From an uncultured cyanobacterium (GTDB lineage Bacteria; Cyanobacteriota; Cyanobacteriia; CACIAM-69d), in the NCBI GenBank assembly GCA_937883785.1, contig CALGDE010000133.1:1-64000 (forward strand): a DNA stretch of 64,000 nucleotides. Direction: 5' to 3'. Position numbers and translations under genes: made by a program. Every line of letters starts with the position of its first letter. Positions within the stretch are counted from its first letter, which is position 1. Under the pieces are notes generated by a model. That model ran no database searches. It was not told the DNA's origin and worked only from the letters and a program-made list of their open reading frames with translations. Shown in pieces: positions 1 to 64,000 of the stretch.

Positions 1-36
1 CTTGATGATGCGCAGGTTAGCTAATTAAGATTTACT

Positions 37-510
37 TTATAAATTAGCTCTAAAAGGCAACACCTCCACAAAAGTTGGCTGCCCATCGAGGCGTACCCTT
101 TGGGTTTGCATAATGCCGGTGGCCGAGGCAGTTTGTACTAATTCCGCCAAGCTAGGGTAAATATCTATAAACGGTCGGTTGATATGTCTGACGGTGCTGT
201 TGCTAATGGTTTTGCCTTGGGGGTTAACGATGGCGACCTCTTTGACTTCGGGCAAGGCGGCGTAGTTGGTAACTGCCCGATCCAGCAGGGAAAGGTAGTT
301 GATTTCGATTAGCCCTTCCGTGGAAAGCTTTAGGGCCTGAGTCACCGTGGATGCGCGAATGTTAACCTGCCGTTCCAAATCACGGCTAATTATACGGTAG
401 TTAATCCAAGTGGCTCCAAAACCAATGATGGTTAAGGACAGTCCAAAACCCATCAACAATTGACGAAAAATTGGTTTTATGGGGGAGGTGCCACTCAAAA
501 CAATGCCCAA
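37..510 (-). CDS. Membrane sensor-domain protein lacking an output domain
   Basis: The product is 157 residues. It has a cytoplasmic N-terminus, one hydrophobic segment at about residues 15-37 and an extracytoplasmic region resembling the sensor part of two-component kinases, including the stretch VKEVAIVNPQGKTI. It ends at LPFRANL and a TAA, with no second membrane segment, HAMP or kinase domain. The sequence between the stop and the window edge holds further stops in the same frame. The gene is divergent from a PhnD-type binding protein, an arrangement often seen for binding-protein/sensor-kinase pairs. It is probably the remnant of a longer sensor kinase, although a short free-standing sensor cannot be excluded. 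I see the sensor-like domain; the truncation is inferred. Confidence 0.55.
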   Translation of the reverse strand: MGIVLSGTSPIKPIFRQLLMGFGLSLTIIGFGATWINYRIISRDLERQVNIRASTVTQALKLSTEGLIEINYLSLLDRAVTNYAALPEVKEVAIVNPQGKTISNSTVRHINRPFIDIYPSLAELVQTASATGIMQTQRVRLDGQPTFVEVLPFRANL

Positions 511-715
511 ATCTAATGCTAACTACAATTATTAATTAGAATTTAATTTTGTGTTAATTAGGATTTTAATCTCGTATTAATTGGAATTTCAATTTTGACT
601 TTCACGGGTGCTGATTTTTGCAGGACCGTTATTTTCCGCCCAGAAGTGCCTGCGCAGAAGAAATTCGATATTTACCTTTTAGGTTTTTCCTTTCAGATAT
701 AAACGACTAATTATC

Positions 716-1735
716 ATGAAAAGACAACAATTTATCCGCCTTTTGCTGAGCTTTGGCGCGGGCTCTGTGGGGGGACAATTTTTAAAGGGGTGTCAACAGT
801 CTCCTTCAAGGGGGACGTCAGGTCTCCCTATTGAACTAAGCTTTGGCATTTTAACTACAGAGTCTGAAGCGGATTTGGTACCGAACTGGCAGCCGTTTCT
901 GGAAGATCTGGCCGAAGCCATCGGCTATCCGGTGCGGCCTTTTTTTGCTGACCAGTACTCTAGCCTGATCGAGGCTATGCGCTCCGGTGCGATTCAAATG
1001 GCTTGGTTTGGTGGAAAGGTCTATGTGGAAGCTGCCACCGTTGCCGATGCTCGTGCCTTTGCCCTTACTGTTTCTGATGAAGGTAGTCGAGGGTATTATG
1101 CTCATTTAATTACTCACAAAAATAGCCCTTGGCTCACACAGATTGGCGATCGCCCTGTCAGTGAATATCTTTTAGAAAATGGCAAAGCGTTGACCTTCGC
1201 CTTTAATGATGTGAATTCAACCTCTGGTTATCTGGTGCCGATGTTCTATCTGTTCGCTAAAAATGAAATTGTTCCTCGTACCTATTTTTCTGAGTTGAGT
1301 TTCCTTGGAAGCCATGAAGATACGGCTTTGGCGATCGCTAACCAAGAAATTGATGTGGCAACAAATAATAGTGAAGCCCTCCAGCGTTTTGCCAACAAAT
1401 ATCCAGATCGCATCGATGAGTTAAAGATTATTTGGACCTCACCCCTTATTCCAGGTGATCCCATTGCCTACACGGATCAACTCCCGGAGGAGCTGAAGGC
1501 AAGTATTCGTGAATTCTTCTACAGCTACGACAATCAACCGGTATTAAAGGCACTAAACTGGTCGGGCTTTGATGAGGCTACGGATATTGATTGGCACCCC
1601 ATTCGCAAGCTAGAAATCGGCAAACAAATTCTTGATATTGAGCAAAATAAATCCATAAAACCCGCAGAAAAGGAAAAGGTTATTCGTGGACTTCAGGGGC
1701 GACTAAAAGAACTGCAGGCGGCTTCTGAACGCTAA
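716..1735 (+). CDS. PhnD-type phosphate/phosphonate-binding ABC protein
   Basis: This 339-residue protein belongs to the PhnD periplasmic-binding family, which captures phosphonate, phosphite or phosphate for ABC import or for sensing. The N-terminus has a basic start, a hydrophobic stretch and Cys26 in a weak lipobox (LKGC), so it is probably a lipoprotein. Family hallmarks are LSFGILTTE near residue 42, IQMAWFGGKVYVEA near residue 99 and NSTSGYLVPMFYLF near residue 168. No permease or ATPase gene follows. The divergent partner is a membrane sensor protein, so this copy may serve ligand sensing instead of transport. The true ligand cannot be read from sequence. Confidence 0.85.
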   Translation: MKRQQFIRLLLSFGAGSVGGQFLKGCQQSPSRGTSGLPIELSFGILTTESEADLVPNWQPFLEDLAEAIGYPVRPFFADQYSSLIEAMRSGAIQMAWFGGKVYVEAATVADARAFALTVSDEGSRGYYAHLITHKNSPWLTQIGDRPVSEYLLENGKALTFAFNDVNSTSGYLVPMFYLFAKNEIVPRTYFSELSFLGSHEDTALAIANQEIDVATNNSEALQRFANKYPDRIDELKIIWTSPLIPGDPIAYTDQLPEELKASIREFFYSYDNQPVLKALNWSGFDEATDIDWHPIRKLEIGKQILDIEQNKSIKPAEKEKVIRGLQGRLKELQAASER

Positions 1736-2074
1736 TTTTTAGAGATGTGTTTTGGGGTTTGGCTGGGATTTTGGTTGGGATTGACGACGTATTCAACGAG
1801 AAGGGTCTTGGGATCGCTCAAATTGAGTCAGTTTCCGACAAATCAATTGCCCACTGGAGATGTGATGTTTTCCTGTTTCGTCAATAAACCTTTTGCTTTT
1901 TGTGGGAAATGTCAACGGAGCATTGCAAGTAACGTTCTGGCTACAATGGGAGCCCGAGCGCTGGGAATAGGCTTGGGAGGTGAGAATGTGTCGCTGTTTT
2001 TAGGATTTCACCGGTTGGGAGGTGAATCTTATAAGGTGATGTGATGTAGTGCGAGCCCACTTTGCGAGCCCACA
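1736..2074. other. Intergenic region, no supported gene
   Basis: There are about 340 bases between the PhnD-type gene and the next membrane-protein gene. A 99-codon reading frame from 1745 to 2044 has no recognisable domain and an odd composition, so I do not call it. I see no clear terminator or RNA gene here. Confidence 0.5.
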
Positions 2075-3307
2075 ATGACCCAAGCTTCGTTACTGTCTCA
2101 GGCTAAACAAGGGGATGCCCAGGCCATTGAGTCGTTGATGAACCAGGCCCTGCGCCCGGCGGGAATTCAGGTGCGCCTGTTGGTGTTCCAGTCCTGCTTG
2201 ACGGTAATGGCGATCGCCAAAACGGTGCCCGACCGCAAATTCATGGTGAATTTTGTTCAGCGGGGCATGGGTAGTTTATCCAGCGCCAATGGATTGGATA
2301 TTCAGCAGGTGCTAGTCCAAGGGTTTCTTCAGGGCAACCGCACTCCCCAGTGGCAGGTGACCTTGGTGGAAAACGGTGGCAAGTTTGTCCTGTCCCCTGA
2401 GGAGACTGCGCCTCAGCCGGCGCCCCCCACCCCGTTCCAAAATCCCCCTGAGCTTAACGAAACGGCTTCTCTCCAGGGCGATCGCCCCCTCCAAGGGTCT
2501 CCCGTATCCAGCTCCGCCTCCAGATCTATACCAAAGCCTGCGTTAGATGCGCCTGCGTTAGATGCGTCAGAGCCGCGTCCTAAAGCGTCCCCCATCTCCT
2601 CCAAACTTCGTCAGCCTCAGGCGGCTCCAGCAACCTATCGCAAGCCTCTTTCTCCTGCCCAGCGATGGGTAATGGGCATCGGCGGCTGGATTTTGGCGGG
2701 GGCGATCGCCCTAGGGTTGCGCGTCATTATTGCCCTGCTGGCGGAAACCCAGGTGTATACCTTGCCCTATGCGGGGGAGCTGCTGCAGTCCATGGAGGTG
2801 GCAGAGCTATTGAACCTGATTATTTTTGCGGTGCTGGGACTGGGCATGGGGCTGTCGGCAATCATCCTGCCCCGCCGCTGGGGGATACAACTCAGCGCCG
2901 TGGTCCTTACCCTGCTGGTGCCGGCGATTTTCATGGTGAGTCCCGCCGTTCGCCATCAACTGTGGCTGCGGCAAGTATCCGACGCCCAGCAGCTTACCCC
3001 CGCCGCCGTTTTGGAAAAAATGGACCAGTTTTTGGAGAGCCGCGTGGAAGAAACGGGACTGCTGGGGTTCTACGTTTACACCGCTAAGTACTCCAAACTG
3101 CCCATCGCCGCTGAGGATACCAACAGCGTCAGTGCTTTAGATAAGCAGGTTAACTTGACCCTCGCTGATGCGGCGCGGGTACCGGAAACGGAGGTGGCAA
3201 AATTTTTGGAGTGGGGAACTTGGGGCATTCGAGGGTTTTACTTCTTGGTGGCCACTTTCGCCGCCGTGTCCCATTTCCGCCAGGGAATTTCCCTTCGCGA
3301 CTTGTAG
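2075..3307 (+). CDS. Cyanobacterial four-helix membrane protein with cytoplasmic N-domain
   Basis: The protein has 410 residues. Residues 1-115 form a small soluble domain beginning QAKQGDAQAIESLMN, a motif I recognise from many cyanobacterial hypothetical proteins. A Pro/Ser/Ala-rich linker (about 115-195) follows; it contains a short exact duplication giving APALDAPALDA. Hydrophobic helices lie at about 200-222, 245-265, 270-290 and 382-402. No catalytic motif is visible and the function is unknown. The gene stands alone, with ftsX 200 bases downstream on the same strand. Confidence 0.75.
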   Translation: MTQASLLSQAKQGDAQAIESLMNQALRPAGIQVRLLVFQSCLTVMAIAKTVPDRKFMVNFVQRGMGSLSSANGLDIQQVLVQGFLQGNRTPQWQVTLVENGGKFVLSPEETAPQPAPPTPFQNPPELNETASLQGDRPLQGSPVSSSASRSIPKPALDAPALDASEPRPKASPISSKLRQPQAAPATYRKPLSPAQRWVMGIGGWILAGAIALGLRVIIALLAETQVYTLPYAGELLQSMEVAELLNLIIFAVLGLGMGLSAIILPRRWGIQLSAVVLTLLVPAIFMVSPAVRHQLWLRQVSDAQQLTPAAVLEKMDQFLESRVEETGLLGFYVYTAKYSKLPIAAEDTNSVSALDKQVNLTLADAARVPETEVAKFLEWGTWGIRGFYFLVATFAAVSHFRQGISLRDL

Positions 3308-3505
3308 AAGCCCTGCATGGGATTATTGGTATGGGATTGCTGGTATGGGCTTGTCACACTGTCGGCTTATCGGATTAATCGGCGATGACTGGTGGATCTT
3401 GGGCAGAATGCCTATCTTGGAAAAAAGATTTTAGGGGCCGTGCGTAAGGTTTCTAGGGTTTGGTGACGATTAGCAATAGCAGATTAGCCAAGAGGGGCGA
3501 TCGCA

Positions 3506-4438
3506 ATGTGGGATGGACTAACCCGATGGGGTTACCTATGGCAGGAAACCTGGCGGGGATTTCGCCGGGGAGGCTGGATGAATTGGGCGGCGGTGGCCAC
3601 GGTGGCCGTGTCGTTGTTTTTATTGGGTACCAGTTTGCAAGCGTCGTGGCACCTGGAGCGGTTGCTGAATCAGTTTGGCAGTCAGCTAGAGATTTCTGTG
3701 TATGTGCAGCCCCAGGTGGACCCGGCTCCGGTGCAAGCGGCAGTGGAAGCCTTGCCGGAGGTGGCTTCAGTGACCCTGGTATCAAAGGGTGATGCCTGGG
3801 AAGGGTTGGTGAAGGAGCTGGGCATTTCTAATATTGAGGTGGCGACCCAGCAGCTGGAGGGAAATCCGTTGCTGGATGAGCTGAAGGTAAAAGTGACCTC
3901 CCCTGCGGTGGCTCCTGAGGTGGCAGCCCAGGTGGAAAACATTGCTGGCGTGGAGGATACCCGCTATGTGGCGGAGGTGGTAACGCGCCTGCGGGAGGTG
4001 AATGAGCTGTTGACCTGGGTTGGGTTGGGGGCGATCGCCCTGGTGATTTCGGCGGCGGTGGCGACGACGATGACCACTATTCGACTGGTGGTGGCAGCCC
4101 GCAGTCAGGAAATTGAAATTATGCGGCTGGTGGGGGCTACACGGGGGTGGATTTATCTCCCATTTTTGATGCAGGGGGCCGTGTTTGGACTCCAGGGGGG
4201 CGTTATTGCCTGGGGGGCGATCGCCGTAGTGCAACAAATTTTGCGGTCTGTGCTCAGCAGTCAGCCCAGCTTTTTGCAGTTTCTGGCGCGGGAATTACCC
4301 CTTACCTCCCGTGAAACGTTGTTATTGCTCATTGTGCTGCTGATTTTCGGCACGGGGGTGGGGCTGATTGCCAGTGCCCTGGCGGTGCGCCGAACTAAGG
4401 CAGAGGTCGACAGCGACCAGGTGGCTTGGACCATTTAG
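3506..4438 (+). CDS. ftsX: Cell division protein FtsX
   Basis: FtsX is the membrane subunit of the FtsEX ABC-type complex, which couples cell division to septal peptidoglycan hydrolase activation. The 310-residue product has the family layout: a cytoplasmic N-terminus, a first transmembrane helix at about residues 27-47, a periplasmic domain starting LEISVYVQPQVD, and three C-terminal helices (about 170-192, 220-243 and 275-295). The cytoplasmic segment SQEIEIMRLVGATRGWI between helices 2 and 3 is the FtsX/MacB-type coupling motif. The ATPase partner ftsE is not adjacent. Confidence 0.93.
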   Translation: MWDGLTRWGYLWQETWRGFRRGGWMNWAAVATVAVSLFLLGTSLQASWHLERLLNQFGSQLEISVYVQPQVDPAPVQAAVEALPEVASVTLVSKGDAWEGLVKELGISNIEVATQQLEGNPLLDELKVKVTSPAVAPEVAAQVENIAGVEDTRYVAEVVTRLREVNELLTWVGLGAIALVISAAVATTMTTIRLVVAARSQEIEIMRLVGATRGWIYLPFLMQGAVFGLQGGVIAWGAIAVVQQILRSVLSSQPSFLQFLARELPLTSRETLLLLIVLLIFGTGVGLIASALAVRRTKAEVDSDQVAWTI

Positions 4439-4607
4439 AGTGATTTCGGCACGCTAAATTTGCCAAGATTTTTTGCCAAAGCTTATAGATCTACTAAAGG
4501 TTCCTAAAACGGCGAATCCCTCTGCCCTGTTACATTTGCCGCCATTGGGCACTGGAATTTGCTAGACCTAGATCACCTTTTAAACCATTTTTTAGAACGT
4601 AAGACAT

Positions 4608-5654
4608 ATGCCGGTACCCCAAGTGTTGTGTGTGGGTGAAATGTTATGGGATTGCTTGGGGGATTCCGCTGAGAATGGGGGGGCAAAAGATAAAGCTGAT
4701 TCGTCCAATGTGGGGTCTGCCGCCCCTGATCCCTCCAAAATAGAAAATTGGACGGCTTATCCTGGCGGCGCACCCGCTAACGTGGCGTGCGCGTTGCCAA
4801 AGTTAGGGGTGCAGTCGGCGTTAATTAGCTGTTTGGGGCAGGATGCTGCTGGCGATCGCCTCCTGAAAATTTTGCAGCAGGGGGGCGTCAATATCGACGG
4901 CATTCAGCGTCATCCCGCTCCCACCCGCGAAGTATACGTGGTGCGGGATGGGACGGGCGATCGCCAGTTTGTCGCCTTTGGTGCGGAGGGAAAGGGGGAG
5001 CAGGATACTACCGCCTTTGCCGATACCCAGCTATTGCCTGCCTCGGTGCCCCAGCCCCTATTTAGCTCGGCGAAATTTTTGACCCTGGGCACATTGGCAC
5101 TGGCCTATCCCAATAGCGGCAGGGCGATCGCCCACGCCCTCGACCTGGCGGACCAATATTATGTGCCGGTATTTTTGGACCTAAACTGGCGTCCGTTGTT
5201 TTGGCCCGACCCCAGTAAGGCCCAGCAAACCATTGCCCCAATCTTAGAGCGGGTGGACTTACTGAAGCTCTCTAAGGAAGAAGCTCTATGGATGTTTGCA
5301 ACCGATGATCCAGCGGCGATCGCCCAAAAGCTAGACCACTTAGAGGGGGTGATTATTACCGATGGTGCCAATGGCTGTCGCTACTGTTTAGGAGGACATA
5401 TGGGCGCTCATCCTGGCTTTAAAGCAGCGGTGGTGGACACCACGGGAGCGGGAGATGGATTTGTGGCGGGATTTCTGAGCCAGCTGCTCCAGGGAGGGCT
5501 CAAGACTTTGGACGATCCTAAGCGGGTGTATCGTATGGTGGTTTACGCCAGCGCCGTAGGAGCCTTAGTGACTCAAAAATCGGGGGCGATCGCCGCCCAA
5601 CCCAACCGCACTGAAGTGGAGAATTTCTTACGACAGCAGGGACTGATTGCCTAA
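4608..5654 (+). CDS. PfkB-family carbohydrate kinase, probably fructokinase
   Basis: The 348-residue product is a ribokinase/PfkB-family sugar kinase that uses ATP to phosphorylate a sugar, probably fructose. The first PfkB signature is GGAPANVACALPKLG near residue 50. The second is DTTGAGDGFVAGF near residue 275, where the Asp of GAGD is the catalytic base. The opening VLCVGEMLWDCLGD is typical of fructokinases. A low-complexity insert of about 25 residues (20-45, Ala/Asp/Ser-rich) separates the first strand from the GG motif. Substrate choice is inferred from overall resemblance; an adenosine- or ribokinase-like specificity is less likely. Confidence 0.85.
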   Translation: MPVPQVLCVGEMLWDCLGDSAENGGAKDKADSSNVGSAAPDPSKIENWTAYPGGAPANVACALPKLGVQSALISCLGQDAAGDRLLKILQQGGVNIDGIQRHPAPTREVYVVRDGTGDRQFVAFGAEGKGEQDTTAFADTQLLPASVPQPLFSSAKFLTLGTLALAYPNSGRAIAHALDLADQYYVPVFLDLNWRPLFWPDPSKAQQTIAPILERVDLLKLSKEEALWMFATDDPAAIAQKLDHLEGVIITDGANGCRYCLGGHMGAHPGFKAAVVDTTGAGDGFVAGFLSQLLQGGLKTLDDPKRVYRMVVYASAVGALVTQKSGAIAAQPNRTEVENFLRQQGLIA

Positions 5655-5728
5655 GCTGCTTCCTTAGTTTACTTGCTTAGGCCGTCGTGCTTACTCAGGC
5701 TGCCGTGCCGCTTTAGCCATCATCTTGG

Positions 5729-8700
5729 TTAGTCATCATCTTGGATAAACGTTGGATCTTGGATGACACTCGTGTCCTCAAACAGCGCCTCATCCCAAAT
5801 TAAATCTCCCAGCGCCTCCATCATCGGCACCACCTCATCTTCCCGTAACTCAAGACCGCTGCCGTTCCCCGAGTCCTCGCGATCGCCCGCCGGGTAATGC
5901 CCGTTGGTAACAACCGCCTCCTCTCCAGAGTTTCGACCGGGAATGATAATGGGAGCCTTACTGGTGGGGACGTCGGACGTGTCCGAGGAGTCCCTCAGCA
6001 GCCAATAGGTGGCCATCTTCCCGCGCCCCTTAATATCAATTACCCCGCGCTCCTCAAAGCGAAAATCATCCTTCAAGGCTTGATACACCGTCTCCGTTAC
6101 CTGGATTCGCCCCCCCTCACCGTGGGACTCCATACGGCTAGCGATATTCACCGTGTCCCCCCACAGGTCGTAGGCGAATTTTTTAATGCCGATAACCCCC
6201 GCTACCACCGAGCCCGTGTTGATTCCAATGCGAATTTGGAACGGCTTCCCGTCAGGACTTTTGTACTCCTGAATGGCAATTTGCATATCCAGCGCCAGGT
6301 TGGCCACCGCCTTAATATGGTCTTTCATGGGCAGGGGCAAACCGCCCACCACCATATATTCGTCACCCACCGTTTTGATTTTTTCTAAACCGTGGTACTC
6401 CGCCAAATGGTCAAAGGTGGAGAAAATCAGGTTCAGCATATTCACCAGCTCGATGGGGCGCATTTGAGCTGACAAATGGGTGAAACCCACCAGGTCCGCA
6501 AATAAAATTGTGGCTTCGTCGTAAAGCTGAGCCAGCGTGCCCTCGCCCTGCTTCAGGCTTTCTGCCACCGGTCGAGGCAAGATATTCAGCAGCAGCCGGT
6601 CCGCCTTCTCCTGCTCCGCAAACAGCGCTTCCTCCGCCATCTTGCGTTCAGTAATATTTTGCATGGTGCCTTCGTAATACAGCAGCCGACCGTCCACATC
6701 TTTAACGGCGCGGGCATTTTCCGAGACCCAAAAGGATTTCCCTTCCGCGTCGTACACCTGGGACTCAAAGCCGTAAATCTCTCCCGTTTGGGAAATCAGG
6801 GTCAAAAAGCTATCCCAACGCTCTGGGTCCACGTAGAACCGACGGGTGCGATTCAGCCCCGCCGGACCCAACACCTGGTCGATCGCCCCATAGCCAAACA
6901 TAGTCACTAGAGCCCGGTTGGCACTTAAAAACTGCCCCGTGGGCGCACACTGGTAAATGCCTTCCACGGCGTTTTCCACAATGCCGCGATATTTTTCTTC
7001 CGCCTGCTGTAGGGCCCCTTCCATTTGTTTGCGATCGCTCACGTCTCGGGCCATGGCTAAGAAAATTTTCAAGTCGCCAGAAAAGCGTACCCCTACCCGA
7101 GTTTCCACATGGAACATCCGCCCGTCCTTACAGCGATACATGCCTTCCAGAGTTACGGGCTGTCCCGGCTGCATCATGGACCAAATGCGATCATGCTGAT
7201 CCAGGGACGCCAGGGTATCCACGTCCGCCACATTCATGGTCAGCAGCTCCCGCCGCTCATATCCCAGGGATCGACACGCCTCCTGGTTCACATCGAGAAT
7301 ATTGCCTGACACGTCGTGCACAAACATCAAATCGGCCCCCGCCTGATCCGCCAGGAGCCGGAACTGGGCCTGAGTTTCCGTTAGGGCGGCGCGGGCGTCC
7401 TTACGCTCTGTAATATCTTCGGCAATACACAGTAGGTACAGAATCCGACCCTGGGCATCGAAAAGGGGCACCTTCATGGTGCGCAGGATTAGCTGCTCCG
7501 TGGCGCCATTTTTATCGATCGCCTCAAAGGGCTGCTCGGAAATTTCCACGGGACGGCGGTTTTCAATGGCTTCGCGATCCTGGGAGCGAAATGCCTGGGC
7601 TTGGTCCGGCAGATACAGTTCGTCGGCGGTGCGTCCGATGGCCTTGGTGCGGGTAATTTTAAACAGCGATTCACTGGCTCGATTCCACAGCACATGGCGG
7701 CACCCCTGACGCACGTCCTTGACATACACCGCCAGGGGAATGTTTTCCACGATGCCGTCAATAAACCGTTTAGCCCGCAGCACCTCTGCCACTAGCTGTT
7801 TCCGCTCGGAAATATCGCGAATGGTTAATACGGCGCTAACGCTTTCAATTTCTGTGGGCTGGCCACTTTTCGATGCACCGTTGGCATCCTGAGTCTCCTC
7901 ATAAAACCGTACCCCCGACCAGGAAATTTCCACCGAGCGGCGATCGCGCCCCAGCACCAGTTCAAAGGGAGCCTTTCCCGTCACGGCTCTGAGCCCCTGG
8001 GTCACCGGATGAGTGCCCAAGCGCACGGGCTCTCCCCGCTGATGCAGGGGCAGGGCGTCTAGCAATGGTGCGCCCAAAATTGCCGGGCGGTCCCGCTGCA
8101 CCAACTGTTCAAAAGCTAAATTGCACCACTGTACCCGCCCCTGACCGTCGGTCCACACCAGGGCGTCCTGCACGGACCCCAGCATCGTTTCCATACGGGT
8201 TAGATTGGCCCGCAACTTATCCCGCGACCCTTCCAATAGCTCCCACTGGCGCCGCCGCTCCACTTCCTCAAGCTGGCGCTGGGACTGGCGCAGGTCATCC
8301 TCCAGGCGCTTGTAATCGGTAATATCGTGGAACACAAACAGGGCGCACTCGGTGCCGTGGAGGTAGATAGACTCCGCCGACAGCAACACCATGCGCAGCT
8401 CTCGGGACTTGGTGCGGGCGGCCACTTCCTGGTTACGAACGCTGCTGCCCCGCTGTAAAGTGTGCATCACCAAGGTGCGATCGCTGGGGTTTTGCCAAAT
8501 GTTGAACTCCATATTGGTGAAGCCCATCATTTCCTCAAAGCTGTAGCCGAAAATCTCCAGAAAACTATCGTTAAAGTCAATCACCGTCCCGTCGGCAATG
8601 CGCATCAAGCAAATACCGCTGGGGCTGGCGTAAAAAATCTTGGAAAATTTGGTTTCCGATAAACTCAGCGCCGTGGTGCGCTCCCGCACCCGCTCTTCCA

Positions 8701-10012
8701 GCTCCGTCTTTTCCCGCTCTCCCATGCGCAGCCGCGCCCGCAGCTCTCGAATCATCGTCTGGGCTGCCTGACTAAGTTCGTCCACCTCCTCTAGGGGAAA
8801 AATGGGAAAACTGGCGTCCACTTTGCCAGCCGTAATCAGCCGGAACCGTCGTTCTAATCTTCCTAGCGATCGCCCCAGCCAAACCCCGGCGCCCCATCCT
8901 AAGGCTGCACCTCCTGCCCCCGCCAGCAGCACCCACAGCGCCGGCCACATCCAGCCCCGTGTCCCCACCGCAGGCACCACGGACACCACCAGCCAGTTTG
9001 CTCCCCGTCCCTGGCGCAGGGGCGTCACCCATAGTTCATAGGACCGCCCAAGGGCGTCGAGGGAAATTTGGTGGGATCGATCAATATTGCTCCATGAGCC
9101 GAAAGTGCGCCGCAGATTTTCTTCACCCGCATGGACCAGGGGAAACTCACTTTCTGACGCCGGTCCCGGTGACACGACCCGGGGAGAGGCTCGTCGCTCC
9201 GCCTCGGTGCCCCCAACGGTCAATAAAATTTGCTCCGTTGCCGGATCCAAAATAAACGCCTGCCCCTCCTCTACGGACTGGAATTGCTCTTCCAAGGTTT
9301 CGCCCAACGGTCCCAACGCCACCGTCACGCTCAAAATCCCCAAGCGTTTACCTTGGCGATCCACCACCGGCTGCCCTAGGCTAATGGACCAGTTGCCGTC
9401 GTCATCTCGCACCGGCGGCGTCCAAATGGTTTGCCCCGCCAGGGCCGGCTGCCGATACCAAGGCTGTTGGTCAAGGTTGTAGGAGGGCAAGGTGCGCAGG
9501 GTACTGGCGCGATTTCCCTGGCTGTCCACGTTGTAAATCCACAGTCGCCCTGGTGACCCATCGGCAGCACTTTGCCCCGACAAAATTTGAACGGACCCCT
9601 GGGGCGATCGCTGTACGGCGCTCAGTAATCCCGCTTCGTTGGCAAATCCAATAAATCGCAAGGTGGGAAACTGGCGAATTTGCTGCCCAAAAAATGCCTC
9701 TAAATTTTCCGGTGTCGCGGCGTTAACGGTGCCCAGCTTTAAATTGTCACTGTTAATCTGGCTTACCAATGCTGGTACCGCCAAATGGTCGTTAATGTCC
9801 TCTACCAGGGACTCTCCTTGGGCTCGCTGAAGGGCTTGGGATAGGGGACGACGGCTCTGGGATTGTCCCCCCACTAAAATCCATTGGGTGCCCGCCATCA
9901 ATAGCGCTGCGCTAGTGCCCCCTGCGATCGCCAAAACCCAACGCATAGAAACACGCTGGGCTAGTCGCCCCAAACGGGCCGCCATAAGGGTGCTAAGGGG
10001 AGCATTGGACAC
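5729..10012 (-). CDS. Multi-PAS adenylate cyclase receptor (Cache-HAMP-PAS-cyclase)
   Basis: This 1427-residue membrane receptor makes cyclic AMP. A first helix (about 23-46) is followed by a Cache-like extracytoplasmic sensor (about 50-345), a second helix (about 350-372), HAMP (about 380-430) and a short coiled coil. Five PAS or PAS-like modules begin near 454, 607, 745, 877 and 1004, and a class III cyclase domain occupies about 1140-1337. The metal-binding aspartates are in FADLVGFT and TVGDEYM. The adenine-selecting residues are Lys in EKIKTVGDEY and Asp in LWGDTVN; the transition-state Asn and Arg are in NIASRM. These point to ATP over GTP. The start is GTG at 10012, with an alternative ATG at 9985. 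An acidic tail of about 90 residues ends the protein. Confidence 0.9.
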   Translation of the reverse strand: MSNAPLSTLMAARLGRLAQRVSMRWVLAIAGGTSAALLMAGTQWILVGGQSQSRRPLSQALQRAQGESLVEDINDHLAVPALVSQINSDNLKLGTVNAATPENLEAFFGQQIRQFPTLRFIGFANEAGLLSAVQRSPQGSVQILSGQSAADGSPGRLWIYNVDSQGNRASTLRTLPSYNLDQQPWYRQPALAGQTIWTPPVRDDDGNWSISLGQPVVDRQGKRLGILSVTVALGPLGETLEEQFQSVEEGQAFILDPATEQILLTVGGTEAERRASPRVVSPGPASESEFPLVHAGEENLRRTFGSWSNIDRSHQISLDALGRSYELWVTPLRQGRGANWLVVSVVPAVGTRGWMWPALWVLLAGAGGAALGWGAGVWLGRSLGRLERRFRLITAGKVDASFPIFPLEEVDELSQAAQTMIRELRARLRMGEREKTELEERVRERTTALSLSETKFSKIFYASPSGICLMRIADGTVIDFNDSFLEIFGYSFEEMMGFTNMEFNIWQNPSDRTLVMHTLQRGSSVRNQEVAARTKSRELRMVLLSAESIYLHGTECALFVFHDITDYKRLEDDLRQSQRQLEEVERRRQWELLEGSRDKLRANLTRMETMLGSVQDALVWTDGQGRVQWCNLAFEQLVQRDRPAILGAPLLDALPLHQRGEPVRLGTHPVTQGLRAVTGKAPFELVLGRDRRSVEISWSGVRFYEETQDANGASKSGQPTEIESVSAVLTIRDISERKQLVAEVLRAKRFIDGIVENIPLAVYVKDVRQGCRHVLWNRASESLFKITRTKAIGRTADELYLPDQAQAFRSQDREAIENRRPVEISEQPFEAIDKNGATEQLILRTMKVPLFDAQGRILYLLCIAEDITERKDARAALTETQAQFRLLADQAGADLMFVHDVSGNILDVNQEACRSLGYERRELLTMNVADVDTLASLDQHDRIWSMMQPGQPVTLEGMYRCKDGRMFHVETRVGVRFSGDLKIFLAMARDVSDRKQMEGALQQAEEKYRGIVENAVEGIYQCAPTGQFLSANRALVTMFGYGAIDQVLGPAGLNRTRRFYVDPERWDSFLTLISQTGEIYGFESQVYDAEGKSFWVSENARAVKDVDGRLLYYEGTMQNITERKMAEEALFAEQEKADRLLLNILPRPVAESLKQGEGTLAQLYDEATILFADLVGFTHLSAQMRPIELVNMLNLIFSTFDHLAEYHGLEKIKTVGDEYMVVGGLPLPMKDHIKAVANLALDMQIAIQEYKSPDGKPFQIRIGINTGSVVAGVIGIKKFAYDLWGDTVNIASRMESHGEGGRIQVTETVYQALKDDFRFEERGVIDIKGRGKMATYWLLRDSSDTSDVPTSKAPIIIPGRNSGEEAVVTNGHYPAGDREDSGNGSGLELREDEVVPMMEALGDLIWDEALFEDTSVIQDPTFIQDDD

Positions 10013-10295
10013 GAGGGTTTGACGGAAACGTTAAAAACTAAATATGACGACCAGTATGACAATCGGAGAAAGTGAGTAGAAGTGATGATCCTGTAAGACT
10101 GCACACCCCATGTTGCACTCTTATTACACCGATTACACCGTCTTGCCGCAACGTTTCTTTTTGTCACGTTCTTGCCGCACCTTACGACAACGACGCTCCT
10201 AAACTCAACGTTTCCGTGTTCACACTAGCTGCGTAGCCACTAGCCACACCACCAGCCATTGAGATGCTGGCTATTTAAGGCTATTCAATTGCCGA

Positions 10296-10700
10296 TTATT
10301 CGCCACTGGTGCTTGACGTGGAACTCGCCCCGGTATCAGGAGATTCTAACTGTTGGCGCTGCTGCTGACGAAAAGATTCAGCGGCATCATTCAAGCGACC
10401 TTCCTGACGGGCTTCGAACTCTGCCGGACTTTGACCCGATAGGGTACGAATCTGCTGGATAAGCTCTAGGGGGGTCAGCCCGGTGCCACCAATGGACCGC
10501 GAGTCTCGCTCGTTGTTTTGCCACTCTCCTAAATCGTCAGCGTTCCCTGACGATTGGGCAACGGCGCTTTGGGATACCCCCAAGGACAGGGCCACTAGCA
10601 AACCTGGGGCGATCGCTACAGCTGTCGCCAACCCAGCGCCCCAAGAAACTTTGCCCTTCAGCAACGCCAACTTTGCTGAAGTAGGAGAAAAATTAACCAT
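10296..10700 (-). CDS. Small secreted protein with Gln-rich C-terminal helix
   Basis: The product is 134 residues. It has a long signal peptide (hydrophobic core about 20-42, likely cleavage after SAVAQ near residue 49). A mature domain contains LTPLELIQQIRTLSG followed by SPAEFEARQEGRLNDAA and a run of Gln/Arg-rich helix. A similar short motif (LxLIxxxxLxxGxSPEEFxxxQxxxLxxAAxxF) occurs in other cyanobacterial secreted proteins of unknown function. I do not assign a function. It is the last gene before an 845-base stretch without genes. Confidence 0.7.
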   Translation of the reverse strand: MVNFSPTSAKLALLKGKVSWGAGLATAVAIAPGLLVALSLGVSQSAVAQSSGNADDLGEWQNNERDSRSIGGTGLTPLELIQQIRTLSGQSPAEFEARQEGRLNDAAESFRQQQRQQLESPDTGASSTSSTSGE

Positions 10701-10918
10701 AATTTGAAAGTTGAAATCGGAAATTAAGAAACGATGCCTTATCCGCTCCCTCTAGAGTAACGCGTTCCTAGTGGCGACCCAATGATAAATCCCTGAAAGT
10801 GAATCCTTGAACGTCTGCGCGATATTTCACCGCCCTAGTCAACACAGCCTTTCGGACCGCAAAAACGCCATGTTCTTCCCTATGAATTTCCTCTTCAGGA
10901 CCTATGCAAAACGTGCTG

Positions 10919-10950
10919 TTTGAAGCCAAAAACATTTGAAGCCAAAAACA
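10919..10950. repeat. Exact 16-bp tandem duplication
   Basis: The unit TTTGAAGCCAAAAACA occurs twice without a break. It is one of several short perfect tandem duplications between genes in this window. Confidence 0.9.
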
Positions 10951-11368
10951 AACGTTGTGTCGGCGTCGCCCTTTACCAAGGGGTGATCTGCGTAAGGTCT
11001 GCTTCTAATGCATGGGGCACGAAATAAAGAAGCTGAAGAACACGGGCAAAAAACGTGGACCTCACCCCATAACGCCTGGGATTCTCACTGCCAGTGGCTC
11101 CTGATGTGGGCGGCGAAATGGGAGTTGAAAAAACAGTGGAAAAAGTGACCGTTGAAAGTCGCCACCCAAAACGGCAAAACTGCTCACAAAGTCGGTGTCA
11201 ATCGGTCAAAGCTCCTGTATCATGACCCAACATTCACCATATTTAGTGTGTTAGAGCTTGACGAGTGCTAACAGACGGCTATCGGTAAATTGTTGGCAAA
11301 TTGCTAACGAATTACTAACTCGAAAAATCACTCACTGACTAATTATTAGTAAACGCCAGAGGAATCTG

Positions 11369-11505
11369 GAGCGCGTTATTGACCAATTCTGGAAGTCCTA
11401 ACTCTAGAAATCTTACTGAGTAAGAAATTTCGCGCTTAATCAATAAAACCGGGGCTGAGAGGCTGATGCCGCCTGAGTGGCGATGCTGATTGGTGACAGC
11501 CCCTA
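11369..11505 (+). repeat. Degenerate copy of the TA-flanked inverted-repeat element
   Basis: The left end GCGCGTTATTGACCAATT resembles the GCGCGTCATCAATTAATT end of the 50411 copy. The right end GGTGACAGCCCCTAAG resembles the ATGACAGCCCCTAGG end of the 48164 copy. The internal GGGGCTGAG also recalls the family core. The length of 137 bp fits the 128-158 bp of the clear copies. Divergence is high, so this assignment is moderate. Confidence 0.5.
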
Positions 11506-11545
11506 AGCAGTAATTTCAAGACTAACTTTAGGGGCTGAAATAACT

Positions 11546-12604
11546 ATGGGCGACTCTGGACGGGTTTCAGTAGGAATTGTGGGGGCATCGGGATACGGCG
11601 GTGTCCAGCTAGTGCGGCTACTGATGGATCACCCCAAGGTGGAGCTAACTTACCTGGGGGGGAACAGCAGCGCTGGGAAGGGCTATGACGATATTTATCC
11701 CCACCTGACAGGGATGGTGGATTTGAAAGTTGAGCCCATTGATGTGGAGGTGATCGCCCAGCGTTGCGAGGTGGTATTCCTCGGACTACCCAACGGCATT
11801 GCCTGCGACTTGACCCCCCAGCTCATTGCCAAAGGTTGCAAAATGCTGGACCTGTCGGCCGACTATCGATTCCGGGACCTTAAAACCTACGAAACTTGGT
11901 ACGGCAAGCCCCGTGAGGATCATCCCACCGCTGCCCATGCTGTTTATGGACTGCCGGAGCTTAACCGCGAGTCCATTGCTAATGCCAGCTTGATTGGGTG
12001 CCCTGGCTGCTATCCCACCGCCAGCTTGTTGGCTTTACTGCCTTTGCTAAAACACGGCATCATCGTCCCCGAAAGCATCATTATTGATGCCAAGTCGGGC
12101 ACTTCGGGAGCCGGTCGCCAAGCCAAAGTTCACGCCCTCCTTGCCGAAGTGGACAATTCCTTTGCTGCCTACGGCGTTGCCAGCCACCGTCACACACCGG
12201 AAATTGAGCAAACCTGTAGCGACTTGGCTGGACACGATATTCGCCTACAGTTCACCCCCCACCTGGTGCCGATGCCTCGGGGCATTTTGTCCACGGTGTA
12301 CGCCACTATCCGTGATCCTGGACTGGTGCGTGAAGATGTGCTGACTATTTATTCCGTGTTCTATCGGAAATCTCCTTGGGTAAGACTATTGCCCGGTGGT
12401 AAAACGCCCCAAACTAAGTGGGCGCTGGGCACCAATGCCTGCTTCCTGGGGGTTGAGGTGGATCAGCGTACGGATCGGGTGATTGTGCTGTCGGCGATCG
12501 ATAATCTGCTCAAAGGACAGTCAGGACAAGCCGTTCAGTGTATGAACATCATGATGGGCTGGGAAGAGACTTTGGGACTGCCCCAACTAGGCTTCTATCC
12601 GTAG
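11546..12604 (+). CDS. argC: N-acetyl-gamma-glutamyl-phosphate reductase
   Basis: ArgC reduces N-acetylglutamyl phosphate to the semialdehyde with NADPH, the third step of arginine synthesis, in the cytosol. The 352-residue product has the N-terminal nucleotide-binding motif [18 protein letters not shown] and the signature around the catalytic cysteine, [16 protein letters not shown] near residue 150. It also has [11 protein letters not shown] and a conserved histidine in [11 protein letters not shown]. Length and motifs match the family throughout. No other arginine gene is adjacent. The ATG at 11546 sits behind a long leader that contains a degenerate repeat element. Confidence 0.96.
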
Positions 12605-12663
12605 GGATAAAACTGGTCTTATAAAAAAGAGCCACAAAAATCCCACAAAAACAGAAATCCCAC

Positions 12664-12698
12664 AAAAAAGGAGCAGGTTAATCCCTTGCTCCTTTTTT
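12664..12698. terminator. Bidirectional terminator between argC and psbU
   Basis: A perfect 12-bp stem (AAAAAAGGAGCA pairing with TGCTCCTTTTTT) has an 11-base loop and ends in a T-run on either strand. It lies between the convergent argC and psbU genes. Confidence 0.88.
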
Positions 12699-12815
12699 GA
12701 TAATTACCGGTGATAGTCACTGGTGATAATTACCGGAACTAAATTTTGAGGTTACCCAGAGTTAGAGGCAATTCAGGAATTCTGGCTTACCTCCAGCCTC
12801 TCCCTGTCAGTCCGT

Positions 12816-13253
12816 TTACTTGTAAACGCCGTTGTTAATGCGATCATCTCCCTGGGTGAACACGACACTGGTGGGACTCACGGAAAACAAGCCTTCTTCA
12901 ATGTACTTAGTTAAAGTGCTCTTCTGACGATCGCTTAACCCAGGCACAGACAAAATATCTTCAACGGACTCGTAAGGACCATTGGCAATAAGCTTTTTCG
13001 CCAGGGTGGGATATAGCCCGCGATACTCCTTATAGCTGCTGATGTTGGTGTTGTTTAGGTCAATGGTTTCGCCATAAATCTTGGCTAGCTCAGAATCCGC
13101 TTCCCCATTAACCGCCCCCATCACCATTGATGCACTGTTCCAGGTGAAGTTCGTTAGGTTGAGGTGACCTGCCATCGCAGGGTGACTACCGAAGCCAACC
13201 CAGCTTGTTACGCACAGGCTAACCACAACAAAAAGGCGCAGGAACCACTTCAT
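12816..13253 (-). CDS. psbU: Photosystem II 12 kDa extrinsic protein PsbU
   Basis: PsbU is a lumenal subunit that stabilises the oxygen-evolving complex of photosystem II in cyanobacteria and red algae. The 145-residue precursor has a signal peptide (hydrophobic core about 6-26, likely cleavage after AMA near residue 28). The mature domain shows the family core IDLNNTNISSYKEYRGLYP, then NGPYESVEDILSVPGLSDRQ (a helix-hairpin-helix-like fold), and the ending GDDRINNGVYK. The length matches the family. A bidirectional terminator lies downstream. The ATG start has no in-frame alternative that would keep the signal peptide. Confidence 0.95.
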   Translation of the reverse strand: MKWFLRLFVVVSLCVTSWVGFGSHPAMAGHLNLTNFTWNSASMVMGAVNGEADSELAKIYGETIDLNNTNISSYKEYRGLYPTLAKKLIANGPYESVEDILSVPGLSDRQKSTLTKYIEEGLFSVSPTSVVFTQGDDRINNGVYK

Positions 13254-13421
13254 GGGGATACGTTTCTCCTAAAAAACACAGCTCGAGTAAAGGGCATTCT
13301 GCCCTGTATGCCATTTTCTACGATTACGTAATCTATGGCGATCGCCCAACACGCTTTGCAACGTTAATTTGCAATCCGCCTAAACTCGCTTCAGTTTTTG
13401 GGGAGATTTTCCCAGTTTTTC

Positions 13422-14597
13422 CTAATCTAAATCGGCGATCGGCATTTCAATGGCTGGAACTTCCAAGCCACCGGCCACTTCCTGGCTAGATGGAATTGTG
13501 GCGCTAACTTTCCCTTCCAGCTCAATTTCCTCGCCGTACACCTCATCAACTCCCGCCTTCCCAACGGCAGCAGACCCATTATTGCCACCATCGGTGTCGT
13601 TCCTCTCCAAATCACCATCCCCCAATCCCGTTAACACCCGATGGAGATCCAAATAGGTGCCAGCGTAGGTGGTTGCCGGCTCGTCATACCCCTTCAAATG
13701 CACCTCGTACTCCTCAAACATGCGTCCGTAGTTTCCCGGGTGCAGCATGCGCAAATACTGATAGGTTGTCAGCCCGATCGCCACGTCCTGCTTCAGTTCC
13801 TTCGTGCAAGACTCCAGTCGAAACGCCTCATTAACCGTATCCCCCAACGCCGTGTAATCAGGGCGATCATAGCTACCGGTGTTGCCCACCATGGCATAGC
13901 CCGTGTTCACTCCAGTGCCAATGCGCAGGGGAAAAGGCAGAGGGTACCGCAGATGCAGCTCCTGGGTCATGCGCTGCAAATCATCTACCGCCTGGAAAAT
14001 ATGGCGCACCTCCTGAAGGCTCAGGTCGTTTTCCCCGTGAATCCACACCGCCATAATGGCGTCGCCGATGTACTTGTCCACCCAACTGCCGTGCTTCCGC
14101 AAAATATCTCCTGCTTGGCGGAACCAGGTGCCGATAGTTTCTGACAAAATCTTTTCGTCCGTTTGCCGAGTTAACCCCGTGAAATCACGGATATCAGTCA
14201 CCAGCACGGAAATTAGCCGCCGCACGTGCAATGCCGCTGTCACCGCAGAGTTGGTCATATATTGCTCGTCCTCGGGCTTTATTCGAGGCGGAGCATAGAA
14301 CTTCATTTCTGTTTGCCCAAAGGTGAGATTGTCTCCACCGTTGAGGGTCACGGGAATGCTGACGCGGCGACCGTTTACAAAGGAGCCGTTGCGGCTGCCC
14401 AGATCAATTAAGTAAAAGACGCCGTCTTCCATACATTGGAGCATGGCGTGGTGGCGGGAAATCCACGGGTCTGGCAGGGTAAAGTCGTTGTCGGCACCGC
14501 GACCAATTTTCCAGCACGCTCCCCCCGACAGCGGTAAGTATCGCTGACCAGCGTCGGTGCTTAAAACCAGGTGAGGAGAGGGTTGTAGCGTGGCCAC
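13422..14597 (-). CDS. FHA-domain class III nucleotide cyclase
   Basis: The protein has 391 residues. Residues 25-100 form an FHA phosphothreonine-binding domain with the motifs IGRGADNDFTL, SRHHAMLQ and LGSRNGSFVNG. A class III cyclase domain follows at about 125-310, with metal-binding Asp in VTDIRDFT and IGDAIMAVW, Lys in WVDKYIGD, and TALGDTVNEAFRLE carrying the Asp/Asn/Arg group. These residues favour ATP as substrate. The C-terminal 70 residues are acidic and low in complexity. The FHA-cyclase architecture matches the Synechocystis Cya1 type as I recall it. It is soluble, unlike the PAS-rich cyclase 3.4 kb away. The start is GTG. Confidence 0.88.
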   Translation of the reverse strand: MATLQPSPHLVLSTDAGQRYLPLSGGACWKIGRGADNDFTLPDPWISRHHAMLQCMEDGVFYLIDLGSRNGSFVNGRRVSIPVTLNGGDNLTFGQTEMKFYAPPRIKPEDEQYMTNSAVTAALHVRRLISVLVTDIRDFTGLTRQTDEKILSETIGTWFRQAGDILRKHGSWVDKYIGDAIMAVWIHGENDLSLQEVRHIFQAVDDLQRMTQELHLRYPLPFPLRIGTGVNTGYAMVGNTGSYDRPDYTALGDTVNEAFRLESCTKELKQDVAIGLTTYQYLRMLHPGNYGRMFEEYEVHLKGYDEPATTYAGTYLDLHRVLTGLGDGDLERNDTDGGNNGSAAVGKAGVDEVYGEEIELEGKVSATIPSSQEVAGGLEVPAIEMPIADLD

Positions 14598-15056
14598 AGG
14601 AAAACTGGGGGGCGAGGTGAGTAAAAGGTTTTATGGGGAGCTTTACAGAGGGAATAAGAGACTGATGGAATCGCTACTTCGTTGTCGTAACACCTGTAGG
14701 GTAGGTTGTACTTGCCGTTGGCTTAGGGCTGATGCTTGCGTCAATCGCTGTTGTCCAGAATCCCATGAACAGCTTATTTTGACGATTGAGCCTAGCAGTT
14801 CACCGGCATAGCCATCACTCCTTGTCATTGTAGTCTGCTCAATTAATTGACGCAGCTATGGTGATCGCCCCAAAACCATTAAAAATTCACTGATTGAAAC
14901 TATTTTTTAATGGTTATTTGCACGTTGCCTTAACGTTGTTCGCAAATTGTTATTCACAGGGGTGATCGGGGGATGATCAACCGGATTGGTCTTATTGGTA
15001 TGGCTGTTGGCAACGGTAATAACGAATCTATTGGAGAGATAAAAGGGGAGATTGAT

Positions 15057-15698
15057 GTGAGTCAGGACGATTCCGATCCGGTTTCGAGTATTTTTTTATA
15101 CCATCTCTTCAAGTGGGTGGTGGTGAGCCCGCTGTTGCATACCTATTTTCGAGGGCGGATCTATGGCGATCGCCATATGCCCCGCATGGGTAAGGTGATT
15201 TTCGTCAGCAACCACGCCAGCGACTTTGATCCGCCCCTGGTGGCTAACTGCATTCGCCGTCCCATTGCGTTTATGGCGAAGGAGGAATTATTTAAAGTGC
15301 CGGTGTTGGGCACTGCCATTCGCCTCTATGGAGCCTATCCAGTTAAGCGAGGGAAGGCGGACCGGGCTGCCATGCGAGCTGCCCTGGGCTGTTTGGCGGA
15401 AGGGCGCGCAACGGGGGTGTTTTTGGATGGTACCCGTCGTTCCGATGGGCGTATTCACAGTCCCAAGCTGGGGGCGGCATTGATGGCAGCCAAGTCCCAG
15501 GCGCCACTGATCCCCGTTAGCCTGTGGGGCACCCATCAGATTTTGCCCAAGGGGGCAAAGTTTCCCCAACCGGCGCCCATTACCATTCGTATCGGAGAAG
15601 AAATTCCCCCCCCTGCTTCCAGCGATCGCGATGAGCTGGAGCGAGTAACGAACCAGTGCGCCGCCGCCATCACCGCCCTCCTCGATTTGGGGCGATAG
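15057..15698 (+). CDS. plsC: 1-acyl-sn-glycerol-3-phosphate acyltransferase
   Basis: This enzyme adds the second acyl chain to lysophosphatidate, making phosphatidic acid at the membrane. The acyltransferase motif I is NHASDFDPP (HxxxxD) and the later block is FLDGTRRSDGRI, followed by PLIPVSLWGTHQILPKG. I chose the GTG at 15057 because AAGGGGAG lies six bases upstream and because cyanobacterial homologues begin shortly before a SxFLYHLFKWxVVSP-like segment, as here. An in-frame ATG at 14973 would add 28 poorly conserved residues. A repeat end begins eight bases after the stop. Confidence 0.87.
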   Translation: MSQDDSDPVSSIFLYHLFKWVVVSPLLHTYFRGRIYGDRHMPRMGKVIFVSNHASDFDPPLVANCIRRPIAFMAKEELFKVPVLGTAIRLYGAYPVKRGKADRAAMRAALGCLAEGRATGVFLDGTRRSDGRIHSPKLGAALMAAKSQAPLIPVSLWGTHQILPKGAKFPQPAPITIRIGEEIPPPASSDRDELERVTNQCAAAITALLDLGR

Positions 15699-15705
15699 CC
15701 AATGA

Positions 15706-16118
15706 TAGGGACTGTCATCATTGAGTGCCAACTTCCCAGGCGAGAGACGTGTTAAACGTCCAGCATTACTTAAACGCCCGGCATTGCTGGGTCTCAGGGA
15801 CATTTAATCTCGCGTCAATTTAGGGGGGGTAGTGTGAGTTCCAAAGCGATTAGAATCCCCAAGCAATTAGAATCCCCAGGCGATTAGCTGTGAGGATTTC
15901 AGCCTTTATAGCCCGTTCGATAAGAAATAGGACGATTTTGAGTCCCGTAATCGAAGCTGAATCCCCACTATTGACCTTGCCAACCCTTCGCAAACGATGA
16001 CCCTCAGCGATCGCTGACGCTTTTACTAATTCAAGGGGCAATGTGGTTTTTCTATTTTGAAGGAGCGTTAAACCCTCACTGCGCTAGGCTTCTGGTCGTT
16101 AATCGACGATGCGCCCTA
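15706..16118 (-). repeat. Possible long copy of the TA-flanked inverted-repeat element
   Basis: The left end TAGGGACTGTCATCATTGAG matches the TAGGGGCTGTCATCATTTAA-type end of the family. The right end, read outward, is CTTCTGGTCGTTAATCGACG followed by ATGCGCCCTA; it matches the other end type seen at 40239-40366. The two ends are 413 bp apart, longer than other copies, so the internal part may contain extra sequence or the ends may belong to two remnants. The terminal TA and the next base form the TAG stop of cpeZ. Confidence 0.5.
15847..15889. repeat. 17-bp tandem repeat, about 2.5 units
   Basis: A unit close to GCGATTAGAATCCCCAA occurs twice, with one or two mismatches, and then breaks off in a third copy (GCGATTAG). 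It lies inside the possible long element between plsC and cpeZ. Confidence 0.8.
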
Positions 16119-16718
16119 AGACTGGGTGGGGAACATGCGCATGCGGTCCAGGGAGCTTTGGGCAAGCTCTTTAACGTAGGGATCGCTGGACTCATCGGCG
16201 AGGGCAGCCTCCAGTGCGTCCACCGATTTCGGGTCGTTGATGGAGCCCAAAGTATTGGCGATCGAGGTGGCCACCGCCACGTTTTCCGTGGTTTTCATGG
16301 TTTCAATAAGCACATCCAGCGCAGGCGCACCCACTTGCCCTAAAGCCATCACCGCCGTTAATCCCACCAGAGGATTCTCATCTTCCATACCTAGCGCCAG
16401 CGCCTGAAACCCCTCATCGGGAAAGAAGCCTTCCTCACACTGCACCGCCACTTGGGCCAGGGCTTTGACGCAGCTTGTGCGCGCCGTGTCGTCCTCGCTG
16501 GTTTTTAGCGCCTCAATCAGGGCAGGCACCGCCGGTAAGCCGATCGCCCCCAACGTACGCACCGATGCCCGCCGATACACCATATCCTCCGAGGTGAGGT
16601 TATCCATTAACCGAGGAATAATCCCATCGTCGGTGGTTTCTGCTAGCTCCCAAATGGCTCGCTCTCGCAGGTTGGGGTTGGGGTGTTTTAGCTGTTGAAA
16701 AAGGGCGTCGGTGGTCAT
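16116..16718 (-). CDS. cpeZ: CpeZ-type HEAT-repeat bilin lyase subunit or chaperone
   Basis: This 200-residue protein is built of HEAT/PBS-lyase repeats, for example LKHPNPNLRERAIWELAET, YRRASVRTLGAIGLPAVPAL and VGLTAVMALGQVGAPALDVL. I recognise the opening as CpeZ. CpeZ works with CpeY in attaching phycoerythrobilin to phycoerythrin, probably as a chaperone-like partner. The start is the ATG at 16718 (MTTDALF), with a less likely TTG four codons upstream. cpeY lies 263 bases upstream on the same strand, with a GC-rich repeat between them. The TAG stop is formed by the terminal TA of a repeat element. CpcF or PecF would be the closest alternatives. Confidence 0.85.
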   Translation of the reverse strand: MTTDALFQQLKHPNPNLRERAIWELAETTDDGIIPRLMDNLTSEDMVYRRASVRTLGAIGLPAVPALIEALKTSEDDTARTSCVKALAQVAVQCEEGFFPDEGFQALALGMEDENPLVGLTAVMALGQVGAPALDVLIETMKTTENVAVATSIANTLGSINDPKSVDALEAALADESSDPYVKELAQSSLDRMRMFPTQS

Positions 16719-16804
16719 AATTTGAAACAAAGTTTGAAATAAATGGAATTAAAAATCGTGGCTTTAAGTGGCGCGTTGGTTGTGTGGGAGTGGTGAATCT
16801 AAAT

Positions 16805-16885
16805 GAACGTCAGTTCAGCAGCAAAAACTGAGTCTAGAACTGACTGCTCCCCTCAATAGGGGGGATTGAGAGGAGATCCTTCTCC
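16805..16885. repeat. GC-rich intergenic repeat between cpeY and cpeZ
   Basis: The segment contains AACGTCAGTTCAGCAG, a short inverted CAGTT/AACTG pair and TCCCCTCAATAGGGGGGATT followed by GAGAGGAGATCC. The same order of blocks (AACGTTAG, CCCCCCTTACCAAAGGGGGG, ACTGAGGGGGGATCC) occurs in the long inverted repeat at 41835-41988, so I place both in one family. Confidence 0.6.
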
Positions 16886-16981
16886 ATTTCCCCTGGGCAT
16901 AGGTAATGGATTAAAAACAAATCAAGAAAAAGTAGCTGTCCAGTGGCAGTAGCCCATGAGCATTAGCTGACAAAGCTGGCG

Positions 16982-18271
16982 TTAAACTGGCGCCTCCTGG
17001 GAAGGAGCGATCGCCGCTACCTTGCCCTGTAGAAGGGGATCGTCCCCAGCTGCTGCTTTCGCCAGAGTATCTGTTGCCCCCAATTGCTTGAGAGCCAGCA
17101 GTGTGGCGTACTTCAAATCCCAAATGGGCGAATCTAGCACCGTTTCCAGCTCGGCAATAGCCCGCTGATCGCCCAGCTCTCCCAAGGCGATCGCCGCCGC
17201 CGCTCGAGACTTTTGAAATTGGGGTTCTGGGTTGTGCAGCGCTTCCACAAAGAGTTCATAGGCAGGAGCGTGCCGAATCCATCCCAATACCTTAATCAGG
17301 TGATAGTGGGCGCCATAGTCGTTATGCCCTTTGTTGCGGAAGGACGCGATCGCCGCTGGTCCCACCTCCTCCCCAAAGGACTCCGCCAAGGTTTGGGTGG
17401 CCAAATAACACCGCCCAAAGTCCGTTTGGTACAGCTCCTGCATGGCAAACTCTAGCGCTGGTAGCTGGTCGTATTCATGGACCAAATTCAACGTCGTTGG
17501 ACTGTCCCGCACCGTGGCATCCAAAATCGGCTCCAGGGTTGCAAAGGTTAATGTGCCCTCTGCCATTGCCTGCGTCGCCAACAGCCGAATCCCCCGCAGG
17601 CGAAACACCACCGACACTGGACACTGACTAATGGGGGCGATCGCCGGGGCGTACCCTGCATCCACTAAATCTTGAATAGACAGCCGTCGGGCGTTAACGC
17701 TGGAGTGTTGTAGAAACTCCACCACCCCCGCCATTAATTCGTCATCTCCCGAAAACCGGCTGACCGTCGCGATCGCCGCACTGGCGGTGGGTTCGTCTTC
17801 GTCGGTCATAAACGGACGAATCCGCTCCACTGATTTTCCGTAGTCCAACTTGGATAGGGTTTGGATAATCACCCGATAGGGCTTGTTGGGCTGAGACAAA
17901 AGCTGGGCGATGCCCTCTAAAATTTCCGGATCCTCCGTGCCAATTTCCCCGATCGCCCACACCGCATTTTCCACGGTGTACAAATCATCGTTGCTTAAAC
18001 ATTTTCGAATCACCCCCAGCGCCGACGTTGCCCGCAGCCGCCCCAGCGATTCCACCGCCTTTCGCTGCACAATACGCGTATCCAGGGAGCCGTCTTCAAA
18101 TTCCACCGCTCGCACTAGCGCGGCGATCGCCCGTTCTGTCGGAAAATTAATCAGGTGGGATGCGGCAATGTAGCGCGATTCCCCTGGCTCCAACTGGTCC
18201 GGTGGCGTATCCAATAGGGCGATCGCCTCATCTTCAGTGAGGGAAAAGATATTAGCAAATCGCTTATCCAT
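16982..18271 (-). CDS. cpeY: CpeY-type phycoerythrin bilin lyase
   Basis: CpeY attaches phycoerythrobilin to a cysteine of the phycoerythrin alpha subunit. The 429-residue product is a HEAT-repeat solenoid that I recognise from its start MDKRFANIFSLTEDEAIALL, from SRYIAASHLINFPTERAI, and from the C-terminal block YGAHYHLIKVLGWIRHAPAY then PQFQKSRAAAAIALGELGD. Length and repeat layout fit the family. It is followed by cpeZ, so the pair probably forms one lyase unit. No cpeA/cpeB, linker or other cpe gene is in the window, so the structural genes must lie elsewhere. The last 25 residues are Ala-rich and look variable. Confidence 0.9.
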   Translation of the reverse strand: MDKRFANIFSLTEDEAIALLDTPPDQLEPGESRYIAASHLINFPTERAIAALVRAVEFEDGSLDTRIVQRKAVESLGRLRATSALGVIRKCLSNDDLYTVENAVWAIGEIGTEDPEILEGIAQLLSQPNKPYRVIIQTLSKLDYGKSVERIRPFMTDEDEPTASAAIATVSRFSGDDELMAGVVEFLQHSSVNARRLSIQDLVDAGYAPAIAPISQCPVSVVFRLRGIRLLATQAMAEGTLTFATLEPILDATVRDSPTTLNLVHEYDQLPALEFAMQELYQTDFGRCYLATQTLAESFGEEVGPAAIASFRNKGHNDYGAHYHLIKVLGWIRHAPAYELFVEALHNPEPQFQKSRAAAAIALGELGDQRAIAELETVLDSPIWDLKYATLLALKQLGATDTLAKAAAGDDPLLQGKVAAIAPSQEAPV

Positions 18272-18623
18272 AGCCTTTTAAAGATTTAAGGTCATTTTTC
18301 GAGCACATCACCATCAGCTTTGAAGCCCCCTGTGGTGAGACGCACCTAGCAAAAAATCATTGGAGGCTGCGATTCTTCCATCCAGGGCAAGGCTGTGGGC
18401 GTTTAGTGATGACGTCCCTGAATTCACTGTGTGTAAGACTTTTGGCTCAGCCGCATTTAACTGCCGAATATTTCACCAAAGTTGCTCGCGAATTTAGAAA
18501 AGGATTGTAATCAAATTTTGTTCCAAACCTGTCAACTGTCATATAGCGAAATCTCCTTAGCGCTTTTCTCCGCCTCCCTGGACAAGATTGGCGATCGCAA
18601 TTTGCACGGTTATTTGTGTTGTT
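18272..18623. other. Upstream region of cpeY, no supported gene
   Basis: There are about 350 bases upstream of cpeY. They must contain its promoter, but I cannot place -35 and -10 boxes with confidence. I see no RNA gene. Confidence 0.4.
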
Positions 18624-18911
18624 TCAGAAAATTGATCCGGATGCTTTAAGGAAAAAGACTAAAGAAAAGAAGAAGCAGACACTCACCCTATTCTTAATGA
18701 TTTCTTCGCTATATTTGCTGTCATCTCTTGCGGTGACATCGCGATTATTTCCATGAACATGTGTGGTGAAAATATGCAGCTTTGAGCACGGATTGAAACC
18801 ATCAAATTTAGGATGTGCCATCAACTCGACCTTAGAGGCATTGTGCAGTAGGAATTCCGTGCCCTTTACGTCAGGATGCTGGGGAAAATCAACACCCTTG
18901 CTGCAATTCAT
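18624..18911 (-). CDS. Orphan small protein, unrecognised
   Basis: This is a 95-codon frame with an ATG start. Its first 75 residues have a balanced, globular-looking composition (VKGTEFLLHNASKVELMAHP, then LHIFTTHVHGNNRDVTARDD). The last 20 residues switch to a hydrophobic Phe/Val-rich run, which could be a membrane tail or out-of-frame readthrough after a lost stop. I recognise no domain. It sits in a gene-poor, lower-GC stretch. It could equally be a chance frame or a fragment of a lost gene. Confidence 0.3.
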   Translation of the reverse strand: MNCSKGVDFPQHPDVKGTEFLLHNASKVELMAHPKFDGFNPCSKLHIFTTHVHGNNRDVTARDDSKYSEEIIKNRVSVCFFFSLVFFLKASGSIF

Positions 18912-18990
18912 TAAAGGCTTAAATATTGAGATCTGATGTTTGACAATTGGATATGTAAACTTAATTTGAAATCAATAAAATTTGGACCTT

Positions 18991-19025
18991 AAGCAAAAGG
19001 ACCGAACTCCCTACGGAGCCGGTCC
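18991..19025 (-). terminator. Terminator-like hairpin downstream of the DUF4327 gene
   Basis: Read on the minus strand, GGACC-GGCTCC pairs with GGAGTT-CGGTCC across a four-base loop, and TTTTGCTT follows. It lies about 200 bases downstream of the DUF4327 stop codon. Confidence 0.65.
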
Positions 19026-19223
19026 CATACGACGCAACAACTGACTTTCGGTTTATACTTAAAAAGTCCCTGTACTGAAATCAAAACCAAGAAGTTTCAG
19101 TGGGTTAAATCACGAAAAAGCCCTTTGTATACGTTGGAAGAGTGGAAAATTTCTAGAAAAGAAGGTTAGGCGGAGAACGAAAAAAACGATGGTAACAACG
19201 TTGAAATTAACGCCTACCAATGC

Positions 19224-19448
19224 CTAATCGTTATTCCATTCCTCGTGACCCAATAACTCACCAATGCAGTCTCGAAGTAGGAAATCGCAGCGCTCTAGTT
19301 CAACTTCCACGCAATTCCACTCCCGAGCGGGAATGTACTGACACAGTACATAAATGGGCTGGTGACGGCTAACTCGCCCTCGACTAACGAGGGTTCTAGC
19401 CTCTTCTTTGATGGAATCTAAAGAATACTGGACGGTAGCTTGAATCAT
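19224..19448 (-). CDS. DUF4327 family protein
   Basis: This is a 74-residue cyanobacterial conserved protein of unknown function. I recognise the family from VQYSLDSIKEEARTLVSRG, SRHQPIYVLCQYIPAREW and ELERCDFLLRDCIGELLG. The start is the ATG at 19448; an in-frame GTG four codons upstream is less likely because homologues begin near MxQxVQYS. There are no membrane segments. It has no operon partner here. Confidence 0.85.
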   Translation of the reverse strand: MIQATVQYSLDSIKEEARTLVSRGRVSRHQPIYVLCQYIPAREWNCVEVELERCDFLLRDCIGELLGHEEWNND

Positions 19449-19884
19449 GACAATTTCCACATATACGACAGATTAAATTTTTTGAGCCATTGCCATTGGC
19501 TTTAGAAAAAAACTTGGCGGTAAATCGATAACTTTTACCGCAAATAACAATTTAGTAAGTGAAACTATTTTGTGGCTGTTGCTCTCTTAGGACGGATATT
19601 TCTAGATGTCTTTGCCCATGCAAGGCTTTAGTTTCGCCGCACCAAAATGAGCAAATGTAGGGCAGTAAACCAGAAAACTTTCGAGCACTACCTTAGCTTG
19701 TCACATATTTTTCTTGTCTGTGGAGCTAGATAGTTTTGTTTATAGTTTTCCCTACAACTTAACCCAACAATCCCTATGGCTTGCCTGACTCAATGCTGCA
19801 CCAAAACTATTGTGCCCGCTCGCCTAAGGGGCATTTATTAAGAGATCATAAAAATTTACTTGCTGGTATTGGGTAAAACATTTT
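19449..19884. other. Intergenic region, no supported gene
   Basis: About 435 AT-rich bases hold the promoter side of the DUF4327 gene and the downstream end of the TPR glycosyltransferase-like gene. I see no gene, no RNA and no convincing terminator. Confidence 0.4.
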
Positions 19885-21360
19885 TTACGCGTTGATAAAT
19901 AACCTTGCAAGGTTGGCGATCGCCGGTTCCCAGTGATCTAGCGCAGGTTGACGGATCAGGCGCATTGTGGGGTACCAAGGGGTGGTGTGGTCGGTGAGTC
20001 CCCAGCGCCAATCGGGAACGTGGGGCAGGAGTACGTAAACGGGTTTGCCTAGGGCGCCAGCGAGGTGGGCGACGGCGGTGTCCACGGTGAGCACGGCGTC
20101 CAGTTGGTTGATGTGGTGGGCGGTGGCGGAAAAGTCGGTGAGTTGATCGGCGAGGTCTATGCTTTTCCAGGCGTGGAGCTGGGTTTGCTCTTGGGGAGTG
20201 CGCTCCTTTTGCAGGCTGTAAAGCTGGGTATGGGGTAGCGCTGCGATGGGCTGCCACTGGTGCAGTTGGGTGGAGCGCTGACGTTGGGTGTCGCTGAGTT
20301 TGCCCGACTGCCATACAATGCCCAGCTTTTGCAGAGCGTTGGGTTTGATGGGCTTGGGCAGTGGGGGGCAATCGCCGGAAGCCTGTAAATAAGGAATAGA
20401 GGCGGGGATGGTGGCTGGGGTGGTGCGAAACCGGTGGATCATGCTGAATAGGGGGCACCAGTAATCGATGGCGGAGTGCTCGGGGGCGTCCCAGCGAATC
20501 GGGTCACTTTGGGAGAGGATTTGGGGGGCGCCGGGGAGGGTTTGGGCGATCGCCACCAGGCTTTTGGGCAGGACCATTATCACCTTTGCCCCCTGGTGTT
20601 CTAGGGGCACGACGTAGCGCATAAAGTTGAGGCAGTCCCCTAGCCCCATGTCGCCGTATACCATCAGGGTTTTTCCCCGTAGGGACTCCCCTTGCCATAG
20701 GGGAAACGGGACGGTGGTGGGCAGCAGACGAAGCATATCTGGGCACCGCAGCCGCCATTCATATTCTGCCGCACCGTCGATCCAGTTGCCGAGCAGGGAT
20801 TTGATGAGGGCGAGGTTGCAGTGGGCTTCGGCAAAGTCTGGCTTGAGGGCGATCGCCCGGTGGAAACAAACGATGGCGTCTTCGTAGCGCCCCTGTTCCC
20901 GCAGGGCGTTGCCCAAGCCGTGGTGATTTTCGCCGTCGTTGGGCTCCCGCGCTAGCACCTCCCTGAGGAGGGTTTCCGCCTGGAGTAAGTTCCCGTTTAA
21001 AGCGAGGACATTGCCTAAGTTGCGTTGGGCGGAGTACCAATTGGGCTTGAATTTTAGGGCGGCTTGGTAGCTGGCGATCGCCCCTTCAAACTCTTTCAGT
21101 TTCGCCAGGGCGGCTCCCAGGTTCAGATGTAAATTTGCCTGGGTTTCGGCGTCAGTGGTTAGCTGTAAGGCGCGCTGGTTGGATTCGGCGGCGCGGGCAA
21201 AATCGTAGGCTTTATGTTGGGCGATCGCTAGGTTCTGCCAACTGAGAAGATGCTTGGGATCCCGTTGTAACGCCTGCTGCCAAAGGTTAATTGCCGCTGC
21301 TAGTTGTCCCTGCTGGGCTTGGGCGATGCTCTGTAGGTGAAGTTCGTCAGCGGTGTCCAT
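19885..21360 (-). CDS. TPR protein with glycosyltransferase 9/41-like domain
   Basis: The 491-residue product has tetratricopeptide repeats at about residues 1-215 (for example NLGAALAKLKEFEGAIASYQ and HHGLGNALREQGRYEDAIVCF). A C-terminal domain resembles the heptosyltransferase/O-GlcNAc-transferase C-terminal fold, with YGDMGLGDCLNFMRYV and VDTAVAHLAGALGKPVYVLLP. Such proteins in cyanobacteria are usually annotated as TPR glycosyltransferases of unknown target. I chose the ATG at 21360: the long in-frame extension upstream is only a shadow of nagZ. The start is two bases from the nagZ stop, so the two genes are probably co-transcribed and possibly translationally coupled. Confidence 0.8.
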   Translation of the reverse strand: MDTADELHLQSIAQAQQGQLAAAINLWQQALQRDPKHLLSWQNLAIAQHKAYDFARAAESNQRALQLTTDAETQANLHLNLGAALAKLKEFEGAIASYQAALKFKPNWYSAQRNLGNVLALNGNLLQAETLLREVLAREPNDGENHHGLGNALREQGRYEDAIVCFHRAIALKPDFAEAHCNLALIKSLLGNWIDGAAEYEWRLRCPDMLRLLPTTVPFPLWQGESLRGKTLMVYGDMGLGDCLNFMRYVVPLEHQGAKVIMVLPKSLVAIAQTLPGAPQILSQSDPIRWDAPEHSAIDYWCPLFSMIHRFRTTPATIPASIPYLQASGDCPPLPKPIKPNALQKLGIVWQSGKLSDTQRQRSTQLHQWQPIAALPHTQLYSLQKERTPQEQTQLHAWKSIDLADQLTDFSATAHHINQLDAVLTVDTAVAHLAGALGKPVYVLLPHVPDWRWGLTDHTTPWYPTMRLIRQPALDHWEPAIANLARLFINA

Positions 21361-21362
21361 GG

Positions 21363-23120
21363 TTAGCGATCCACCAAAGAATTGAGGGCAATGCTCTGGG
21401 CGGCGGGGGTTTGGCTGGGGTTGAAACGGTAAGGAATTTTTGTGCCGCCGGGTTGGATTAGTTGGGGGCGCACAGTGTCCAGCAAATAGGGGCTGCCATA
21501 GAGAATCACGCCGTACAGTTGCCCGGTTTTTTGTAGGGCGGCGAAGGTGGTGAGGGCCGTTTGGGTAAGTCCAGCGCTGCCTCGAAACGGGTTGCCCCGT
21601 ACAAATAATTGCAGCAGCACGGGACCGAGGGGGCGATTCCCCAGCCACGTGGTCAAAGTTTCTGCGCTGACTGGGCTGTAGCTGTCGATCATGCGCAGCT
21701 CCGTAAATCCCCACTGGCGAGGCTGGGCGATTGCCGGCGTATGCTGTCCCAGAAAATCAGCGCTGATGCCATCGTCCACCGCAATCCAATTAATTCCCGG
21801 CGGCGTTTCGACTGCATCTTGGTTCGCCACTTCTGCCAGCGTGCCCAAATTTTCCATGGACTCCTTAGCCAAGGTTTTCTGGGACGCGTCCTGGGCGATG
21901 GGCAAGGTTAAATAGCCATTACCCCGCACCAGAGATTCATTGATAATCTGCCGATCAAGGTCAATATGCTCTTGTGTCGCAAGCTGATTAATAGGATTTG
22001 GCCTAATAGGGTTCGGCGCAGTGGAATTTGGCGCAGCATCGCCCTGCACTTTGGCTTTCGCTGTCCAAATTCGCCGCACTGATTCTTCAACGCGATCGCG
22101 AGAAATCCGCCCCGCTTCCACCGCCTCGCATAGGGCAGCGATCGCCCCCGGCGGATCCGCTGGCATCAGCAAAATATCCGCCCCCGCCTCCAGGGCCAAC
22201 ACTGGCGCTTCGTTCGCCCCATAGCGATTGGCGATCGCCCCCATCACCAGGGCATCGGTGACGATAATGCCGTCAAATCCCAGCCGCTCCCGCAACTGCC
22301 CCGTCAATACCTTTCGCGACAGGGTAATGGGCCACTCTTGATCCCACGCCGGAATTTGCAGGTGCGCCGTCATCACCGTATCCACCCCGGCCGCGATCGC
22401 CTGCTGAAACGGTACCAGTTCAATTTTGCTGAGGCGATCGTCATCGTGGGGAATTACCGGCAACTCCAAATGGGAATCCGTCGCCGTATCGCCGTGCCCA
22501 GGAAAATGCTTTGCCGACCCCAACACCGGGTAAGGCTCCATCCCGTGCAAAAACGCCGTGGTTAAATCCGCCACCGTCGTCGGATCTTCCCCAAACGCCC
22601 GCACGTTGATCACCGGATTATCCGGATTATTGTTGACGTCCACCACTGGAGCCAGGACCCAGTTCAGCCCCACCGCCAACGACTCTTGGGCGATCGCTGC
22701 CCCCATTCGCCGCGCCAAATCCCGCGCCTGATCCGCTAAATCCTGTCCCTGCGCATACATCATTCCGAGGGCAAAAGGCGGCGGAAACCAAGTGGCTCCC
22801 GCAAATCGCTGTCCAACTCCCTCCTCCACATCCGCCGCCAGCAGCAACGGAATTTTCGCCTCACTGTGTTGTGCCCAATCCTGCAACTGTCGAGTTCGCT
22901 GCGCCAGTTCCAGCGCACTGCCCCCCAGCAAAATCACCCCGCCCACCCCCAACTCCTGCACCCAGGAGCGCAACATTTCTGTCTTGGGCTCCCAAACGGG
23001 ATAGCGAATTTGCTGATCGAACACCATCCCCGATGCCCGCACCACCAGCAACTGCGCCACCAACGTCGGCAACGGCAACTGCTGAATTTTTGCGGGTTCG
23101 GATAACGCTGGAATTATCAT
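21363..23120 (-). CDS. nagZ: Glycoside hydrolase family 3, NagZ-type beta-N-acetylhexosaminidase
   Basis: Family 3 hydrolases of the NagZ type remove N-acetylglucosamine from peptidoglycan fragments. The 585-residue product has the diagnostic loop SAKHFPGHGDTATDSHLELP (about 190-210), whose His/Asp pair serves as general acid/base in NagZ enzymes. FDGIIVTDALVMGAI (about 270) carries the nucleophile Asp. It has a longer C-terminal region (about 360-585) than the minimal single-domain enzyme, which resembles the second domain of larger family 3 enzymes. No signal peptide is visible, so it is probably cytoplasmic. A decayed piece of this gene occurs at 24231-24330. Confidence 0.88.
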   Translation of the reverse strand: MIIPALSEPAKIQQLPLPTLVAQLLVVRASGMVFDQQIRYPVWEPKTEMLRSWVQELGVGGVILLGGSALELAQRTRQLQDWAQHSEAKIPLLLAADVEEGVGQRFAGATWFPPPFALGMMYAQGQDLADQARDLARRMGAAIAQESLAVGLNWVLAPVVDVNNNPDNPVINVRAFGEDPTTVADLTTAFLHGMEPYPVLGSAKHFPGHGDTATDSHLELPVIPHDDDRLSKIELVPFQQAIAAGVDTVMTAHLQIPAWDQEWPITLSRKVLTGQLRERLGFDGIIVTDALVMGAIANRYGANEAPVLALEAGADILLMPADPPGAIAALCEAVEAGRISRDRVEESVRRIWTAKAKVQGDAAPNSTAPNPIRPNPINQLATQEHIDLDRQIINESLVRGNGYLTLPIAQDASQKTLAKESMENLGTLAEVANQDAVETPPGINWIAVDDGISADFLGQHTPAIAQPRQWGFTELRMIDSYSPVSAETLTTWLGNRPLGPVLLQLFVRGNPFRGSAGLTQTALTTFAALQKTGQLYGVILYGSPYLLDTVRPQLIQPGGTKIPYRFNPSQTPAAQSIALNSLVDR

Positions 23121-23202
23121 AGGCTGGCGATTTTGCGATCGCTAAAACACCCACGGTCAATAACCTTAAGCGGCGTCTGAAGCTATAAGTCTATCGAACA
23201 AG

Positions 23203-24030
23203 CTAACGATTAATTTGATAACTTAAAAACTCAGAAACCATATCGGAAATGCGATATTTTTGACCGTTATTAATGTTGTCATAGCCCACCCCAAGCCACA
23301 GCATTTCTCCACTTTTTAGTTCAATTCCTAACCGCAAACTGTTTCCGTCACCCCCCCAGGATCGATCAATTCTGGGACCCGCCACATCTCTCAGGGGAAC
23401 TTCCCGTGCCTTTTTCCCCCAGAGACGACGTTTTTCAAGTTTGAATTGATTTCCCAAGCGATCCATATGGAAAACAGTCACAGGCGACATCAGCACAACC
23501 CCCACCCCCGTCAGGAGAAATAAGCCACCAAAAATAACAACTATCCAAGTTAAGTGGGAAAGCTCAGTTTCAAATGTGGTTTGGCTGGGATCGTTTAGGA
23601 AAGCGTTAATTTGATTGGCGGTGTCCACATAGGATTCATAACCGCTGGAGTAAACGCTGCCTAGGGGAACCTGAATAGTTTGCCCTGCCCCCTGCGTCGT
23701 CGGGCTATGGGTCAGTAACGCGCTTTTCTCCACTACCAAAATATTTCGATAGGTTTCTCCGCCATCGCCAGAATAGCTGGATTCAATATCTGCCTGAACG
23801 ATTCCGTCAATGGGAAAAGACTTAGTTTCAGAGGAGATAATTCCTGCTCTTTTAAATTCACAAATCGGTTCTGGTTGGGCTTGGCGATCGCACGATAAAG
23901 AGGATTGTTCAGTGAGGAATATGATGATTAAAAGTCCAATAGCGGAAAACGCCGATCCAAACAGCCACAGGGCAATTGGGATTATCGAAAACTCAAGGGT
24001 GCCACCAGTTTTTTGCTTGATTTTAAGCAT
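23203..24030 (-). CDS. Two-helix membrane protein of unknown function
   Basis: This 275-residue protein has hydrophobic helices at about 16-38 and 162-186. The loop between them (about 40-160) is probably extracytoplasmic and begins with a Cys-containing segment (SLSCDRQAQPEPICEF). The C-terminal cytoplasmic part (about 190-275) contains a Trp/Gly-rich beta-like stretch. The overall pattern resembles cyanobacterial hypothetical proteins with a DUF3592-like layout, but I cannot name the family. It is upstream of nagZ on the same strand with an 82-base gap, so a shared transcript is possible. Confidence 0.65.
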   Translation of the reverse strand: MLKIKQKTGGTLEFSIIPIALWLFGSAFSAIGLLIIIFLTEQSSLSCDRQAQPEPICEFKRAGIISSETKSFPIDGIVQADIESSYSGDGGETYRNILVVEKSALLTHSPTTQGAGQTIQVPLGSVYSSGYESYVDTANQINAFLNDPSQTTFETELSHLTWIVVIFGGLFLLTGVGVVLMSPVTVFHMDRLGNQFKLEKRRLWGKKAREVPLRDVAGPRIDRSWGGDGNSLRLGIELKSGEMLWLGVGYDNINNGQKYRISDMVSEFLSYQINR

Positions 24031-24230
24031 CGTTTAATAAGCGTTGCTCGTCTACAGGTATTTTTTCTTCAGCTTATTGGCTTATTATTTCCACCAACAC
24101 TTCCCCTGCCCACCTTGCCAGTTCCAAAATTAATTCTGTCCCCGATCCTGACTATCCTTGACGGTGGTTTATATCCCCATGGGGGACCCAGCTACCAATT
24201 GGGCGGTTAAAAATCTGTGCCAGCGCCCAC

Positions 24231-24330
24231 GGCACCAGTGCAATTTTGCTGAGGCGATCGCCATCGTAGGGAATTACCGGCAACTCCCAAGGGAATCCGT
24301 CAGGGAATCCGTCGCCGCATCCCTTGCTCA
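24231..24330 (-). pseudogene. Decayed duplicate of an internal nagZ segment
   Basis: About 68 bases from 24231 align almost base for base with 22411-22478 inside nagZ, covering the codons just after the KHFPGHGDT loop. Shared strings include CAATTTTGCTGAGGCGATCG and GGAATTACCGGCAACTCC. The copy then carries an internal 12-bp duplication of GGGAATCCGTCA before losing similarity. It has no open frame and the same orientation as nagZ. I infer a partial duplication or the remnant of a second nagZ-like gene. Confidence 0.8.
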
Positions 24331-24361
24331 ATAAACATCAGTGGCTTAAAACATCAGTGGC

Positions 24362-24742
24362 TTACCCCTGAGCCTCGAAGTCATCTTCCCGCAACTTGGC
24401 TTGTCCATCGTCTTGCAAAACCCACAGCTCTTTATGAATAACCCCACGGGCATTGTTCATGGTCCAGCCAGACTTAAGAACGGCTTGAGTCTCACTCAAA
24501 ACGTCAATTTCCGGGTCAACGTATTGCACCTCCGCAAAGCCATCATCAATTAATTTTTGCCAAAACCCTTGAATCGCCTCTGTCCCCGTGAAGGTGCCAA
24601 ACGGGCGAGCGTGCATCACCGCCGTAGTTTCATATTGACTGGCGCATCCCGCAGCATCACCGCTATTAAATGCCGCTCGCCATTGGGCACTGGCACGGTT
24701 CACGGCATCTAAAATAGTTTGTTTTTGAGCTTTCGTCGGCAT
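24362..24742 (-). CDS. SnoaL/DUF4440-like small NTF2-fold protein
   Basis: The product is 126 residues and resembles the NTF2-like SnoaL/DUF4440 group. The helix ILDAVNRASAQWRAAFNSGD is followed by YETTAVMHARPFGTFTGTEAIQGFW and a strand-rich half ending in KLREDDFEAQG. Such proteins form a cone-shaped pocket and may be isomerases, hydrolases or binding proteins; no catalytic assignment is possible. I prefer the ATG at 24742 to a TTG at 24808. It lies just downstream of the large TPR gene, so co-transcription is likely. Confidence 0.7.
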   Translation of the reverse strand: MPTKAQKQTILDAVNRASAQWRAAFNSGDAAGCASQYETTAVMHARPFGTFTGTEAIQGFWQKLIDDGFAEVQYVDPEIDVLSETQAVLKSGWTMNNARGVIHKELWVLQDDGQAKLREDDFEAQG

Positions 24743-24821
24743 TGATTTTCTCGGCAATAAACTGTCAACTTGGCTGCGAATAAACGCCTCCTTCTCGGTG
24801 TGGATCAATACCCTACCTGAC

Positions 24822-26402
24822 TCAAGACTGGGATGAAAAGCGATCGCCCACCCGTGCCACCGTTGCTAAACCGGCTTCATTGCCCTGCTGTTGATAGAGC
24901 TGCTTTGCGGTGGTCAAATCTTGGCGGGCCGCCTGGCGCAATTGAGCTTGTTGTTCGCCGCTGGCTTGCCCTTGCTGGGACCAGTAGGCGATCGCCCGGT
25001 TAACGTAAGAGTCGGCAAAGTTGGCATCCAGGGCGATCGCCTGGTTAAAGTTGGCGACGGCGGCGGTTTGGTTACCCTGGGCTTGGTGGGATAGTCCCCG
25101 TAAATGGTGGGCGGACGGGTTGTTTGGCTCTAGGGCGATCGCCTGGGTGTAATCGGCGATGGCTTTGGGATAGAGCCCGGAGCGATGGTACGAAATGCCG
25201 CGATTGATATAGGCGCTGGCGTAGTTAGGATCGACGCGCAGGGCTAGGTTGTAATCGAGCCGGGCGCGATTTAAATCCCCCTGGGCAACGCTGAGAAGCC
25301 CGCGCAAGTTAAGGGCTTCAGCAGATTCGTCATCGATGGCAAGGGCTTGGTTGTAGTCTCGCCGTGCCGCTCTGTAATCTCGCAGGGCGTGGTAAATGGC
25401 GCCCCGACGAACGTAGGCGCGGGCGTATTGGGGCTGAAGGCGAATAACCTGGGTGAAGTCGGCGATCGCCCCCAGATTGTCTTTTTTATCAAAGCGCACC
25501 AGCCCACGATTAAAAAACGCTTCGGGCAAATCGTCGTCAATTTTTAATGCCGCATTGCTATCCGCCAGGGCTTGATCCAAATTGCCCAAATGGTGATGGA
25601 CAGCGGCGCGGTTGACGTAGGCGTTGGCGTGGTTGGCTCTAAGCTTCACCGCTTGACCGTAATCGGCGATCGCCGCGTCCCAATTTTCCCGGCTGCGATG
25701 CACATTGCCCCGGTTGTAGTAGATATCGGCGTCGTAGGGATTGAGCTCCAGGGCGCGGTCATAGTCAGCGATCGCTCCCTCCCAATTTTCCAGCGCCCGG
25801 CGGGTCACTCCCCGATTGATATAGGCGTTAGTAAATTCCGGGTTCAGGTCGATGGCACGGTCATAGTCCGCCTGGGCTTTTTCCACGGCTCGCAGTTGCA
25901 AATAGGCGTTGCCCCGGTTGTAGTACACCAGGGCATAGGTGATTTCGGAACCATCGGCGCGGGTGGCGGCAGATTCCGCCTTTAATCGCTCCAATGTGGA
26001 GTCAAAATCCTCGACGGATCCGGAAAAATTGCCATTTTCCAAACGCTCTAATCCGCGTTCAAAAAAGTATTGGGCTTCCCCTTGGTTAACTTTTTGGGCT
26101 GATTTTGTTTGGGGGGAGAACGGGGATGGTTTTGAGGAAGCTTGGGGGCGATCGCCAATAAACACGCCAAGTCCCGGCTCTACGTAACCCAGCCCCATAA
26201 ATTCCAGGGGGGGAGAAGCCTCCGCCAGACGAGAAGCGGGCGATGCAGGAGTGTGAATGGGTGGACGGGCGATCGCGGGCACACTAGCGTTCAAAACCAA
26301 CGCTGCCAGGGGAGCGACAGTTATCCCAAGTCGCCCCACACTTAAGCCACCCTTTGCAAGCTTTACAATGCGCCGCTTACCACGAGAGCTTAGCTGTCCC
26401 AT
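24822..26402 (-). CDS. Exported TPR-repeat protein
   Basis: The 526-residue product starts with a basic region and a hydrophobic signal segment (about 22-45, likely cleavage after AIA). From about residue 105 it consists of roughly eleven tetratricopeptide repeats with the pattern AYxNRGxxxxxxGxxxxAIADYxxAIxLxP. The repeats are unusually regular and include many matched NRG motifs. It probably acts as a periplasmic or lumenal protein-protein interaction scaffold; the partner is unknown. The downstream SnoaL-like gene is close enough for co-transcription. Confidence 0.82.
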   Translation of the reverse strand: MGQLSSRGKRRIVKLAKGGLSVGRLGITVAPLAALVLNASVPAIARPPIHTPASPASRLAEASPPLEFMGLGYVEPGLGVFIGDRPQASSKPSPFSPQTKSAQKVNQGEAQYFFERGLERLENGNFSGSVEDFDSTLERLKAESAATRADGSEITYALVYYNRGNAYLQLRAVEKAQADYDRAIDLNPEFTNAYINRGVTRRALENWEGAIADYDRALELNPYDADIYYNRGNVHRSRENWDAAIADYGQAVKLRANHANAYVNRAAVHHHLGNLDQALADSNAALKIDDDLPEAFFNRGLVRFDKKDNLGAIADFTQVIRLQPQYARAYVRRGAIYHALRDYRAARRDYNQALAIDDESAEALNLRGLLSVAQGDLNRARLDYNLALRVDPNYASAYINRGISYHRSGLYPKAIADYTQAIALEPNNPSAHHLRGLSHQAQGNQTAAVANFNQAIALDANFADSYVNRAIAYWSQQGQASGEQQAQLRQAARQDLTTAKQLYQQQGNEAGLATVARVGDRFSSQS

Positions 26403-26588
26403 ATATGGCCACCCTTTTGATTCAAACTTATGGTGAAAGACTTATTATGATTTCGCTTTAATGCGCCTACCTATCCTTCGTGGGACAGCCCCCATAACCG
26501 GCATTTAAGCGGGGTCTTCTGAGCTGATTGAGGCGTATCTCAGCTTAACTTTGGCTTCTAAGGGATTGCCGAAAGGTAACAGTTGTCG

Positions 26589-27392
26589 ATGGAACTTGAC
26601 ATATTATTTCGCAGTTGCGCCCGGGTAAATGCCTTCTGTGGCTCCCCTCGGTTTATTACGCTGCCCAAAAGTGAGCTGATTCAGCGGTGTTTGCGATCGC
26701 TGGTTAATGCGGTCAATGGGGCGATCGCCTCGCCCACCGTTCCCCACCTCACTATCCGCCTAACGATCCTCGATGATGCCTCCGATCCTGCTTGCCTGGC
26801 GGAGCTACAAAAAATCCTGAGCCAAACCCCAATCCCCAGCCAAATTCTCCCCATCACCGGGCGCGGCAACCGGGACTCCCTCCATTCCAATTACCGTTAC
26901 GGACGCGACTCCTGCCCCGACCTTATTTACTGTGTGGAAGACGATTACCTGCACGCCCCCGAGGCAATGCGCTCAATGTTGGACAGTTACCAAGCACTGC
27001 AACAGCAGGTGAACGGCCCCATAATTTTGCACCCCTGCGACTATCCGGACCGCTACCGCCAGCCCTATCCGTCCACCATTTTGCTGGGGAGCGATCGCCA
27101 TTGGCGCACCATCCTGCACACCACCGGCACCTTCCTGCTCCATCGCCAAACCTTGCTGAATTACTGGGAAAACTACTGGGCGTTTGGCGATCGCTGTGCC
27201 GTTCCCGGTCCTGCCGAAGAGGGCACCATCAACGCCGTTTACCAAAAAGTGCCGTGCTTTTCGCCCATGCCATCGATCGCCATCCATTTCCAAGATGAGA
27301 CCACTTTGCCGCCGTTTATTAACTGGCAAAACTGGTGGAATTTAACAGAAGCCAGCCACAGCCCAGAGCAACGATCAACGTATCAGTTTTAA
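26589..27392 (+). CDS. Glycosyltransferase-like protein (GT-A fold)
   Basis: The product has 267 residues. It begins like a family 2-type nucleotide-diphospho-sugar transferase: a strand at LTIRLTILDDASD, then an acidic metal-binding-like motif CVEDDYLHAPEAM at about residue 115, and ILHTTGTFLLHRQTL later. EDDY takes the place of the DxD motif. There is no membrane segment. I chose the ATG at 26589 over the TTG at 26583. The sugar donor and acceptor are unknown. The next gene on the same strand, a pentapeptide-repeat protein, starts 122 bases downstream. Confidence 0.6.
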   Translation: MELDILFRSCARVNAFCGSPRFITLPKSELIQRCLRSLVNAVNGAIASPTVPHLTIRLTILDDASDPACLAELQKILSQTPIPSQILPITGRGNRDSLHSNYRYGRDSCPDLIYCVEDDYLHAPEAMRSMLDSYQALQQQVNGPIILHPCDYPDRYRQPYPSTILLGSDRHWRTILHTTGTFLLHRQTLLNYWENYWAFGDRCAVPGPAEEGTINAVYQKVPCFSPMPSIAIHFQDETTLPPFINWQNWWNLTEASHSPEQRSTYQF

Positions 27393-27514
27393 AGCGGGTA
27401 AGCGATCTTCCCCCATACCGCCTCAAGGACCCGGTCGGGGGCTTCAAGAACGGCGACGAGCTAATACAATTAATTTGCGAATTTCATCGAGAATTTACTG
27501 GAGAGGCTTTGGTG

Positions 27515-28036
27515 ATGGTTGGGCGAAGAGTTAGTGCATGGTTGTCTTCCGTGGGAGCGATCGCCTTGTCCATGGTGCTAATGCTGGGAACGGTGGCGAT
27601 GGTTTGGGGAAGTGCTCCGGCGATCGCCCAAGCGGACGATTTCACCAAAGCCAATTTATTGAACCAAGATTTTTCGGGGCAAGATTTACGGAACAGCGAA
27701 TTTACCAAAGCCAGCCTGCGCCAAAGTGACCTTAGCCATACGGATCTGCGGGGGGTAAGCTTTTTTGCGGCAAACCTAGAGCGGGTGGACTTGACCAATG
27801 CAGATTTGCGCTACGCCACTTTGGATTCCGCCCGGTTTGTTAACGCCAATTTGACCAACGCCAATTTGGAAGGGGCTTTCGCCAGCAGCGCCCAGTTCCA
27901 GGGGGCAATTATTGACGGCGCTGATTTTACCGATGTGCTGCTGCGCAATGACGCGGTGGATGTGTTGTGCGAGGTAGCAAAAGGCGTTAACCCCACCACT
28001 GGCCGAGCTACCCGCGATACTCTTTATTGCCCGTAA
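27515..28036 (+). CDS. Secreted or lumenal pentapeptide-repeat protein
   Basis: The 173-residue product has a signal peptide (hydrophobic core about 12-35, ending AIAQA). It is followed by pentapeptide repeats of the A(D/N)Lxx type, for example QDLRNSEFTKASLRQSDLSH and NADLRYATLDSARFVNANL. It ends with a short segment containing two cysteines (VLCEVAKG ... DTLYCP), a feature of lumenal pentapeptide proteins of cyanobacteria and plants. I chose the ATG at 27515 because GGAGAGG lies ten bases upstream and the resulting N-terminus is a proper signal peptide. The stop codon lies inside a tandem repeat. Confidence 0.83.
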   Translation: MVGRRVSAWLSSVGAIALSMVLMLGTVAMVWGSAPAIAQADDFTKANLLNQDFSGQDLRNSEFTKASLRQSDLSHTDLRGVSFFAANLERVDLTNADLRYATLDSARFVNANLTNANLEGAFASSAQFQGAIIDGADFTDVLLRNDAVDVLCEVAKGVNPTTGRATRDTLYCP

Positions 28037-28076
28037 TTTCTACTGCCCGTAATTTCTACTGCCCGTAATTTCTACT
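28029..28076. repeat. Three perfect 16-bp tandem repeats overlapping a stop codon
   Basis: The unit GCCCGTAATTTCTACT is present three times in a row. The first unit contains the TAA stop of the pentapeptide-repeat gene (28034-28036), so the unit derives from the gene end. A fourth copy breaks off after GCC. Confidence 0.95.
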
Positions 28077-28446
28077 GCCTGTTTTTATTGTCTTTCGTAA
28101 GGCTGTCTTTGGTAAGGGCGTACCTGGGGCGTTCCATCAACCAACTTTAATCAATCAAATTTAGTCAATATCTCCGAAGGGCTTGGACTAACTTTGGTGA
28201 CCTATAAAAGTCTCTGTGTCAAGGGTGCCAGTTTTGGTACTGTCCATTTTTTTGGTGTGCCACAACACGTTTTCCTGAAATGTCGTAACAATTAGAAAAG
28301 AGGCGGCTTTTAAGACATATCGAATGGTGCTTAATCGGTGCGCGCCAGGATTGTGATTCTTTGGCGCGCATTGTTATGGGCATGAGCCACAAAACAGTGG
28401 TGTGCTGCAAGCCGTCTGCCTCGGTGTTGCACTCAAGTTAAAAGGT
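28077..28446. other. Intergenic region, no supported gene
   Basis: There are about 370 bases before the family 2 glycosyltransferase. An inverted pair TTTGGCGCGCA / TGCGCGCCAGGA is visible near 28337-28375. I see no gene. Confidence 0.4.
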
Positions 28447-29853
28447 ATGGCTTTGAAAGCGTGGCGATTTTATGGGCTGATGGGAATCGCGATTGGAATT
28501 CCACTGACGCTGATTCATTTTCTTCGGCTAGATATGGTTCCCTGGGCAAGCATAATCCTTGCGGGCTACCTTGTTTTGGAGCTGGTATGGCTTTCGTTGC
28601 TGCTACTGTCGGTGGGCACTTCTCGCTACCGTCATCCAGCGGCTGATGTTGACTCGCGATCGCCCAATCCCCAGCCCGAAGACCCTCAAACTGAAAAAGC
28701 CCAACCCACCGTTGCCGTTATTATTGCCGCCTACAACGAAGAGGCAATGTTGCCGGAAACCGTAGACGGGGTGTTGGCCCAGTCGGTGCAGCCAGACCGC
28801 ATTTTAGTGGTGGACGATGGCTCCAGCGACGGTAGCTTAACGGTGTTGGCGCAACGCTACGGGGTGGTCTATCAAGACGGCATTGGGCGATCGCCCCACT
28901 ATCCCACCTTGCAAGTGTTGGCAAAGCACCATAGCGGCAAAGCAGATTCCTTAAACGCCGGGGTCCGCCTAGCCCAGGACGACGTGGTGATTACGGTGGA
29001 TGCGGATACCCAAATGAAGGCAGGGGCGATCGCCGCCGTTAAAACCTACTTTGCCGAGGATTCAGAGCTAAAAGTTATCGGTCCTTTGATGCAGCCGGTG
29101 TGTGAGCCGGGGCGCTTTGCTAAGGCGATGCAAACCCTCCAGCGCTATGAATATTTACGCAGCTTTAGTACCCAAGCGGCCTGGAGTCGCATTGACGGTA
29201 CGTTAACGGTTTCAGGAGCCTGCGCTGCCTATCGACGGGATATTCTAATGGCGGTGGGTGCGTTCGACCCCACAAGCTGGGTGGAAGATTATGAGGTGAT
29301 GGTTCGCATTTATCGCTACTGTCGCGCCCGGCACCTGCGCCCCAAAGTGCTAATTTCACCGTACTTAACCGCCACCACCGACGCCCCCAACAGCGTCCCC
29401 GCGTTTATTCGTCAGCGCCGTCGCTGGATCGGTGGCTTTTTACAAACCCTGCTGCGCTATCGCCATATTGTGGGCAAGCCCAAGGAAGGGGTTATTGGCT
29501 CTGCGTATTTGGTGCTCGGTGTGGTGGATGCCTGTAGTCCGGTGTATGCGATCGCCTCAATTGGTTTGATTTTCAGCATGGTGTTCGGCATGGTGCGCCT
29601 GCCATCAATTATTTTGGTGTTGCTGGGAGCGCGATGGACCCTAGACTTTCTGTTTTCCTGGGTCAACATTACCCGCCATCAACAGTGGCAGCGGTGTCAG
29701 TGGCAAGTGGCGAACGAGGGGCAAACTCGCTGGTTTAACCGTCGCGGTGCCCTGATTGAAACGGTGCTGCGTCCCTTTGTGCTGCTGCCCCTGTACCAGG
29801 TGAGCTACTGGGTGGGCTGGCTGGCAAATTTCCGCGGGCGCTTAAGTTGGTAA
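28447..29853 (+). CDS. Processive-type family 2 glycosyltransferase, membrane bound
   Basis: The 468-residue product has N-terminal helices at about 7-25 and 33-55, a GT2 catalytic domain at about 85-330, and C-terminal helices at about 355-395 and 425-450. Catalytic motifs are VVDDGSSDGS, VDADTQM (the DxD), EDYEVMVR and RQRRRWIGGF (the Q/RxxRW motif of processive enzymes). This layout matches poly-N-acetylglucosamine synthase and hyaluronan/cellulose synthase-like enzymes that extrude a polysaccharide. The polymer is unknown. I chose the ATG at 28447 over the GTG at 28402. dtd follows by 35 bases. Confidence 0.82.
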   Translation: MALKAWRFYGLMGIAIGIPLTLIHFLRLDMVPWASIILAGYLVLELVWLSLLLLSVGTSRYRHPAADVDSRSPNPQPEDPQTEKAQPTVAVIIAAYNEEAMLPETVDGVLAQSVQPDRILVVDDGSSDGSLTVLAQRYGVVYQDGIGRSPHYPTLQVLAKHHSGKADSLNAGVRLAQDDVVITVDADTQMKAGAIAAVKTYFAEDSELKVIGPLMQPVCEPGRFAKAMQTLQRYEYLRSFSTQAAWSRIDGTLTVSGACAAYRRDILMAVGAFDPTSWVEDYEVMVRIYRYCRARHLRPKVLISPYLTATTDAPNSVPAFIRQRRRWIGGFLQTLLRYRHIVGKPKEGVIGSAYLVLGVVDACSPVYAIASIGLIFSMVFGMVRLPSIILVLLGARWTLDFLFSWVNITRHQQWQRCQWQVANEGQTRWFNRRGALIETVLRPFVLLPLYQVSYWVGWLANFRGRLSW

Positions 29854-29888
29854 AGTTGCCGTGACGTTTGGCGGCAGGGGACGGCATA

Positions 29889-30347
29889 ATGCGGGTTTTG
29901 ATTCAGCGGGTGCGATCGGCACAGGTGACGGTGGATGACCAGGTGATTGGCAAAATCGGCACCGGCTTGTTGCTACTGGTGGGGGTCGCCGATGCGGATA
30001 CGGACGCCGAGCTGGATTGGATGGTGAAAAAGTGTTTGAATTTGCGCCTGTTTCCTGACCCCAGCCGCGACGCCCCCCGCTTTGATTTATCCGTCTCGGA
30101 AATTCAAGGTGAGCTGTTGGTGGTCAGCCAATTTACCCTGTACGGCGACTGTCGTAAGGGACGGCGACCGGATTTTACCGGCGCTGGAAAACCGGCGATC
30201 GCCCAGCAACGGTACAACCAATTCGTAGAAAAACTACGCACCAATGGCTTAACGGTGGAAACTGGTCAGTTCGGAGCCATGATGCAGGTAAGCCTGGAAA
30301 ACGACGGTCCCGTCACCCTGTGGCTAGAGCGGGAAGCTGATAGCTAG
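29889..30347 (+). CDS. dtd: D-aminoacyl-tRNA deacylase
   Basis: DTD hydrolyses D-amino acids, and also mischarged glycine, from tRNA in the cytosol. The 152-residue product starts [17 protein letters not shown] and has the catalytic motif SQFTLYGDC near residue 80 and the cis-Gly-Pro-like signature [10 protein letters not shown] at the end. The length is right for the family. The ATG at 29889 is used; upstream in-frame codons are not conserved. The gene is convergent with the ABC ATPase gene, with only two bases between the stop codons. Confidence 0.95.
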
Positions 30348-30349
30348 GA

Positions 30350-32224
30350 TCAAGACGCCTTGCGCTGCTGAATATGCTCCAAGGTGCCCTGGGGAATGGC
30401 GGCGATGAGCTGTTTGGTGTAGTCGGTGGCGGGGTTGCGATAGATTTCCTCCGCCGGTCCCAGTTCCTCCAAGCGCCCCTGGTTCATTACGGCGATGCGA
30501 TCGCTCATAAACTCCACCACCCCAAGATCGTGGGAAATAAAGATATAGGTGAGCCCAAAGTCCTGCTGCAAATCCTTCAGCAAGTTCAACACCTGCGCCT
30601 GCACCGACACATCCAGTGCCGACACCGACTCGTCGCAAATAATAAAGCGCGGATTCAGCGCCAACGCCCGAGCGATACAAATGCGCTGGCGCTGCCCGCC
30701 GGAAAACTCGTGGGGATAGCGGTTCATCCAATCGGGATTTAAATCCACCCGCTTTAGCAAATCGGCGGCGCGATCGTACCGTTCCTTCGGCGTTCCCTCC
30801 TTGTGAATCACCATAGGCTCCATAATGGCTGCCCCCACCGATAGGCGCGGGTTTAACGCACTCGCCGGATCCTGGAAAATAATTTGAATATCCCGCCGCA
30901 AGGTGCGCAACGATCGCCCCTTCAGCGCAAAAATATCCTGCCCGTCAAACAGCACCTTTCCCGCCGCCGGCTTAATGAGATTCAACAACGTCCGCGCCAA
31001 AGTACTTTTGCCGCAGCCCGATTCCCCCACCAGTCCCAAGGTTTCCCCCGGAAACACCTCAAAGGACACATCTTTCACCGCCGTGGTGTAGCGCTTCACC
31101 AGCCCAAAGCCCCCTTTGATGGGGAACATCACCCGCAGCTTTTTCACCTGCACCAGGGGCGTCTTGGTTTTCAACTGCACCAGCCGATCCTGCTTTTCCC
31201 CCGCTGGCACCGTTTCAAACTCTTCCAACACCTCCGCCGGCTGAATGGTCCGGTTCGCCTCCTCTGCCCGTCGGGTAAAGTCCGCCACCGTGGGTAAATA
31301 TCGCAGCCGCTGATCGGGACTGGGGCGGCAGGCTAATAATCCCTGGGTATAGGGATGCTTCGGCGCGGCAAAAATCTGCTCCACCGTACCCATTTCCACC
31401 ACTTTCCCCTGGCGCATTACGGCGATTCCGTCGGCAATTTCTGCAATTACCCCTAGGTCGTGGCTAATAAATAAAATCGCCATACTTCGGCGATCGCGCA
31501 AATCCGCCAGCAACGTTAAAATCGACGCCTGCACCGTCACATCCAGCGCCGTGGTGGGCTCGTCCGCAATCAAAATTGACGGATTCCCCGCCAGCGCCAT
31601 GGCGATCGTAATGCGCTGAAGCTGTCCCCCGGAAAACTGGTGGGGATATTTATCCAGCACGCTCCGTTTTCGCTGGGCAATGCGGCTGCGCAATTCTGGT
31701 CCCGGTAGTTCCCCTTTTGCCTCCGCCTGCACCTGAACCGCCAACGCCGTATCGTCCGGCAACACCCGCACTTCCTGAAGGAGGGCGATCGCTTGATCCT
31801 GCGCCGCCTGCTTCGTCACCGGCTGATGTAGCTGAATCGCCTCCACCAACTGAAACCCACAGGTATACACCGGATTAAGGGCACTCATGGGCTCCTGAAA
31901 AATCATGGCGATTTGTCCGCCTCGAATTTTTCGCAGGCGATCGCCCGCCAGGGTCAGCAAATCAATCGGAGCCGCATCCGTCCCCACATTGTCACGAAAC
32001 CAAATTTGCCCCGCCGAAATTTCCGCTGGCGGCATCGGCAACAACCCCAGTACCGCCGCCGCCGTCACCGACTTCCCCGACCCCGACTCCCCCACCAGCC
32101 CTAAGGTCTGCCCGGCAAAAAGCTTTAATGAAACCCCATCAACCGCCGGTGCCACCCCCGCATCCTGACGAAACCCAAGACACAGGTCACAAATTTCTAA
32201 AACCGGCAATTGAGCGTCAGCCAT
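30350..32224 (-). CDS. Duplicated-ATPase ABC transporter protein of the oligopeptide type
   Basis: The 624-residue product fuses two ABC ATPase domains of the oligopeptide/nickel/glutathione importer type (DppD-DppF or GsiA-like). Domain 1 has GLVGESGSGKSVTA, signature SGGQLQRITI and Walker B ILIADEPTTALDV. Domain 2 has GLVGESGCGKSTLA, SGGQRQRICI and IICDESVSALDV. Each ends with the family oligopeptide-transporter C-terminal segment containing HPYT or DYTK. It would energise uptake of peptides or a similar solute across the inner membrane. No permease or binding-protein gene is adjacent. The start is taken as ATG 32224 (MADAQLP). Confidence 0.9.
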   Translation of the reverse strand: MADAQLPVLEICDLCLGFRQDAGVAPAVDGVSLKLFAGQTLGLVGESGSGKSVTAAAVLGLLPMPPAEISAGQIWFRDNVGTDAAPIDLLTLAGDRLRKIRGGQIAMIFQEPMSALNPVYTCGFQLVEAIQLHQPVTKQAAQDQAIALLQEVRVLPDDTALAVQVQAEAKGELPGPELRSRIAQRKRSVLDKYPHQFSGGQLQRITIAMALAGNPSILIADEPTTALDVTVQASILTLLADLRDRRSMAILFISHDLGVIAEIADGIAVMRQGKVVEMGTVEQIFAAPKHPYTQGLLACRPSPDQRLRYLPTVADFTRRAEEANRTIQPAEVLEEFETVPAGEKQDRLVQLKTKTPLVQVKKLRVMFPIKGGFGLVKRYTTAVKDVSFEVFPGETLGLVGESGCGKSTLARTLLNLIKPAAGKVLFDGQDIFALKGRSLRTLRRDIQIIFQDPASALNPRLSVGAAIMEPMVIHKEGTPKERYDRAADLLKRVDLNPDWMNRYPHEFSGGQRQRICIARALALNPRFIICDESVSALDVSVQAQVLNLLKDLQQDFGLTYIFISHDLGVVEFMSDRIAVMNQGRLEELGPAEEIYRNPATDYTKQLIAAIPQGTLEHIQQRKAS

Positions 32225-32298
32225 AGTTATCGTTATTCGCTGCAAAGTCATCGAACGCCTAGCGCCCAACCCTAGGGTAATCGTAGACGGGCATTGAA

Positions 32299-32510
32299 TA
32301 TGGGGCGATAGTCACTTTTCTCAAAAATTTTCCACTCAAAAGCGGGCACTGAAAGTTGCCTGCCATTAACCCTACGATCTTCGCTCCGTAAGGTTTACAA
32401 CCTTTGACTTCTGTCTTTTTCCATCAGATTATTATCCACATTGAGCACTACATTCCCCACGGCGTCAGGCTTACGCTTCACGCTAAGACGCCTCTCGATA
32501 ACGCGTCCTA
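32299..32510 (-). repeat. Degenerate copy of the TA-flanked inverted-repeat element
   Basis: Read on the minus strand, the element starts TAGGACGCGTTATCGAGAGG, close to TAGGGCGTGTTATCGATTAA of the 48164 copy. It ends near a GGGGC-GATAG-TCACTTTT segment at 32301-32318 that resembles the other end type. The length is 212 bp. The terminal TA plus G is the TAG stop of the PP2C phosphatase gene. The internal similarity is weak. Confidence 0.5.
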
Positions 32511-34532
32511 GTGCAAGATTTCCATATTGGGCTGGACCTTTGCCCGCACCAACATCGCCGTAACGTTATCGTGCCCGTTGTGCTGATTCGCCAACTCAAT
32601 CAGCTGGTTCACCCCTTGATCCAAATTCGCCCGTGAACTGAGTAGGGGAGCTAGATGGGTCTGCCAGTGGTCTTCTACTAAGTCGTTGTCGCTGAGTCCG
32701 TCAGAACACATGAGCAACAGGGTATCCTCGTCAAACTCTAAAAAACGAATATCCGGCTCAATAAACTCACTGTCCCGGGGACCCAAAGCCTGGGTTAGCT
32801 GGTACGCATCGGGGCGACTGTAAGCTGCCACCGGATCAATGCCCCGTTGGATTTCCCGCTGCCCCACCTCGTGGTCCACCGTAAGCTGTTCTAGCCCGCG
32901 TCGCCGACTAAGGCGATACAGCCGACTGTCCCCCACATGGGCAACGGCAACCTTAGAGTCTTGTACTAGCACCAGCACCAAAGTGGTACCCATGCGCCCA
33001 CTGCCGGATCGCTGATCCTCTTGGTTTTCCTCAAAAATGGCGTCGTTTGCCGCATGGATGGCATTGCGAATCACCTCTTCCGACGGCAAAACAGAATCTT
33101 GCCAGTTGGTTTTGAAGTAATCGTGCAGAGTTTTTACCGCCAATTTACTAGCCACTTCGCCGCTGGCGTGACCACCCATGCCATCGCAGAGAATGTATAA
33201 ACCTTTAGCGCGAATATTGCGCCCCATGGGCATCTCCAGCTTTTGCACTTCGCTGTAAAGCCCAAAATAGTCCTCGTTGTGATCTCTTTGACGCCCAATA
33301 TCCGTCCGCCCAGACTCATCTAGACTCGCTAGGCACATGGGTAGCACCACCGTCGGTGCGTCATCATCGCCGTCATCGTCTAGCCCAGCGGCAGCGGCGA
33401 TCGCCGCCATTTCGTCAATATCTGGCGGCGGTGGCGCTTCACCCACCGCAGGTTCGCCCACCGTCACTGCGCTCACCTTCGGTGCCGCAGGCGGCGCTGG
33501 AATGCTAATTCCCATGGACGCATTCGCCGCCGCCCGCTTCGCTAAGGTTTCTGTCGCCGTCGTTGCGTTGCCTGCCTCATCCAAAGATTCAGCAATCATC
33601 TGGAGGCGATCGCGAGCCGAATCCGCCGTCAACACATCACAGTCCACCAGCGCCTTTGCCGTCGCTACCACCGCTGCTGCATCAGAACGCCCGCTGCCTT
33701 CCAACAAATCTAGCCACGCCTGCCCAAGGTCTTTTAACAATGGCGGGTCACCAGCCTCCGGCTTAGTGTAAAGCTGACAAAATACGAGCACCCGATCCTC
33801 ATCAACCCGTAAATTTTTAGGAAATAGCAGTGATCGGCAACTGTGAAACGGCTGTAGTGTTTCCCATAGCTCCAAAGAATCCCGCAGCCCGAAGAGTACC
33901 TCCAACAGCGGTGTATCGTCTTGACGCCATAGATCACTCACTAGGGGCCAGCTACTGCGATCTTCCAGAAGCAACACCTCTTTACTGGCATCTTCCCAAC
34001 AGTCATACACTTCTGGTAGTCGGGTTCCTAGCACCTCATCCAAACTGAAGTAGGGCCCCACTGCCCCTGGCAACCCCACCTCCCAGCTAGCAGTGCCTTG
34101 GTCCAAAGATGGCGGCTGTATCCCGTCGTTATCCAAAGACAAAAGCTGATCTAAAAACCTTTCTCTGTAAGGTTGGGTATCGATCACAATTCCCTGGGCG
34201 CTGTCCCCCAAAGGACCTCCTTTGAGCTCCCCTTGCAGTTGATATCGCTTATACAAACTATCCATCGATGGGATGGTAGCTTCCATTGCCAATAGCTTTT
34301 CACGACGCTCTGGAATTTCTTTGCCGCTCCAAGCCTCGTCCCCCGGTGCTGGCGTAACCACTGCCAATAGGCGATCGCCCACCGCCTCCGGACCTTGGTC
34401 GTGTTGCCCCAGGGGCAAATAGGCTTGGTCATTACCGCTAGGAGAAACGCGATGATTAAAAGCTGTGCCGCACTGCTGACAAAAATTGTTGTTGTCAGGA
34501 TTTTTAAATCGACACTGGGGGCAAATCAGCAT
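32508..34532 (-). CDS. PP2C-type serine/threonine phosphatase with N-terminal zinc ribbon
   Basis: The 674-residue product starts with a zinc-ribbon motif, CPQCRFKNPDNNNFCQQCG. A long variable region (about 30-400) includes a kinase-like or scaffold part and an Ala/Asp-rich linker. The C-terminal PP2C domain (about 405-670) has the metal-binding motifs RDHNEDYFG, LCDGMGGHASGEVASK, HVGDSRLYRL and LMCSDGLSDN. It removes phosphate from Ser/Thr residues in a Mn/Mg-dependent way. I chose the ATG at 34532 because the zinc ribbon begins there. The stop codon is formed by the end of a repeat element. Confidence 0.88.
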   Translation of the reverse strand: MLICPQCRFKNPDNNNFCQQCGTAFNHRVSPSGNDQAYLPLGQHDQGPEAVGDRLLAVVTPAPGDEAWSGKEIPERREKLLAMEATIPSMDSLYKRYQLQGELKGGPLGDSAQGIVIDTQPYRERFLDQLLSLDNDGIQPPSLDQGTASWEVGLPGAVGPYFSLDEVLGTRLPEVYDCWEDASKEVLLLEDRSSWPLVSDLWRQDDTPLLEVLFGLRDSLELWETLQPFHSCRSLLFPKNLRVDEDRVLVFCQLYTKPEAGDPPLLKDLGQAWLDLLEGSGRSDAAAVVATAKALVDCDVLTADSARDRLQMIAESLDEAGNATTATETLAKRAAANASMGISIPAPPAAPKVSAVTVGEPAVGEAPPPPDIDEMAAIAAAAGLDDDGDDDAPTVVLPMCLASLDESGRTDIGRQRDHNEDYFGLYSEVQKLEMPMGRNIRAKGLYILCDGMGGHASGEVASKLAVKTLHDYFKTNWQDSVLPSEEVIRNAIHAANDAIFEENQEDQRSGSGRMGTTLVLVLVQDSKVAVAHVGDSRLYRLSRRRGLEQLTVDHEVGQREIQRGIDPVAAYSRPDAYQLTQALGPRDSEFIEPDIRFLEFDEDTLLLMCSDGLSDNDLVEDHWQTHLAPLLSSRANLDQGVNQLIELANQHNGHDNVTAMLVRAKVQPNMEILH

Positions 34533-34847
34533 GGGACACGGTTTCTTATGAGTTGAGGACGGCTGGACAAAGAATACCCAGCGCGATGGCACCCGTTTCG
34601 AACCTATCTTAACTGCCTAATTTAGGAACGGCCGACCAGAGCGATAATCCGTAATTTCAAATGGCAGTTTTTGCAAACATTCGCCACCATCACTGCCTAT
34701 GGCCGATGCCAATGACCGTTCCCAATGCCGCCGCCCATTCAATTCAATGGGAAAACTAACAATAAAGGTCCCCTCTTATTTTCTGAAAGAAGGAACCTTT
34801 ATTCGCCCCCTGCCATCAGCGGTCAGCTACTGAGATTTTTTAACGGT

Positions 34848-35783
34848 CTAAGACTCTTCCTGGGGCTGGGAAAAATCACGATCGCCTTGATAGTTGGACA
34901 AATCTGCCAAGCGAGCTAAATTTTGCACCCCCGGGTAAAGCTGCCCTTCCACTTCCCAAGTTGGGAAACTGCGTACACCAGCCTGCTGACAGGCCTGAGG
35001 TTGAGCCTTCGCTCCTCGAGGATCGCACTCAATGTAATTCAATTTTTTCGCCGCCGTTTTACCAAACAGCTGCTTTTGATCGTGGCAGTGGGGGCACCAG
35101 TAAGCGCCGTAATACACAATGCCTGCCTCATTGAGATGGCTTGCCAATGATTCGGACGCCGGGGTCGATTCCGTAGTAACCACCGGCGGTAGGTTGCCAT
35201 CAACGGCAATGGTGGGGCGATTAATGCTGGAGTAAACCGCCGCTGTGGTGGTTAAGGTTAATACCGCCGCCACAAAGCCAATAAACAGGGGCTGCCCCAA
35301 ATCCTCCCAGCGCCGTCCCAGGGACGCGATAACAAACATACCGGCGGTGAACAGGGCAGAGGCTATGCAATAAATGCAAAATTCCTGGATTTCTGCCACC
35401 AGCAAATACATCAGGTAGGCGCTAAAGCTAGCCATGGCTGCTCCGCCCAGGAACAACCCCCAGCTGCTAAGGCTTTCAATTTTATTGCGCAGATTTTTAT
35501 CTAGCGATAGCTTGGCTGCACCCATGGGAGCTAAGGCCATAACCCCCATTCCCAGATAGCCCAGCACACCAAAAAGAGGAAGGGGAACGCCGTAAATTTC
35601 GGCGTAGCTACTGTTCAATACTTGATCGCAGCCTCCAGTGGGACAGCCAACGGCAGTGCCTGCCACTTTAGCCACCGTTAGGTAGGCGGTCAGGGAGGCA
35701 CCAGCAGCGGCAATGCCCGCGATCGCCCAGCGGCTCCACTTTTCCATGCCAATGGCGGCATTACGGTTACGGCGACGTCTCAT
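34848..35783 (-). CDS. VKOR-thioredoxin fusion (LTO1-like disulfide-forming enzyme)
   Basis: This 311-residue membrane enzyme forms disulfide bonds in lumenal or periplasmic proteins. The VKOR part (about 15-185) has several helices, the loop cysteines CPTGGCDQVLNSSYAEIYG and the quinone-side active site CIYC. The C-terminal thioredoxin-like domain (about 205-300) has the active site GAYWCPHCHDQKQLFG and the cis-proline segment RSFPTWEV. Plant LTO1 and its cyanobacterial relatives of this architecture support assembly of photosystems. It lies downstream of btpA, which is also tied to photosystem I, in the same direction. An alternative ATG lies at codon 13. Confidence 0.92.
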   Translation of the reverse strand: MRRRRNRNAAIGMEKWSRWAIAGIAAAGASLTAYLTVAKVAGTAVGCPTGGCDQVLNSSYAEIYGVPLPLFGVLGYLGMGVMALAPMGAAKLSLDKNLRNKIESLSSWGLFLGGAAMASFSAYLMYLLVAEIQEFCIYCIASALFTAGMFVIASLGRRWEDLGQPLFIGFVAAVLTLTTTAAVYSSINRPTIAVDGNLPPVVTTESTPASESLASHLNEAGIVYYGAYWCPHCHDQKQLFGKTAAKKLNYIECDPRGAKAQPQACQQAGVRSFPTWEVEGQLYPGVQNLARLADLSNYQGDRDFSQPQEES

Positions 35784-35801
35784 AATCTTGACTAGTTGTA
35801 A

Positions 35802-36038
35802 CTAATTCGTCCTAACTAACTCACTGGAGCTATCGTTAACGACCTTTGAAATTTCTAAAGTCGCTTTCCCTACGGTAACAGTTTCCCCATTTAAGGTGCG
35901 GTTATTTCTTCCCCCTGGCGTTTCCTGGCATTCACAACAGTTCCACTGTGGTCCATTGGGGCGATCAGCAAATTTAAAGATCACACTGCAGCCAGAGTTC
36001 ACCCCTAAGAAACCAAGAAACCCGCCTCCCAAATCCAC
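35802..36038 (-). CDS. Possible small Cys-rich protein between btpA and the VKOR gene
   Basis: This 78-codon frame has a GTG start 16 bases downstream of btpA and a stop 18 bases before the VKOR fusion start. The product contains NCCECQETPGG and a strand-like ETVTVGKATLEISKVV. The tight spacing on both sides argues for a real small gene within an operon; the GTG start and the lack of a recognised family argue against. No function can be assigned. Confidence 0.35.
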   Translation of the reverse strand: MDLGGGFLGFLGVNSGCSVIFKFADRPNGPQWNCCECQETPGGRNNRTLNGETVTVGKATLEISKVVNDSSSELVRTN

Positions 36039-36054
36039 GAATTTTCCGAAAAAC

Positions 36055-36924
36055 CTACGACGACAATGTCGTTAAAGGGGGCGCACTGAGGTGACCATTG
36101 CTGTTACCCAACGTGGGTGGCCCTTGGTAGGGCAAACTTGTCGCTTCCATAAATTGATGGACGCGATTGGGGTCCACCGGCAGATGAATTTTGCCGCGTC
36201 GCTTCAAGGAGCTAGCCACAATGACTCCATCAGCAATAGAAAGCAATTGCGCCACATTATCCACATCAGCTCCGCTTCCTACAAATAAAGGCGTTTCCCC
36301 CGCCGCTGATCGCGCCACCACTAAGTCGTCCACGTTGGGGGGACTGCCCGTGGCCGAACCGGACAAAATAACTCCGTCCGCCAAACCCCGATCAATGGTG
36401 TCCCGCACCGCCACCGCCATTTGATCTGTACTCAGAGGTTGAGCGTGCTTCACCAATACATCCGCCAAAATTTTCACGTCGCAGCCCAGCTCCCGCCGGT
36501 AGCGCAATAGATCGTAAGCGCATCCTTCGATAACCCCCTGATCCGTTGCCATTGCCCCCGACAGTACATTCACTCGAATAAAGTGGGCACCGACGCAACT
36601 GGCGATCGCCATCGCCCCCAACGCATCATTCCTAAGAACATTCACTCCCACAGGGACCGGCACCAAGCTTTGAATACGCTGCACAATCACCGTCATGGCA
36701 CTGATGACAGCCGGATCAACAGGGCCCTTGGGAAAGGGGGCATCGCAAAAATTTTCCACCAAAATCCCGCTGATTCCCCCAGCGGCCAACGCAGCCGCCT
36801 CCTGCTCAGCACGATCAATCACAGTCTTGAGGCTGCCACCCCACCGAGGAGATGTTGGCAACGGCAAAAGGTGCACAACGCCAATGCTGGGCTTTGGAAC
36901 TGAAAACAAACGACTCAAATCCAC
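36055..36924 (-). CDS. btpA: BtpA family photosystem I biogenesis protein
   Basis: BtpA is a TIM-barrel-like protein on the cytoplasmic side of the thylakoid membrane, needed for accumulation of photosystem I reaction-centre proteins. The 289-residue product shows the family start IGVVHLLPLPTSPRWGG, GISGILVENFCDAPF, GVNVLRNDALGAMAIA and LSGSATGSPPNVDDL, all typical. The start is GTG at 36924, preceded by AAAGG. The last 25 residues are variable. A possible small gene and the VKOR-Trx gene follow on the same strand, which suggests a photosystem-assembly operon. Confidence 0.92.
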   Translation of the reverse strand: MDLSRLFSVPKPSIGVVHLLPLPTSPRWGGSLKTVIDRAEQEAAALAAGGISGILVENFCDAPFPKGPVDPAVISAMTVIVQRIQSLVPVPVGVNVLRNDALGAMAIASCVGAHFIRVNVLSGAMATDQGVIEGCAYDLLRYRRELGCDVKILADVLVKHAQPLSTDQMAVAVRDTIDRGLADGVILSGSATGSPPNVDDLVVARSAAGETPLFVGSGADVDNVAQLLSIADGVIVASSLKRRGKIHLPVDPNRVHQFMEATSLPYQGPPTLGNSNGHLSAPPLTTLSS

Positions 36925-38588
36925 TGAACCTTTATTTTTTACGGATTAATACGCTACCCATACCGACGGGCTTTTACTAGGGACCGTGGTTAGTTAAACC
37001 TCAAAGCCAACACTGGTCAGAGTTTCGTCCCTAGCATCTTTCGTCCAAAAGGGTGTGTATCGTTGACTGCACAAGACTTTTGGCTTCTCGCTGATTACAG
37101 CCCTATCGAACTTTAATTTTCACAATAAGGTTTCGGCGTAAACAACGCTCAAGTAAAGGTGTCCCGGCTTAAGTACGTTAAGTAGAACGCACTCAAACAG
37201 AAGGTGCTTTATCAATGCGCTGAGTAAACACCGCCAAATTTAGAATGCCCGGATTTATTGTATCGACCTATTGACAAATGTACTGACAAGTTGGCTTTGC
37301 CCTGTTGTGACGTGGATTATCACAACGGGTTATGGACCTCTTTCCCTAAGGGTTTGAGGCGAAAAAAACGGGATAAAAGGCATGGAAAACATTGAGGAAC
37401 TCTCTGCCGTTACAAAGTCCTTTCGAGTTTCTAAATTCCGTAAGAACTGTTGCCAATGAAGCTTTAAATTCAATGACTGAATGGGTTACTACCGCTCAAT
37501 GCGTATTGCCTTGAAGGAAGCTTATGGCTACCTGCTACTGAAGTAGACATTTGGAAAGTGGGTTCTGCCCATTAAGCGGAGTCGGTGTGCAAGCTTGTCC
37601 TGCATGAAGCGTAAGACGCTACCTTTCCCACCTCACGAAACTTCTGGACCTGGATTAACGACATGTCTTGAGAACGCCAAGGTTTTTTCTCTCTAAACCC
37701 TATACCCAAGGTCTCATAACTAACTAAAAGAGGCTTTTGGGAAGCATTTTCCTATGTTGATTCGTAAGCAAAGGAACTTTTAAAAAATCAAGAAAATACG
37801 AGACTAACCACAAATTAGAATTTTTCAACTATTCTGAAACGTTAGATTTTTCGAGTGCACATGGGGATAACATAAGCAAGGTTTACTGGGGGCTAGTCAA
37901 GAACATCACCGGAATTTTGGCGATTGGAAGGCGATCGCTGAAAATTACTTGTTCAATCTCCTGTTGCTGCCAGTTGCTGACGGTGGACTGCGGAGGTCTT
38001 TGCTCTCAGGCGTATTTTTCCTGGCTTCCCCGCTCCAGAATTCTACGGCGTTTACGTTCCTGCAAATTCGAAGGCTAAAATCTATGATTCCCAGAATTCT
38101 TAGTATTTCTTCGGATAATACTTAGACTTATGAACGTTTTTAATGTAGCGTTTAGTACTGGCTTTTGAAGTCGTCGCCGATGGGCGCTAAGTCGCTAGGC
38201 GCAAAGAGCGCATCTGCTCCGAAAGGCGCATGCCGACCATGATGAGAACGCGCAATATTACTTAATTTCAAGGTTAAAAGATTTACTTTTTTTGTTGAAA
38301 TAGAATTGTGCCTATTATTATTAAGCTAAGAAAGAAGGCTAGCTAGTTTTTGTCAGCCCTACGATCTGCCTGTTCGCCCTTGTGGCGGAAGTGGATTATG
38401 AGTTCTTAGATAGTGATGCTGCCATTAGATCTAAGGGTGAATTCGACGGCGGTGTGATAAATCTTTCAGAGAATAAGGACCTGGCTGCAACTGGGTGACG
38501 ACAAAAAATGCTAACTTCTTGCTAACTTACGATGCGGGGGTGGGGTATCATCGTTTGCTATTTCGCTGCTAGTTCTTAGCAATTCACC
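36925..38588. other. 1.66-kb stretch without a recognisable gene
   Basis: This is the longest gene-free stretch in the window. It is more AT-rich than its surroundings, contains few HIP1 sites and no open frame that I can support. A near-perfect hairpin lies at about 37301-37331 (CCCTGTTGTGA facing TCACAACGGG). A GGCGC-rich segment that could fold lies at about 38180-38245, and TGCTAACTT is repeated at 38508-38526. I recognise no tRNA, ribozyme, riboswitch or known cyanobacterial sRNA motif. It divides divergent genes (btpA and the NB-ARC gene), so two promoters lie inside. Confidence 0.5.
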
Positions 38589-40241
38589 TTGACTGCACTG
38601 GAGAGATTGGTTTTGGTTCCTGACGATTTTCTGCTCTACATCACCAAGCAACACGGCGTTTCTAATACGGAGTTGGAGGTGCTTTCCGCTGCGTTGAAAG
38701 GGGAGGCGATGAGTTCCATTTCCAATCGCTTGGGAATCCGTCCCGAGGCTGCCCGTAAGCGGCTGGGGGAAGTGTACAAAAAGTTTAAAATTGGTGGCGC
38801 TGGTCCCGGTAAATTGGCCAAGCTGCAGCAAATCCTGGTGTCCCAGTACCAGAGTTATCAAGCTGGGGGTGGGGCGATGGTGCCCAGTCAAGACGTGATT
38901 GTGGAGGAGGAAATTCCCGACTCCACGGAAGACTGGGGTGAGGCTCCTGATACGAGTAAGTTCTTTGGGCGCAGTGAAGTTCTAGGTGATTTAAAAAGCT
39001 GGGTGAGTTCTGGAGATTGTCGACTAATTGCCCTGTTGGGGATTGGCGGTATCGGTAAAACTACCCTGGCGGTAAAGCTGGCGCGGGATTTGGCAGAGGG
39101 GGATGAGTTTCAGTTTGTGGTGTGGCGATCGCTAAGAAGGGCGGCGTCTCCCCGGGAAACTATCCATCGGCTTATTCGATTTGTGGCTCGCCAAAAGCGA
39201 ATGTCCATTCCTGATCGCGCCCACGACCGTATTTCTCTGTTGCTAGACCTACTGCGTCAGAATCGGTGTTTGGTGGTGCTGGACAACTGGGAATCGGTGC
39301 TTCAGGAGGGAGAGATTACCGGGCACTATAAGGAAGGCATGGAAGAGTATCGGGATTTATTGCGACGACTGGGCGAGGAAAGCCATAACAGTTGCGTCGT
39401 GATTACCAGTGCCGAGAAGCCGAAGGAAATTGCAATTTTAGATGGACAGTCAATGCCGGTGCGGGTGCTGGAAGTGCCGCCATTGACCCCTAAGGAAGGG
39501 GGCGAGATATTCCGTGCCAAGCGCCTTTCGGAGGAAAAACTGTGGCCGGAATTGATTGAATCCTATCGTGGTAATCCGCTGACCCTGAAAATTGTGTCCA
39601 ATACGATTTTGGAACTATTTAGTGGCAAGGTGTCGGAGTTCCTGAAGGAATCCACCCTGGTCTTTGGAGATATTAAAGAGCTGCTTCGTCAGCAGTTTGA
39701 GCGCCTGTCGGACTTGGAAAAAAGTATTCTATATTGGCTCTCCATTGAGCATGAGCCCATTTCCCTAAGTCGTTTGCGCAATGACTTGGTGTTGCCCTCT
39801 ACCCATTCAGAGTTGTTGGAGGCGCTGGAGTCTTTGGGGCGGCGATCGCTAATTGAGCGGGCACCGGGGGAAGGCAGCGCGTTATTTACACTGCAGCCGG
39901 TGGTGCTGGAGTATGTGGGGCTGGACTTAGCGGAGAGAGCCACGGGAGAGCTACAAGATTTAATTCGCACCCAGCGGGTGGAGCGCCTGGAAGTATTCCG
40001 TAACCATTCCCTATTGCGTGATGAGGAAGATGGGGAAAGTGGAGGCGAGGGTGTTCCGCCCCTGGAGGATGTGCTTAACCGGTTACGGCGCAGTATTCGC
40101 AACGATCACCAAATGGTGGAGTTTTTGGAAATTACGCTGGAGATTCTGAAGGGTAAGTTCCCACTAGAAGTGGGCTATGCCGCTGACAATGTGGAGAATC
40201 TTCTGGGGAGTTTACGCCAGGAGATGAGTAGCTACGCTTAG
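38589..40241 (+). CDS. NB-ARC (STAND) ATPase with LuxR-like HTH, no effector repeats
   Basis: The protein has 550 residues. Residues 25-85 form a helix-turn-helix region ending RKRLGEVYKKFKIGGAGPGK, as in cyanobacterial NB-ARC-WD40 proteins. The NB-ARC switch ATPase follows: Walker A LLGIGGIGKTTLA (about 148-160), Walker B CLVVLDNWES (about 226) and the GLPL-type motif GNPLTLKIV (about 328). The C-terminal helical part ends with FPLEVGYAADNVENLLGSL. In the relatives I know, this segment is followed by pentapeptide and WD40 repeats; here the frame stops 15 residues later. The only possible start is TTG at 38589, as an in-frame stop precedes it. The TAG stop is made by a repeat-element end. Confidence 0.88.
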   Translation: MTALERLVLVPDDFLLYITKQHGVSNTELEVLSAALKGEAMSSISNRLGIRPEAARKRLGEVYKKFKIGGAGPGKLAKLQQILVSQYQSYQAGGGAMVPSQDVIVEEEIPDSTEDWGEAPDTSKFFGRSEVLGDLKSWVSSGDCRLIALLGIGGIGKTTLAVKLARDLAEGDEFQFVVWRSLRRAASPRETIHRLIRFVARQKRMSIPDRAHDRISLLLDLLRQNRCLVVLDNWESVLQEGEITGHYKEGMEEYRDLLRRLGEESHNSCVVITSAEKPKEIAILDGQSMPVRVLEVPPLTPKEGGEIFRAKRLSEEKLWPELIESYRGNPLTLKIVSNTILELFSGKVSEFLKESTLVFGDIKELLRQQFERLSDLEKSILYWLSIEHEPISLSRLRNDLVLPSTHSELLEALESLGRRSLIERAPGEGSALFTLQPVVLEYVGLDLAERATGELQDLIRTQRVERLEVFRNHSLLRDEEDGESGGEGVPPLEDVLNRLRRSIRNDHQMVEFLEITLEILKGKFPLEVGYAADNVENLLGSLRQEMSSYA

Positions 40242-40366
40242 GGCTGTCATTACTTGAGCTTGCAGTTCTGTGGCAGTGGAGGACATCCCCCAATAGGCTT
40301 TGTTTTGAAAGGGCGTGAACTCTTAACTATGTAAGGCTTCTGGCACTTAATTGATGACACGCCCTA
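40239..40366 (-). repeat. Clear copy of the TA-flanked inverted-repeat element
   Basis: This 128-bp element is flanked by TA on each side. On the minus strand it reads TAGGGCGTGTCATCAATTAA, then GTGCCAGAAGCC, then the family core CCCTTTCAAAACAAAG and ATTGGGGG, and ends TAATGACAGCCCTA. The ends and core match the copies at 48164 and 50411. It has no coding capacity. Its first bases supply the stop codon of the NB-ARC gene. Confidence 0.85.
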
Positions 40367-40402
40367 GGCACAATTGGTATATGGCTATGTGTTCCCGTCA
40401 GC

Positions 40403-41803
40403 TTAGCGAATCAAGGACTCTAGCTGATGTTGTAGGGTGTCCGTCAAGTTGGCGATCGCCCCCTTTCGGTCTTGGCTGTAGGCATCCTGGCGATCGCTCA
40501 CGTTAATGGGCTCTCCTACCCGAAGCCAGGCACGCTGGGCTCCTAGCTGGGGTGGGTTGCTGGCGGAGTTGCCTTGGATCCATTGGCTAACGCGCCACAC
40601 GATGAGCAAGGTTTCGGCGAACCGTTCGGCGGTGGGTTTTTCCCGCACGTATTTGCCGGTTACCGCTGTAAACCGTTCCACCAAACGCATATGCCCCATA
40701 CGGGAGCTGGCTTCTCGGGCGACCCAGTCCGCTAGCCCGCGCTCCACCGGGCACATATCTGGCAGGTCGGCGCGATAGATCCTATCCCAGCCTGCCTGTT
40801 CTAACCGTCGGCAGCGATCGCCCACGGTGCCCCGGGGTTTGACGTTGAGATATTCCTCCGCCACGGTCAAGGTGGCGTCCAGCAGGTTTTGCAAGCGCTG
40901 GGCGAATTTTAAGTTGGGGTCCGTTTCGGTGATTTCCGGGAGCGATCGCCGATAGAAATCCCGATAAAAATTTTCCATCAAATCCAGCATGGACTCTCCC
41001 AAACCGTACAGCCGTCGATAGCGAGTTTCCGCGGCGGGCATATTTGGCTGGGGCGAGTGGGTAATATTGAGGTCCGCTTCCAGGGAGCTGAGCAACTGGT
41101 CAATGGCGTCCCAGGGGGGATTGATGTAGCCGTATTGCAGCCCCACGGGCACCACGATCACCTGTTCCGGGCGATCGCTTTTTCGCAAATCTCCGTCGCA
41201 CCAAAACGCAAGCTGGGCTACGCCGGGCTCCAGGGGGCTGACAATTTCGCTGTGGTTATTGGTGGCTCCTTCCGGGGCAACGGTGAGGGGAAATTGTCCA
41301 TCGAGCAGCAGGTCGCGAGCCGACTTTAAGCCGGGGCGGTCCACTTTCCCGCGCATAATTGGGGTGCCCCCCAGGTGGGAAAACAGCCAGGTGGCGATGG
41401 ATCCGGCCCACAGGGGAATGCCGCGATCGTACATAAAGTGGCTGTGGGTGGGACCGGTGAGGGGGATATTGCCCTGGCGAGCTGCTTGGGGAATGGCGCT
41501 CCAGAATAGGTGGGCGAGGCAAAATGGGTCGGTGGTTTGGGGGTGGCGAAAGGCGACAATTAGGCGGATTTTTTTTGACTGGAACTGGTGATAAAGCTGC
41601 GTCAAGGTGCCTACGTTTTCCGTATCAACTTGGGCGATATTTAGCTTATGCTTCAGCCACCAGGGCAGGGCGCGGTTGACAACCCAGCGTACCGGCTCGG
41701 AAAAGTTGGGGGGAATAAATTCGAGGGCGGGCTGCACGCTGTTGACGAAAGCTTCTGGCATGACTGGGGTCCCGGTGGCGTTGAGAGTTGTTCGTTGCCC
41801 CAT
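40403..41803 (-). CDS. Long PlsC-like acyltransferase
   Basis: The 466-residue product has an acyltransferase core with RHPQTTDPF in place of the NHxxxxD motif (HxxxxD kept) and APEGATNNH as the second block. TPIMRGKVDRPG lies between them and VVPVGLQYGYI after. The long helical C-terminal half (about 240-466) is not found in standard PlsC. It probably acylates a lipid or glycerol phosphate at the membrane. I chose the ATG at 41803 (MGQRTTL) because the upstream in-frame codons to 41908 lie inside a GC-rich inverted repeat and translate that repeat. Confidence 0.78.
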   Translation of the reverse strand: MGQRTTLNATGTPVMPEAFVNSVQPALEFIPPNFSEPVRWVVNRALPWWLKHKLNIAQVDTENVGTLTQLYHQFQSKKIRLIVAFRHPQTTDPFCLAHLFWSAIPQAARQGNIPLTGPTHSHFMYDRGIPLWAGSIATWLFSHLGGTPIMRGKVDRPGLKSARDLLLDGQFPLTVAPEGATNNHSEIVSPLEPGVAQLAFWCDGDLRKSDRPEQVIVVPVGLQYGYINPPWDAIDQLLSSLEADLNITHSPQPNMPAAETRYRRLYGLGESMLDLMENFYRDFYRRSLPEITETDPNLKFAQRLQNLLDATLTVAEEYLNVKPRGTVGDRCRRLEQAGWDRIYRADLPDMCPVERGLADWVAREASSRMGHMRLVERFTAVTGKYVREKPTAERFAETLLIVWRVSQWIQGNSASNPPQLGAQRAWLRVGEPINVSDRQDAYSQDRKGAIANLTDTLQHQLESLIR

Positions 41804-41834
41804 AAAGCCGCCGATTTCGCGGAACTTTACTGGA

Positions 41835-41988
41835 AACGTTAGCTCAGTCGCCTCCCCCCTTACCAAAGGGGGGACTGAGGGGGGATCCTTACCATTCCCC
41901 GTCACCAAAAATTCTGGCTGTGGGCTTTAGCTTTGGAGGATCCCCCCAACCCCCCTTGGTAAGGGGGGCTTTTCGTTGAACTAACGTT
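41835..41988. repeat. Long GC-rich inverted repeat
   Basis: Two arms of about 55 bases face each other across a centre of about 45 bases. Each arm has AACGTTAG, then CCCCCCTTACCAA(A)GGGGGG, then GGGGGGATCC. The arms match closely but not perfectly. The structure lies between the acyltransferase start and the WD40 gene. Shorter relatives lie at 16805-16885 and perhaps 58187-58219. It can fold into a large hairpin or cruciform. Confidence 0.88.
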
Positions 41989-42076
41989 TGGAGCGTTTTT
42001 TCTATTTAAGGGGGCGGCAGCGAGGATCGCCACCAAAACGGACAGATAACCGGTTGTCTGCCCATATTCCCTGCCG

Positions 42077-44311
42077 ATGCGGCATCCAATTTATAAACTG
42101 CCTATGCCCTCCGATAGCGAGGGAGTCGCCCGAACTATTCTTAAATTTCACAAAAAAGTTGGGGATGGGGCGATGGTTAAGTTTGCGCGGGGGAAGGGGG
42201 GCGCAGTGGCTGTGGCGATCGCCGTCATGCTAGGTGGGGGGATTTTTTGGAAAACCCACTCCAGTTTCCAGGCGGACGAGGGGGGGCGATCGCTCCAAAC
42301 CCCAGCCCTGCCCAATATCGACAACGTTACCGGCACCCCACGCTTCCACGCCCGCCGCAGTCCTAAAGGCTATACCAAGGGCAACGTGGAAAGCATTAGC
42401 TTTAGCCCCGATGGGCGCACCATCCTTTCCGCCGCCGGGCGTGCCACTGTCAAACTATGGGACAAAGCTACGGGCAGAGAATTGGTTACGGCTGAAGAAG
42501 GTCGGCTGCTCCAAACCCCAATCAACGGTATCCGCTTCAGTCCCGATGGCACCACCTTTGTGGGTGCTGTGGCTGCCCACTTACGCAGCAAGTCCGGCGA
42601 CGAAGAGTTGGCGGTTGTTCACCAATGGAATGTAAAAACCGGCGAAATAGTGCGCACTTTTGAGGGGCAACATCGCTCCATTGATGAGGTTAGCTTTAGT
42701 CCCGACGGCACTATGATTCTTTCCGTTTCTACCCACGGCATTGCCGAGCTGTGGGATGTGGAAACTGGCGACCTGATACGCAATATTGAGTTTTGCTATG
42801 GGGGCGATTGCACCGTGGAGGAGGCTGAGTTGCAGGACCATATGGGTCATCGGGGATTTATTCACGACGCCAGCTTCAGCCCCGACGGCGCCACCATCCT
42901 TTCCGCGTCCCTGGACGGCACCGTTAAGCTGTGGGACCCGGATACTGGCGACCTGGTGCGCACCTTGGGGGAATATTCTGACAACGAGGACGACGGTGTT
43001 ATCAGCGCCCATTTCAGTCCCGATGGCACCATTATCGCCGCTTCAAATAACTCTATGATCGAACTATGGAACGGGGAAACTGGCGAACGGTTATATCGGG
43101 AGGAAGACTATAACTTTGTGACGGGTTCTGTGGCGTTTAATCCTAATGGCTCCACGATCGCGATCGCCGCTGACTTTTCTTTCTCCAGCAAAGTCAAAAT
43201 TCTGAGCGCAAAAACTGGAGAAGTGATGCGTACCTTCGATGCAGAGCGACTTTCCACTGGGAGTTTGGCGTTTAGCCCCAACGGCAACACCCTCGCCCTG
43301 GGGAATTCCACTGGCATTGTTTCCCTGTGGAATCCCGAAACGGGGCAAAGATTGCGCACCTTAGCTCAGGATGGATCTTCTGTGGATGCGATCGCATTCA
43401 GTCCCGATGGCAATACGCTGGCGATCGGTCAGGGGCGAGCTGTGCGGTTTTGGAACCTGGCAACTGGCGAAGAATTAAGCACCGTTGCGGCCCATACGGG
43501 AAGTGTTTCCAGCGTCGCTTTTGGTGATGACGATAAAACAATTATTTCTAGCGCCGGAAACACGACAAAATCTTTTGATGCGATGACGGGAAAAGCACTG
43601 TCCCAAGGGGAGGATGCTGCGTCTTCCAAAGCTCAAAGCCAAAATGACGACTTCCCTGCCATCATTGCCGACAAACACCTTGCAGAAGATCGGCATTGGG
43701 TGCCCGTCATTAGGGACCAGTCTGGCAGGGTACTGCGCACGTTCCAGCGCCATGCTGCCGAGGCGGCGGACGTAACCCTAAGCCCGGGGGGTAATCTGGT
43801 TGCTGCTGTTCACCGGGACGGGGTGGTGAAATTGTGGAATGCTGAAACCGGTGCTGAGGTTCACCAGTTCCAGCATCGGAACCTGGACTTTGCTTGGGGA
43901 ATAAGCTTTAGCGCAGACGGTAAGATCCTCGCGTCTTTATCTGGTGAATCGATTCAAATTTGGGACGTGGAAACGGGCAAGGCAATCAGCACTTTGGAGG
44001 ACACCGGTTTTATCACTTCCGATCAGGCGACGTTTAGTGCTGACGGCACGATGGTGGCGGCGTTTGATAACACTGGGCTCATTATGGTTTGGGAGGTGGA
44101 TACGGGCAGGCTATTGGGGCTGCTTGGTGAGGCGAGCGGGGAGTCTGGCTGGGCCACCGCTTTGCAGTTTAATTCTGACGGCTCGGCGATCGCGGCAGGC
44201 TACGAAGACGGGTCAGTGAAGGCGTGGGATCTTAATCGCGATTCCTTAAGGCAAATGTTGGATGAGGCCCAGAGCCGCGTTTCGCAAATTAGCGTTGAAA
44301 GTACGCGATAA
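42077..44311 (+). CDS. Membrane-anchored WD40-repeat protein
   Basis: The 744-residue product has a short cytoplasmic N-terminus, one transmembrane helix (about 42-58) and then about fourteen WD40 repeats from residue 95 to the end. A typical repeat is FSPDGTTILSASLDGTVKLWDPDTGDLVRTL. Two seven-bladed propellers would fit this length. In many cyanobacteria such repeats are fused to an HTH-NB-ARC module; here that module is a separate gene, 1.8 kb upstream on the same strand. A role as sensor or scaffold is inferred; no ligand is evident. Confidence 0.85.
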   Translation: MRHPIYKLPMPSDSEGVARTILKFHKKVGDGAMVKFARGKGGAVAVAIAVMLGGGIFWKTHSSFQADEGGRSLQTPALPNIDNVTGTPRFHARRSPKGYTKGNVESISFSPDGRTILSAAGRATVKLWDKATGRELVTAEEGRLLQTPINGIRFSPDGTTFVGAVAAHLRSKSGDEELAVVHQWNVKTGEIVRTFEGQHRSIDEVSFSPDGTMILSVSTHGIAELWDVETGDLIRNIEFCYGGDCTVEEAELQDHMGHRGFIHDASFSPDGATILSASLDGTVKLWDPDTGDLVRTLGEYSDNEDDGVISAHFSPDGTIIAASNNSMIELWNGETGERLYREEDYNFVTGSVAFNPNGSTIAIAADFSFSSKVKILSAKTGEVMRTFDAERLSTGSLAFSPNGNTLALGNSTGIVSLWNPETGQRLRTLAQDGSSVDAIAFSPDGNTLAIGQGRAVRFWNLATGEELSTVAAHTGSVSSVAFGDDDKTIISSAGNTTKSFDAMTGKALSQGEDAASSKAQSQNDDFPAIIADKHLAEDRHWVPVIRDQSGRVLRTFQRHAAEAADVTLSPGGNLVAAVHRDGVVKLWNAETGAEVHQFQHRNLDFAWGISFSADGKILASLSGESIQIWDVETGKAISTLEDTGFITSDQATFSADGTMVAAFDNTGLIMVWEVDTGRLLGLLGEASGESGWATALQFNSDGSAIAAGYEDGSVKAWDLNRDSLRQMLDEAQSRVSQISVESTR

Positions 44312-44461
44312 AGAACCGGGTGAAAAATTGGCGGACACGTCAGGGCGGCGGGCTATCCATTTAAATGGTGTAGTATTAACCGTTGAATTACTCGTTTTTT
44401 ATGTGGCGGATTGGTGGGCGATCCGACGGAAAACCGCCACCTAAAACCGCCGGAAAACCCC

Positions 44462-46231
44462 ATGAACAGCATCGTCAGCACACTTCCCAAAGCGACCAAC
44501 GTTAAGCCGGCAAAAATTACGCGGGTGCTGCCGGAGTCGATCGCCGAGGAGTTGGGCTTTGAACCGGGCGATGCCATTGTGAGCATTAACGGGGAGCGAC
44601 CGCGCGATTTAATCGACTACAACTTTTTGTGCGCCGACGAGTACTTGCGCCTAGAGATTTTAGACGCAAAGGACCAGCAGCATATTGTTGAGCTGGAGAA
44701 GGATTTTGATTCGGAGCTGGGGCTGGAGTTTGAAACGGCGGTTTTTGATGGGCTTTTACAGTGCAATAATCGCTGCCCCTTTTGCTTTATTGACCAGCAG
44801 CCGCCGGGTAAACGGGAGAGCTTGTATTTAAAAGACGACGATTATCGCCTGAGTTTTTTATACGGGTCGTATCTGACCCTAACCAACTTGACCCGCTCGT
44901 CATGGGACCGCATTGAGCAACTGCGCCTGTCGCCCTTGTATGTGTCGGTGCACGCCACGGAGCCGGCGGTGCGGGAAAAGCTGCTGAAAAATGACCGGGC
45001 GGGGGAGATTCTGAATCAGCTTCAGTGGTTTCGCGATCGCCGCCTGCAAATCCACGCCCAGGTGGTCCTATGTCCGGGCATCAACGACGGGGCGCACCTG
45101 GAAACCACCCTGCGAGATTTGGCGAATTTTTACAATGCGGACCCCAATCGTCCCCAGTCGGCCCAGTCGGCGGATTTGGGAGCGCGGGCGGCAGGGTTGC
45201 GATCGCGGGCTTGGGCATTGGGTGAGGGCGGTGAGGGCAGCGTGGCCAGCTTTCACGATGACAGCCAAACCGACGATGCTCAGGATAAGGGCAACGAAGG
45301 TTTTGAGATGGAAGCGTTTGATGATTTTGAGGGCGGAAATTTTGATGGGGGGGATGGGGATTTCGATGAAATGCCCGATGGCCCTGCCTATGAAGCCGCC
45401 TATGAAAATGCCTATGAAATTGGCGACGACGAAGAGGAGTGGGACGACGAAGATTGGGATGAAGGCGAACTTAATGACAGCGACGACTGGCTGCCCCCTA
45501 CAGTGACCTCTGTGGCGGTGGTGCCGGTGGGATTGACGCGATTTCGTCCCGATTTAGATGAGCTGGATCCGGTGTCCCCTGCCAAGGCTCGTGAGGTGAT
45601 TGGTCAGGTGCAGGCGCTTCAGGCGGAATTTCGCGAAGCCCTGGGATCCACTTTTGTGTGGCTGGCGGATGAGTGGTTTGTGATTGCTGGTCAGGAGCTA
45701 CCGCCCCTGGAAGCTTACGAGAATTTTCCCCAAATTGATAATGGCGTAGGATCCATCCGCCTCTTTGTAGACCGCTTTGAACAGGCGATCGCCCAACGCA
45801 TCAGCACCTTAACCGCCGAACAGGGACCGCTCCAGCTCCCCCAGCCTCGGCGCTATACCTGGGTGGTGGGCAATATGGTTAAGCTCGCCTTCGCCCCCCT
45901 GGTGGATCGGCTCAACACCATCGACGGGCTGACCGTAACCCTCGCCGCCCTAAACTCCGACTACTGGGGACAGCAGTTTACGGTAACCGGCTTGCTTACC
46001 GGCAGCGATCTGCTGAAAAATCTTCAGGACACGGACCTAGGCGATGGCATTTTGCTGCCCTCGTTGATGTTGAAACACGGCGACCCACGCTTTTTGGACG
46101 ATATGACCGTCGGGGAATTAAGCGACTCCCTAGGAGTTCCCATTACCATCATCACCGACGCCGACTCTCTAGTGGACAATTGCCTGGGGCGGACCACCAG
46201 CGGCAAACCGGGCAACCACACCCAGGGCTAG
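44462..46231 (+). CDS. PDZ-radical SAM protein (DUF512, TIGR03279 type) with acidic insertion
   Basis: The 589-residue product begins with a PDZ-like domain (about 10-70: ITRVLPESIAEELGFEPGD, IVSINGERP). Next is a radical SAM segment with a [4Fe-4S] ligand motif CNNRCPFCFIDQQPPG near residue 100, and the DUF512 C-terminal domain beginning VAVVPVGLTRFRPDLDEL. The family is conserved in cyanobacteria; its reaction is not known to me. A stretch at about residues 225-342, very rich in Asp/Glu with repeated YE motifs, interrupts the usual sequence and makes the protein about 120 residues longer than typical. I chose the ATG at 44462. Confidence 0.88.
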   Translation: MNSIVSTLPKATNVKPAKITRVLPESIAEELGFEPGDAIVSINGERPRDLIDYNFLCADEYLRLEILDAKDQQHIVELEKDFDSELGLEFETAVFDGLLQCNNRCPFCFIDQQPPGKRESLYLKDDDYRLSFLYGSYLTLTNLTRSSWDRIEQLRLSPLYVSVHATEPAVREKLLKNDRAGEILNQLQWFRDRRLQIHAQVVLCPGINDGAHLETTLRDLANFYNADPNRPQSAQSADLGARAAGLRSRAWALGEGGEGSVASFHDDSQTDDAQDKGNEGFEMEAFDDFEGGNFDGGDGDFDEMPDGPAYEAAYENAYEIGDDEEEWDDEDWDEGELNDSDDWLPPTVTSVAVVPVGLTRFRPDLDELDPVSPAKAREVIGQVQALQAEFREALGSTFVWLADEWFVIAGQELPPLEAYENFPQIDNGVGSIRLFVDRFEQAIAQRISTLTAEQGPLQLPQPRRYTWVVGNMVKLAFAPLVDRLNTIDGLTVTLAALNSDYWGQQFTVTGLLTGSDLLKNLQDTDLGDGILLPSLMLKHGDPRFLDDMTVGELSDSLGVPITIITDADSLVDNCLGRTTSGKPGNHTQG

Positions 46232-46332
46232 ACACCAGCGTTGGGTTTAAACAATATCCAGTTCGCCGCGGGATAAATTCAGCTATACTACTTGCACGCA
46301 AAATAGTGACCAATGTCGCTGAAATGCAGTTA

Positions 46333-46406
46333 CGGGATGTAGCGCAGCTTGGTAGCGCGCCTGCTTTGGGAGCAGGATGCCGCAGGTTCAAATCCTGTCA
46401 TCCCGA
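46333..46406 (+). tRNA. tRNA-Pro (anticodon TGG)
   Basis: The cloverleaf is complete: acceptor stem CGGGATG/CATCCCG with discriminator A, D arm AGCGCAGCTTGGTAGCGC, anticodon stem-loop CCTGC-TTTGGGA-GCAGG giving anticodon TGG, and T arm GCAGG-TTCAAAT-CCTGT. CCA is not encoded. There is no intron. Confidence 0.96.
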
Positions 46407-46490
46407 TTGTTATGTTGTTATATTTTTCCCCTAGCGTAAGCAACACTCAGCTAATCGCCGTGTGGCCTATGCTCAATGCCTCCTGCGAGT

Positions 46491-46610
46491 CTATTTCCGA
46501 CTAATGGTGTCCAGCGATGCCTTGGTTTGCCAAATAATGATTCCGGTAAACGCCAAGGTGAAAGCAATTTGGAATACGAAAATGCCGGGATAGGTCTCAA
46601 AGGTGATCAT
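46491..46610 (-). CDS. 39-residue single-helix membrane protein
   Basis: The frame reads MITFETYPGIFVFQIAF, then TLAFTGIIIWQTKASL, and ends DTISRK. One hydrophobic helix (about 9-27) is flanked by a short acidic N-terminus and a basic C-terminus, the look of small photosystem, cytochrome b6f or NDH subunits. It does not match PsbX, PsbY, PsbM, PetL, PetM, PetN, PsaM or Psb30 as I know them. It is 81 bases downstream of the DUF5331 gene on the same strand. I see no strong ribosome-binding site. I consider it a probable real gene of unknown function. Confidence 0.5.
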   Translation of the reverse strand: MITFETYPGIFVFQIAFTLAFTGIIIWQTKASLDTISRK

Positions 46611-46691
46611 AAATCTGACGGTATTTGCAGCTAACGTTTATTTAAAGACAGGCTTAGCCGGTCGGGACTAACTAAGCTCCCACGATTGTAG

Positions 46692-47321
46692 CTACGCCGT
46701 AAATTTTCGGCGAGGTCGGGGGGGGAGCGGTCGGGGACGATCGCGCCCTTCACAGGTACTGTCCACCGCGTTAGCCCGTCGGGTTACCTCCGTGGTGGAC
46801 TGGTTGCCGCCGCTGCGGGGAATGGGACGAGGGGGACGTTGAAGCACCTGGTCCGGGCTGGTGGGGGGAGTAGGGCGATTTCCAGCCCCTGGATTACTAG
46901 CCACGCCTGCTTTACGAGGTGTATCCGCAGGCATTGCCTCAGGCTGCCGCTGTTGGAAAAAGTGGCGACCCCCCATCTCCATTGATGGCTCCGCCGCACT
47001 GGGCAAGCGATGGGGCGCTATCTCTTGCCCAGGCAGGGCAGCCCCCTCTGGCAAGGTGCCCAATAGTCTTTCGGGATTAAAATTCAGCCCCAACGCCTCC
47101 ACCATCTGGTCAGGATCAGAATTTAAGTCTGCCAATAGGGGCAAAATCTGGGTCAATTCAGGGTTCAGCACTGATATGGTCGCCAGGATAAAGCTGGAGG
47201 AGGGGCGCCGTTGATCCTTGTGGGTAATCCAAATCTCCATGCGAGAGAGCCAGTGGCGATTATCGCGATAATAAGTTAGCCACATCTGGCGCAAATTGTG
47301 ACGCAGTTGCTCGGGGTTCAT
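46692..47321 (-). CDS. DUF5331 family protein
   Basis: This is a 209-residue cyanobacterial protein. The conserved N-terminal domain (about 1-90) has LRHNLRQMWLTYYRDNRHWL, WITHKDQRRPSSSFILATIS and PDQMVEALGLNFNPERLL, which I recognise as DUF5331. The rest is a Pro/Arg-rich, probably disordered tail ending in basic residues. The function is unknown. A 39-residue membrane protein may be co-transcribed downstream. Confidence 0.8.
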   Translation of the reverse strand: MNPEQLRHNLRQMWLTYYRDNRHWLSRMEIWITHKDQRRPSSSFILATISVLNPELTQILPLLADLNSDPDQMVEALGLNFNPERLLGTLPEGAALPGQEIAPHRLPSAAEPSMEMGGRHFFQQRQPEAMPADTPRKAGVASNPGAGNRPTPPTSPDQVLQRPPRPIPRSGGNQSTTEVTRRANAVDSTCEGRDRPRPLPPRPRRKFTA

Positions 47322-47601
47322 GGGGAAACGGTATTCCTTGTTGAAGTCTCAATTGCTGGAGACGATGTTCTTCCAGTATCCGAGGCAGATCAGCTTCCGC
47401 TTCGCCAGCAATTGTTTGCTAATTATTATTTATTTGTGAATTATCCCTGGATTGGGGCTGAGTTTAACGACTATGTGGCAAATTAAACACAATTTATCGG
47501 CACATTTTTACGGACACGCCTCCGAGTGTTTATAACAGTGCTAAAGATTGCGATCGCAACAGCGCCAAAACAAGTTCTAAAACAGCGGAGCAAGCCCCAT
47601 T

Positions 47602-48024
47602 ATGTCGTTCGAGGTTATCCTCATTTTGCTGCTGGCTCTGATTTTCTTTGCCCAGTGGGTCGATGGCCTGCTGCGGGAACGGAAGAAGCGCCTTTCAAAA
47701 GATGCCCAGTCAGCCGCATTCAAAGCAAAAATCAAAGCTCAAAAAGAGTCCTTGAAAGGCATCCTTGGCGAGTTCCAGAAAGATCCCCTCGACGTTCAAC
47801 TCCAGTCCGAGTTGTTGCAATCTATGGCGGTACAGGGTAACCCAGGTGGCACTGGGCTAGCCTACAACGTCGTTTTGGCTGCCTTGGCAGAAAATCCCAC
47901 CGCCGGTATTTTGAAGCAGCTTGCCCTTGACGCAGGGCGAATCCATTTCAGTGAAATGCGTGGTGGTGAAGCTAGTGTGGACGACGAACAGCGAATTATG
48001 AACGATATTGCGGTGCGCACCTAA
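47602..48024 (+). CDS. Membrane-anchored small protein, unknown function
   Basis: The 140-residue product has one N-terminal helix (about 3-19: VILILLLALIFFAQWV). A charged helical segment (LRERKKRLSKDAQSAAFKAK) and a soluble C-terminal part of about 90 residues follow. I recognise no domain. Good start context (ATG 47602) and composition like its neighbours support a real gene. It stands alone, with a repeat element and a terminator downstream. Confidence 0.65.
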   Translation: MSFEVILILLLALIFFAQWVDGLLRERKKRLSKDAQSAAFKAKIKAQKESLKGILGEFQKDPLDVQLQSELLQSMAVQGNPGGTGLAYNVVLAALAENPTAGILKQLALDAGRIHFSEMRGGEASVDDEQRIMNDIAVRT

Positions 48025-48163
48025 TTGTTTGAGCTCTTATAGAGAGGGTTGGGCAAAAATGACTGCGTGGGCATGTCAGTGGCGAAGACAAACCCCAGCG
48101 TGCCTGACTAGCCAATGAATACTGAGTGAGGATGATCCCTGTGTGTTTTTATCCAGAATTGAT

Positions 48164-48321
48164 TAGGGCGTGTTATCGATTAAGCGCCAGAATCTTTGCA
48201 CAGTGGGGAGTCCACCTCCTTTCACGACAAAGCATATTGGGAGCTGAGATTGGGAGCTGAGATTTTTGTGGTTACTGGCTTTGAGGTTTGAATTTTGAGA
48301 TTTAAATGATGACAGCCCCTA
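48164..48321 (+). repeat. Clear copy of the TA-flanked inverted-repeat element
   Basis: This 158-bp element starts TAGGGCGTGTTATCGATTAA then GCGCCAGAATC. It has the core CCTTTCACGACAAAGCATAT then TGGGAGCTGAG and ends TTAAATGATGACAGCCCCTA. A perfect 13-bp tandem duplication (TTGGGAGCTGAGA twice, near 48237-48262) accounts for some of its extra length. It has no coding capacity. Confidence 0.85.
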
Positions 48322-48324
48322 GGA

Positions 48325-48394
48325 CCTATGCGAAACGGGCATAACCTCTTCCCCGCTTCTTTGGAGAGGTGGGGGATGGGCATAGGGCTTTTTT
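48325..48394 (+). terminator. Possible terminator after the repeat element
   Basis: CCTATGC at 48325-48331 can pair with GCATAGG at 48380-48386, with a further GC-rich pairing inside, followed by GC and six T. It could end transcription of the 47602 gene. The long loop lowers confidence. Confidence 0.5.
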
Positions 48395-48460
48395 GCGCTT
48401 CTTGCCCCTTGCTTGAAGGGATGAATTCGATGAATTTTGAATGGGTAAAAAATAAACAAT

Positions 48461-48494
48461 AAAAACGCGAAACCCTGATGTTTAGGGTTTCGCG
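48461..48494 (-). terminator. Terminator of chlP
   Basis: Read on the minus strand, a perfect 11-bp stem (CGCGAAACCCT with AGGGTTTCGCG) and a 7-base loop are followed by TTTTT. It lies about 90 bases downstream of the chlP stop. Confidence 0.85.
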
Positions 48495-48581
48495 ATCGCC
48501 AAAAACCGAACAGTAATCAGCAAGATAGAGGGCAACTAAGAGCGTTAAGTAAGAACCCCGAAGAGTTAGTTGTTTTACTCC

Positions 48582-49823
48582 CTAACGGTTTGCCATTTGT
48601 TTCGGCGCCAGGGCATAGCCACGCATTAGACTACCGATTGTCTTCGCAGTGATTTTTAGCTGCACAAAAGGATTTGCCGGCACCACCGTCTTGTACAGGT
48701 AGCTTTCGAACGTTAGCTTTTGTACATCGATATCAGAGCACATTTCCACAAATGCTTCCCGAGTGGCATCGGACCGGTAGAACACCCGTTGCAGCACGTC
48801 TAGTACCAGATAGGTCAAGCCATACTCGCGATCCCAACGCTTGATGTACTTCTTCAAATCTGCCTCAGTGGGAACTTTTGCCCCTTGCTCAGACATTTCC
48901 ACAATGGTCTCAGCGCACATGCGTCCAGACTTAGCCGCAAAGTAAATGCCTTCACCGGAAGACTTGGTAACAGTACCGGCAGCGTCGCCCACCAGGGCAA
49001 CCCGACCTACCACACGCCGAGGACGGGGATGCTCAGGAATAGGATGAGCTTCCACTTTGATGATTTCGCCACCTTCTAGGCGCTTGGCTGCCCGCTTGCG
49101 GATACCCGCCTGTAGCTTCTTGATGCTGGCTTGGTTGCCGCGCATGGTGCCAGTGCCCACTGCCACGTGGTCATACTTAGGGAATACCCACGCATAGAAG
49201 TCGGGAGACACATCGTCGCCCACGTACATTTCCGCCAGGTCTTCGTAGTAATCCATCTTGTCCTGGGGGATGCGAATGCGCTCTTGGAACGCTACCGCAT
49301 AGTTGTAGTCGCCGGCGTCGATCGCCTTAGCTACACGAGAGTTAGCACCATCGGCACCAATCACCAAGTCCACCTGAAGGGTTTTGGCTTCACCCTGGAT
49401 CTTGCCACCAGAATGGTCGGCGTAGTGCAAGGTGTAGGGATCCTTATCGTTAGTAGGCAGCTCCAACTTATGGACCGTGCCATTGATCAGCTTGGCCCCC
49501 AGCTTTTCGGCGCGATCGCGCATAAACCCATCAAGAATTTCCCGACGGCACATGCCAATGTACTCGTCATCTTTCAAGGTGCCACCGATGTCGACTTCCA
49601 CGTTAGACGGGGAAATCATCTTCATCTTCCGCACGCGACGATCAATAATTTCTGGCGGCAATTCAAACTCACCCACCATGCACAGGGGAATTGCACCACC
49701 ACAAGGCTTGGCGTTGTCTAACTTGCGCTCGAAGATGTAGGTCTCAATACCCGCTTTAACTAGCGTCTCGGCGGCAGAGGAACCCGCCGGACCACCTCCT
49801 ACAACAGCTACCCGTAACGTCAC
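48582..49823 (-). CDS. chlP: Geranylgeranyl reductase
   Basis: ChlP reduces the geranylgeranyl group to phytyl for chlorophyll a and, in part, for tocopherol and phylloquinone, using NADPH at the thylakoid membrane. The 413-residue product opens with the FAD-binding motif VAVVGGGPAGSSAAETLVKAG and has GADGANSRVAKAID near residue 155 and LVGDAAGTVTKSSGEGIYFA near residue 275, all conserved in the family. The start is GTG at 49823, with AGGAGA seven bases upstream. A strong terminator lies downstream. The gene is divergent from the DUF751-rbfA region. Confidence 0.95.
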   Translation of the reverse strand: MTLRVAVVGGGPAGSSAAETLVKAGIETYIFERKLDNAKPCGGAIPLCMVGEFELPPEIIDRRVRKMKMISPSNVEVDIGGTLKDDEYIGMCRREILDGFMRDRAEKLGAKLINGTVHKLELPTNDKDPYTLHYADHSGGKIQGEAKTLQVDLVIGADGANSRVAKAIDAGDYNYAVAFQERIRIPQDKMDYYEDLAEMYVGDDVSPDFYAWVFPKYDHVAVGTGTMRGNQASIKKLQAGIRKRAAKRLEGGEIIKVEAHPIPEHPRPRRVVGRVALVGDAAGTVTKSSGEGIYFAAKSGRMCAETIVEMSEQGAKVPTEADLKKYIKRWDREYGLTYLVLDVLQRVFYRSDATREAFVEMCSDIDVQKLTFESYLYKTVVPANPFVQLKITAKTIGSLMRGYALAPKQMANR

Positions 49824-50197
49824 AGGCGTTCTCCTAAATGTCTGGCTTTATCGACAATTGGTGACAAATCTATCACAGCCCTTCGGCGTCCCATTACGAG
49901 ACTTAATGCTCTGTCATGCTCGCGCAATAGAGTGTAACGAGAGGGGAGCAATGGCTTGCAATTTTTGCGAATTCTCTATCCCGTTTTGCTCCTTCGGAAA
50001 TCCTTGCTTAGCAAGAGTTGCGCTAAATAACCTTTCCTTCCAAACTGGTTAATAGGCTCGAAAGTGGATTCCAGCAAAAGCTTAGTCAAAACAGACTAGT
50101 GGACAGCAGCTATTGCCTATGCACGGTTGCTTGAAAAATTGCTTGAAACAACATTGAAACAATCACAAAGGGCAGAGCACCGTTAGCTAGAGGCACT
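49824..50197. other. Divergent promoter region between chlP and the DUF751 gene
   Basis: There are about 370 bases with no supported gene. The promoter of chlP and that of the DUF751-rbfA unit should be here. I cannot place them reliably. Confidence 0.4.
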
Positions 50198-50413
50198 ATG
50201 AGCGAGTTTTTCAATAACGTCCTACGCTACCCCCGCTTCCTAATTTCCTTTTCTTTGGGGGTAGTTTTAACCCTGCTGTCTCCGTTCACCCGGTTAATGC
50301 AGGACCGGAAGAGCGCTGTTTTGGTGGTCAGCTTGTTTGTATCTTCCCTGATATTTATTGTATTTACCCTGCGGGCCATGCTGGGACTGAGCGTTGTTGA
50401 GTTTGCGTCCTAA
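50198..50413 (+). CDS. DUF751 small membrane protein
   Basis: The 71-residue product starts with NNVLRYPRFLISFSLGVVLT and ends with VFTLRAMLGL plus a few residues, the pattern I know for cyanobacterial DUF751. It has two hydrophobic helices (about 14-32 and 42-64). This family commonly sits directly upstream of rbfA, as here. The function is unknown. The TAA stop is made by the end of a repeat element that fills the gap to rbfA. Confidence 0.85.
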   Translation: MSEFFNNVLRYPRFLISFSLGVVLTLLSPFTRLMQDRKSAVLVVSLFVSSLIFIVFTLRAMLGLSVVEFAS

Positions 50414-50542
50414 AGCGCGTCATCAATTAATTGCTAGAAGCTTTCCGCAGTGAAGAATATATCCCCTTTCAAAACAAATATATTAGGGGCTAAACTCTTC
50501 GCGGCTAATCGCTTTTAGACTTAAATGATGACAGTTCCCCTA
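50411..50542 (+). repeat. Clear copy of the TA-flanked inverted-repeat element
   Basis: This 132-bp element starts TAAAGCGCGTCATCAATTAA then TTGCTAGAAGC. It has the core CCCCTTTCAAAACAAATATA then TTAGGGGCTAAAC and ends TTAAATGATGACAGTTCCCCTA. Its first three bases are the stop codon of the DUF751 gene. It separates that gene from rbfA. Confidence 0.85.
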
Positions 50543-50666
50543 GGCTGAACTGGGCTGATCTAGCCGGTTTTCTGGGAACGCTTAGGGTGGTCCTAAACTT
50601 TAAAAATTGCCCAGGTAATTAGCAGCAGAAAAATAGCAACACCCCTTTTGGGGGCAAGGAGAAAGT

Positions 50667-51050
50667 ATGGCTACCAGTCGTCGTGTGGCCCGCGTTTCTG
50701 AACTAGTTCGCCGGGAAGTTAGTCAAATGCTGACTCGCGGCATCAAAGATGATCGCGTGGGTGTGGGTATGGCTAGCGTTACCAATGTGGTGGTATCGGG
50801 AGATCTACAGCACGCCAAAATTTACGTCAGTGTTTACGGCACCGAAGAGGCAAAGGCGGCAACCATGGAGGGGCTAGCTTCGGCTACGGGGTATGTGCGT
50901 GGGGAGCTGGGACGGCGATTGCAGTTACGGCGCACTCCTGAGGTGGTCTTTATTGAGGACCGTGCGCTGGAGCAGGGGGATCAGGTGCTGAATTTGTTGA
51001 GTAAGTTGCGGCGCGATCGCGAAGATGAAACGCCCCAGGCAGAAACCTAG
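50667..51050 (+). CDS. rbfA: Ribosome-binding factor A
   Basis: RbfA binds the 30S precursor and helps maturation of 16S rRNA, most needed in the cold. The 127-residue product has [37 protein letters not shown] and [18 protein letters not shown], all diagnostic for the KH-like RbfA fold. The length is normal. AAGGAGAAAGT precedes the ATG, a strong ribosome-binding site. The 3' end of the coding region forms one arm of a predicted terminator. Confidence 0.96.
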
Positions 51051-51112
51051 AAGCTGTGCCCAGTTAAATTTCAAATCTAATGGCGGCAAGGGCTACTGCC
51101 TGGGGCGTTTTT
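51031..51112 (+). terminator. rbfA terminator with one arm inside the coding region
   Basis: CGCCCCAGGCAG (51031-51042, in the last codons of rbfA) pairs perfectly over 12 bp with CTGCCTGGGGCG (51096-51107), and TTTTT follows. The loop of 53 bases is long. The arms and T-run are clear; its action as a terminator is inferred. Confidence 0.7.
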
Positions 51113-51291
51113 GGGTCTAAGAGGGCTTAGCTTTTACTCACCACGGTGTGAAGCTTCTGGCATCTAACTGACCATGGATACTGACCATAGATGAAGACTC
51201 CAGCCCCCCTTGTGGAAATCGCTCCCCCCGGGGAGAGAGACTTGGGCGAGGATTCTAGGAATTTGCGTGGGGCACTGATAATCCTAGCCGC

Positions 51292-52791
51292 CTACTCCGC
51301 GCCCGATTGAGCTGGAGCCACGGGGGCAGCGGGCTTGGGAGGCGCCGGTCGTGCTGCCGGGGGGGCAGGTCTCGGCGGTGCCGGGCGCGCTGCTGGCGGT
51401 GACGCTGGGCGGGCGGGCTTGGACGGCGGTGCCGGTCGAGCGGCAGGTCGAGGCTTTGCAGGAGCCGCGGCTGGGGGAGTCGCTGGTCGCTGAGCAGGCT
51501 TCGGCGGCGACGAGGGACGGGCGGCGGGTTGCGTCGCCGGTTGTGAGGTGCTGGGACGATTAGGGGCGGCTGGGGCTCCACTGGTCCCACTGTTTGACGG
51601 TGTTGTTGCCGTGCCGCTGGGGCTAGGAGCAGCAGACGGTTGGGCGTTGGTGGTGGGAGTGGATTCACCGCCACTGGCACTGGTTCCCGTATTGCCACCG
51701 TTGCTGTCGTTTTCCCCTTGGGCTGTGGCCGGGGTGCTCGACGGTGATGCACTGGGATTACTGGTGTTAGCCGGATCCCCCGAGTTTTCTCTCTGCTCCG
51801 TAGCTGCGGTGGCGGGGGTTGAATCACCAGGATTGGAATTATTGGGACCCGAATTGTCGGGCGTTGAATTTTGTGCCGAGTTAGATCCTGATGGCACCTC
51901 CACGGAACGACGATCGCCCCGCTGGCGAGCATTGCGATTTCGCTCAGAACCGTCAATGGTCAAATCGTATTCAATGGGAACGCTGGCACCGCCGCGCACT
52001 CGCTGAAACCGCGATCGCCGCGCTGCCCGTAACGCCTCCCGATCAATAGCGGCGTTACCACTGGACTGCACCAGCGTCACCTGGCGCACACTGCCGTCGG
52101 GATTAATATCAACTTGTACCCGAGGCTTTCCTTCTACGCCATCCCTCAGGGCCCGAGATGGATACTTAGGCTTATAGCAGCGATCGCAGGCAACCGTACG
52201 GGAACCTTCGTTTTCGCCGTTTCCATTCCCTTCCGTGTTATTCCCTTCCGTGTTACCAGGGGTTGAACCTTCACCGCCCGAGTTCTCGCCCCCGTTGCCG
52301 TTGCCTTCAGTATTTGCGCCCCCTAAACCACCGCCAAACATGCTTCTAAAGGCATCTGCGTCAAGCCCTGGAAGTCCCGGACCTCGATTATCGGCGTCCT
52401 CATCTTCATCTTCGGTGTTGTAGTTGAAATCTGAATCCACATCAGTGTTGTTATCAAGCACAGGCTGCTCTGGCTGCGGCTCTGCCGTGACAATCTCCGT
52501 CGCTGCGGGAGCTGCTGGGGCTGCCGGGGCTGCTGGCGACGGATCATTAGTACGATTGTTGACCTGGGTAGGCGTTTCCGGGGGCGGCTCTTCCTCCTGT
52601 TCCGGTTCTTCGCCAAACACGAACAGCTCAATGGGAGGGGCCTCAGATCGAGTCCGTCCAAACCCAAAGTTTCCATATACGGACGTAACGCCGTGGAATC
52701 CTAACGAGCCCACAAGTCCAACCAACAAAATTTTGCGCAGTTTTGACTGCTCCTGCTGCTGATACTGATCGCAAATTTCGGAAAGACTCAT
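51292..52791 (-). CDS. TonB family protein with central TonB domain and Pro-rich tail
   Basis: TonB links the inner-membrane ExbBD motor to outer-membrane receptors. The 499-residue product has one membrane anchor (about 19-40), a Glu/Pro-rich spacer, and a Gly/Asn-rich spacer. A TonB C-terminal domain lies at about 200-277, with YKPKYPSRALRDGVEGKPRV, INPDGSVRQVTLVQSSGN and AIDREALRAARRSRF. In contrast to classical TonB, about 220 residues follow, first a SERNRNARQRGDRRSVEVP segment and then a Ser/Asn- and Pro/Ala-rich tail ending PAAPVAPAQSGAE. I chose the ATG at 52791. It is divergent from a TonB-dependent receptor. Confidence 0.88.
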   Translation of the reverse strand: MSLSEICDQYQQQEQSKLRKILLVGLVGSLGFHGVTSVYGNFGFGRTRSEAPPIELFVFGEEPEQEEEPPPETPTQVNNRTNDPSPAAPAAPAAPAATEIVTAEPQPEQPVLDNNTDVDSDFNYNTEDEDEDADNRGPGLPGLDADAFRSMFGGGLGGANTEGNGNGGENSGGEGSTPGNTEGNNTEGNGNGENEGSRTVACDRCYKPKYPSRALRDGVEGKPRVQVDINPDGSVRQVTLVQSSGNAAIDREALRAARRSRFQRVRGGASVPIEYDLTIDGSERNRNARQRGDRRSVEVPSGSNSAQNSTPDNSGPNNSNPGDSTPATAATEQRENSGDPANTSNPSASPSSTPATAQGENDSNGGNTGTSASGGESTPTTNAQPSAAPSPSGTATTPSNSGTSGAPAAPNRPSTSQPATQPAARPSSPPKPAQRPATPPAAAPAKPRPAARPAPPSKPARPASPPAARPAPPRPAPPAARPAPPKPAAPVAPAQSGAE

Positions 52792-53216
52792 TAACAACTC
52801 CTGCAGCATTTACAGCAGCGCAAGTTTATGTTTGTGTAGCTTGCCCCATGTTTATTGAAATCGTTTCAATAAGTCAACACCCGCAAGGCAGTTTTTAAGT
52901 CAACGCCTCATTATCTGACATTTGTGCTTTGGGAAACAGTGTCCTTGACATTCACTCTCAATAGGGGATATTTTCTTCTGAGTCTTCAAATTCAACTTCC
53001 GTTGTTCTGCTTTTGCTGTGACAACTTTTCTGCCGGTTGAGTTCTGAATCTGCTTCTTTTCCCACAGGCGTCCCTTGATGCCCAACCTTCACGCCGCTAA
53101 TGTCCATGCTCCTCAGGGTATGCAGACGGTGCATGGTTTGTGTGTCAATCGCCCTGAAGTCTTTGTTCCTCCCACGGGTTTGTTCCGACCTGTCCTACCT
53201 CGATATCCCAACTCTC
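52792..53216. other. Divergent regulatory region between tonB and the receptor gene
   Basis: There are about 425 bases with no supported gene. They hold a perfect palindrome (52852-52872) near the tonB side and must include promoters for both genes. A long in-frame extension of the receptor from 53100 does not look like a signal peptide and is not used. Confidence 0.5.
52852..52872. promoter_or_regulatory. Perfect 9-3-9 palindrome, candidate iron/TonB operator
   Basis: TTATTGAAA and TTTCAATAA flank TCG. The site is 60 bases upstream of the tonB start codon and shares the AT-rich dyad form of Fur-type operators, although it does not match the classical Fur box closely. An inferred role is joint control of tonB and the receptor gene. 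Confidence 0.6.
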
Positions 53217-55910
53217 ATGGCATTTCCGTCTTTACTAAGAATCTTTTTTATTAGTGGCTTGCCCCTGGCCGGCTTGATGTGGAGCACTGCGGCTTTGGCT
53301 GAATCCTCTGCGGATACTGTTCAAAAAGCCTCCGACTCGTCAATTAGTTCATTAACGCCATCAGATCTCGCTGAAGTGCCCACTGCTACAAATGTGGCCA
53401 CCGGTATTTCTGAGGGACGTGGCCATCAGGGTTTCCAAGCGGAAGCAATCAGCGCTGATGATGTGGAAACGGTGGACTCGGCGATCGCCGAGGATATGGC
53501 CCCAGAAAATATCACCCTAAACAGTGCTGTCGACAGCGGTGATTCTGACGGCGAAGGACGTGAAGGGGCGATCGCCAGCCTGACCCCCGAAACCTTGGAC
53601 AACGCCAGCACCGCCCAAACCCCTGGAGAGGACGACACTGCTGCAAACTTACTGGGGCAGAACGCCGCTGGTGACAGTGCTGATACGGCTGACTCCGGTG
53701 CCACTGATTCCGACGATTCCGATACAACCGTTGCCCAGGGGGAGTCCGTTGATGGGGCTGCGGCTGACGGTGACGGGGTGCTGCGATTTACGGTGACGGG
53801 TACCCGAAACCCAGTGCCAGTGGATGATTTGCCCGCTACGGTAACGGTATTTGAGCGAGACGACTGGGAATTTTACGAAGCGGATGGGCTCCAGGAACTG
53901 CTGCGCTATGAGCCGGGGGTGTCCGTGGACGGCTCCCTGCAGCGCTACGGTGCCCAGGACATCAACATTCGCGGTATTGAAGGTAATCGGGTGCTGTTCC
54001 AGGTAGACAACATTCGCCTACCGGAATCGTTCACTTTTGGTGGATTGCCGCCGGGAGGGTTCCGCATCGGTCGCGGCGACTATGTGGATTTTGCCACTTT
54101 GCAGGCGATCGAGGTGCTGCGGGGTCCGGCGTCTACTTTGTACGGTAGCGATGCCCTCGGCGGTGTGGTGTCTTACCGATCGCTCCAGCCCAGCGATCTT
54201 TTGGAAGACGAGGAAGACACCTTTGCTGGCGATATTTCCAGCACCTACCTCAGTGCTTCCGGTGGATTTAACAACGTAGGTCGCTTTGCTGGGCGCATCG
54301 GTCCTGCCACCGGGGTATTTGTGGTGAGTCGCCGCGACGCCCGTGAGCTGGACAATTTTGGTCCCGTGGAGTTTAGCAACAGCATCGACACCGACGACAC
54401 CAACGTCTTTACAAACCTGGTTTACGAAATCAACGACTCTAGCCAGCTCAACGTAATTTTCGAGGAGATTAATCGCTCCACCAAATACAAAGTGGCCCAA
54501 GGCAACCGCGCCTTCTCCGCCCGCCGCGCCTCTCTAACCCAGCTACGCAGCACCGGTGAAAACCGTATTGAGCGTACCCGTTTGAGCTTAGGCTACGAGT
54601 ACGACGATGCCGATAGTGAATCGTTTTTGCAGTTTGCTCGGGCGCAGATTTACTACCAAAACGCTGATACCACCGAGGAAGTGTCAGAGATTCGCCCCCA
54701 AGGTTCAGCACGGCTATCAGAGGAGCCCGTTCGCCGCGACAGCTTTAATGAATTCGAGTCCGATAGCTTCGGTGCCGATTTACAACTGCGCAGTGATTTT
54801 GAAACGGGGGCAGCCCAACACCGGTTAACCTACGGTATTGATTTCTCTCAAACGGAAAATTCCCGTCCTCGCGATCGCACCCAAACGGGCTTGATTTCCG
54901 GCATTACCACCCGTAATTTCGGCGTGTCCGGTACCTTCCCCGAAAAGGACTTTGCTGACGGCGAAACCACGCGGCTGGGAATTTATGTTCAGGATGAAAT
55001 TTCCATTGGCGACTTTGAAATTATTGCGGGTCTGCGGTTTGACCACTACGACCTAGACACCAGCAACAGCGATGAATTTAACGGCGAGGCGGTGGACCTA
55101 GATGCCTCTGCTCTGTCGCCCCGCATTGCCTTGCTATACCGGGCAACGCCGGAGCTGTCCCTATATGGTCAATATGCTCGAGGCTTCCGCGCGCCCCTTT
55201 ACAGCGAAATCACCAGCGGTTTCACTAACTTTGCCTTTGGCTACGAAACCATCTCTAGTCCTGACCTGGAGCCGGAAACCAGCGATAGCTTTGAAATCGG
55301 TATTCGCGGGAACTACCCCCAGTTTGACTTCGGCATTACCGGCTTCTACAACACCTATGACAACTTTATTGCCACCGGTCAGCTGGTAGGTCGCCGCCAA
55401 ATTGGTCCGGATCGCTCTATTAACCAGTTTCAAACCATCAACGTGGATGGAGCGCGAATTTACGGCATTGAGGTGAGCGGCGAATATCGCTTTAGCCCCG
55501 AGCCTTACGGTTTCAGCATCCTCGGTAGCCTGTCCTACACCGTGGGCGATGACGAGGAAAATGACGAGCCCTTGAACACCATTGATCCGTTGAAGGCCGT
55601 TTTGGGACTGCGGTACACCTCCCCTGATGATATTTGGCGGGCGGAGTTTATTGGCACTTTTGCCGGAGAGGCTCGCACCCCCGATGGGGACCAGTTTGTT
55701 CCCGACGGCTATGCGGTGTTCGACCTCATTGGTAGCTACAATCCCACCCCTAACTTCGGCGTTAATGTGGGCATTTACAATATTTTCAACAACGAGTATT
55801 ACCAATACTCTGAGGTGCGAAATATTGGCGTCCAAGACGGCGATGACGGCGTTGAGCAGTACACCCAGCCGGGAATTAACGTGCGCGTTGGTCTTAATGT
55901 GCGTTTCTAA
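53217..55910 (+). CDS. TonB-dependent outer-membrane receptor, heme/siderophore type
   Basis: The 897-residue product has a signal peptide (about 1-27, cleavage after AALA). An unusual Asp/Ser/Ala-rich region follows (about 28-190), then the plug domain (from about 193: VTGTRNPVPVDDLPATVTVF, then QDINIRGIEGNRVLFQVDNI and EVLRGPASTLYGSDALGGVV) and the beta-barrel ending VRVGLNVRF. The barrel contains GFRAP and SPDLEPETS, close to the FRAP/NPDL pair of heme receptors. It would take up heme or a ferric chelate. I chose the ATG at 53217 because it starts a proper signal peptide. A terminator and a binding-protein gene follow. Confidence 0.92.
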   Translation: MAFPSLLRIFFISGLPLAGLMWSTAALAESSADTVQKASDSSISSLTPSDLAEVPTATNVATGISEGRGHQGFQAEAISADDVETVDSAIAEDMAPENITLNSAVDSGDSDGEGREGAIASLTPETLDNASTAQTPGEDDTAANLLGQNAAGDSADTADSGATDSDDSDTTVAQGESVDGAAADGDGVLRFTVTGTRNPVPVDDLPATVTVFERDDWEFYEADGLQELLRYEPGVSVDGSLQRYGAQDINIRGIEGNRVLFQVDNIRLPESFTFGGLPPGGFRIGRGDYVDFATLQAIEVLRGPASTLYGSDALGGVVSYRSLQPSDLLEDEEDTFAGDISSTYLSASGGFNNVGRFAGRIGPATGVFVVSRRDARELDNFGPVEFSNSIDTDDTNVFTNLVYEINDSSQLNVIFEEINRSTKYKVAQGNRAFSARRASLTQLRSTGENRIERTRLSLGYEYDDADSESFLQFARAQIYYQNADTTEEVSEIRPQGSARLSEEPVRRDSFNEFESDSFGADLQLRSDFETGAAQHRLTYGIDFSQTENSRPRDRTQTGLISGITTRNFGVSGTFPEKDFADGETTRLGIYVQDEISIGDFEIIAGLRFDHYDLDTSNSDEFNGEAVDLDASALSPRIALLYRATPELSLYGQYARGFRAPLYSEITSGFTNFAFGYETISSPDLEPETSDSFEIGIRGNYPQFDFGITGFYNTYDNFIATGQLVGRRQIGPDRSINQFQTINVDGARIYGIEVSGEYRFSPEPYGFSILGSLSYTVGDDEENDEPLNTIDPLKAVLGLRYTSPDDIWRAEFIGTFAGEARTPDGDQFVPDGYAVFDLIGSYNPTPNFGVNVGIYNIFNNEYYQYSEVRNIGVQDGDDGVEQYTQPGINVRVGLNVRF

Positions 55911-55935
55911 GGGCGCGATCGCGTAACCGTTCTTT

Positions 55936-55970
55936 CGCAGAGTTTGTCATACCAAGCTCTGCGCTTTTTT
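55936..55970 (+). terminator. Terminator after the receptor gene
   Basis: CGCAGAG pairs with CTCTGCG around a 14-base loop that can extend the stem (TTTG/CAAG), followed by C and six T. The binding-protein gene therefore may need its own promoter or readthrough. Confidence 0.78.
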
Positions 55971-56032
55971 ATTTTTGATTGGACTTTTGTTTCCTTACTT
56001 ACACTCAGTTCTTAACTAAAAAGGGTTTAACC

Positions 56033-57031
56033 ATGGGCATTGTTAATTATCAAAATGACCAGCATCAAAACAATCGGCGGTGGAGCGTGCGCTGGCGATT
56101 GGGGGCGATCGCCCTGTTAATGGCCGGTATGGGGGCGATCGCCTCCTGCTCTGCCGACTCCACTGCCCCAACCGACTCGAATCCTCCCGCCGTCGAAGCC
56201 GCCGCCACTGAAACGGCCACTGAAGCCGCCGAAACCGCCAGCACCGGAGAAACGGACAACACCTCCGACATCAAAGTCATCGTTACCCTAACGTCCCTAA
56301 CCGCTGACCTGGTGCACACCCTCGACAAGGATAAGCTCGCCGGCATTCCCGGCAGTTCCCTGATGCGAGAGGACAGTCGCTTTGCTGGACTAGAGGTGGT
56401 TAGCGCAGGACGAGCGGAGCCCAACCTGGAAAAGATTGTGGCCCTAAAGCCAGATTTAGTAATTGGAGCCGCTGGATTTCACGACAAAACCTTAAATCGC
56501 TTGGAAGAGCTGGGGGTTAAAACCTTAGCTACGGACGTAAACGGCTGGGACGGTTTAAAAGCCCTAACCACGGATCTAGCTCAACAGATGGGCGCCGACC
56601 CCCAGCCCCTGTTGGGGCGCTACGATGCTTGCCTCGCCAAAGCGCCTGATTCTGCCCCCTCCGCCTTAATCTTGGTAAGCCGCCAGCCCCTGCTGTCCCC
56701 CAACAAAAACAGTTGGGCAGGAGACTTTCTATCTAAATTTAATGTGAAAAACTTAACGGCAGATTTACAGGGAAAAAGTCCCTTTGACGGCTACATCACC
56801 CTGTCAGAGGAGAAAGTTCTAACCTCTAACCCTGAGGCACTGCTGGTGGTGAACACTCAGGATAATTTATTGGCCCAGCTCAAAAAAGATGCGTTTTGGG
56901 GAAAATTAAAAGCCACCCAAACCGACGCTGTGCATACCTTTGACTACTTCGGCCTAATCAACCCCGGCAGCGTCGCCAGCATTGAAGCCACCTGTGACAA
57001 GCTCAGCCAATTACCAAGTTCTGACGGATAA
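56033..57031 (+). CDS. Periplasmic binding lipoprotein for an iron complex, heme or cobalamin
   Basis: The 332-residue product has a signal with hydrophobic core at about 23-36 and lipobox IASC (Cys39). A Thr/Ala/Glu-rich linker follows. The binding fold is of the BtuF/FhuD/HmuT class, with VIVTLTSLTADLVHTL, LEKIVALKPDLVIGA and the C-terminal half starting APSALILVSRQPLLSP. Its place next to a TonB-dependent receptor and tonB suggests that it hands over the same ligand in the periplasm. The permease and ATPase genes are not in the window. I chose the ATG at 56033. Confidence 0.88.
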   Translation: MGIVNYQNDQHQNNRRWSVRWRLGAIALLMAGMGAIASCSADSTAPTDSNPPAVEAAATETATEAAETASTGETDNTSDIKVIVTLTSLTADLVHTLDKDKLAGIPGSSLMREDSRFAGLEVVSAGRAEPNLEKIVALKPDLVIGAAGFHDKTLNRLEELGVKTLATDVNGWDGLKALTTDLAQQMGADPQPLLGRYDACLAKAPDSAPSALILVSRQPLLSPNKNSWAGDFLSKFNVKNLTADLQGKSPFDGYITLSEEKVLTSNPEALLVVNTQDNLLAQLKKDAFWGKLKATQTDAVHTFDYFGLINPGSVASIEATCDKLSQLPSSDG

Positions 57032-57204
57032 CGGGTAAATTGATCGCCACTGGGGACGGTTTTCTGAACCCCGGTGGTGTGGATTCCTCGGTAAACGTCC
57101 ACAGTGAGTCCCTTGGCAATATGGGAAATATTTTGCAAGCGTTTTGCACGGGGCAATCGTGCGAAAACGTCGCAGATTGATGAAATTTACGCAGGACTTT
57201 GGCA

Positions 57205-58176
57205 ATGACCGGATATTTGGAAACAACCGCCGACTTTTATCGGGAAGTGGCCGTAACCCCAGAAGTGGGGCTGTGTTGTGTACAGGGAGGATCATTAAAG
57301 CTGCCTGGGCTTAATGTTCCTGACCGCATGAACGAAATGAACTACGGCTGTGGCACAACGGTGCAGCCTCAGGAGCTGGTGGATGAGCCGACGGTGATGT
57401 ACGTGGGCGTGGGTGGCGGTTTGGAAGCTCTCCAGTTTGCTTACTTTTCCCGGCGTCCCGGCGCGGTCATTGCGGTGGAGCCCGTGGCAGAAATGCGTCA
57501 GGCAGCGCGCGAAAACCTGGAAGAGGCGGCGCGGCTTAATGACTGGTTTGACACCAGCTTTGTGGAGATCCGTGAGGGGGGAGCTTTTGATTTGCCTGCC
57601 GATGACGGAATCGCCGGCGTTTATGCCCAAAATTGCCTGTTCAATATTTTTGAGCCTGCAGATTTACAAAAAGCCCTGGAGGAAGCCCACCGTGTGCTCC
57701 AGCCTCGCGGTCGACTGATGATGAGTGATCCGATCGCCGCCCGCCCCATTCCTGCCCACCTGCAGGCTGACGAGCGGCTGCGAGCCATGTGCTTATCCGG
57801 GGCACAAACCTATGAAAGGTATGTGGGCGCACTGGTGGACGTGGGATTTGGCCAGGTGGAAATTCGAGCGCGACGCCCCTACCGCATGCTAGATAAGGTT
57901 ACCTATAACCTGGACGAAGACTTGTTGCTAGAAAGCCTCGATAGTGTAGCGTACAAGGTTCCTGTTGCCCCTGATGGAGCGTGTATTTTCACTGGACGCA
58001 CTGCCATTTACACCGGATCCGAGCCCCTGCTAAACGATGGCAAAGGCCATACCTTGCCTAAGGGGATTCCTACCGGTGTTTGCGACAAGACCGCCAGCGC
58101 TTTGGCGAGCACGGATCCCGATACGGTGTTAATTACCCCTCCCACCTGGCACTACCAGGGAGATGGTTGCTGCTAA
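57205..58176 (+). CDS. arsM: Arsenosugar-type arsenite methyltransferase ArsM
   Basis: ArsM transfers methyl groups from S-adenosylmethionine to arsenite, for detoxification and for synthesis of arsenosugars. The 323-residue product has the binding motif VMYVGVGGGLEALQFAYF, the cysteines VGLCCVQGG, NYGCGTT and CLFNIF, AMCLSGAQTYERYV, and an ending in GDGCC. I recognise the arsenosugar-type family from VGLCC, MNYGCGTTV and the C-terminal CC. The start is the ATG at 57205. The radical SAM partner ArsS, often adjacent, is not present here. A GC-rich hairpin follows the stop. Confidence 0.85.
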   Translation: MTGYLETTADFYREVAVTPEVGLCCVQGGSLKLPGLNVPDRMNEMNYGCGTTVQPQELVDEPTVMYVGVGGGLEALQFAYFSRRPGAVIAVEPVAEMRQAARENLEEAARLNDWFDTSFVEIREGGAFDLPADDGIAGVYAQNCLFNIFEPADLQKALEEAHRVLQPRGRLMMSDPIAARPIPAHLQADERLRAMCLSGAQTYERYVGALVDVGFGQVEIRARRPYRMLDKVTYNLDEDLLLESLDSVAYKVPVAPDGACIFTGRTAIYTGSEPLLNDGKGHTLPKGIPTGVCDKTASALASTDPDTVLITPPTWHYQGDGCC

Positions 58177-58186
58177 GCGTAGCCCT

Positions 58187-58219
58187 CCCCAGCCCCCCAG
58201 TGATAAAGGGGGACTGGGG
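58187..58219. terminator. GC-rich hairpin between convergent genes
   Basis: CCCCAGCCCCC pairs with GGGGGACTGGGG with one mismatch. It lies between the stop codons of arsM and the aldo/keto reductase gene. It resembles the arm of the GC-rich repeat at 41835-41988. It could act as a terminator in either direction, although no T-run follows. Confidence 0.5.
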
Positions 58220-58231
58220 CTATGGCATAAA

Positions 58232-59437
58232 TTAGGATTGGGATTCGCGTTTTACTCGGGCTTCTTTAAATAAGCCGTGGGCTTCCTGGAGGACCTGAGG
58301 AATTTTCTCGGCGTGGGGACTGTTTTGTAGGCAGGCAGCCAGGTTGAATTCCCCGAGGCGATCGCCGCGCTGTCCGGGAAACCAATCGCCCCCATTCCCC
58401 AGCAGGTTGTAGCGCATTTTGGCGTACTCCGTTAAATCAAAAGCCTTCGCCAAATTCCACAGCCACACAATGGTTTTGACGCTGATTTCCCCTGGCACAT
58501 GGTGGGGCTCCGGCAAACCACGGTGCCAGGATCGCTTCCAGGGCTCTCCCTGACCGGAACCCAGCGCCGTGTCAAAGGCGTCCACCATTGCTCCCTCAAG
58601 GCGCTGCAAAATCGGCGGCAAAATTTCAGACACCTGGTCCAGCACATCCAGGGTTTTTAGGTGCTCATCAAAGTCACTGGGCTTAGACGCCCCCAAACTT
58701 AAGGTGTGAACCTGGGGATGGCTCAAACAAAACAGGTCGTTGAACACCATGGGACTGAGGGGACTGCACAGTTCCACTAACTTGTCTGGCGGTTCATTCA
58801 GCATGCCTCCCTTGTTGGTGGGGCTAATAATAAACACGCCCATATCCAAGTCTGTGGCTGCCTGAACTGCCGCCCAATTAAATTGATTGATGTAGTACCA
58901 GTGCAGGTTTACATAATCGAATTGCCCCGATTTAATGGCGTCCACAATAATATGGGTGGGACCGTGGGTGGAAAAACCAATATGTCGTAACTTCCCTTGC
59001 TCTTTCCATTTCAGCGCTTTTTCTAAACAGCCACCGGGACGTAATGTGTTATCTAAATCCTCTTGGGTATTAATTCCGTGGATGCCGAAAAGATCGATAT
59101 AATCCACCTTTAAATAGTCAAGAGATTTGTGGAAGTTCTCTTCGAATTCCTCCACCTTTTTTCGAGGTCCAACCTTCGTTTGAATAATTAATTTGTGGCG
59201 AGGAAGCTGAGGTAAAATCCACCCAAGCTGCATTTCCGAACTGCCATAGCCCCGCGCCGTTTCAATATGATTAATTCCCAGGTCCACGGAGCGACGAATA
59301 ACCGCTTCTAGATTTTTTTGTCCTTCGGTTTTAATGGTGTCGGGCTTTAAATCAGTCCACGCCTGCTGGTAGCGCATGCCGCCACAGGAGAATACCGGCA
59401 TGGACAACTCGGTCTTACCAAAGCGTCGGTAAAGCAT
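58232..59437 (-). CDS. Aldo/keto reductase
   Basis: The 401-residue product is an NADPH-dependent aldo/keto reductase barrel. It begins MLYRRFGKTELSMPVFSCGG and has INHIETARGYGSSEMQLG (catalytic Asp replaced by Glu in the ETARGYG motif, Tyr kept). The Lys motif is KLIIQTKVGP, and the His position lies in the DYIDLFGIHGI region. The last 80 residues extend beyond the barrel and lack a ferredoxin-type cysteine set. The natural substrate is unknown. Its stop faces arsM across a hairpin. Confidence 0.85.
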   Translation of the reverse strand: MLYRRFGKTELSMPVFSCGGMRYQQAWTDLKPDTIKTEGQKNLEAVIRRSVDLGINHIETARGYGSSEMQLGWILPQLPRHKLIIQTKVGPRKKVEEFEENFHKSLDYLKVDYIDLFGIHGINTQEDLDNTLRPGGCLEKALKWKEQGKLRHIGFSTHGPTHIIVDAIKSGQFDYVNLHWYYINQFNWAAVQAATDLDMGVFIISPTNKGGMLNEPPDKLVELCSPLSPMVFNDLFCLSHPQVHTLSLGASKPSDFDEHLKTLDVLDQVSEILPPILQRLEGAMVDAFDTALGSGQGEPWKRSWHRGLPEPHHVPGEISVKTIVWLWNLAKAFDLTEYAKMRYNLLGNGGDWFPGQRGDRLGEFNLAACLQNSPHAEKIPQVLQEAHGLFKEARVKRESQS

Positions 59438-59981
59438 AGGGTTTTGTTTTTGCTGAGCTTTTAAGATATTTTAACGAAGCATCGCCTGAACAAAACATCG
59501 AAGGATGGTTAGCGTGCCCTGGGATGAGTCCCCCTGTGCCTGCTCTGTGCGCCTCCGTGGTGGCGATCGCCTGCGGATGGACCGGCGGACGAGTCTTAGA
59601 AGCCAGTGGGAAATTCACGAGAAATTTACGGGGAATTTATCCCGAAATCTACTTAAGAAATTAAGTTGCAAAGGGGGCACCTGTTGTCCCCTATAGGGCT
59701 AGGATGGGAGTAGGCTCTCAGACCGATTAGTCAAAAAAATTGCTTATAAAAGTGTCGTTGAAAACGGTTGTGCAAAGAAAATTACAACCGCCAGTAACGT
59801 GACACCGTGTTAATTCGATAGGGGCAAAAGATATCGTTTCTTTTCTTGCCCTGAATTTTATTTTTTTGCATTTGACTTGACTTTTGATGGATGTGTCTAG
59901 ATTCCCCAGAGGGTTTCATGGTGAAAGATATTTCCAGATTGATATTTTTAGACTACTTACTGCGTGTGTGAGGAGAAATAA
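59438..59981. other. Divergent region with a small inverted repeat
   Basis: About 540 bases separate the aldo/keto reductase gene and the DUF2325 gene. CGGTTGT (59765-59771) and ACAACCG (59784-59790) form a short inverted repeat that could be an operator. I see no gene or RNA. Confidence 0.4.
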
Positions 59982-61013
59982 GTGTTGAACTTGACGGAGT
60001 TAGACGAACTGGAAGACTCAGTTCAAGCCTTAGTTAAAAACGCCCAAGAAGAAATTGAAACGCGACGCCTAGAAAAACAGCGCGATGGTTACTACCAAGA
60101 GGCTTTAGGGGAGATTAAAAAACGGTTGGACGGGTTGCTAGCGTCGGTGGTTGAGGCATTGGATCAGCTTCCAGAGGCAGAATTTAGCGACAGTGTTAAT
60201 CGTCGGCAGCTTCTGGAGACCAGGGCAAATATTGAGCAGCAAATAGAAGACGCGCCGATGAAAGCTGCGGAAATAGCGGATCGCCAGTTGATTTTGCAGG
60301 AGGAGCGGTTGCTGGAGGAAAAGCAGCACAAGCAGGATCGAATTTGGCGATCGCAATTAAAAGAAGACTTGCTCGACATGATCCGGGAGCAAACGGACTT
60401 TTTCAGTGCCACCGATGCCGCGATCGCCGTTAAGGGCTACATAAATGATTTGCGGGCGATCGGGGGGTTAGAAGAGGTGGTGACCACCCTGATTGAGCAA
60501 ATTAATACCTACAGCGAAGAGGGTGCCGTGGCTCGAATGCGCGGCAGTTGCGAGCAAACCCTGCACTTTATTTACGACAAGGCAATGCAAAATCGGGCGC
60601 GGGTGGACCGAGGTCCAGAGCTACAGCCTCGCATTCGTCATCGGTCTAGCGAGCGGCGTCCGAAGCTGTATACCCAACTTGCGGGGAAAGTCGTGATTTT
60701 TGGTGGGCATGATCGCCTACAAACGGCGGTAAAAAATCGGTTGCGGGATTCTCAAGTGGAACTGGTGTGGTACTCCACTCAAAGCGGCGTTAGCTTAGCC
60801 CAGCAAGGGGAAAGTCAAATTGCCAGCGCTGATTTGGTGATTATTGTGACGGGCTATGCCAGCCATTCCTTGACGGAAGGGGCAATGCAAACGGCTAAAA
60901 AACTGGGTATTGCACCTGAGATGGTCAACACAACGGGCATGACCAAACTGTTAGAAACTATCGAAATAGGGCTGAAAACCAGACAGTTTGCCGACCGAAT
61001 GAACACGGCATAG
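59982..61013 (+). CDS. Coiled-coil protein with C-terminal DUF2325 domain
   Basis: The 343-residue product has a long charged helical part, probably coiled coil (about 1-130), a middle helical part (about 130-215), and a DUF2325 domain (about 230-310). The DUF2325 domain starts GKVVIFGGHDRLQTAVKNRL and contains LVIIVTGYASHSLTEGAMQ. DUF2325 is a Rossmann-like domain found in bacteria and archaea, sometimes in defence or DNA-related contexts; its function is unknown to me. The start is GTG at 59982 with AGGAGA six bases upstream. It has no operon partner. Confidence 0.75.
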   Translation: MLNLTELDELEDSVQALVKNAQEEIETRRLEKQRDGYYQEALGEIKKRLDGLLASVVEALDQLPEAEFSDSVNRRQLLETRANIEQQIEDAPMKAAEIADRQLILQEERLLEEKQHKQDRIWRSQLKEDLLDMIREQTDFFSATDAAIAVKGYINDLRAIGGLEEVVTTLIEQINTYSEEGAVARMRGSCEQTLHFIYDKAMQNRARVDRGPELQPRIRHRSSERRPKLYTQLAGKVVIFGGHDRLQTAVKNRLRDSQVELVWYSTQSGVSLAQQGESQIASADLVIIVTGYASHSLTEGAMQTAKKLGIAPEMVNTTGMTKLLETIEIGLKTRQFADRMNTA

Positions 61014-61200
61014 CTGACCCTTGGTAGCGCTGCGTGCAAATTGTATGCCAATTGATTGTGTGCCAATTGTTCTAACAGCTCTGATTCTGCTCAACGAAGT
61101 CTTTATCAATGACCTCAGTTCTACGAAAAGCCCTCCTTGCAAGATTCGCTTGATAAAGGGGAAGCGGATTTGAGCTGATTTTCGTGCCATCGAACTGACA

Positions 61201-61755
61201 TCAATGATTTAAAAGTCCGCTGACGTAACGCTGTAAAGCAATTTTCTGCTGCTTAGAGTCAAGTGGCTGGGATTGGATCAACGTATCCAAACTGATGCCA
61301 TTGACCAGTGCTAGCAGCACATTGGCTTCGATCGCCGGATCAATATCAGAGCGAATAATCTGCTGTTTTTGCAGTGCTGCTAATTCTTGGATAACGACTT
61401 TCCGCAGCTCCCCCGCACTGTGTCGATGCTCCACCATTAAGTCTTGCCGTCCTACGGCATAGCCCAGAAACGCCACCCACACCTGCAAGATTTCTTGCCG
61501 CGTCTGATCCAGCGGTAAAAACGACAACAGCATGGCCACCAACCGGTCCACCCCTGACAAGTTAGTGATCGCGACGTCCATTTGCCCCCGCAACCGCTCC
61601 GTTACCTGATGCAGGGCGAATAAAATCAACTCTTGCTTATTGCGAAAATAGTGGGTGACCACGCCTGTGGTGCAGTCCATCTCCTGGGCGATCGCCCGCA
61701 TGCTGGCGCGATCTAACCCCTCCCGAGCAATTACTCGCCAAGCGGCTTCGGACAC
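61201..61755 (-). CDS. TetR-family transcriptional regulator
   Basis: The product is 184 residues from GTG 61755. The DNA-binding helices are IAREGLDRASMRAIAQEMDC and TTGVVTHYFRNKQELILFAL, typical of the TetR/AcrR family. The C-terminal helical ligand-binding domain fills the rest. The GTG cuts into helix 1: in-frame codons upstream continue the usual TetR start (QNDRRLEVSEAAWRVIA) up to a stop, but contain no ATG, GTG or TTG. A rare start (ATT or ATC) or a sequence change is possible. It is divergent from three genes, with a perfect inverted repeat between. Confidence 0.85.
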   Translation of the reverse strand: MSEAAWRVIAREGLDRASMRAIAQEMDCTTGVVTHYFRNKQELILFALHQVTERLRGQMDVAITNLSGVDRLVAMLLSFLPLDQTRQEILQVWVAFLGYAVGRQDLMVEHRHSAGELRKVVIQELAALQKQQIIRSDIDPAIEANVLLALVNGISLDTLIQSQPLDSKQQKIALQRYVSGLLNH

Positions 61756-61859
61756 CTCAAGGCGTCGATCATTTTGAGCGGCGATATTTGCTGCCTCTAA
61801 ATACTGTCGTTTGAAGATACTGTCGCTGGAAGCAATTTCGAACTTCTATGGACAGTTTA

Positions 61860-61900
61860 TCACAACAGTTGTTATATTCATTGCATAACAACTGTTGTGA
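61860..61900. promoter_or_regulatory. TetR-type operator: perfect 16-bp inverted repeat with 9-bp spacer
   Basis: TCACAACAGTTGTTAT and ATAACAACTGTTGTGA are exact inverted copies. Each arm is itself a near-palindrome (ACAAC-A-GTTGT), so the site offers two dyads to two dimers. The right arm runs into the GAGG ribosome-binding site of the 61911 gene. The position and form are as expected for the divergent TetR-family regulator. Confidence 0.85.
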
Positions 61901-61910
61901 GGTAGTGCCT

Positions 61911-62510
61911 ATGCAGTTCAGTGCTTGGCATCGTTCGGCATTTTCGCCGTCGCAAAAGCCTGGGTGGCTAGATCGACTAATCGGTTCGGGGGCGACTTCG
62001 GCGGAGTTGGCGGTGCAGTTTATTCCTGCTTTCGGGGCGGCGATCGCGGCTCCGGTTTATGGGGCCACGCTGGCAATGGATTGGAGTTCTTGGCAGCTAG
62101 GGGCGATCGCGCTGTTGGGGTTTGACATTGTGGGAGGGGTGCTGACTAACGCCACGTCAGCGGCTAAAGGTTGGTATCACCGTCCGGGTCAACGGGCGCG
62201 GCATCATTTTGGGTTCGTGGCGTTGCACCTTTTCCACATTGGGCTGGTGTCGCTGTTGTTTCGTGGCGCAGACGTGTTCTTTTTCGTTGGGGTGTCGAGT
62301 TTTTTGCTCGGGGCGGCGGCGTTGATTTTGGCCAGTCCTTTGTATTTGCAACGACCGATCGCCTTCGGGATGTTCGGCTTGGCGCTGCTGGGCGATCGCT
62401 ATTTCCTAACGCCAACGCCGGGATTGGAGTGGTTTTTGCCGCTGTTCTTCCTAAAGCTTTTGGTGAGTCATTTGCTGAAGGAAACGGCGTATAAACCGGG
62501 CGATCGCTAA
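61911..62510 (+). CDS. Multi-helix membrane protein, unknown function
   Basis: The 199-residue product has about six hydrophobic helices (about 28-48, 58-78, 98-118, 122-142, 150-165, 172-188) and a mid-sequence RARHHFGFVALHLFHIG motif with several His. I recognise no family. The start is the ATG at 61911, eight bases after GAGG, which lies in the operator. It is the first gene under the probable control of the TetR-type regulator. Confidence 0.7.
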   Translation: MQFSAWHRSAFSPSQKPGWLDRLIGSGATSAELAVQFIPAFGAAIAAPVYGATLAMDWSSWQLGAIALLGFDIVGGVLTNATSAAKGWYHRPGQRARHHFGFVALHLFHIGLVSLLFRGADVFFFVGVSSFLLGAAALILASPLYLQRPIAFGMFGLALLGDRYFLTPTPGLEWFLPLFFLKLLVSHLLKETAYKPGDR

Positions 62511-62590
62511 GTACGTTCTGCCTTGGAGTTTTGTCGGCTTTAGTTTGAATGATTCGGCTTGTATTGTCTGATTTTTTGCTAAGGAGATTG

Positions 62591-63127
62591 ATGGCTATGT
62601 CCCTTAAGATTCAACACTGGACCGCTATTTTGTTGGGAGTTTCGTCGGTGTCCCTGAGTGTATTGGTGCCTGGCGGCCCCATCGAAACTCGCAGCTTTGC
62701 CCATATCAACCCCTTAACGTTGGGGGTATTCAATACGTTTCTGACCATTTTGGGACCGGGCAGTTTGCTGTTGGCTTATTTCGTTTGGAAATCGGAGCGT
62801 TGGGCGCTGTGGGGGTCGGCATTGTGCGGCTTATCTTTCTTCGGCGTTTATGGTTTGGATTTGGCTCAAATCTTTCCCGTTTCGCCCGATGCGATGCCGC
62901 TAGCTTTGTTCGCGATCGAGGTGTGGGGAACAGTGCTGGCATTTCCTTTAATGGCAATGTCACTCCAGGCACTGAGGGACATTAGCCCGATCGCGATCGC
63001 CACCCCTTCCAATGCCAGCGCTTTGCTTCTGGATGCACGCTGGTCTCAGGTACTGGTGACCCTCTGTCTAGGACTGGTAGCGCTGGGAATTATTGTCTTT
63101 GCAACGCAATCAGCGATGGGGCTTTAG
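62591..63127 (+). CDS. Four- or five-helix membrane protein, unknown function
   Basis: The 178-residue product has hydrophobic helices at about 10-30, 43-65, 70-92, 105-128 and 152-172. I recognise no motif. The ATG at 62591 follows AAGGAG by four bases; ATG 62597 would also fit. It follows the previous membrane-protein gene by 80 bases on the same strand and precedes a saccharopine-dehydrogenase-like gene by 79, so the three may form an operon. Confidence 0.65.
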   Translation: MAMSLKIQHWTAILLGVSSVSLSVLVPGGPIETRSFAHINPLTLGVFNTFLTILGPGSLLLAYFVWKSERWALWGSALCGLSFFGVYGLDLAQIFPVSPDAMPLALFAIEVWGTVLAFPLMAMSLQALRDISPIAIATPSNASALLLDARWSQVLVTLCLGLVALGIIVFATQSAMGL

Positions 63128-63206
63128 GCATCGTTGACGCTCGAGATTATTGTCCAAAAGAGATTGCTTACAAACACCGCTTGCACGCCATTGGAGGACT
63201 CTCATT

Positions 63207-64000
63207 GTGAAGATGCAAGATGCCGTTTTAATTGCTGGAGGCTATGGAGTTGTTGGTCGCCAGGTTGCAGCTTTGATTCGCCAGCGCCACCCTCAACTGT
63301 CGCTAGTTATTGCTGGACGAAGCCTGGAAAAAGCTGATGCACTGGCTCGGGAGCTGGGGCACGCTCAAGGATTCCGGCTGGATGTGGATCGTCCAGATCC
63401 GCTACAGGGGGTGCGATTTCGTGCAGTGGTTGCGGCGGTTAATGATCCAGAGGATTATCTACTGTGGGATGCGGTGCAACATAGCATTCCCTACATGGAC
63501 ATTACCCGATGGCCGGAACGACTGCGGGCGTCAGCGGCGGGACTTGTGGGAAAACCTTTAAAAGCGCCAGTGCTATTTGCTTCTGGTTGGATGGGGGGCG
63601 TTGCTTCGATCGCGACGGTGGCGATCGCCCGAACTCTGCTGAACGTGGAACGCATTGACATCAGCGTTTTATTCTCGATGCAGGATAAGTCGGGACCCAA
63701 CTCCGTTGAATATATGGACCGTTTGGCAACGCCTTTTGCAACGATGATCGACGGTCAGTTGATACAGGTGAAGCCCTTCACTGATCCACGTACGGTGACC
63801 TTTCCAAGGGGATACACCACGCCGGTCTACCGCTTTGACACTCCGGATCAGCTGACGTTGCCACAAACCACTGGAGCCAGGACGGTTGCTACCCGTATCG
63901 CCTTTGATGACGGGCTAGCAACGGGACTTCTTCGATTTTTAATCCGCTCTGGTCTCTGGACGCTGATCAGTGGCGATCGCTTCACGGGACTACGGCGATC
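63207..64000 (+). CDS. Saccharopine dehydrogenase-like NAD(P)-binding protein, 3' end outside window
   Basis: The frame is open from GTG 63207 to the window end (at least 264 residues). The N-terminus is a Rossmann fold: AVLIAGGYGVVGRQVAALI, then LVIAGRSLEKADALAREL. AVVAAVNDPEDYLLWDAV and the start of a mixed C-terminal domain follow (YMDITRWPERL, LFASGWMGGVASI). This matches saccharopine dehydrogenase-like oxidoreductases, which act on diverse substrates. GGAGGA lies eight bases before the GTG. The C-terminus is cut by the window edge, so no substrate can be proposed. Confidence 0.85.
   Translation, partial: MKMQDAVLIAGGYGVVGRQVAALIRQRHPQLSLVIAGRSLEKADALARELGHAQGFRLDVDRPDPLQGVRFRAVVAAVNDPEDYLLWDAVQHSIPYMDITRWPERLRASAAGLVGKPLKAPVLFASGWMGGVASIATVAIARTLLNVERIDISVLFSMQDKSGPNSVEYMDRLATPFATMIDGQLIQVKPFTDPRTVTFPRGYTTPVYRFDTPDQLTLPQTTGARTVATRIAFDDGLATGLLRFLIRSGLWTLISGDRFTGLRR

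Follow-up and report, generated by a model that had tools for sequence, protein, structure and literature searches.

The window, by which the whole stretch of 64,000 nucleotides on contig C133 of an uncultured cyanobacterium (GCA_937883785.1; 4.84 Mb in 167 contigs) is meant, raises the question why the borders of one small repeat provide the stop codons of several genes. With a probability of roughly 85%, the answer lies in the target motif of the element, YTAR, combined with tolerance of insertions behind genes, and not in the recognition of stop codons.

Firm cases were found at the cpeZ-like, NB-ARC and DUF751 genes, where the first-pass annotation had also seen the element end form the stop codon, and each of the three copies was recovered with E <= 5e-10 in the profile search of the window, the matches at NB-ARC and DUF751 spanning 40241-40366 and 50413-50538. 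A full-length copy (40239..40366, minus strand, 89.4 bits) abuts with its R end on the NB-ARC/NACHT gene (38613..40241, plus strand, PF00931/PF05729) and supplies its stop TAG at 40239-40241; the empty site reads TTAG and the reconstructed codon is TAG. The stop TAA (50411-50413) of the DUF751 gene (50198..50413, plus strand, PF05421) is supplied by the L end of another full-length copy (50411..50541, plus strand, 90.9 bits), for which the empty site is CTAG and the reconstructed codon TAG. Behind the HEAT-repeat, phycobilin-lyase-like gene which had been called cpeZ (16116..16718, minus strand, identified by its HEAT repeats), the copy is composite (15706..16118, minus strand, 34.9 bits for 16049-16118), with the L end at 16118, a lone R end at 15706 and about 280 nt of extra foreign sequence inside. 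The stop TAG at 16116-16118 is made up of the first TA of this copy and its G, and the reconstructed empty-site codon was TAT. The composite copy also holds a second repeat-like stretch (GCGTCAGCGATCGCTGAGGGTCATCG...), which was found inside a copy on C111 as well and suggests that another family of small repeats is nested within this one.

The fourth gene of the first-pass annotation encodes a PP2C phosphatase (32508..34532, minus strand, PF13672), and here the proposal was weaker: the stop TAG at 32508-32510 is bordered by what is probably the degenerate left half of a copy (32430..32510, minus strand), with a core match of only 7.3 bits over 24 nt and a degraded left end. The letters at all four stops named in that annotation were confirmed. 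A case absent from that annotation was found at rbfA (50667..51050, plus strand, TIGR00082, 2.7e-35), whose stop TAG at 51048-51050 is formed by the R end of a copy with a decayed L end (51048..51171, minus strand, 53.9 bits). Three further copies lie away from stop codons, at 18809..18924 (plus strand, 27.2 bits), at 36978..37105 (minus strand, 46.4 bits) and at 48164..48321 (plus strand, 94.3 bits), the last being full-length and intergenic with an internal duplication. Four of the seven clear copies (15706/16049-16118, 18809, 36978, 40239, 48164, 50411 and 51048) supply a stop.

Judged by sequence, the repeats form a MITE family that descends from an IS5-family (IS427-like) insertion sequence, most of the features expected of such a member having been found. 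The consensus measures 131 bp, carries no transposase gene, begins TAGGGCGTGTCATCAATTAAGTGCCAGAAGCC and finishes TTTAAATGATGACAGCCCCTA; the ends of the family are TAGGGCGTGTCATCAATTAA and TAGGGGCTGTCATCATTTAA, which differ slightly from one another. A single long hairpin was obtained on folding the consensus (-51.6 kcal/mol, z = -5.15), as expected from inverted ends, and it may serve as a structure in 3' UTRs. An nhmmer profile made from 91 copies was used, and the counts cover 2.51 Mb, about half of the host genome. In this part the family has 258 distinct copies, a density of about 103 per Mb, and 164 of these are close to full length. When up to three mismatches were allowed, the L-end pattern matched 173 times in the genome and the reversed control 0 times. 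For the intact copies, 137 raw hits corresponded to 84 distinct copies, as the self-complementary ends match both strands.

The first-pass annotation had proposed that insertion targets TA and duplicates it. The duplication stood, and the target proved to be narrower: the duplicated TA lies inside YTAR, which fitted 75 of the 84 intact copies, those that keep a TA on either side (CTAG 30, TTAG 20, CTAA 14, TTAA 11) against a YTAR share of about 31% among all genomic TA sites. In other bacteria, 12 of 12 IS copies and 28 of 30 MITE and other copies had YTAR flanks. The first element base was independent of the flanking base among the MITE copies, which argues for a duplication of 2 bp (TA); a 4-bp target duplication was ruled out on the same ground. 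The motif restricts where in a gene the element can be met. Since any TAR read in frame is a stop codon, a YTAR insertion meets codon positions 1-2 only at the stop of a gene, and an in-frame YTAR target is nearly always the native stop because the Tyr codons TAC and TAT do not fit. With G or A as the first base of the element (G in 220 and A in 44 of 274 profile hits), a stop that is hit is rebuilt as TAG or TAA, as had been predicted from the window.

On this basis, an IS5-family transposase would move the MITE in trans, at present or formerly, and insert it into YTAR with duplication of the central TA. A TAA or TAG stop preceded by a pyrimidine offers such a site, and TA plus the first element base, G or A, would give TAG or TAA again; the insertion would be invisible to the protein and would be retained like any noncoding insertion. 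The rule is simple: elements which target YTAR and start with G or A can hide at the stops of gene-dense genomes, restoring the stop as they insert.

Genome-wide, the TAA or TAG stop of a called gene was formed by a MITE border in 41 of 250 usable copies, those of which one end or both could be used (16%; 2.51 Mb). This was compared with 11.7 expected from plain noncoding TA density (P = 2e-11) and 17.6 from YTAR-weighted density (P = 1e-6). Among the 84 copies that retain both TAs, for which genes were called on reconstructed empty sites, 13 occupied native stops where 6.7 were expected (P = 0.02). The genome-wide count, suggested earlier as a check against TA density, was far from random, and these values leave hardly any room for pure chance, by which the four or five cases of the window would be noise around a low rate set by TA density. 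Such a reading could draw on the window itself, where five of eight copies lie at stops when the PP2C copy is included, far above the genome rate of 16% (P = 0.004, post hoc); genome-wide it is refuted. The richness of the window in stop-border copies is probably sampling noise, and the earlier impression that "four of six" exceeded chance was right in direction and overstated in size.

The excess was not confined to stops, and the distance profile accounts for most of it. Behind genes, the ratio of observed to expected copies was 2.3 both at the stop and at 1-10 nt, 1.3 at 11-30 nt, 2.2 at 31-60 nt and 1.7 at 61-100 nt, and beyond 100 nt copies were depleted (0.7, then 0.4), although expected numbers far from genes are inflated because the simple dicodon model used for gene calling missed some genes. 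Within 30 nt of gene starts the ratio was about half. The enrichment at stops (2.3-fold) did not differ significantly from that at other YTAR sites up to 100 nt downstream of genes (1.8-fold, P = 0.095), and for this reason there is no evidence of special targeting of stops. A slight extra preference is possible, the excess at stops being slightly above that of the neighbouring sites. It is improbable that stops attract or keep insertions beyond what their YTAR content explains, with the element acting there as a 3' UTR hairpin that is useful, or at any rate harmless, to the host gene. Slightly less probable still is that stops are preferred or positively selected, the elements being kept more often as 3' hairpins for termination or mRNA-end protection. 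The long, stable hairpin of the consensus and the somewhat higher ratio at stops speak for such a preference, whereas the difference from other near-3' sites was not significant and convergent gene pairs were not in excess among the 84 intact copies (11 against 12.2 expected).

Under the reading preferred here, target motif plus tolerance behind genes, stops are one class among several YTAR sites at which insertion is tolerated there, and the excess over a uniform expectation would reflect general retention just downstream of genes, probably through selection against insertions near promoters and starts. We only infer selection as the cause of this 3'-proximal excess, because the 84 intact copies showed no gene-orientation bias. 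The lack of bias counts against a simple tolerance model, which might predict one.

Stop-supplying copies were also seen in other genomes, for 7 of 25 MITE and 3 of 14 IS copies. It is predicted that IS5-type elements elsewhere will often adjoin genes exactly at the stop, as already seen in these bacteria, and annotators should expect such arrangements. In a Chlamydiia MAG (L228, 784 onward), one element with MITE ends appears to stop two convergent ORFs (175 and 253 aa), one per border.

Whether the insertion is silent for the protein was judged for the four genes from alignment ranges and open-frame lengths of orthologues. The PP2C orthologues with full-length alignments reached residues 671-674 of 674, and same-family orthologues of the NB-ARC protein reached 538-541 of 542; their open frames measure 543-558, compared with 553 here. 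In the sister species the DUF751 alignment covered all 71 residues (1-71), and within the family it extended to 67-69. The best distant orthologues of the cpeZ-like protein aligned from residue 1 to 195-196 of 200, and the match in the sister species ended at 174, in a shorter frame. At another stop site, C132:52001, the sister species G001 (C540) aligned without interruption across the stop. The MITE consensus had no match in genomes G002-G005. The comparison of C-termini, which the first-pass annotation had recommended, bore out its claim that an element can sit beside a gene without changing the protein: the alignments reached within a few residues of the ends, also in relatives showing no copies. 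As far as such alignments tell, the host proteins at the tested stop-border copies are not truncated relative to their orthologues.

Where the distal TA of a stop-border copy could be read, 15 of 17 copies reconstruct to TAA or TAG and two to TAT or TAC. The 15 of 17 are consistent with native stops and are not independent proof of them, because the YTAR motif itself demands a purine at that position. It has to be weighed whether the element inserted inside genes, creating stops and truncating the proteins at its border. The two TAT/TAC codons and the TAT of the composite cpeZ copy point that way, and some stop-border cases may be truncations or decayed ends. As a general account truncation is very unlikely, since it is opposed by the other 15 reconstructed codons, by the exclusion of in-frame sense TAY codons under YTAR and by orthologues which end at about the same residue, a contradiction for the NB-ARC, DUF751 and PP2C genes. 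A stop-border copy alone is no evidence of a truncated protein.

Evidence for the partner of the MITE came from other bacteria. The exact 20-bp L end bounds insertion sequences of 813-847 bp, with 0-3 mismatches at the opposite end, and elements of this size with MITE ends were seen in Acinetobacter, Psychrobacter, Polaromonas and others. Transposase content was examined in one of these copies, L211, which has two overlapping ORFs with matches to the NF033580 IS5 transposase (above cut-off), PF13340 (DUF4096) and PF01609 (DDE_Tnp_1). A Tc1/mariner (IS630) type had been considered for the MITE and was dropped after the IS5 partner had come to light. An inverted repeat end identical over 20 bp is present across several phyla (L206-L285), including cyanobacteria, Acinetobacter, Psychrobacter, Nitrospira, Verrucomicrobia and others, a distribution that suggests, at the level of end sequences, a widely spread IS5-type group. 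In 2.51 Mb of the host genome, no autonomous copy with MITE ends was found, and lone L and R ends paired at 260-2600 nt enclosed no convincing transposase-bearing copy, the enclosed gene calls being partly identified. The genome-wide matches to PF13340 and PF13586 in the host were only fragments of another IS5-type element; its ends differ from those of the MITE, and these DUF4096 transposase fragments were rejected as the partner. Such fragments lie at contig ends of G000 (L202, 1-400; L203, 1-350) with ends AGAGGACGTCTGAAAAG, which is where an IS that interrupts the assembly would be expected. Possibly the host partner belongs to the past, or is of an unlisted transposase type in the remaining half of the genome.

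Several known systems resemble the family in part. The IS427 group of the IS5 family comprises elements of 832-865 bp with mostly 2-bp duplications, some having two overlapping ORFs and a frameshift motif (PMC3281130). The insertion sequences with MITE ends are similar in their 813-847 bp, the duplicated TA and the two overlapping ORFs in L211, and their assignment to this group would rest on size, duplication and ORF layout rather than phylogeny. The MITE itself differs from the group as a 131-bp element without a transposase gene and with slightly unequal ends. E. coli IS5 has the target motif YTAR (PMC10359306); it shares this target with the MITE and has a 4-bp duplication, whereas the MITE duplicates TA only (PMC10359306, PMC11677980). 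MITEPsy1 of Pseudomonas syringae is a 100-nt MITE with an IS partner which inserts at CTAG or YTAA (PMC3189936). Unlike the 131-bp MITE, it has a 4-nt duplication, other ends and six copies, and placement at stop codons is not described in the available part of that report (PMC3189936). RUP and ERIC are likewise short non-autonomous repeats inserted at TA; RUP differs in being linked to an IS630-type transposase, and ERIC in that it can extend or fuse to reading frames, whereas the MITE only rebuilds the stop (PMC2229807, PMC2759123).

The closest precedent for the effect on genes is the BOX repeat of Streptococcus pneumoniae, which provides 36 genes with their stop codon at the very 3' end with no good evidence of truncation, and is overrepresented behind genes, as explained by tolerance there (PMC3049150). 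BOX is comparable to the MITE as a small interspersed repeat which gives gene stops without clear truncation; it is unlike the MITE in its unrelated sequence and in that the stop effect is not tied to a target motif in the sections consulted (PMC3049150), whereas for the MITE it is explained by YTAR and the TA duplication. The BOX-like behaviour, a repeat border serving as host-gene stop without truncation, was found here for 41 borders, with the C-termini of four genes compared. Stop-supplying repeats have their precedent in BOX and the YTAR rule is what this analysis adds, although an earlier description of the family or the rule may exist in subscription journals, most of which lay outside the literature search.

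In the sister species G001, which belongs to the same genus, the best copies showed 89-92% identity to the consensus compared with 85-89% in the host genome, values that suggest more recent activity there. A short repeat (GACTTACGCA..ACATGCTG) was observed in or beside several MITE copies of G000 (C140 ~18600, C111 ~54888 and C108 ~5828). Just past the window, a near-consensus copy (C133:64344-64473) gives a 377-aa gene its stop TAG; the gene ends at 64346.

Follow-up and report, generated by a model that had tools for sequence, protein, structure and literature searches.

Paired predicted operators of a TetR-family regulator before a membrane-protein gene in an uncultured cyanobacterium

Analysis of a 64,000-nt contig stretch (hereafter the window, meaning that whole stretch) has revealed a paired site between a TetR-family regulator gene and a divergently oriented membrane-protein gene, mem1, and this repeat is almost certainly the predicted operator of the adjacent regulator gene. 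The pair has been kept beside the members of one TetR subfamily, at a near-fixed position relative to the -35 element, with different genes behind it in different loci. We consider it probable, judging from these comparisons, that the window encodes a ligand-released and probably autoregulated TetR repressor with paired operators, controlling a unit of detoxification type; the regulatory logic predicted in this way is well supported. The switch is of a known kind and represents a well-defined new case, with the families of mem1 and its neighbour mem2 as its most interesting cargo.

Paired site, promoter and regulator gene in the window

The features of the locus are as follows.
61201-61785, minus strand: TetR-family regulator gene (tetR), TetR_N plus a TetR_C_6/BetI-type C-terminus (Pfam matches, start-codon comparison)
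61849-61878, plus strand: predicted sigma-70 promoter of mem1 (promoter scan, L063 850-879, and TTGACA conservation in relatives)
61860-61900, no strand: perfect 16-bp inverted repeat as a whole, arms plus 9-bp spacer (complementarity and shuffles)
61862-61875, no strand: left predicted operator, 14-mer ACAACAGTTGTTAT, set between the -35 and -10 elements of mem1 and overlapping the latter
61885-61898, no strand: right predicted operator, inverted copy ATAACAACTGTTGT, adjoining the Shine-Dalgarno sequence
61899-61902, plus strand: Shine-Dalgarno sequence GAGG of mem1 (read from the sequence; kept in most mem1 loci)
61911-62510, plus strand: mem1, 199-residue membrane protein with 5-6 predicted helices, the constant partner of this regulator clade
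62597-63127, plus strand: mem2, 176-residue membrane protein with 5 predicted helices, assigned to no family
63213-64000, continuing to 64346 of the contig, plus strand: saccharopine-dehydrogenase-like NAD(P)-binding protein (Pfam Sacchrp_dh_NADP, below cut-off)

The initial annotation had described a perfect 16-bp inverted repeat lying between a TetR-type regulator and membrane-protein genes, and both its exact position and its setting were confirmed. The arms at 61860-61875 (TCACAACAGTTGTTAT) and 61885-61900 (ATAACAACTGTTGTGA) show 100% complementarity along their 16 nt and are separated by 9 nt; the window contains a single perfect 16-nt inverted repeat with a loop of up to 20 nt, and none of 40 first-order Markov shuffles produced one. 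The repeat occupies an intergenic distance of ~130 bp between tetR and mem1, with the centres of the two predicted operators 23 bp apart. The further claim that each arm is itself a dyad stood in part: ACAAC-N-GTTGT within each arm accounts for 2 matches in the window vs. 0.02 expected, but the axis in relatives is an even one (ATAACA-GT-TGTTAT). Compared with the commonest form, both arms in the window have C in place of T at position 2, and the ACAAC-A-GTTGT dyad is seen here because of this replacement; as it is present only where position 2 is C, we rejected the odd-axis dyad as the operator and regard it as a lineage variant. Exact matches to the 14-mer AYAACARYTGTTRT in the 4.84-Mb genome are confined to these two sites, and looser matches were fewer than for the reversed control (108 vs. 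228); with 0 further exact sites, we rejected the idea that the window's organism has a genome-wide regulon. A literature search for the 14-mer found no paper.

The predicted mem1 promoter comprises a -35 element TGGACA (61849-61854), an 18-bp spacer and an extended -10 element TATATT (61873-61878) preceded by TG. Relatives mostly have TTGACA where the window has TGGACA, the weaker of the two, and the promoter call rests on this conservation because the scan yielded sites in numbers no higher than in shuffles. The spacer between these elements is taken up by the left arm, which extends into the -10. With the end of the predicted -10 at 61878, transcription of mem1 is expected to begin near 61885, where the right arm is located, and the transcript to include that arm only. 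That the right arm runs into the ribosome-binding site, as first proposed, is borne out, since it ends in the GA of GAGG and so shares the first two bases of a Shine-Dalgarno sequence whose distance to the ATG at 61911 is 8 nt; the overlap with the promoter holds as well.

The regulator matches PF00440 at 41.5 bits (cut-off 24) and PF13977 at 80.5 bits (cut-off 27). Homology starts at about 61776, and no ATG, GTG or TTG is found at the conserved start position in the window, which has ATC (61785-61783) behind AGAGG; the first conventional start is GTG at 61755, inside helix 1. Nearly all of the 57 loci compared have ATG or GTG a few codons upstream of a conserved RR. The window's regulator may thus use a rare start codon, be weakly expressed or be affected by an assembly error, and the intact paired site argues against a long-standing loss. 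The leader of the regulator gene also contains a 16-bp near-perfect tandem duplication at 61801-61832 (ATACTGTCGTTTGAAG / ATACTGTCGCTGGAAG), without which the reading frame upstream of the regulator would change.

Conservation of the site, target cassettes and the membrane proteins

A search of other genomes for the site beside TetR genes and the same membrane protein had been proposed at the outset, with absence from orthologous loci named as the outcome that would count against the operator reading. This absence was looked for and is not the case. With mem1 alone as bait, yielding 17 loci in named genomes and matches in 25/390 genomes of the class, the paired site was found between a divergent TetR gene and mem1 in all 27 non-redundant mem1-found loci with a TetR gene (27/27), including one Lysobacterales and one Binatia metagenome-assembled genome (MAG); the predicted operator reading thus agrees with every related TetR-bearing locus examined. 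The conserved unit is the 14-mer ATAACAGTTGTTAT plus its inverted copy, with the family consensus A[T/C]AACA-GT-TGTTAT. Centre-to-centre spacing is usually 21-24 bp among mem1 loci (once 27) and ranges over 21-34 bp, with a mode of 23, among the 57 loci. TTGACA is found 7 nt 5' of the left copy in nearly all mem1 loci, and GAGG directly 3' of the right copy in most; across the 57 loci, TTGAC lies at a near-fixed distance 5' of the left arm in 54. Most operator columns carry ~2 bits, vs. mostly 0.05-0.3 bits for the leader columns between the Shine-Dalgarno sequence and the gene in mem1 loci.

Searching for the paired pattern alone returned one place in each of 32/390 genomes, with 0/390 for the reversed control. 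About half of these 32 matches were loci without mem1, and the TetR protein beside each of them is 45-52% identical to the window's regulator. A search with a regulator profile (A3) gave 49 matches in 43 genomes, of which 48 were examined, those without the exact pattern included (the one left out, G132:C7, is a broken fragment); the paired site was present at 48/48, with 0-4 changes over 28 positions. The operator pattern was the route to fifteen of the 57 loci (L093-L107), which are therefore not independent support for operator conservation, and several others are close kin (four Moorena). Independent support comes from the mem1-based set and from profile matches L138-L152, the profile itself having been built partly from operator-found members.

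The recognition helix [ST]TGVVTH[YH]F is found in 54/57 regulators, and median identities relative to the window's protein are 75-87% for the DNA-binding part vs. 35-60% for the ligand part. Position 2 has the identical base in both arms in 46/57 loci, and position 6 is G in both arms of L144 and L152; after correction for the tree, 1.6 pairs of arm changes agree and 0 disagree, contrasts too few for significance. Behind this one TetR subfamily we found three types of cassette: mem1 with or without mem2 and the saccharopine-dehydrogenase-like gene, a small multidrug resistance (SMR) efflux protein with a glutathione S-transferase (GST), and a GNAT acetyltransferase. In loci without mem1, the TetR gene diverges from a gene for an SMR protein followed by GST, or from a GNAT gene, as assigned by Pfam; a recognised cassette is absent in four loci (L100, L103, L140 and L141), two of which end at a contig edge. 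In the regulator tree the clades follow the cassettes, with 2 cassette changes vs. 22 expected in shuffles, and the regulators of the mem1 group form one clade with support of 100/100. As read from the shared helix and operator together with the two cassette changes on this tree, a single combination of regulator and operator has persisted through rare exchanges of its target cassette.

Several loci depart from the common arrangement. Genome G120 has mem1 with the paired site and only a remnant of the regulator (L153, 3754-4441); a separate contig of this genome carries an intact regulator next to SMR and GST (L152, 3522-5422), one of the two loci with G at position 6 of both arms. In genome G183 (L067, 4672-6791), mem1 is fragmented around a tandem repeat holding two copies of a 143-residue ORF, and the regulator and paired site are retained despite the broken mem1.

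The initial annotation had described the genes beside the site as a three-gene unit, but this unit is not a fixed one: the core is tetR-mem1, roughly half of the mem1 loci also have mem2, and a few have the third gene, which lies directly 3' of mem2 in the window, L009 and L069 and 1.3 kb behind it in L002. The third gene scores 23.2-23.3 bits against PF03435 (cut-off 25.1). No relatives of mem1 or mem2 were found in Pfam, NCBIfam or PDB sequences, and neither matches PF00893 (Multi_Drug_Res), which the SMR proteins of the sister loci do match. Foldseek comparison of their models with the PDB returned nothing significant (best E >2 for mem1 and >0.1 for mem2), at a mean pLDDT of 79.5 for mem1 and 65.2 for mem2, the latter being a model of low confidence. 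Conserved polar or charged residues lie among the helices of both proteins; those invariant in mem1 (E32, Q36, D72, T79-N80, K86, R91, H106, D121, Q147-R148, E173, K182, H187 and E191) would fit an enzyme or transporter better than a structural protein. A search for mem1 on plasmids gave no match. The distribution of mem1 is patchy, covering 25/390 genomes, 1/39 nearest relatives, and the Lysobacterales and Binatia MAGs, and is consistent with horizontal transfer, the spread outside cyanobacteria resting on these two MAG loci.

Other genes near mem1 loci were noted in passing. The flanks of L013 look proteobacterial by eye, with cytochrome bd-, purD- and moaA-like ORFs. L011 has an ORF of anthrone-oxygenase type (PF08592, Pfam-checked) at 4406-4909, and L069 a small membrane ORF of similar look at 754-1335; together with ORFs of NAD(P)-binding and monooxygenase-like type, such genes lie close to some mem1 loci and may mark detoxification islands. 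In the window, the ORF at 57199-58176 is methyltransferase-like, with CC near its N-terminus and a GDGCC end, and by eye resembles an arsenite methyltransferase; the preceding ORF (55979-57031) resembles, by eye, a substrate-binding lipoprotein of an uptake system.

Predicted mechanism and rival explanations

By analogy with the TetR family, we postulate that one repressor dimer would bind each 14-bp site. The left dimer would sit between the -35 and -10 elements of mem1 and thereby occlude the promoter, and in most relatives the left site also overlaps a TATGAT-like -10 element facing the regulator gene (the reverse complement of TATCATAAC), which would provide for autoregulation. The right dimer would cover the transcript start and the edge of the Shine-Dalgarno sequence, so that mem1 and the genes downstream would be off. 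A small hydrophobic or electrophilic ligand, bound by the BetI-type C-terminal domain, would then release the repressor and switch the cassette on, giving in the window mem1, mem2 and the saccharopine-dehydrogenase-like reductase and at sister loci SMR plus GST or GNAT.

That the inverted repeat might act not as protein-binding DNA but as an RNA hairpin, serving mem1 as an attenuator or blocking its translation, draws on the folding of both arms to -22.4 kcal/mol (z = -4.2) and on the contact of the right arm with the Shine-Dalgarno sequence; the predicted mem1 transcript, however, carries the right arm only, the distance between the arms varies as given above, and each arm is itself a near-invariant dyad, which a stem would not need. 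In addition, both sites are retained in L013, L141, L146 and L149 but as direct repeats, which can no longer form the long hairpin. With the predicted transcript start, variable spacing and direct-orientation loci all against it, we rejected a hairpin as the main function and regard this explanation as very improbable. We think it equally improbable that the sites serve another regulator, with the TetR gene a mere neighbour. Such a view could appeal to the lack of a normal start codon in the window's TetR gene and to L012 (Symploca), where the paired site precedes mem1 and a different, unrelated ORF takes the TetR position, but this locus and the TetR remnant in G120 look like secondary losses. 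The site accompanies all examined members of the TetR subfamily whatever the cassette, and at L070/L054, where a mem1 relative lies in a fully readable neighbourhood without a TetR gene, the paired site is missing too.

A third explanation accepts the switch and takes mem1 and mem2 to be housekeeping or envelope-lipid proteins in membrane homeostasis, with a lipid or fatty acid as ligand. Fatty acids are often sensed by TetR regulators, and the polar and charged residues among the helices of both proteins, together with the lack of any efflux-family match, would suit such a role. The SMR plus GST or GNAT enzymes under the same switch at sister loci speak against it, as does the patchy distribution of mem1, which is unlike that of housekeeping genes, and we hold this explanation to be rather unlikely. 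Because sister regulators control SMR efflux with GST or an acetyltransferase, detoxification is the likeliest role for mem1 and mem2, as guilt by association suggests. Tentatively, and with more doubt than confidence, we speculate that mem1 and mem2 are two unrecognised families forming a new machinery for detoxification, induced by chemicals and working by efflux or as a membrane-bound enzyme, and that their cassette is interchangeable with the other two, all three being served by one horizontally spreading switch of TetR and paired operators that answers one compound class in cyanobacterial communities.

The regulator subfamily gains a predicted operator that can be read from a genome as two copies of its consensus, and two unannotated membrane protein families become tied to known detoxification genes via a common switch. 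A ligand found for any of the cassette types would suggest the inducer, and hence the substrate class, for the other two. In cyanobacteria the operator pair might also be put to use as a tightly controlled inducible promoter.

Relation to known systems

The C-terminal domain of the window's regulator, scoring above the PF13977 cut-off, resembles that of BetI, the choline-responsive TetR regulator (TIGR03384/TetR_C_6). By its profile score and its neighbours the regulator is nonetheless not BetI, because it reaches 69.8 bits on the TIGR03384 equivalog vs. a cut-off of 201.3 and no bet genes were seen adjacent to it, its neighbours being mem1, mem2 and the saccharopine-dehydrogenase-like gene. 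PrqR and PfsR of Synechocystis are likewise cyanobacterial members of the TetR family, both described as autoregulated (PMC4092027); their descriptions set them apart, with regulons of oxidative stress and iron.

The initial view that the unit resembles no known system has to be given up, as it shares its layout with Tn10 tetR/tetA, and elsewhere this regulator-operator module stands before SMR plus GST or GNAT. In Tn10 tet, a TetR dimer binds each of two 15-bp palindromic operators (tetO1 and tetO2) that overlap divergent promoters, and is set free by the ligand (PMC3511530, PMC3037858). The two systems share a divergent regulator and membrane-protein gene with two intergenic palindromes of 14-15 bp over the promoters, and the window shows the mark of a Tn10-type switch, a divergent intergenic region with two predicted operators that overlap the promoter of the target. 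In contrast to Tn10 tet, the window has another operator sequence and another TetR subfamily (with the BetI-type C-terminus), its target has no detected resemblance to a known pump, and its second site adjoins the Shine-Dalgarno sequence. TetR genes that diverge from a neighbour within 200 bp usually regulate or repress that neighbour, and several of the divergent Streptomyces regulators have at least two palindromic operators and repress divergent pump or enzyme genes (PMC3511530). The divergent target within 200 bp is a feature the window has in common with ActR, SGR3979, SCO3367 and others of these (PMC3511530). For each of these Streptomyces regulators there is a separate operator, whereas the subfamily described here retains one operator throughout and differs in the target cassette.
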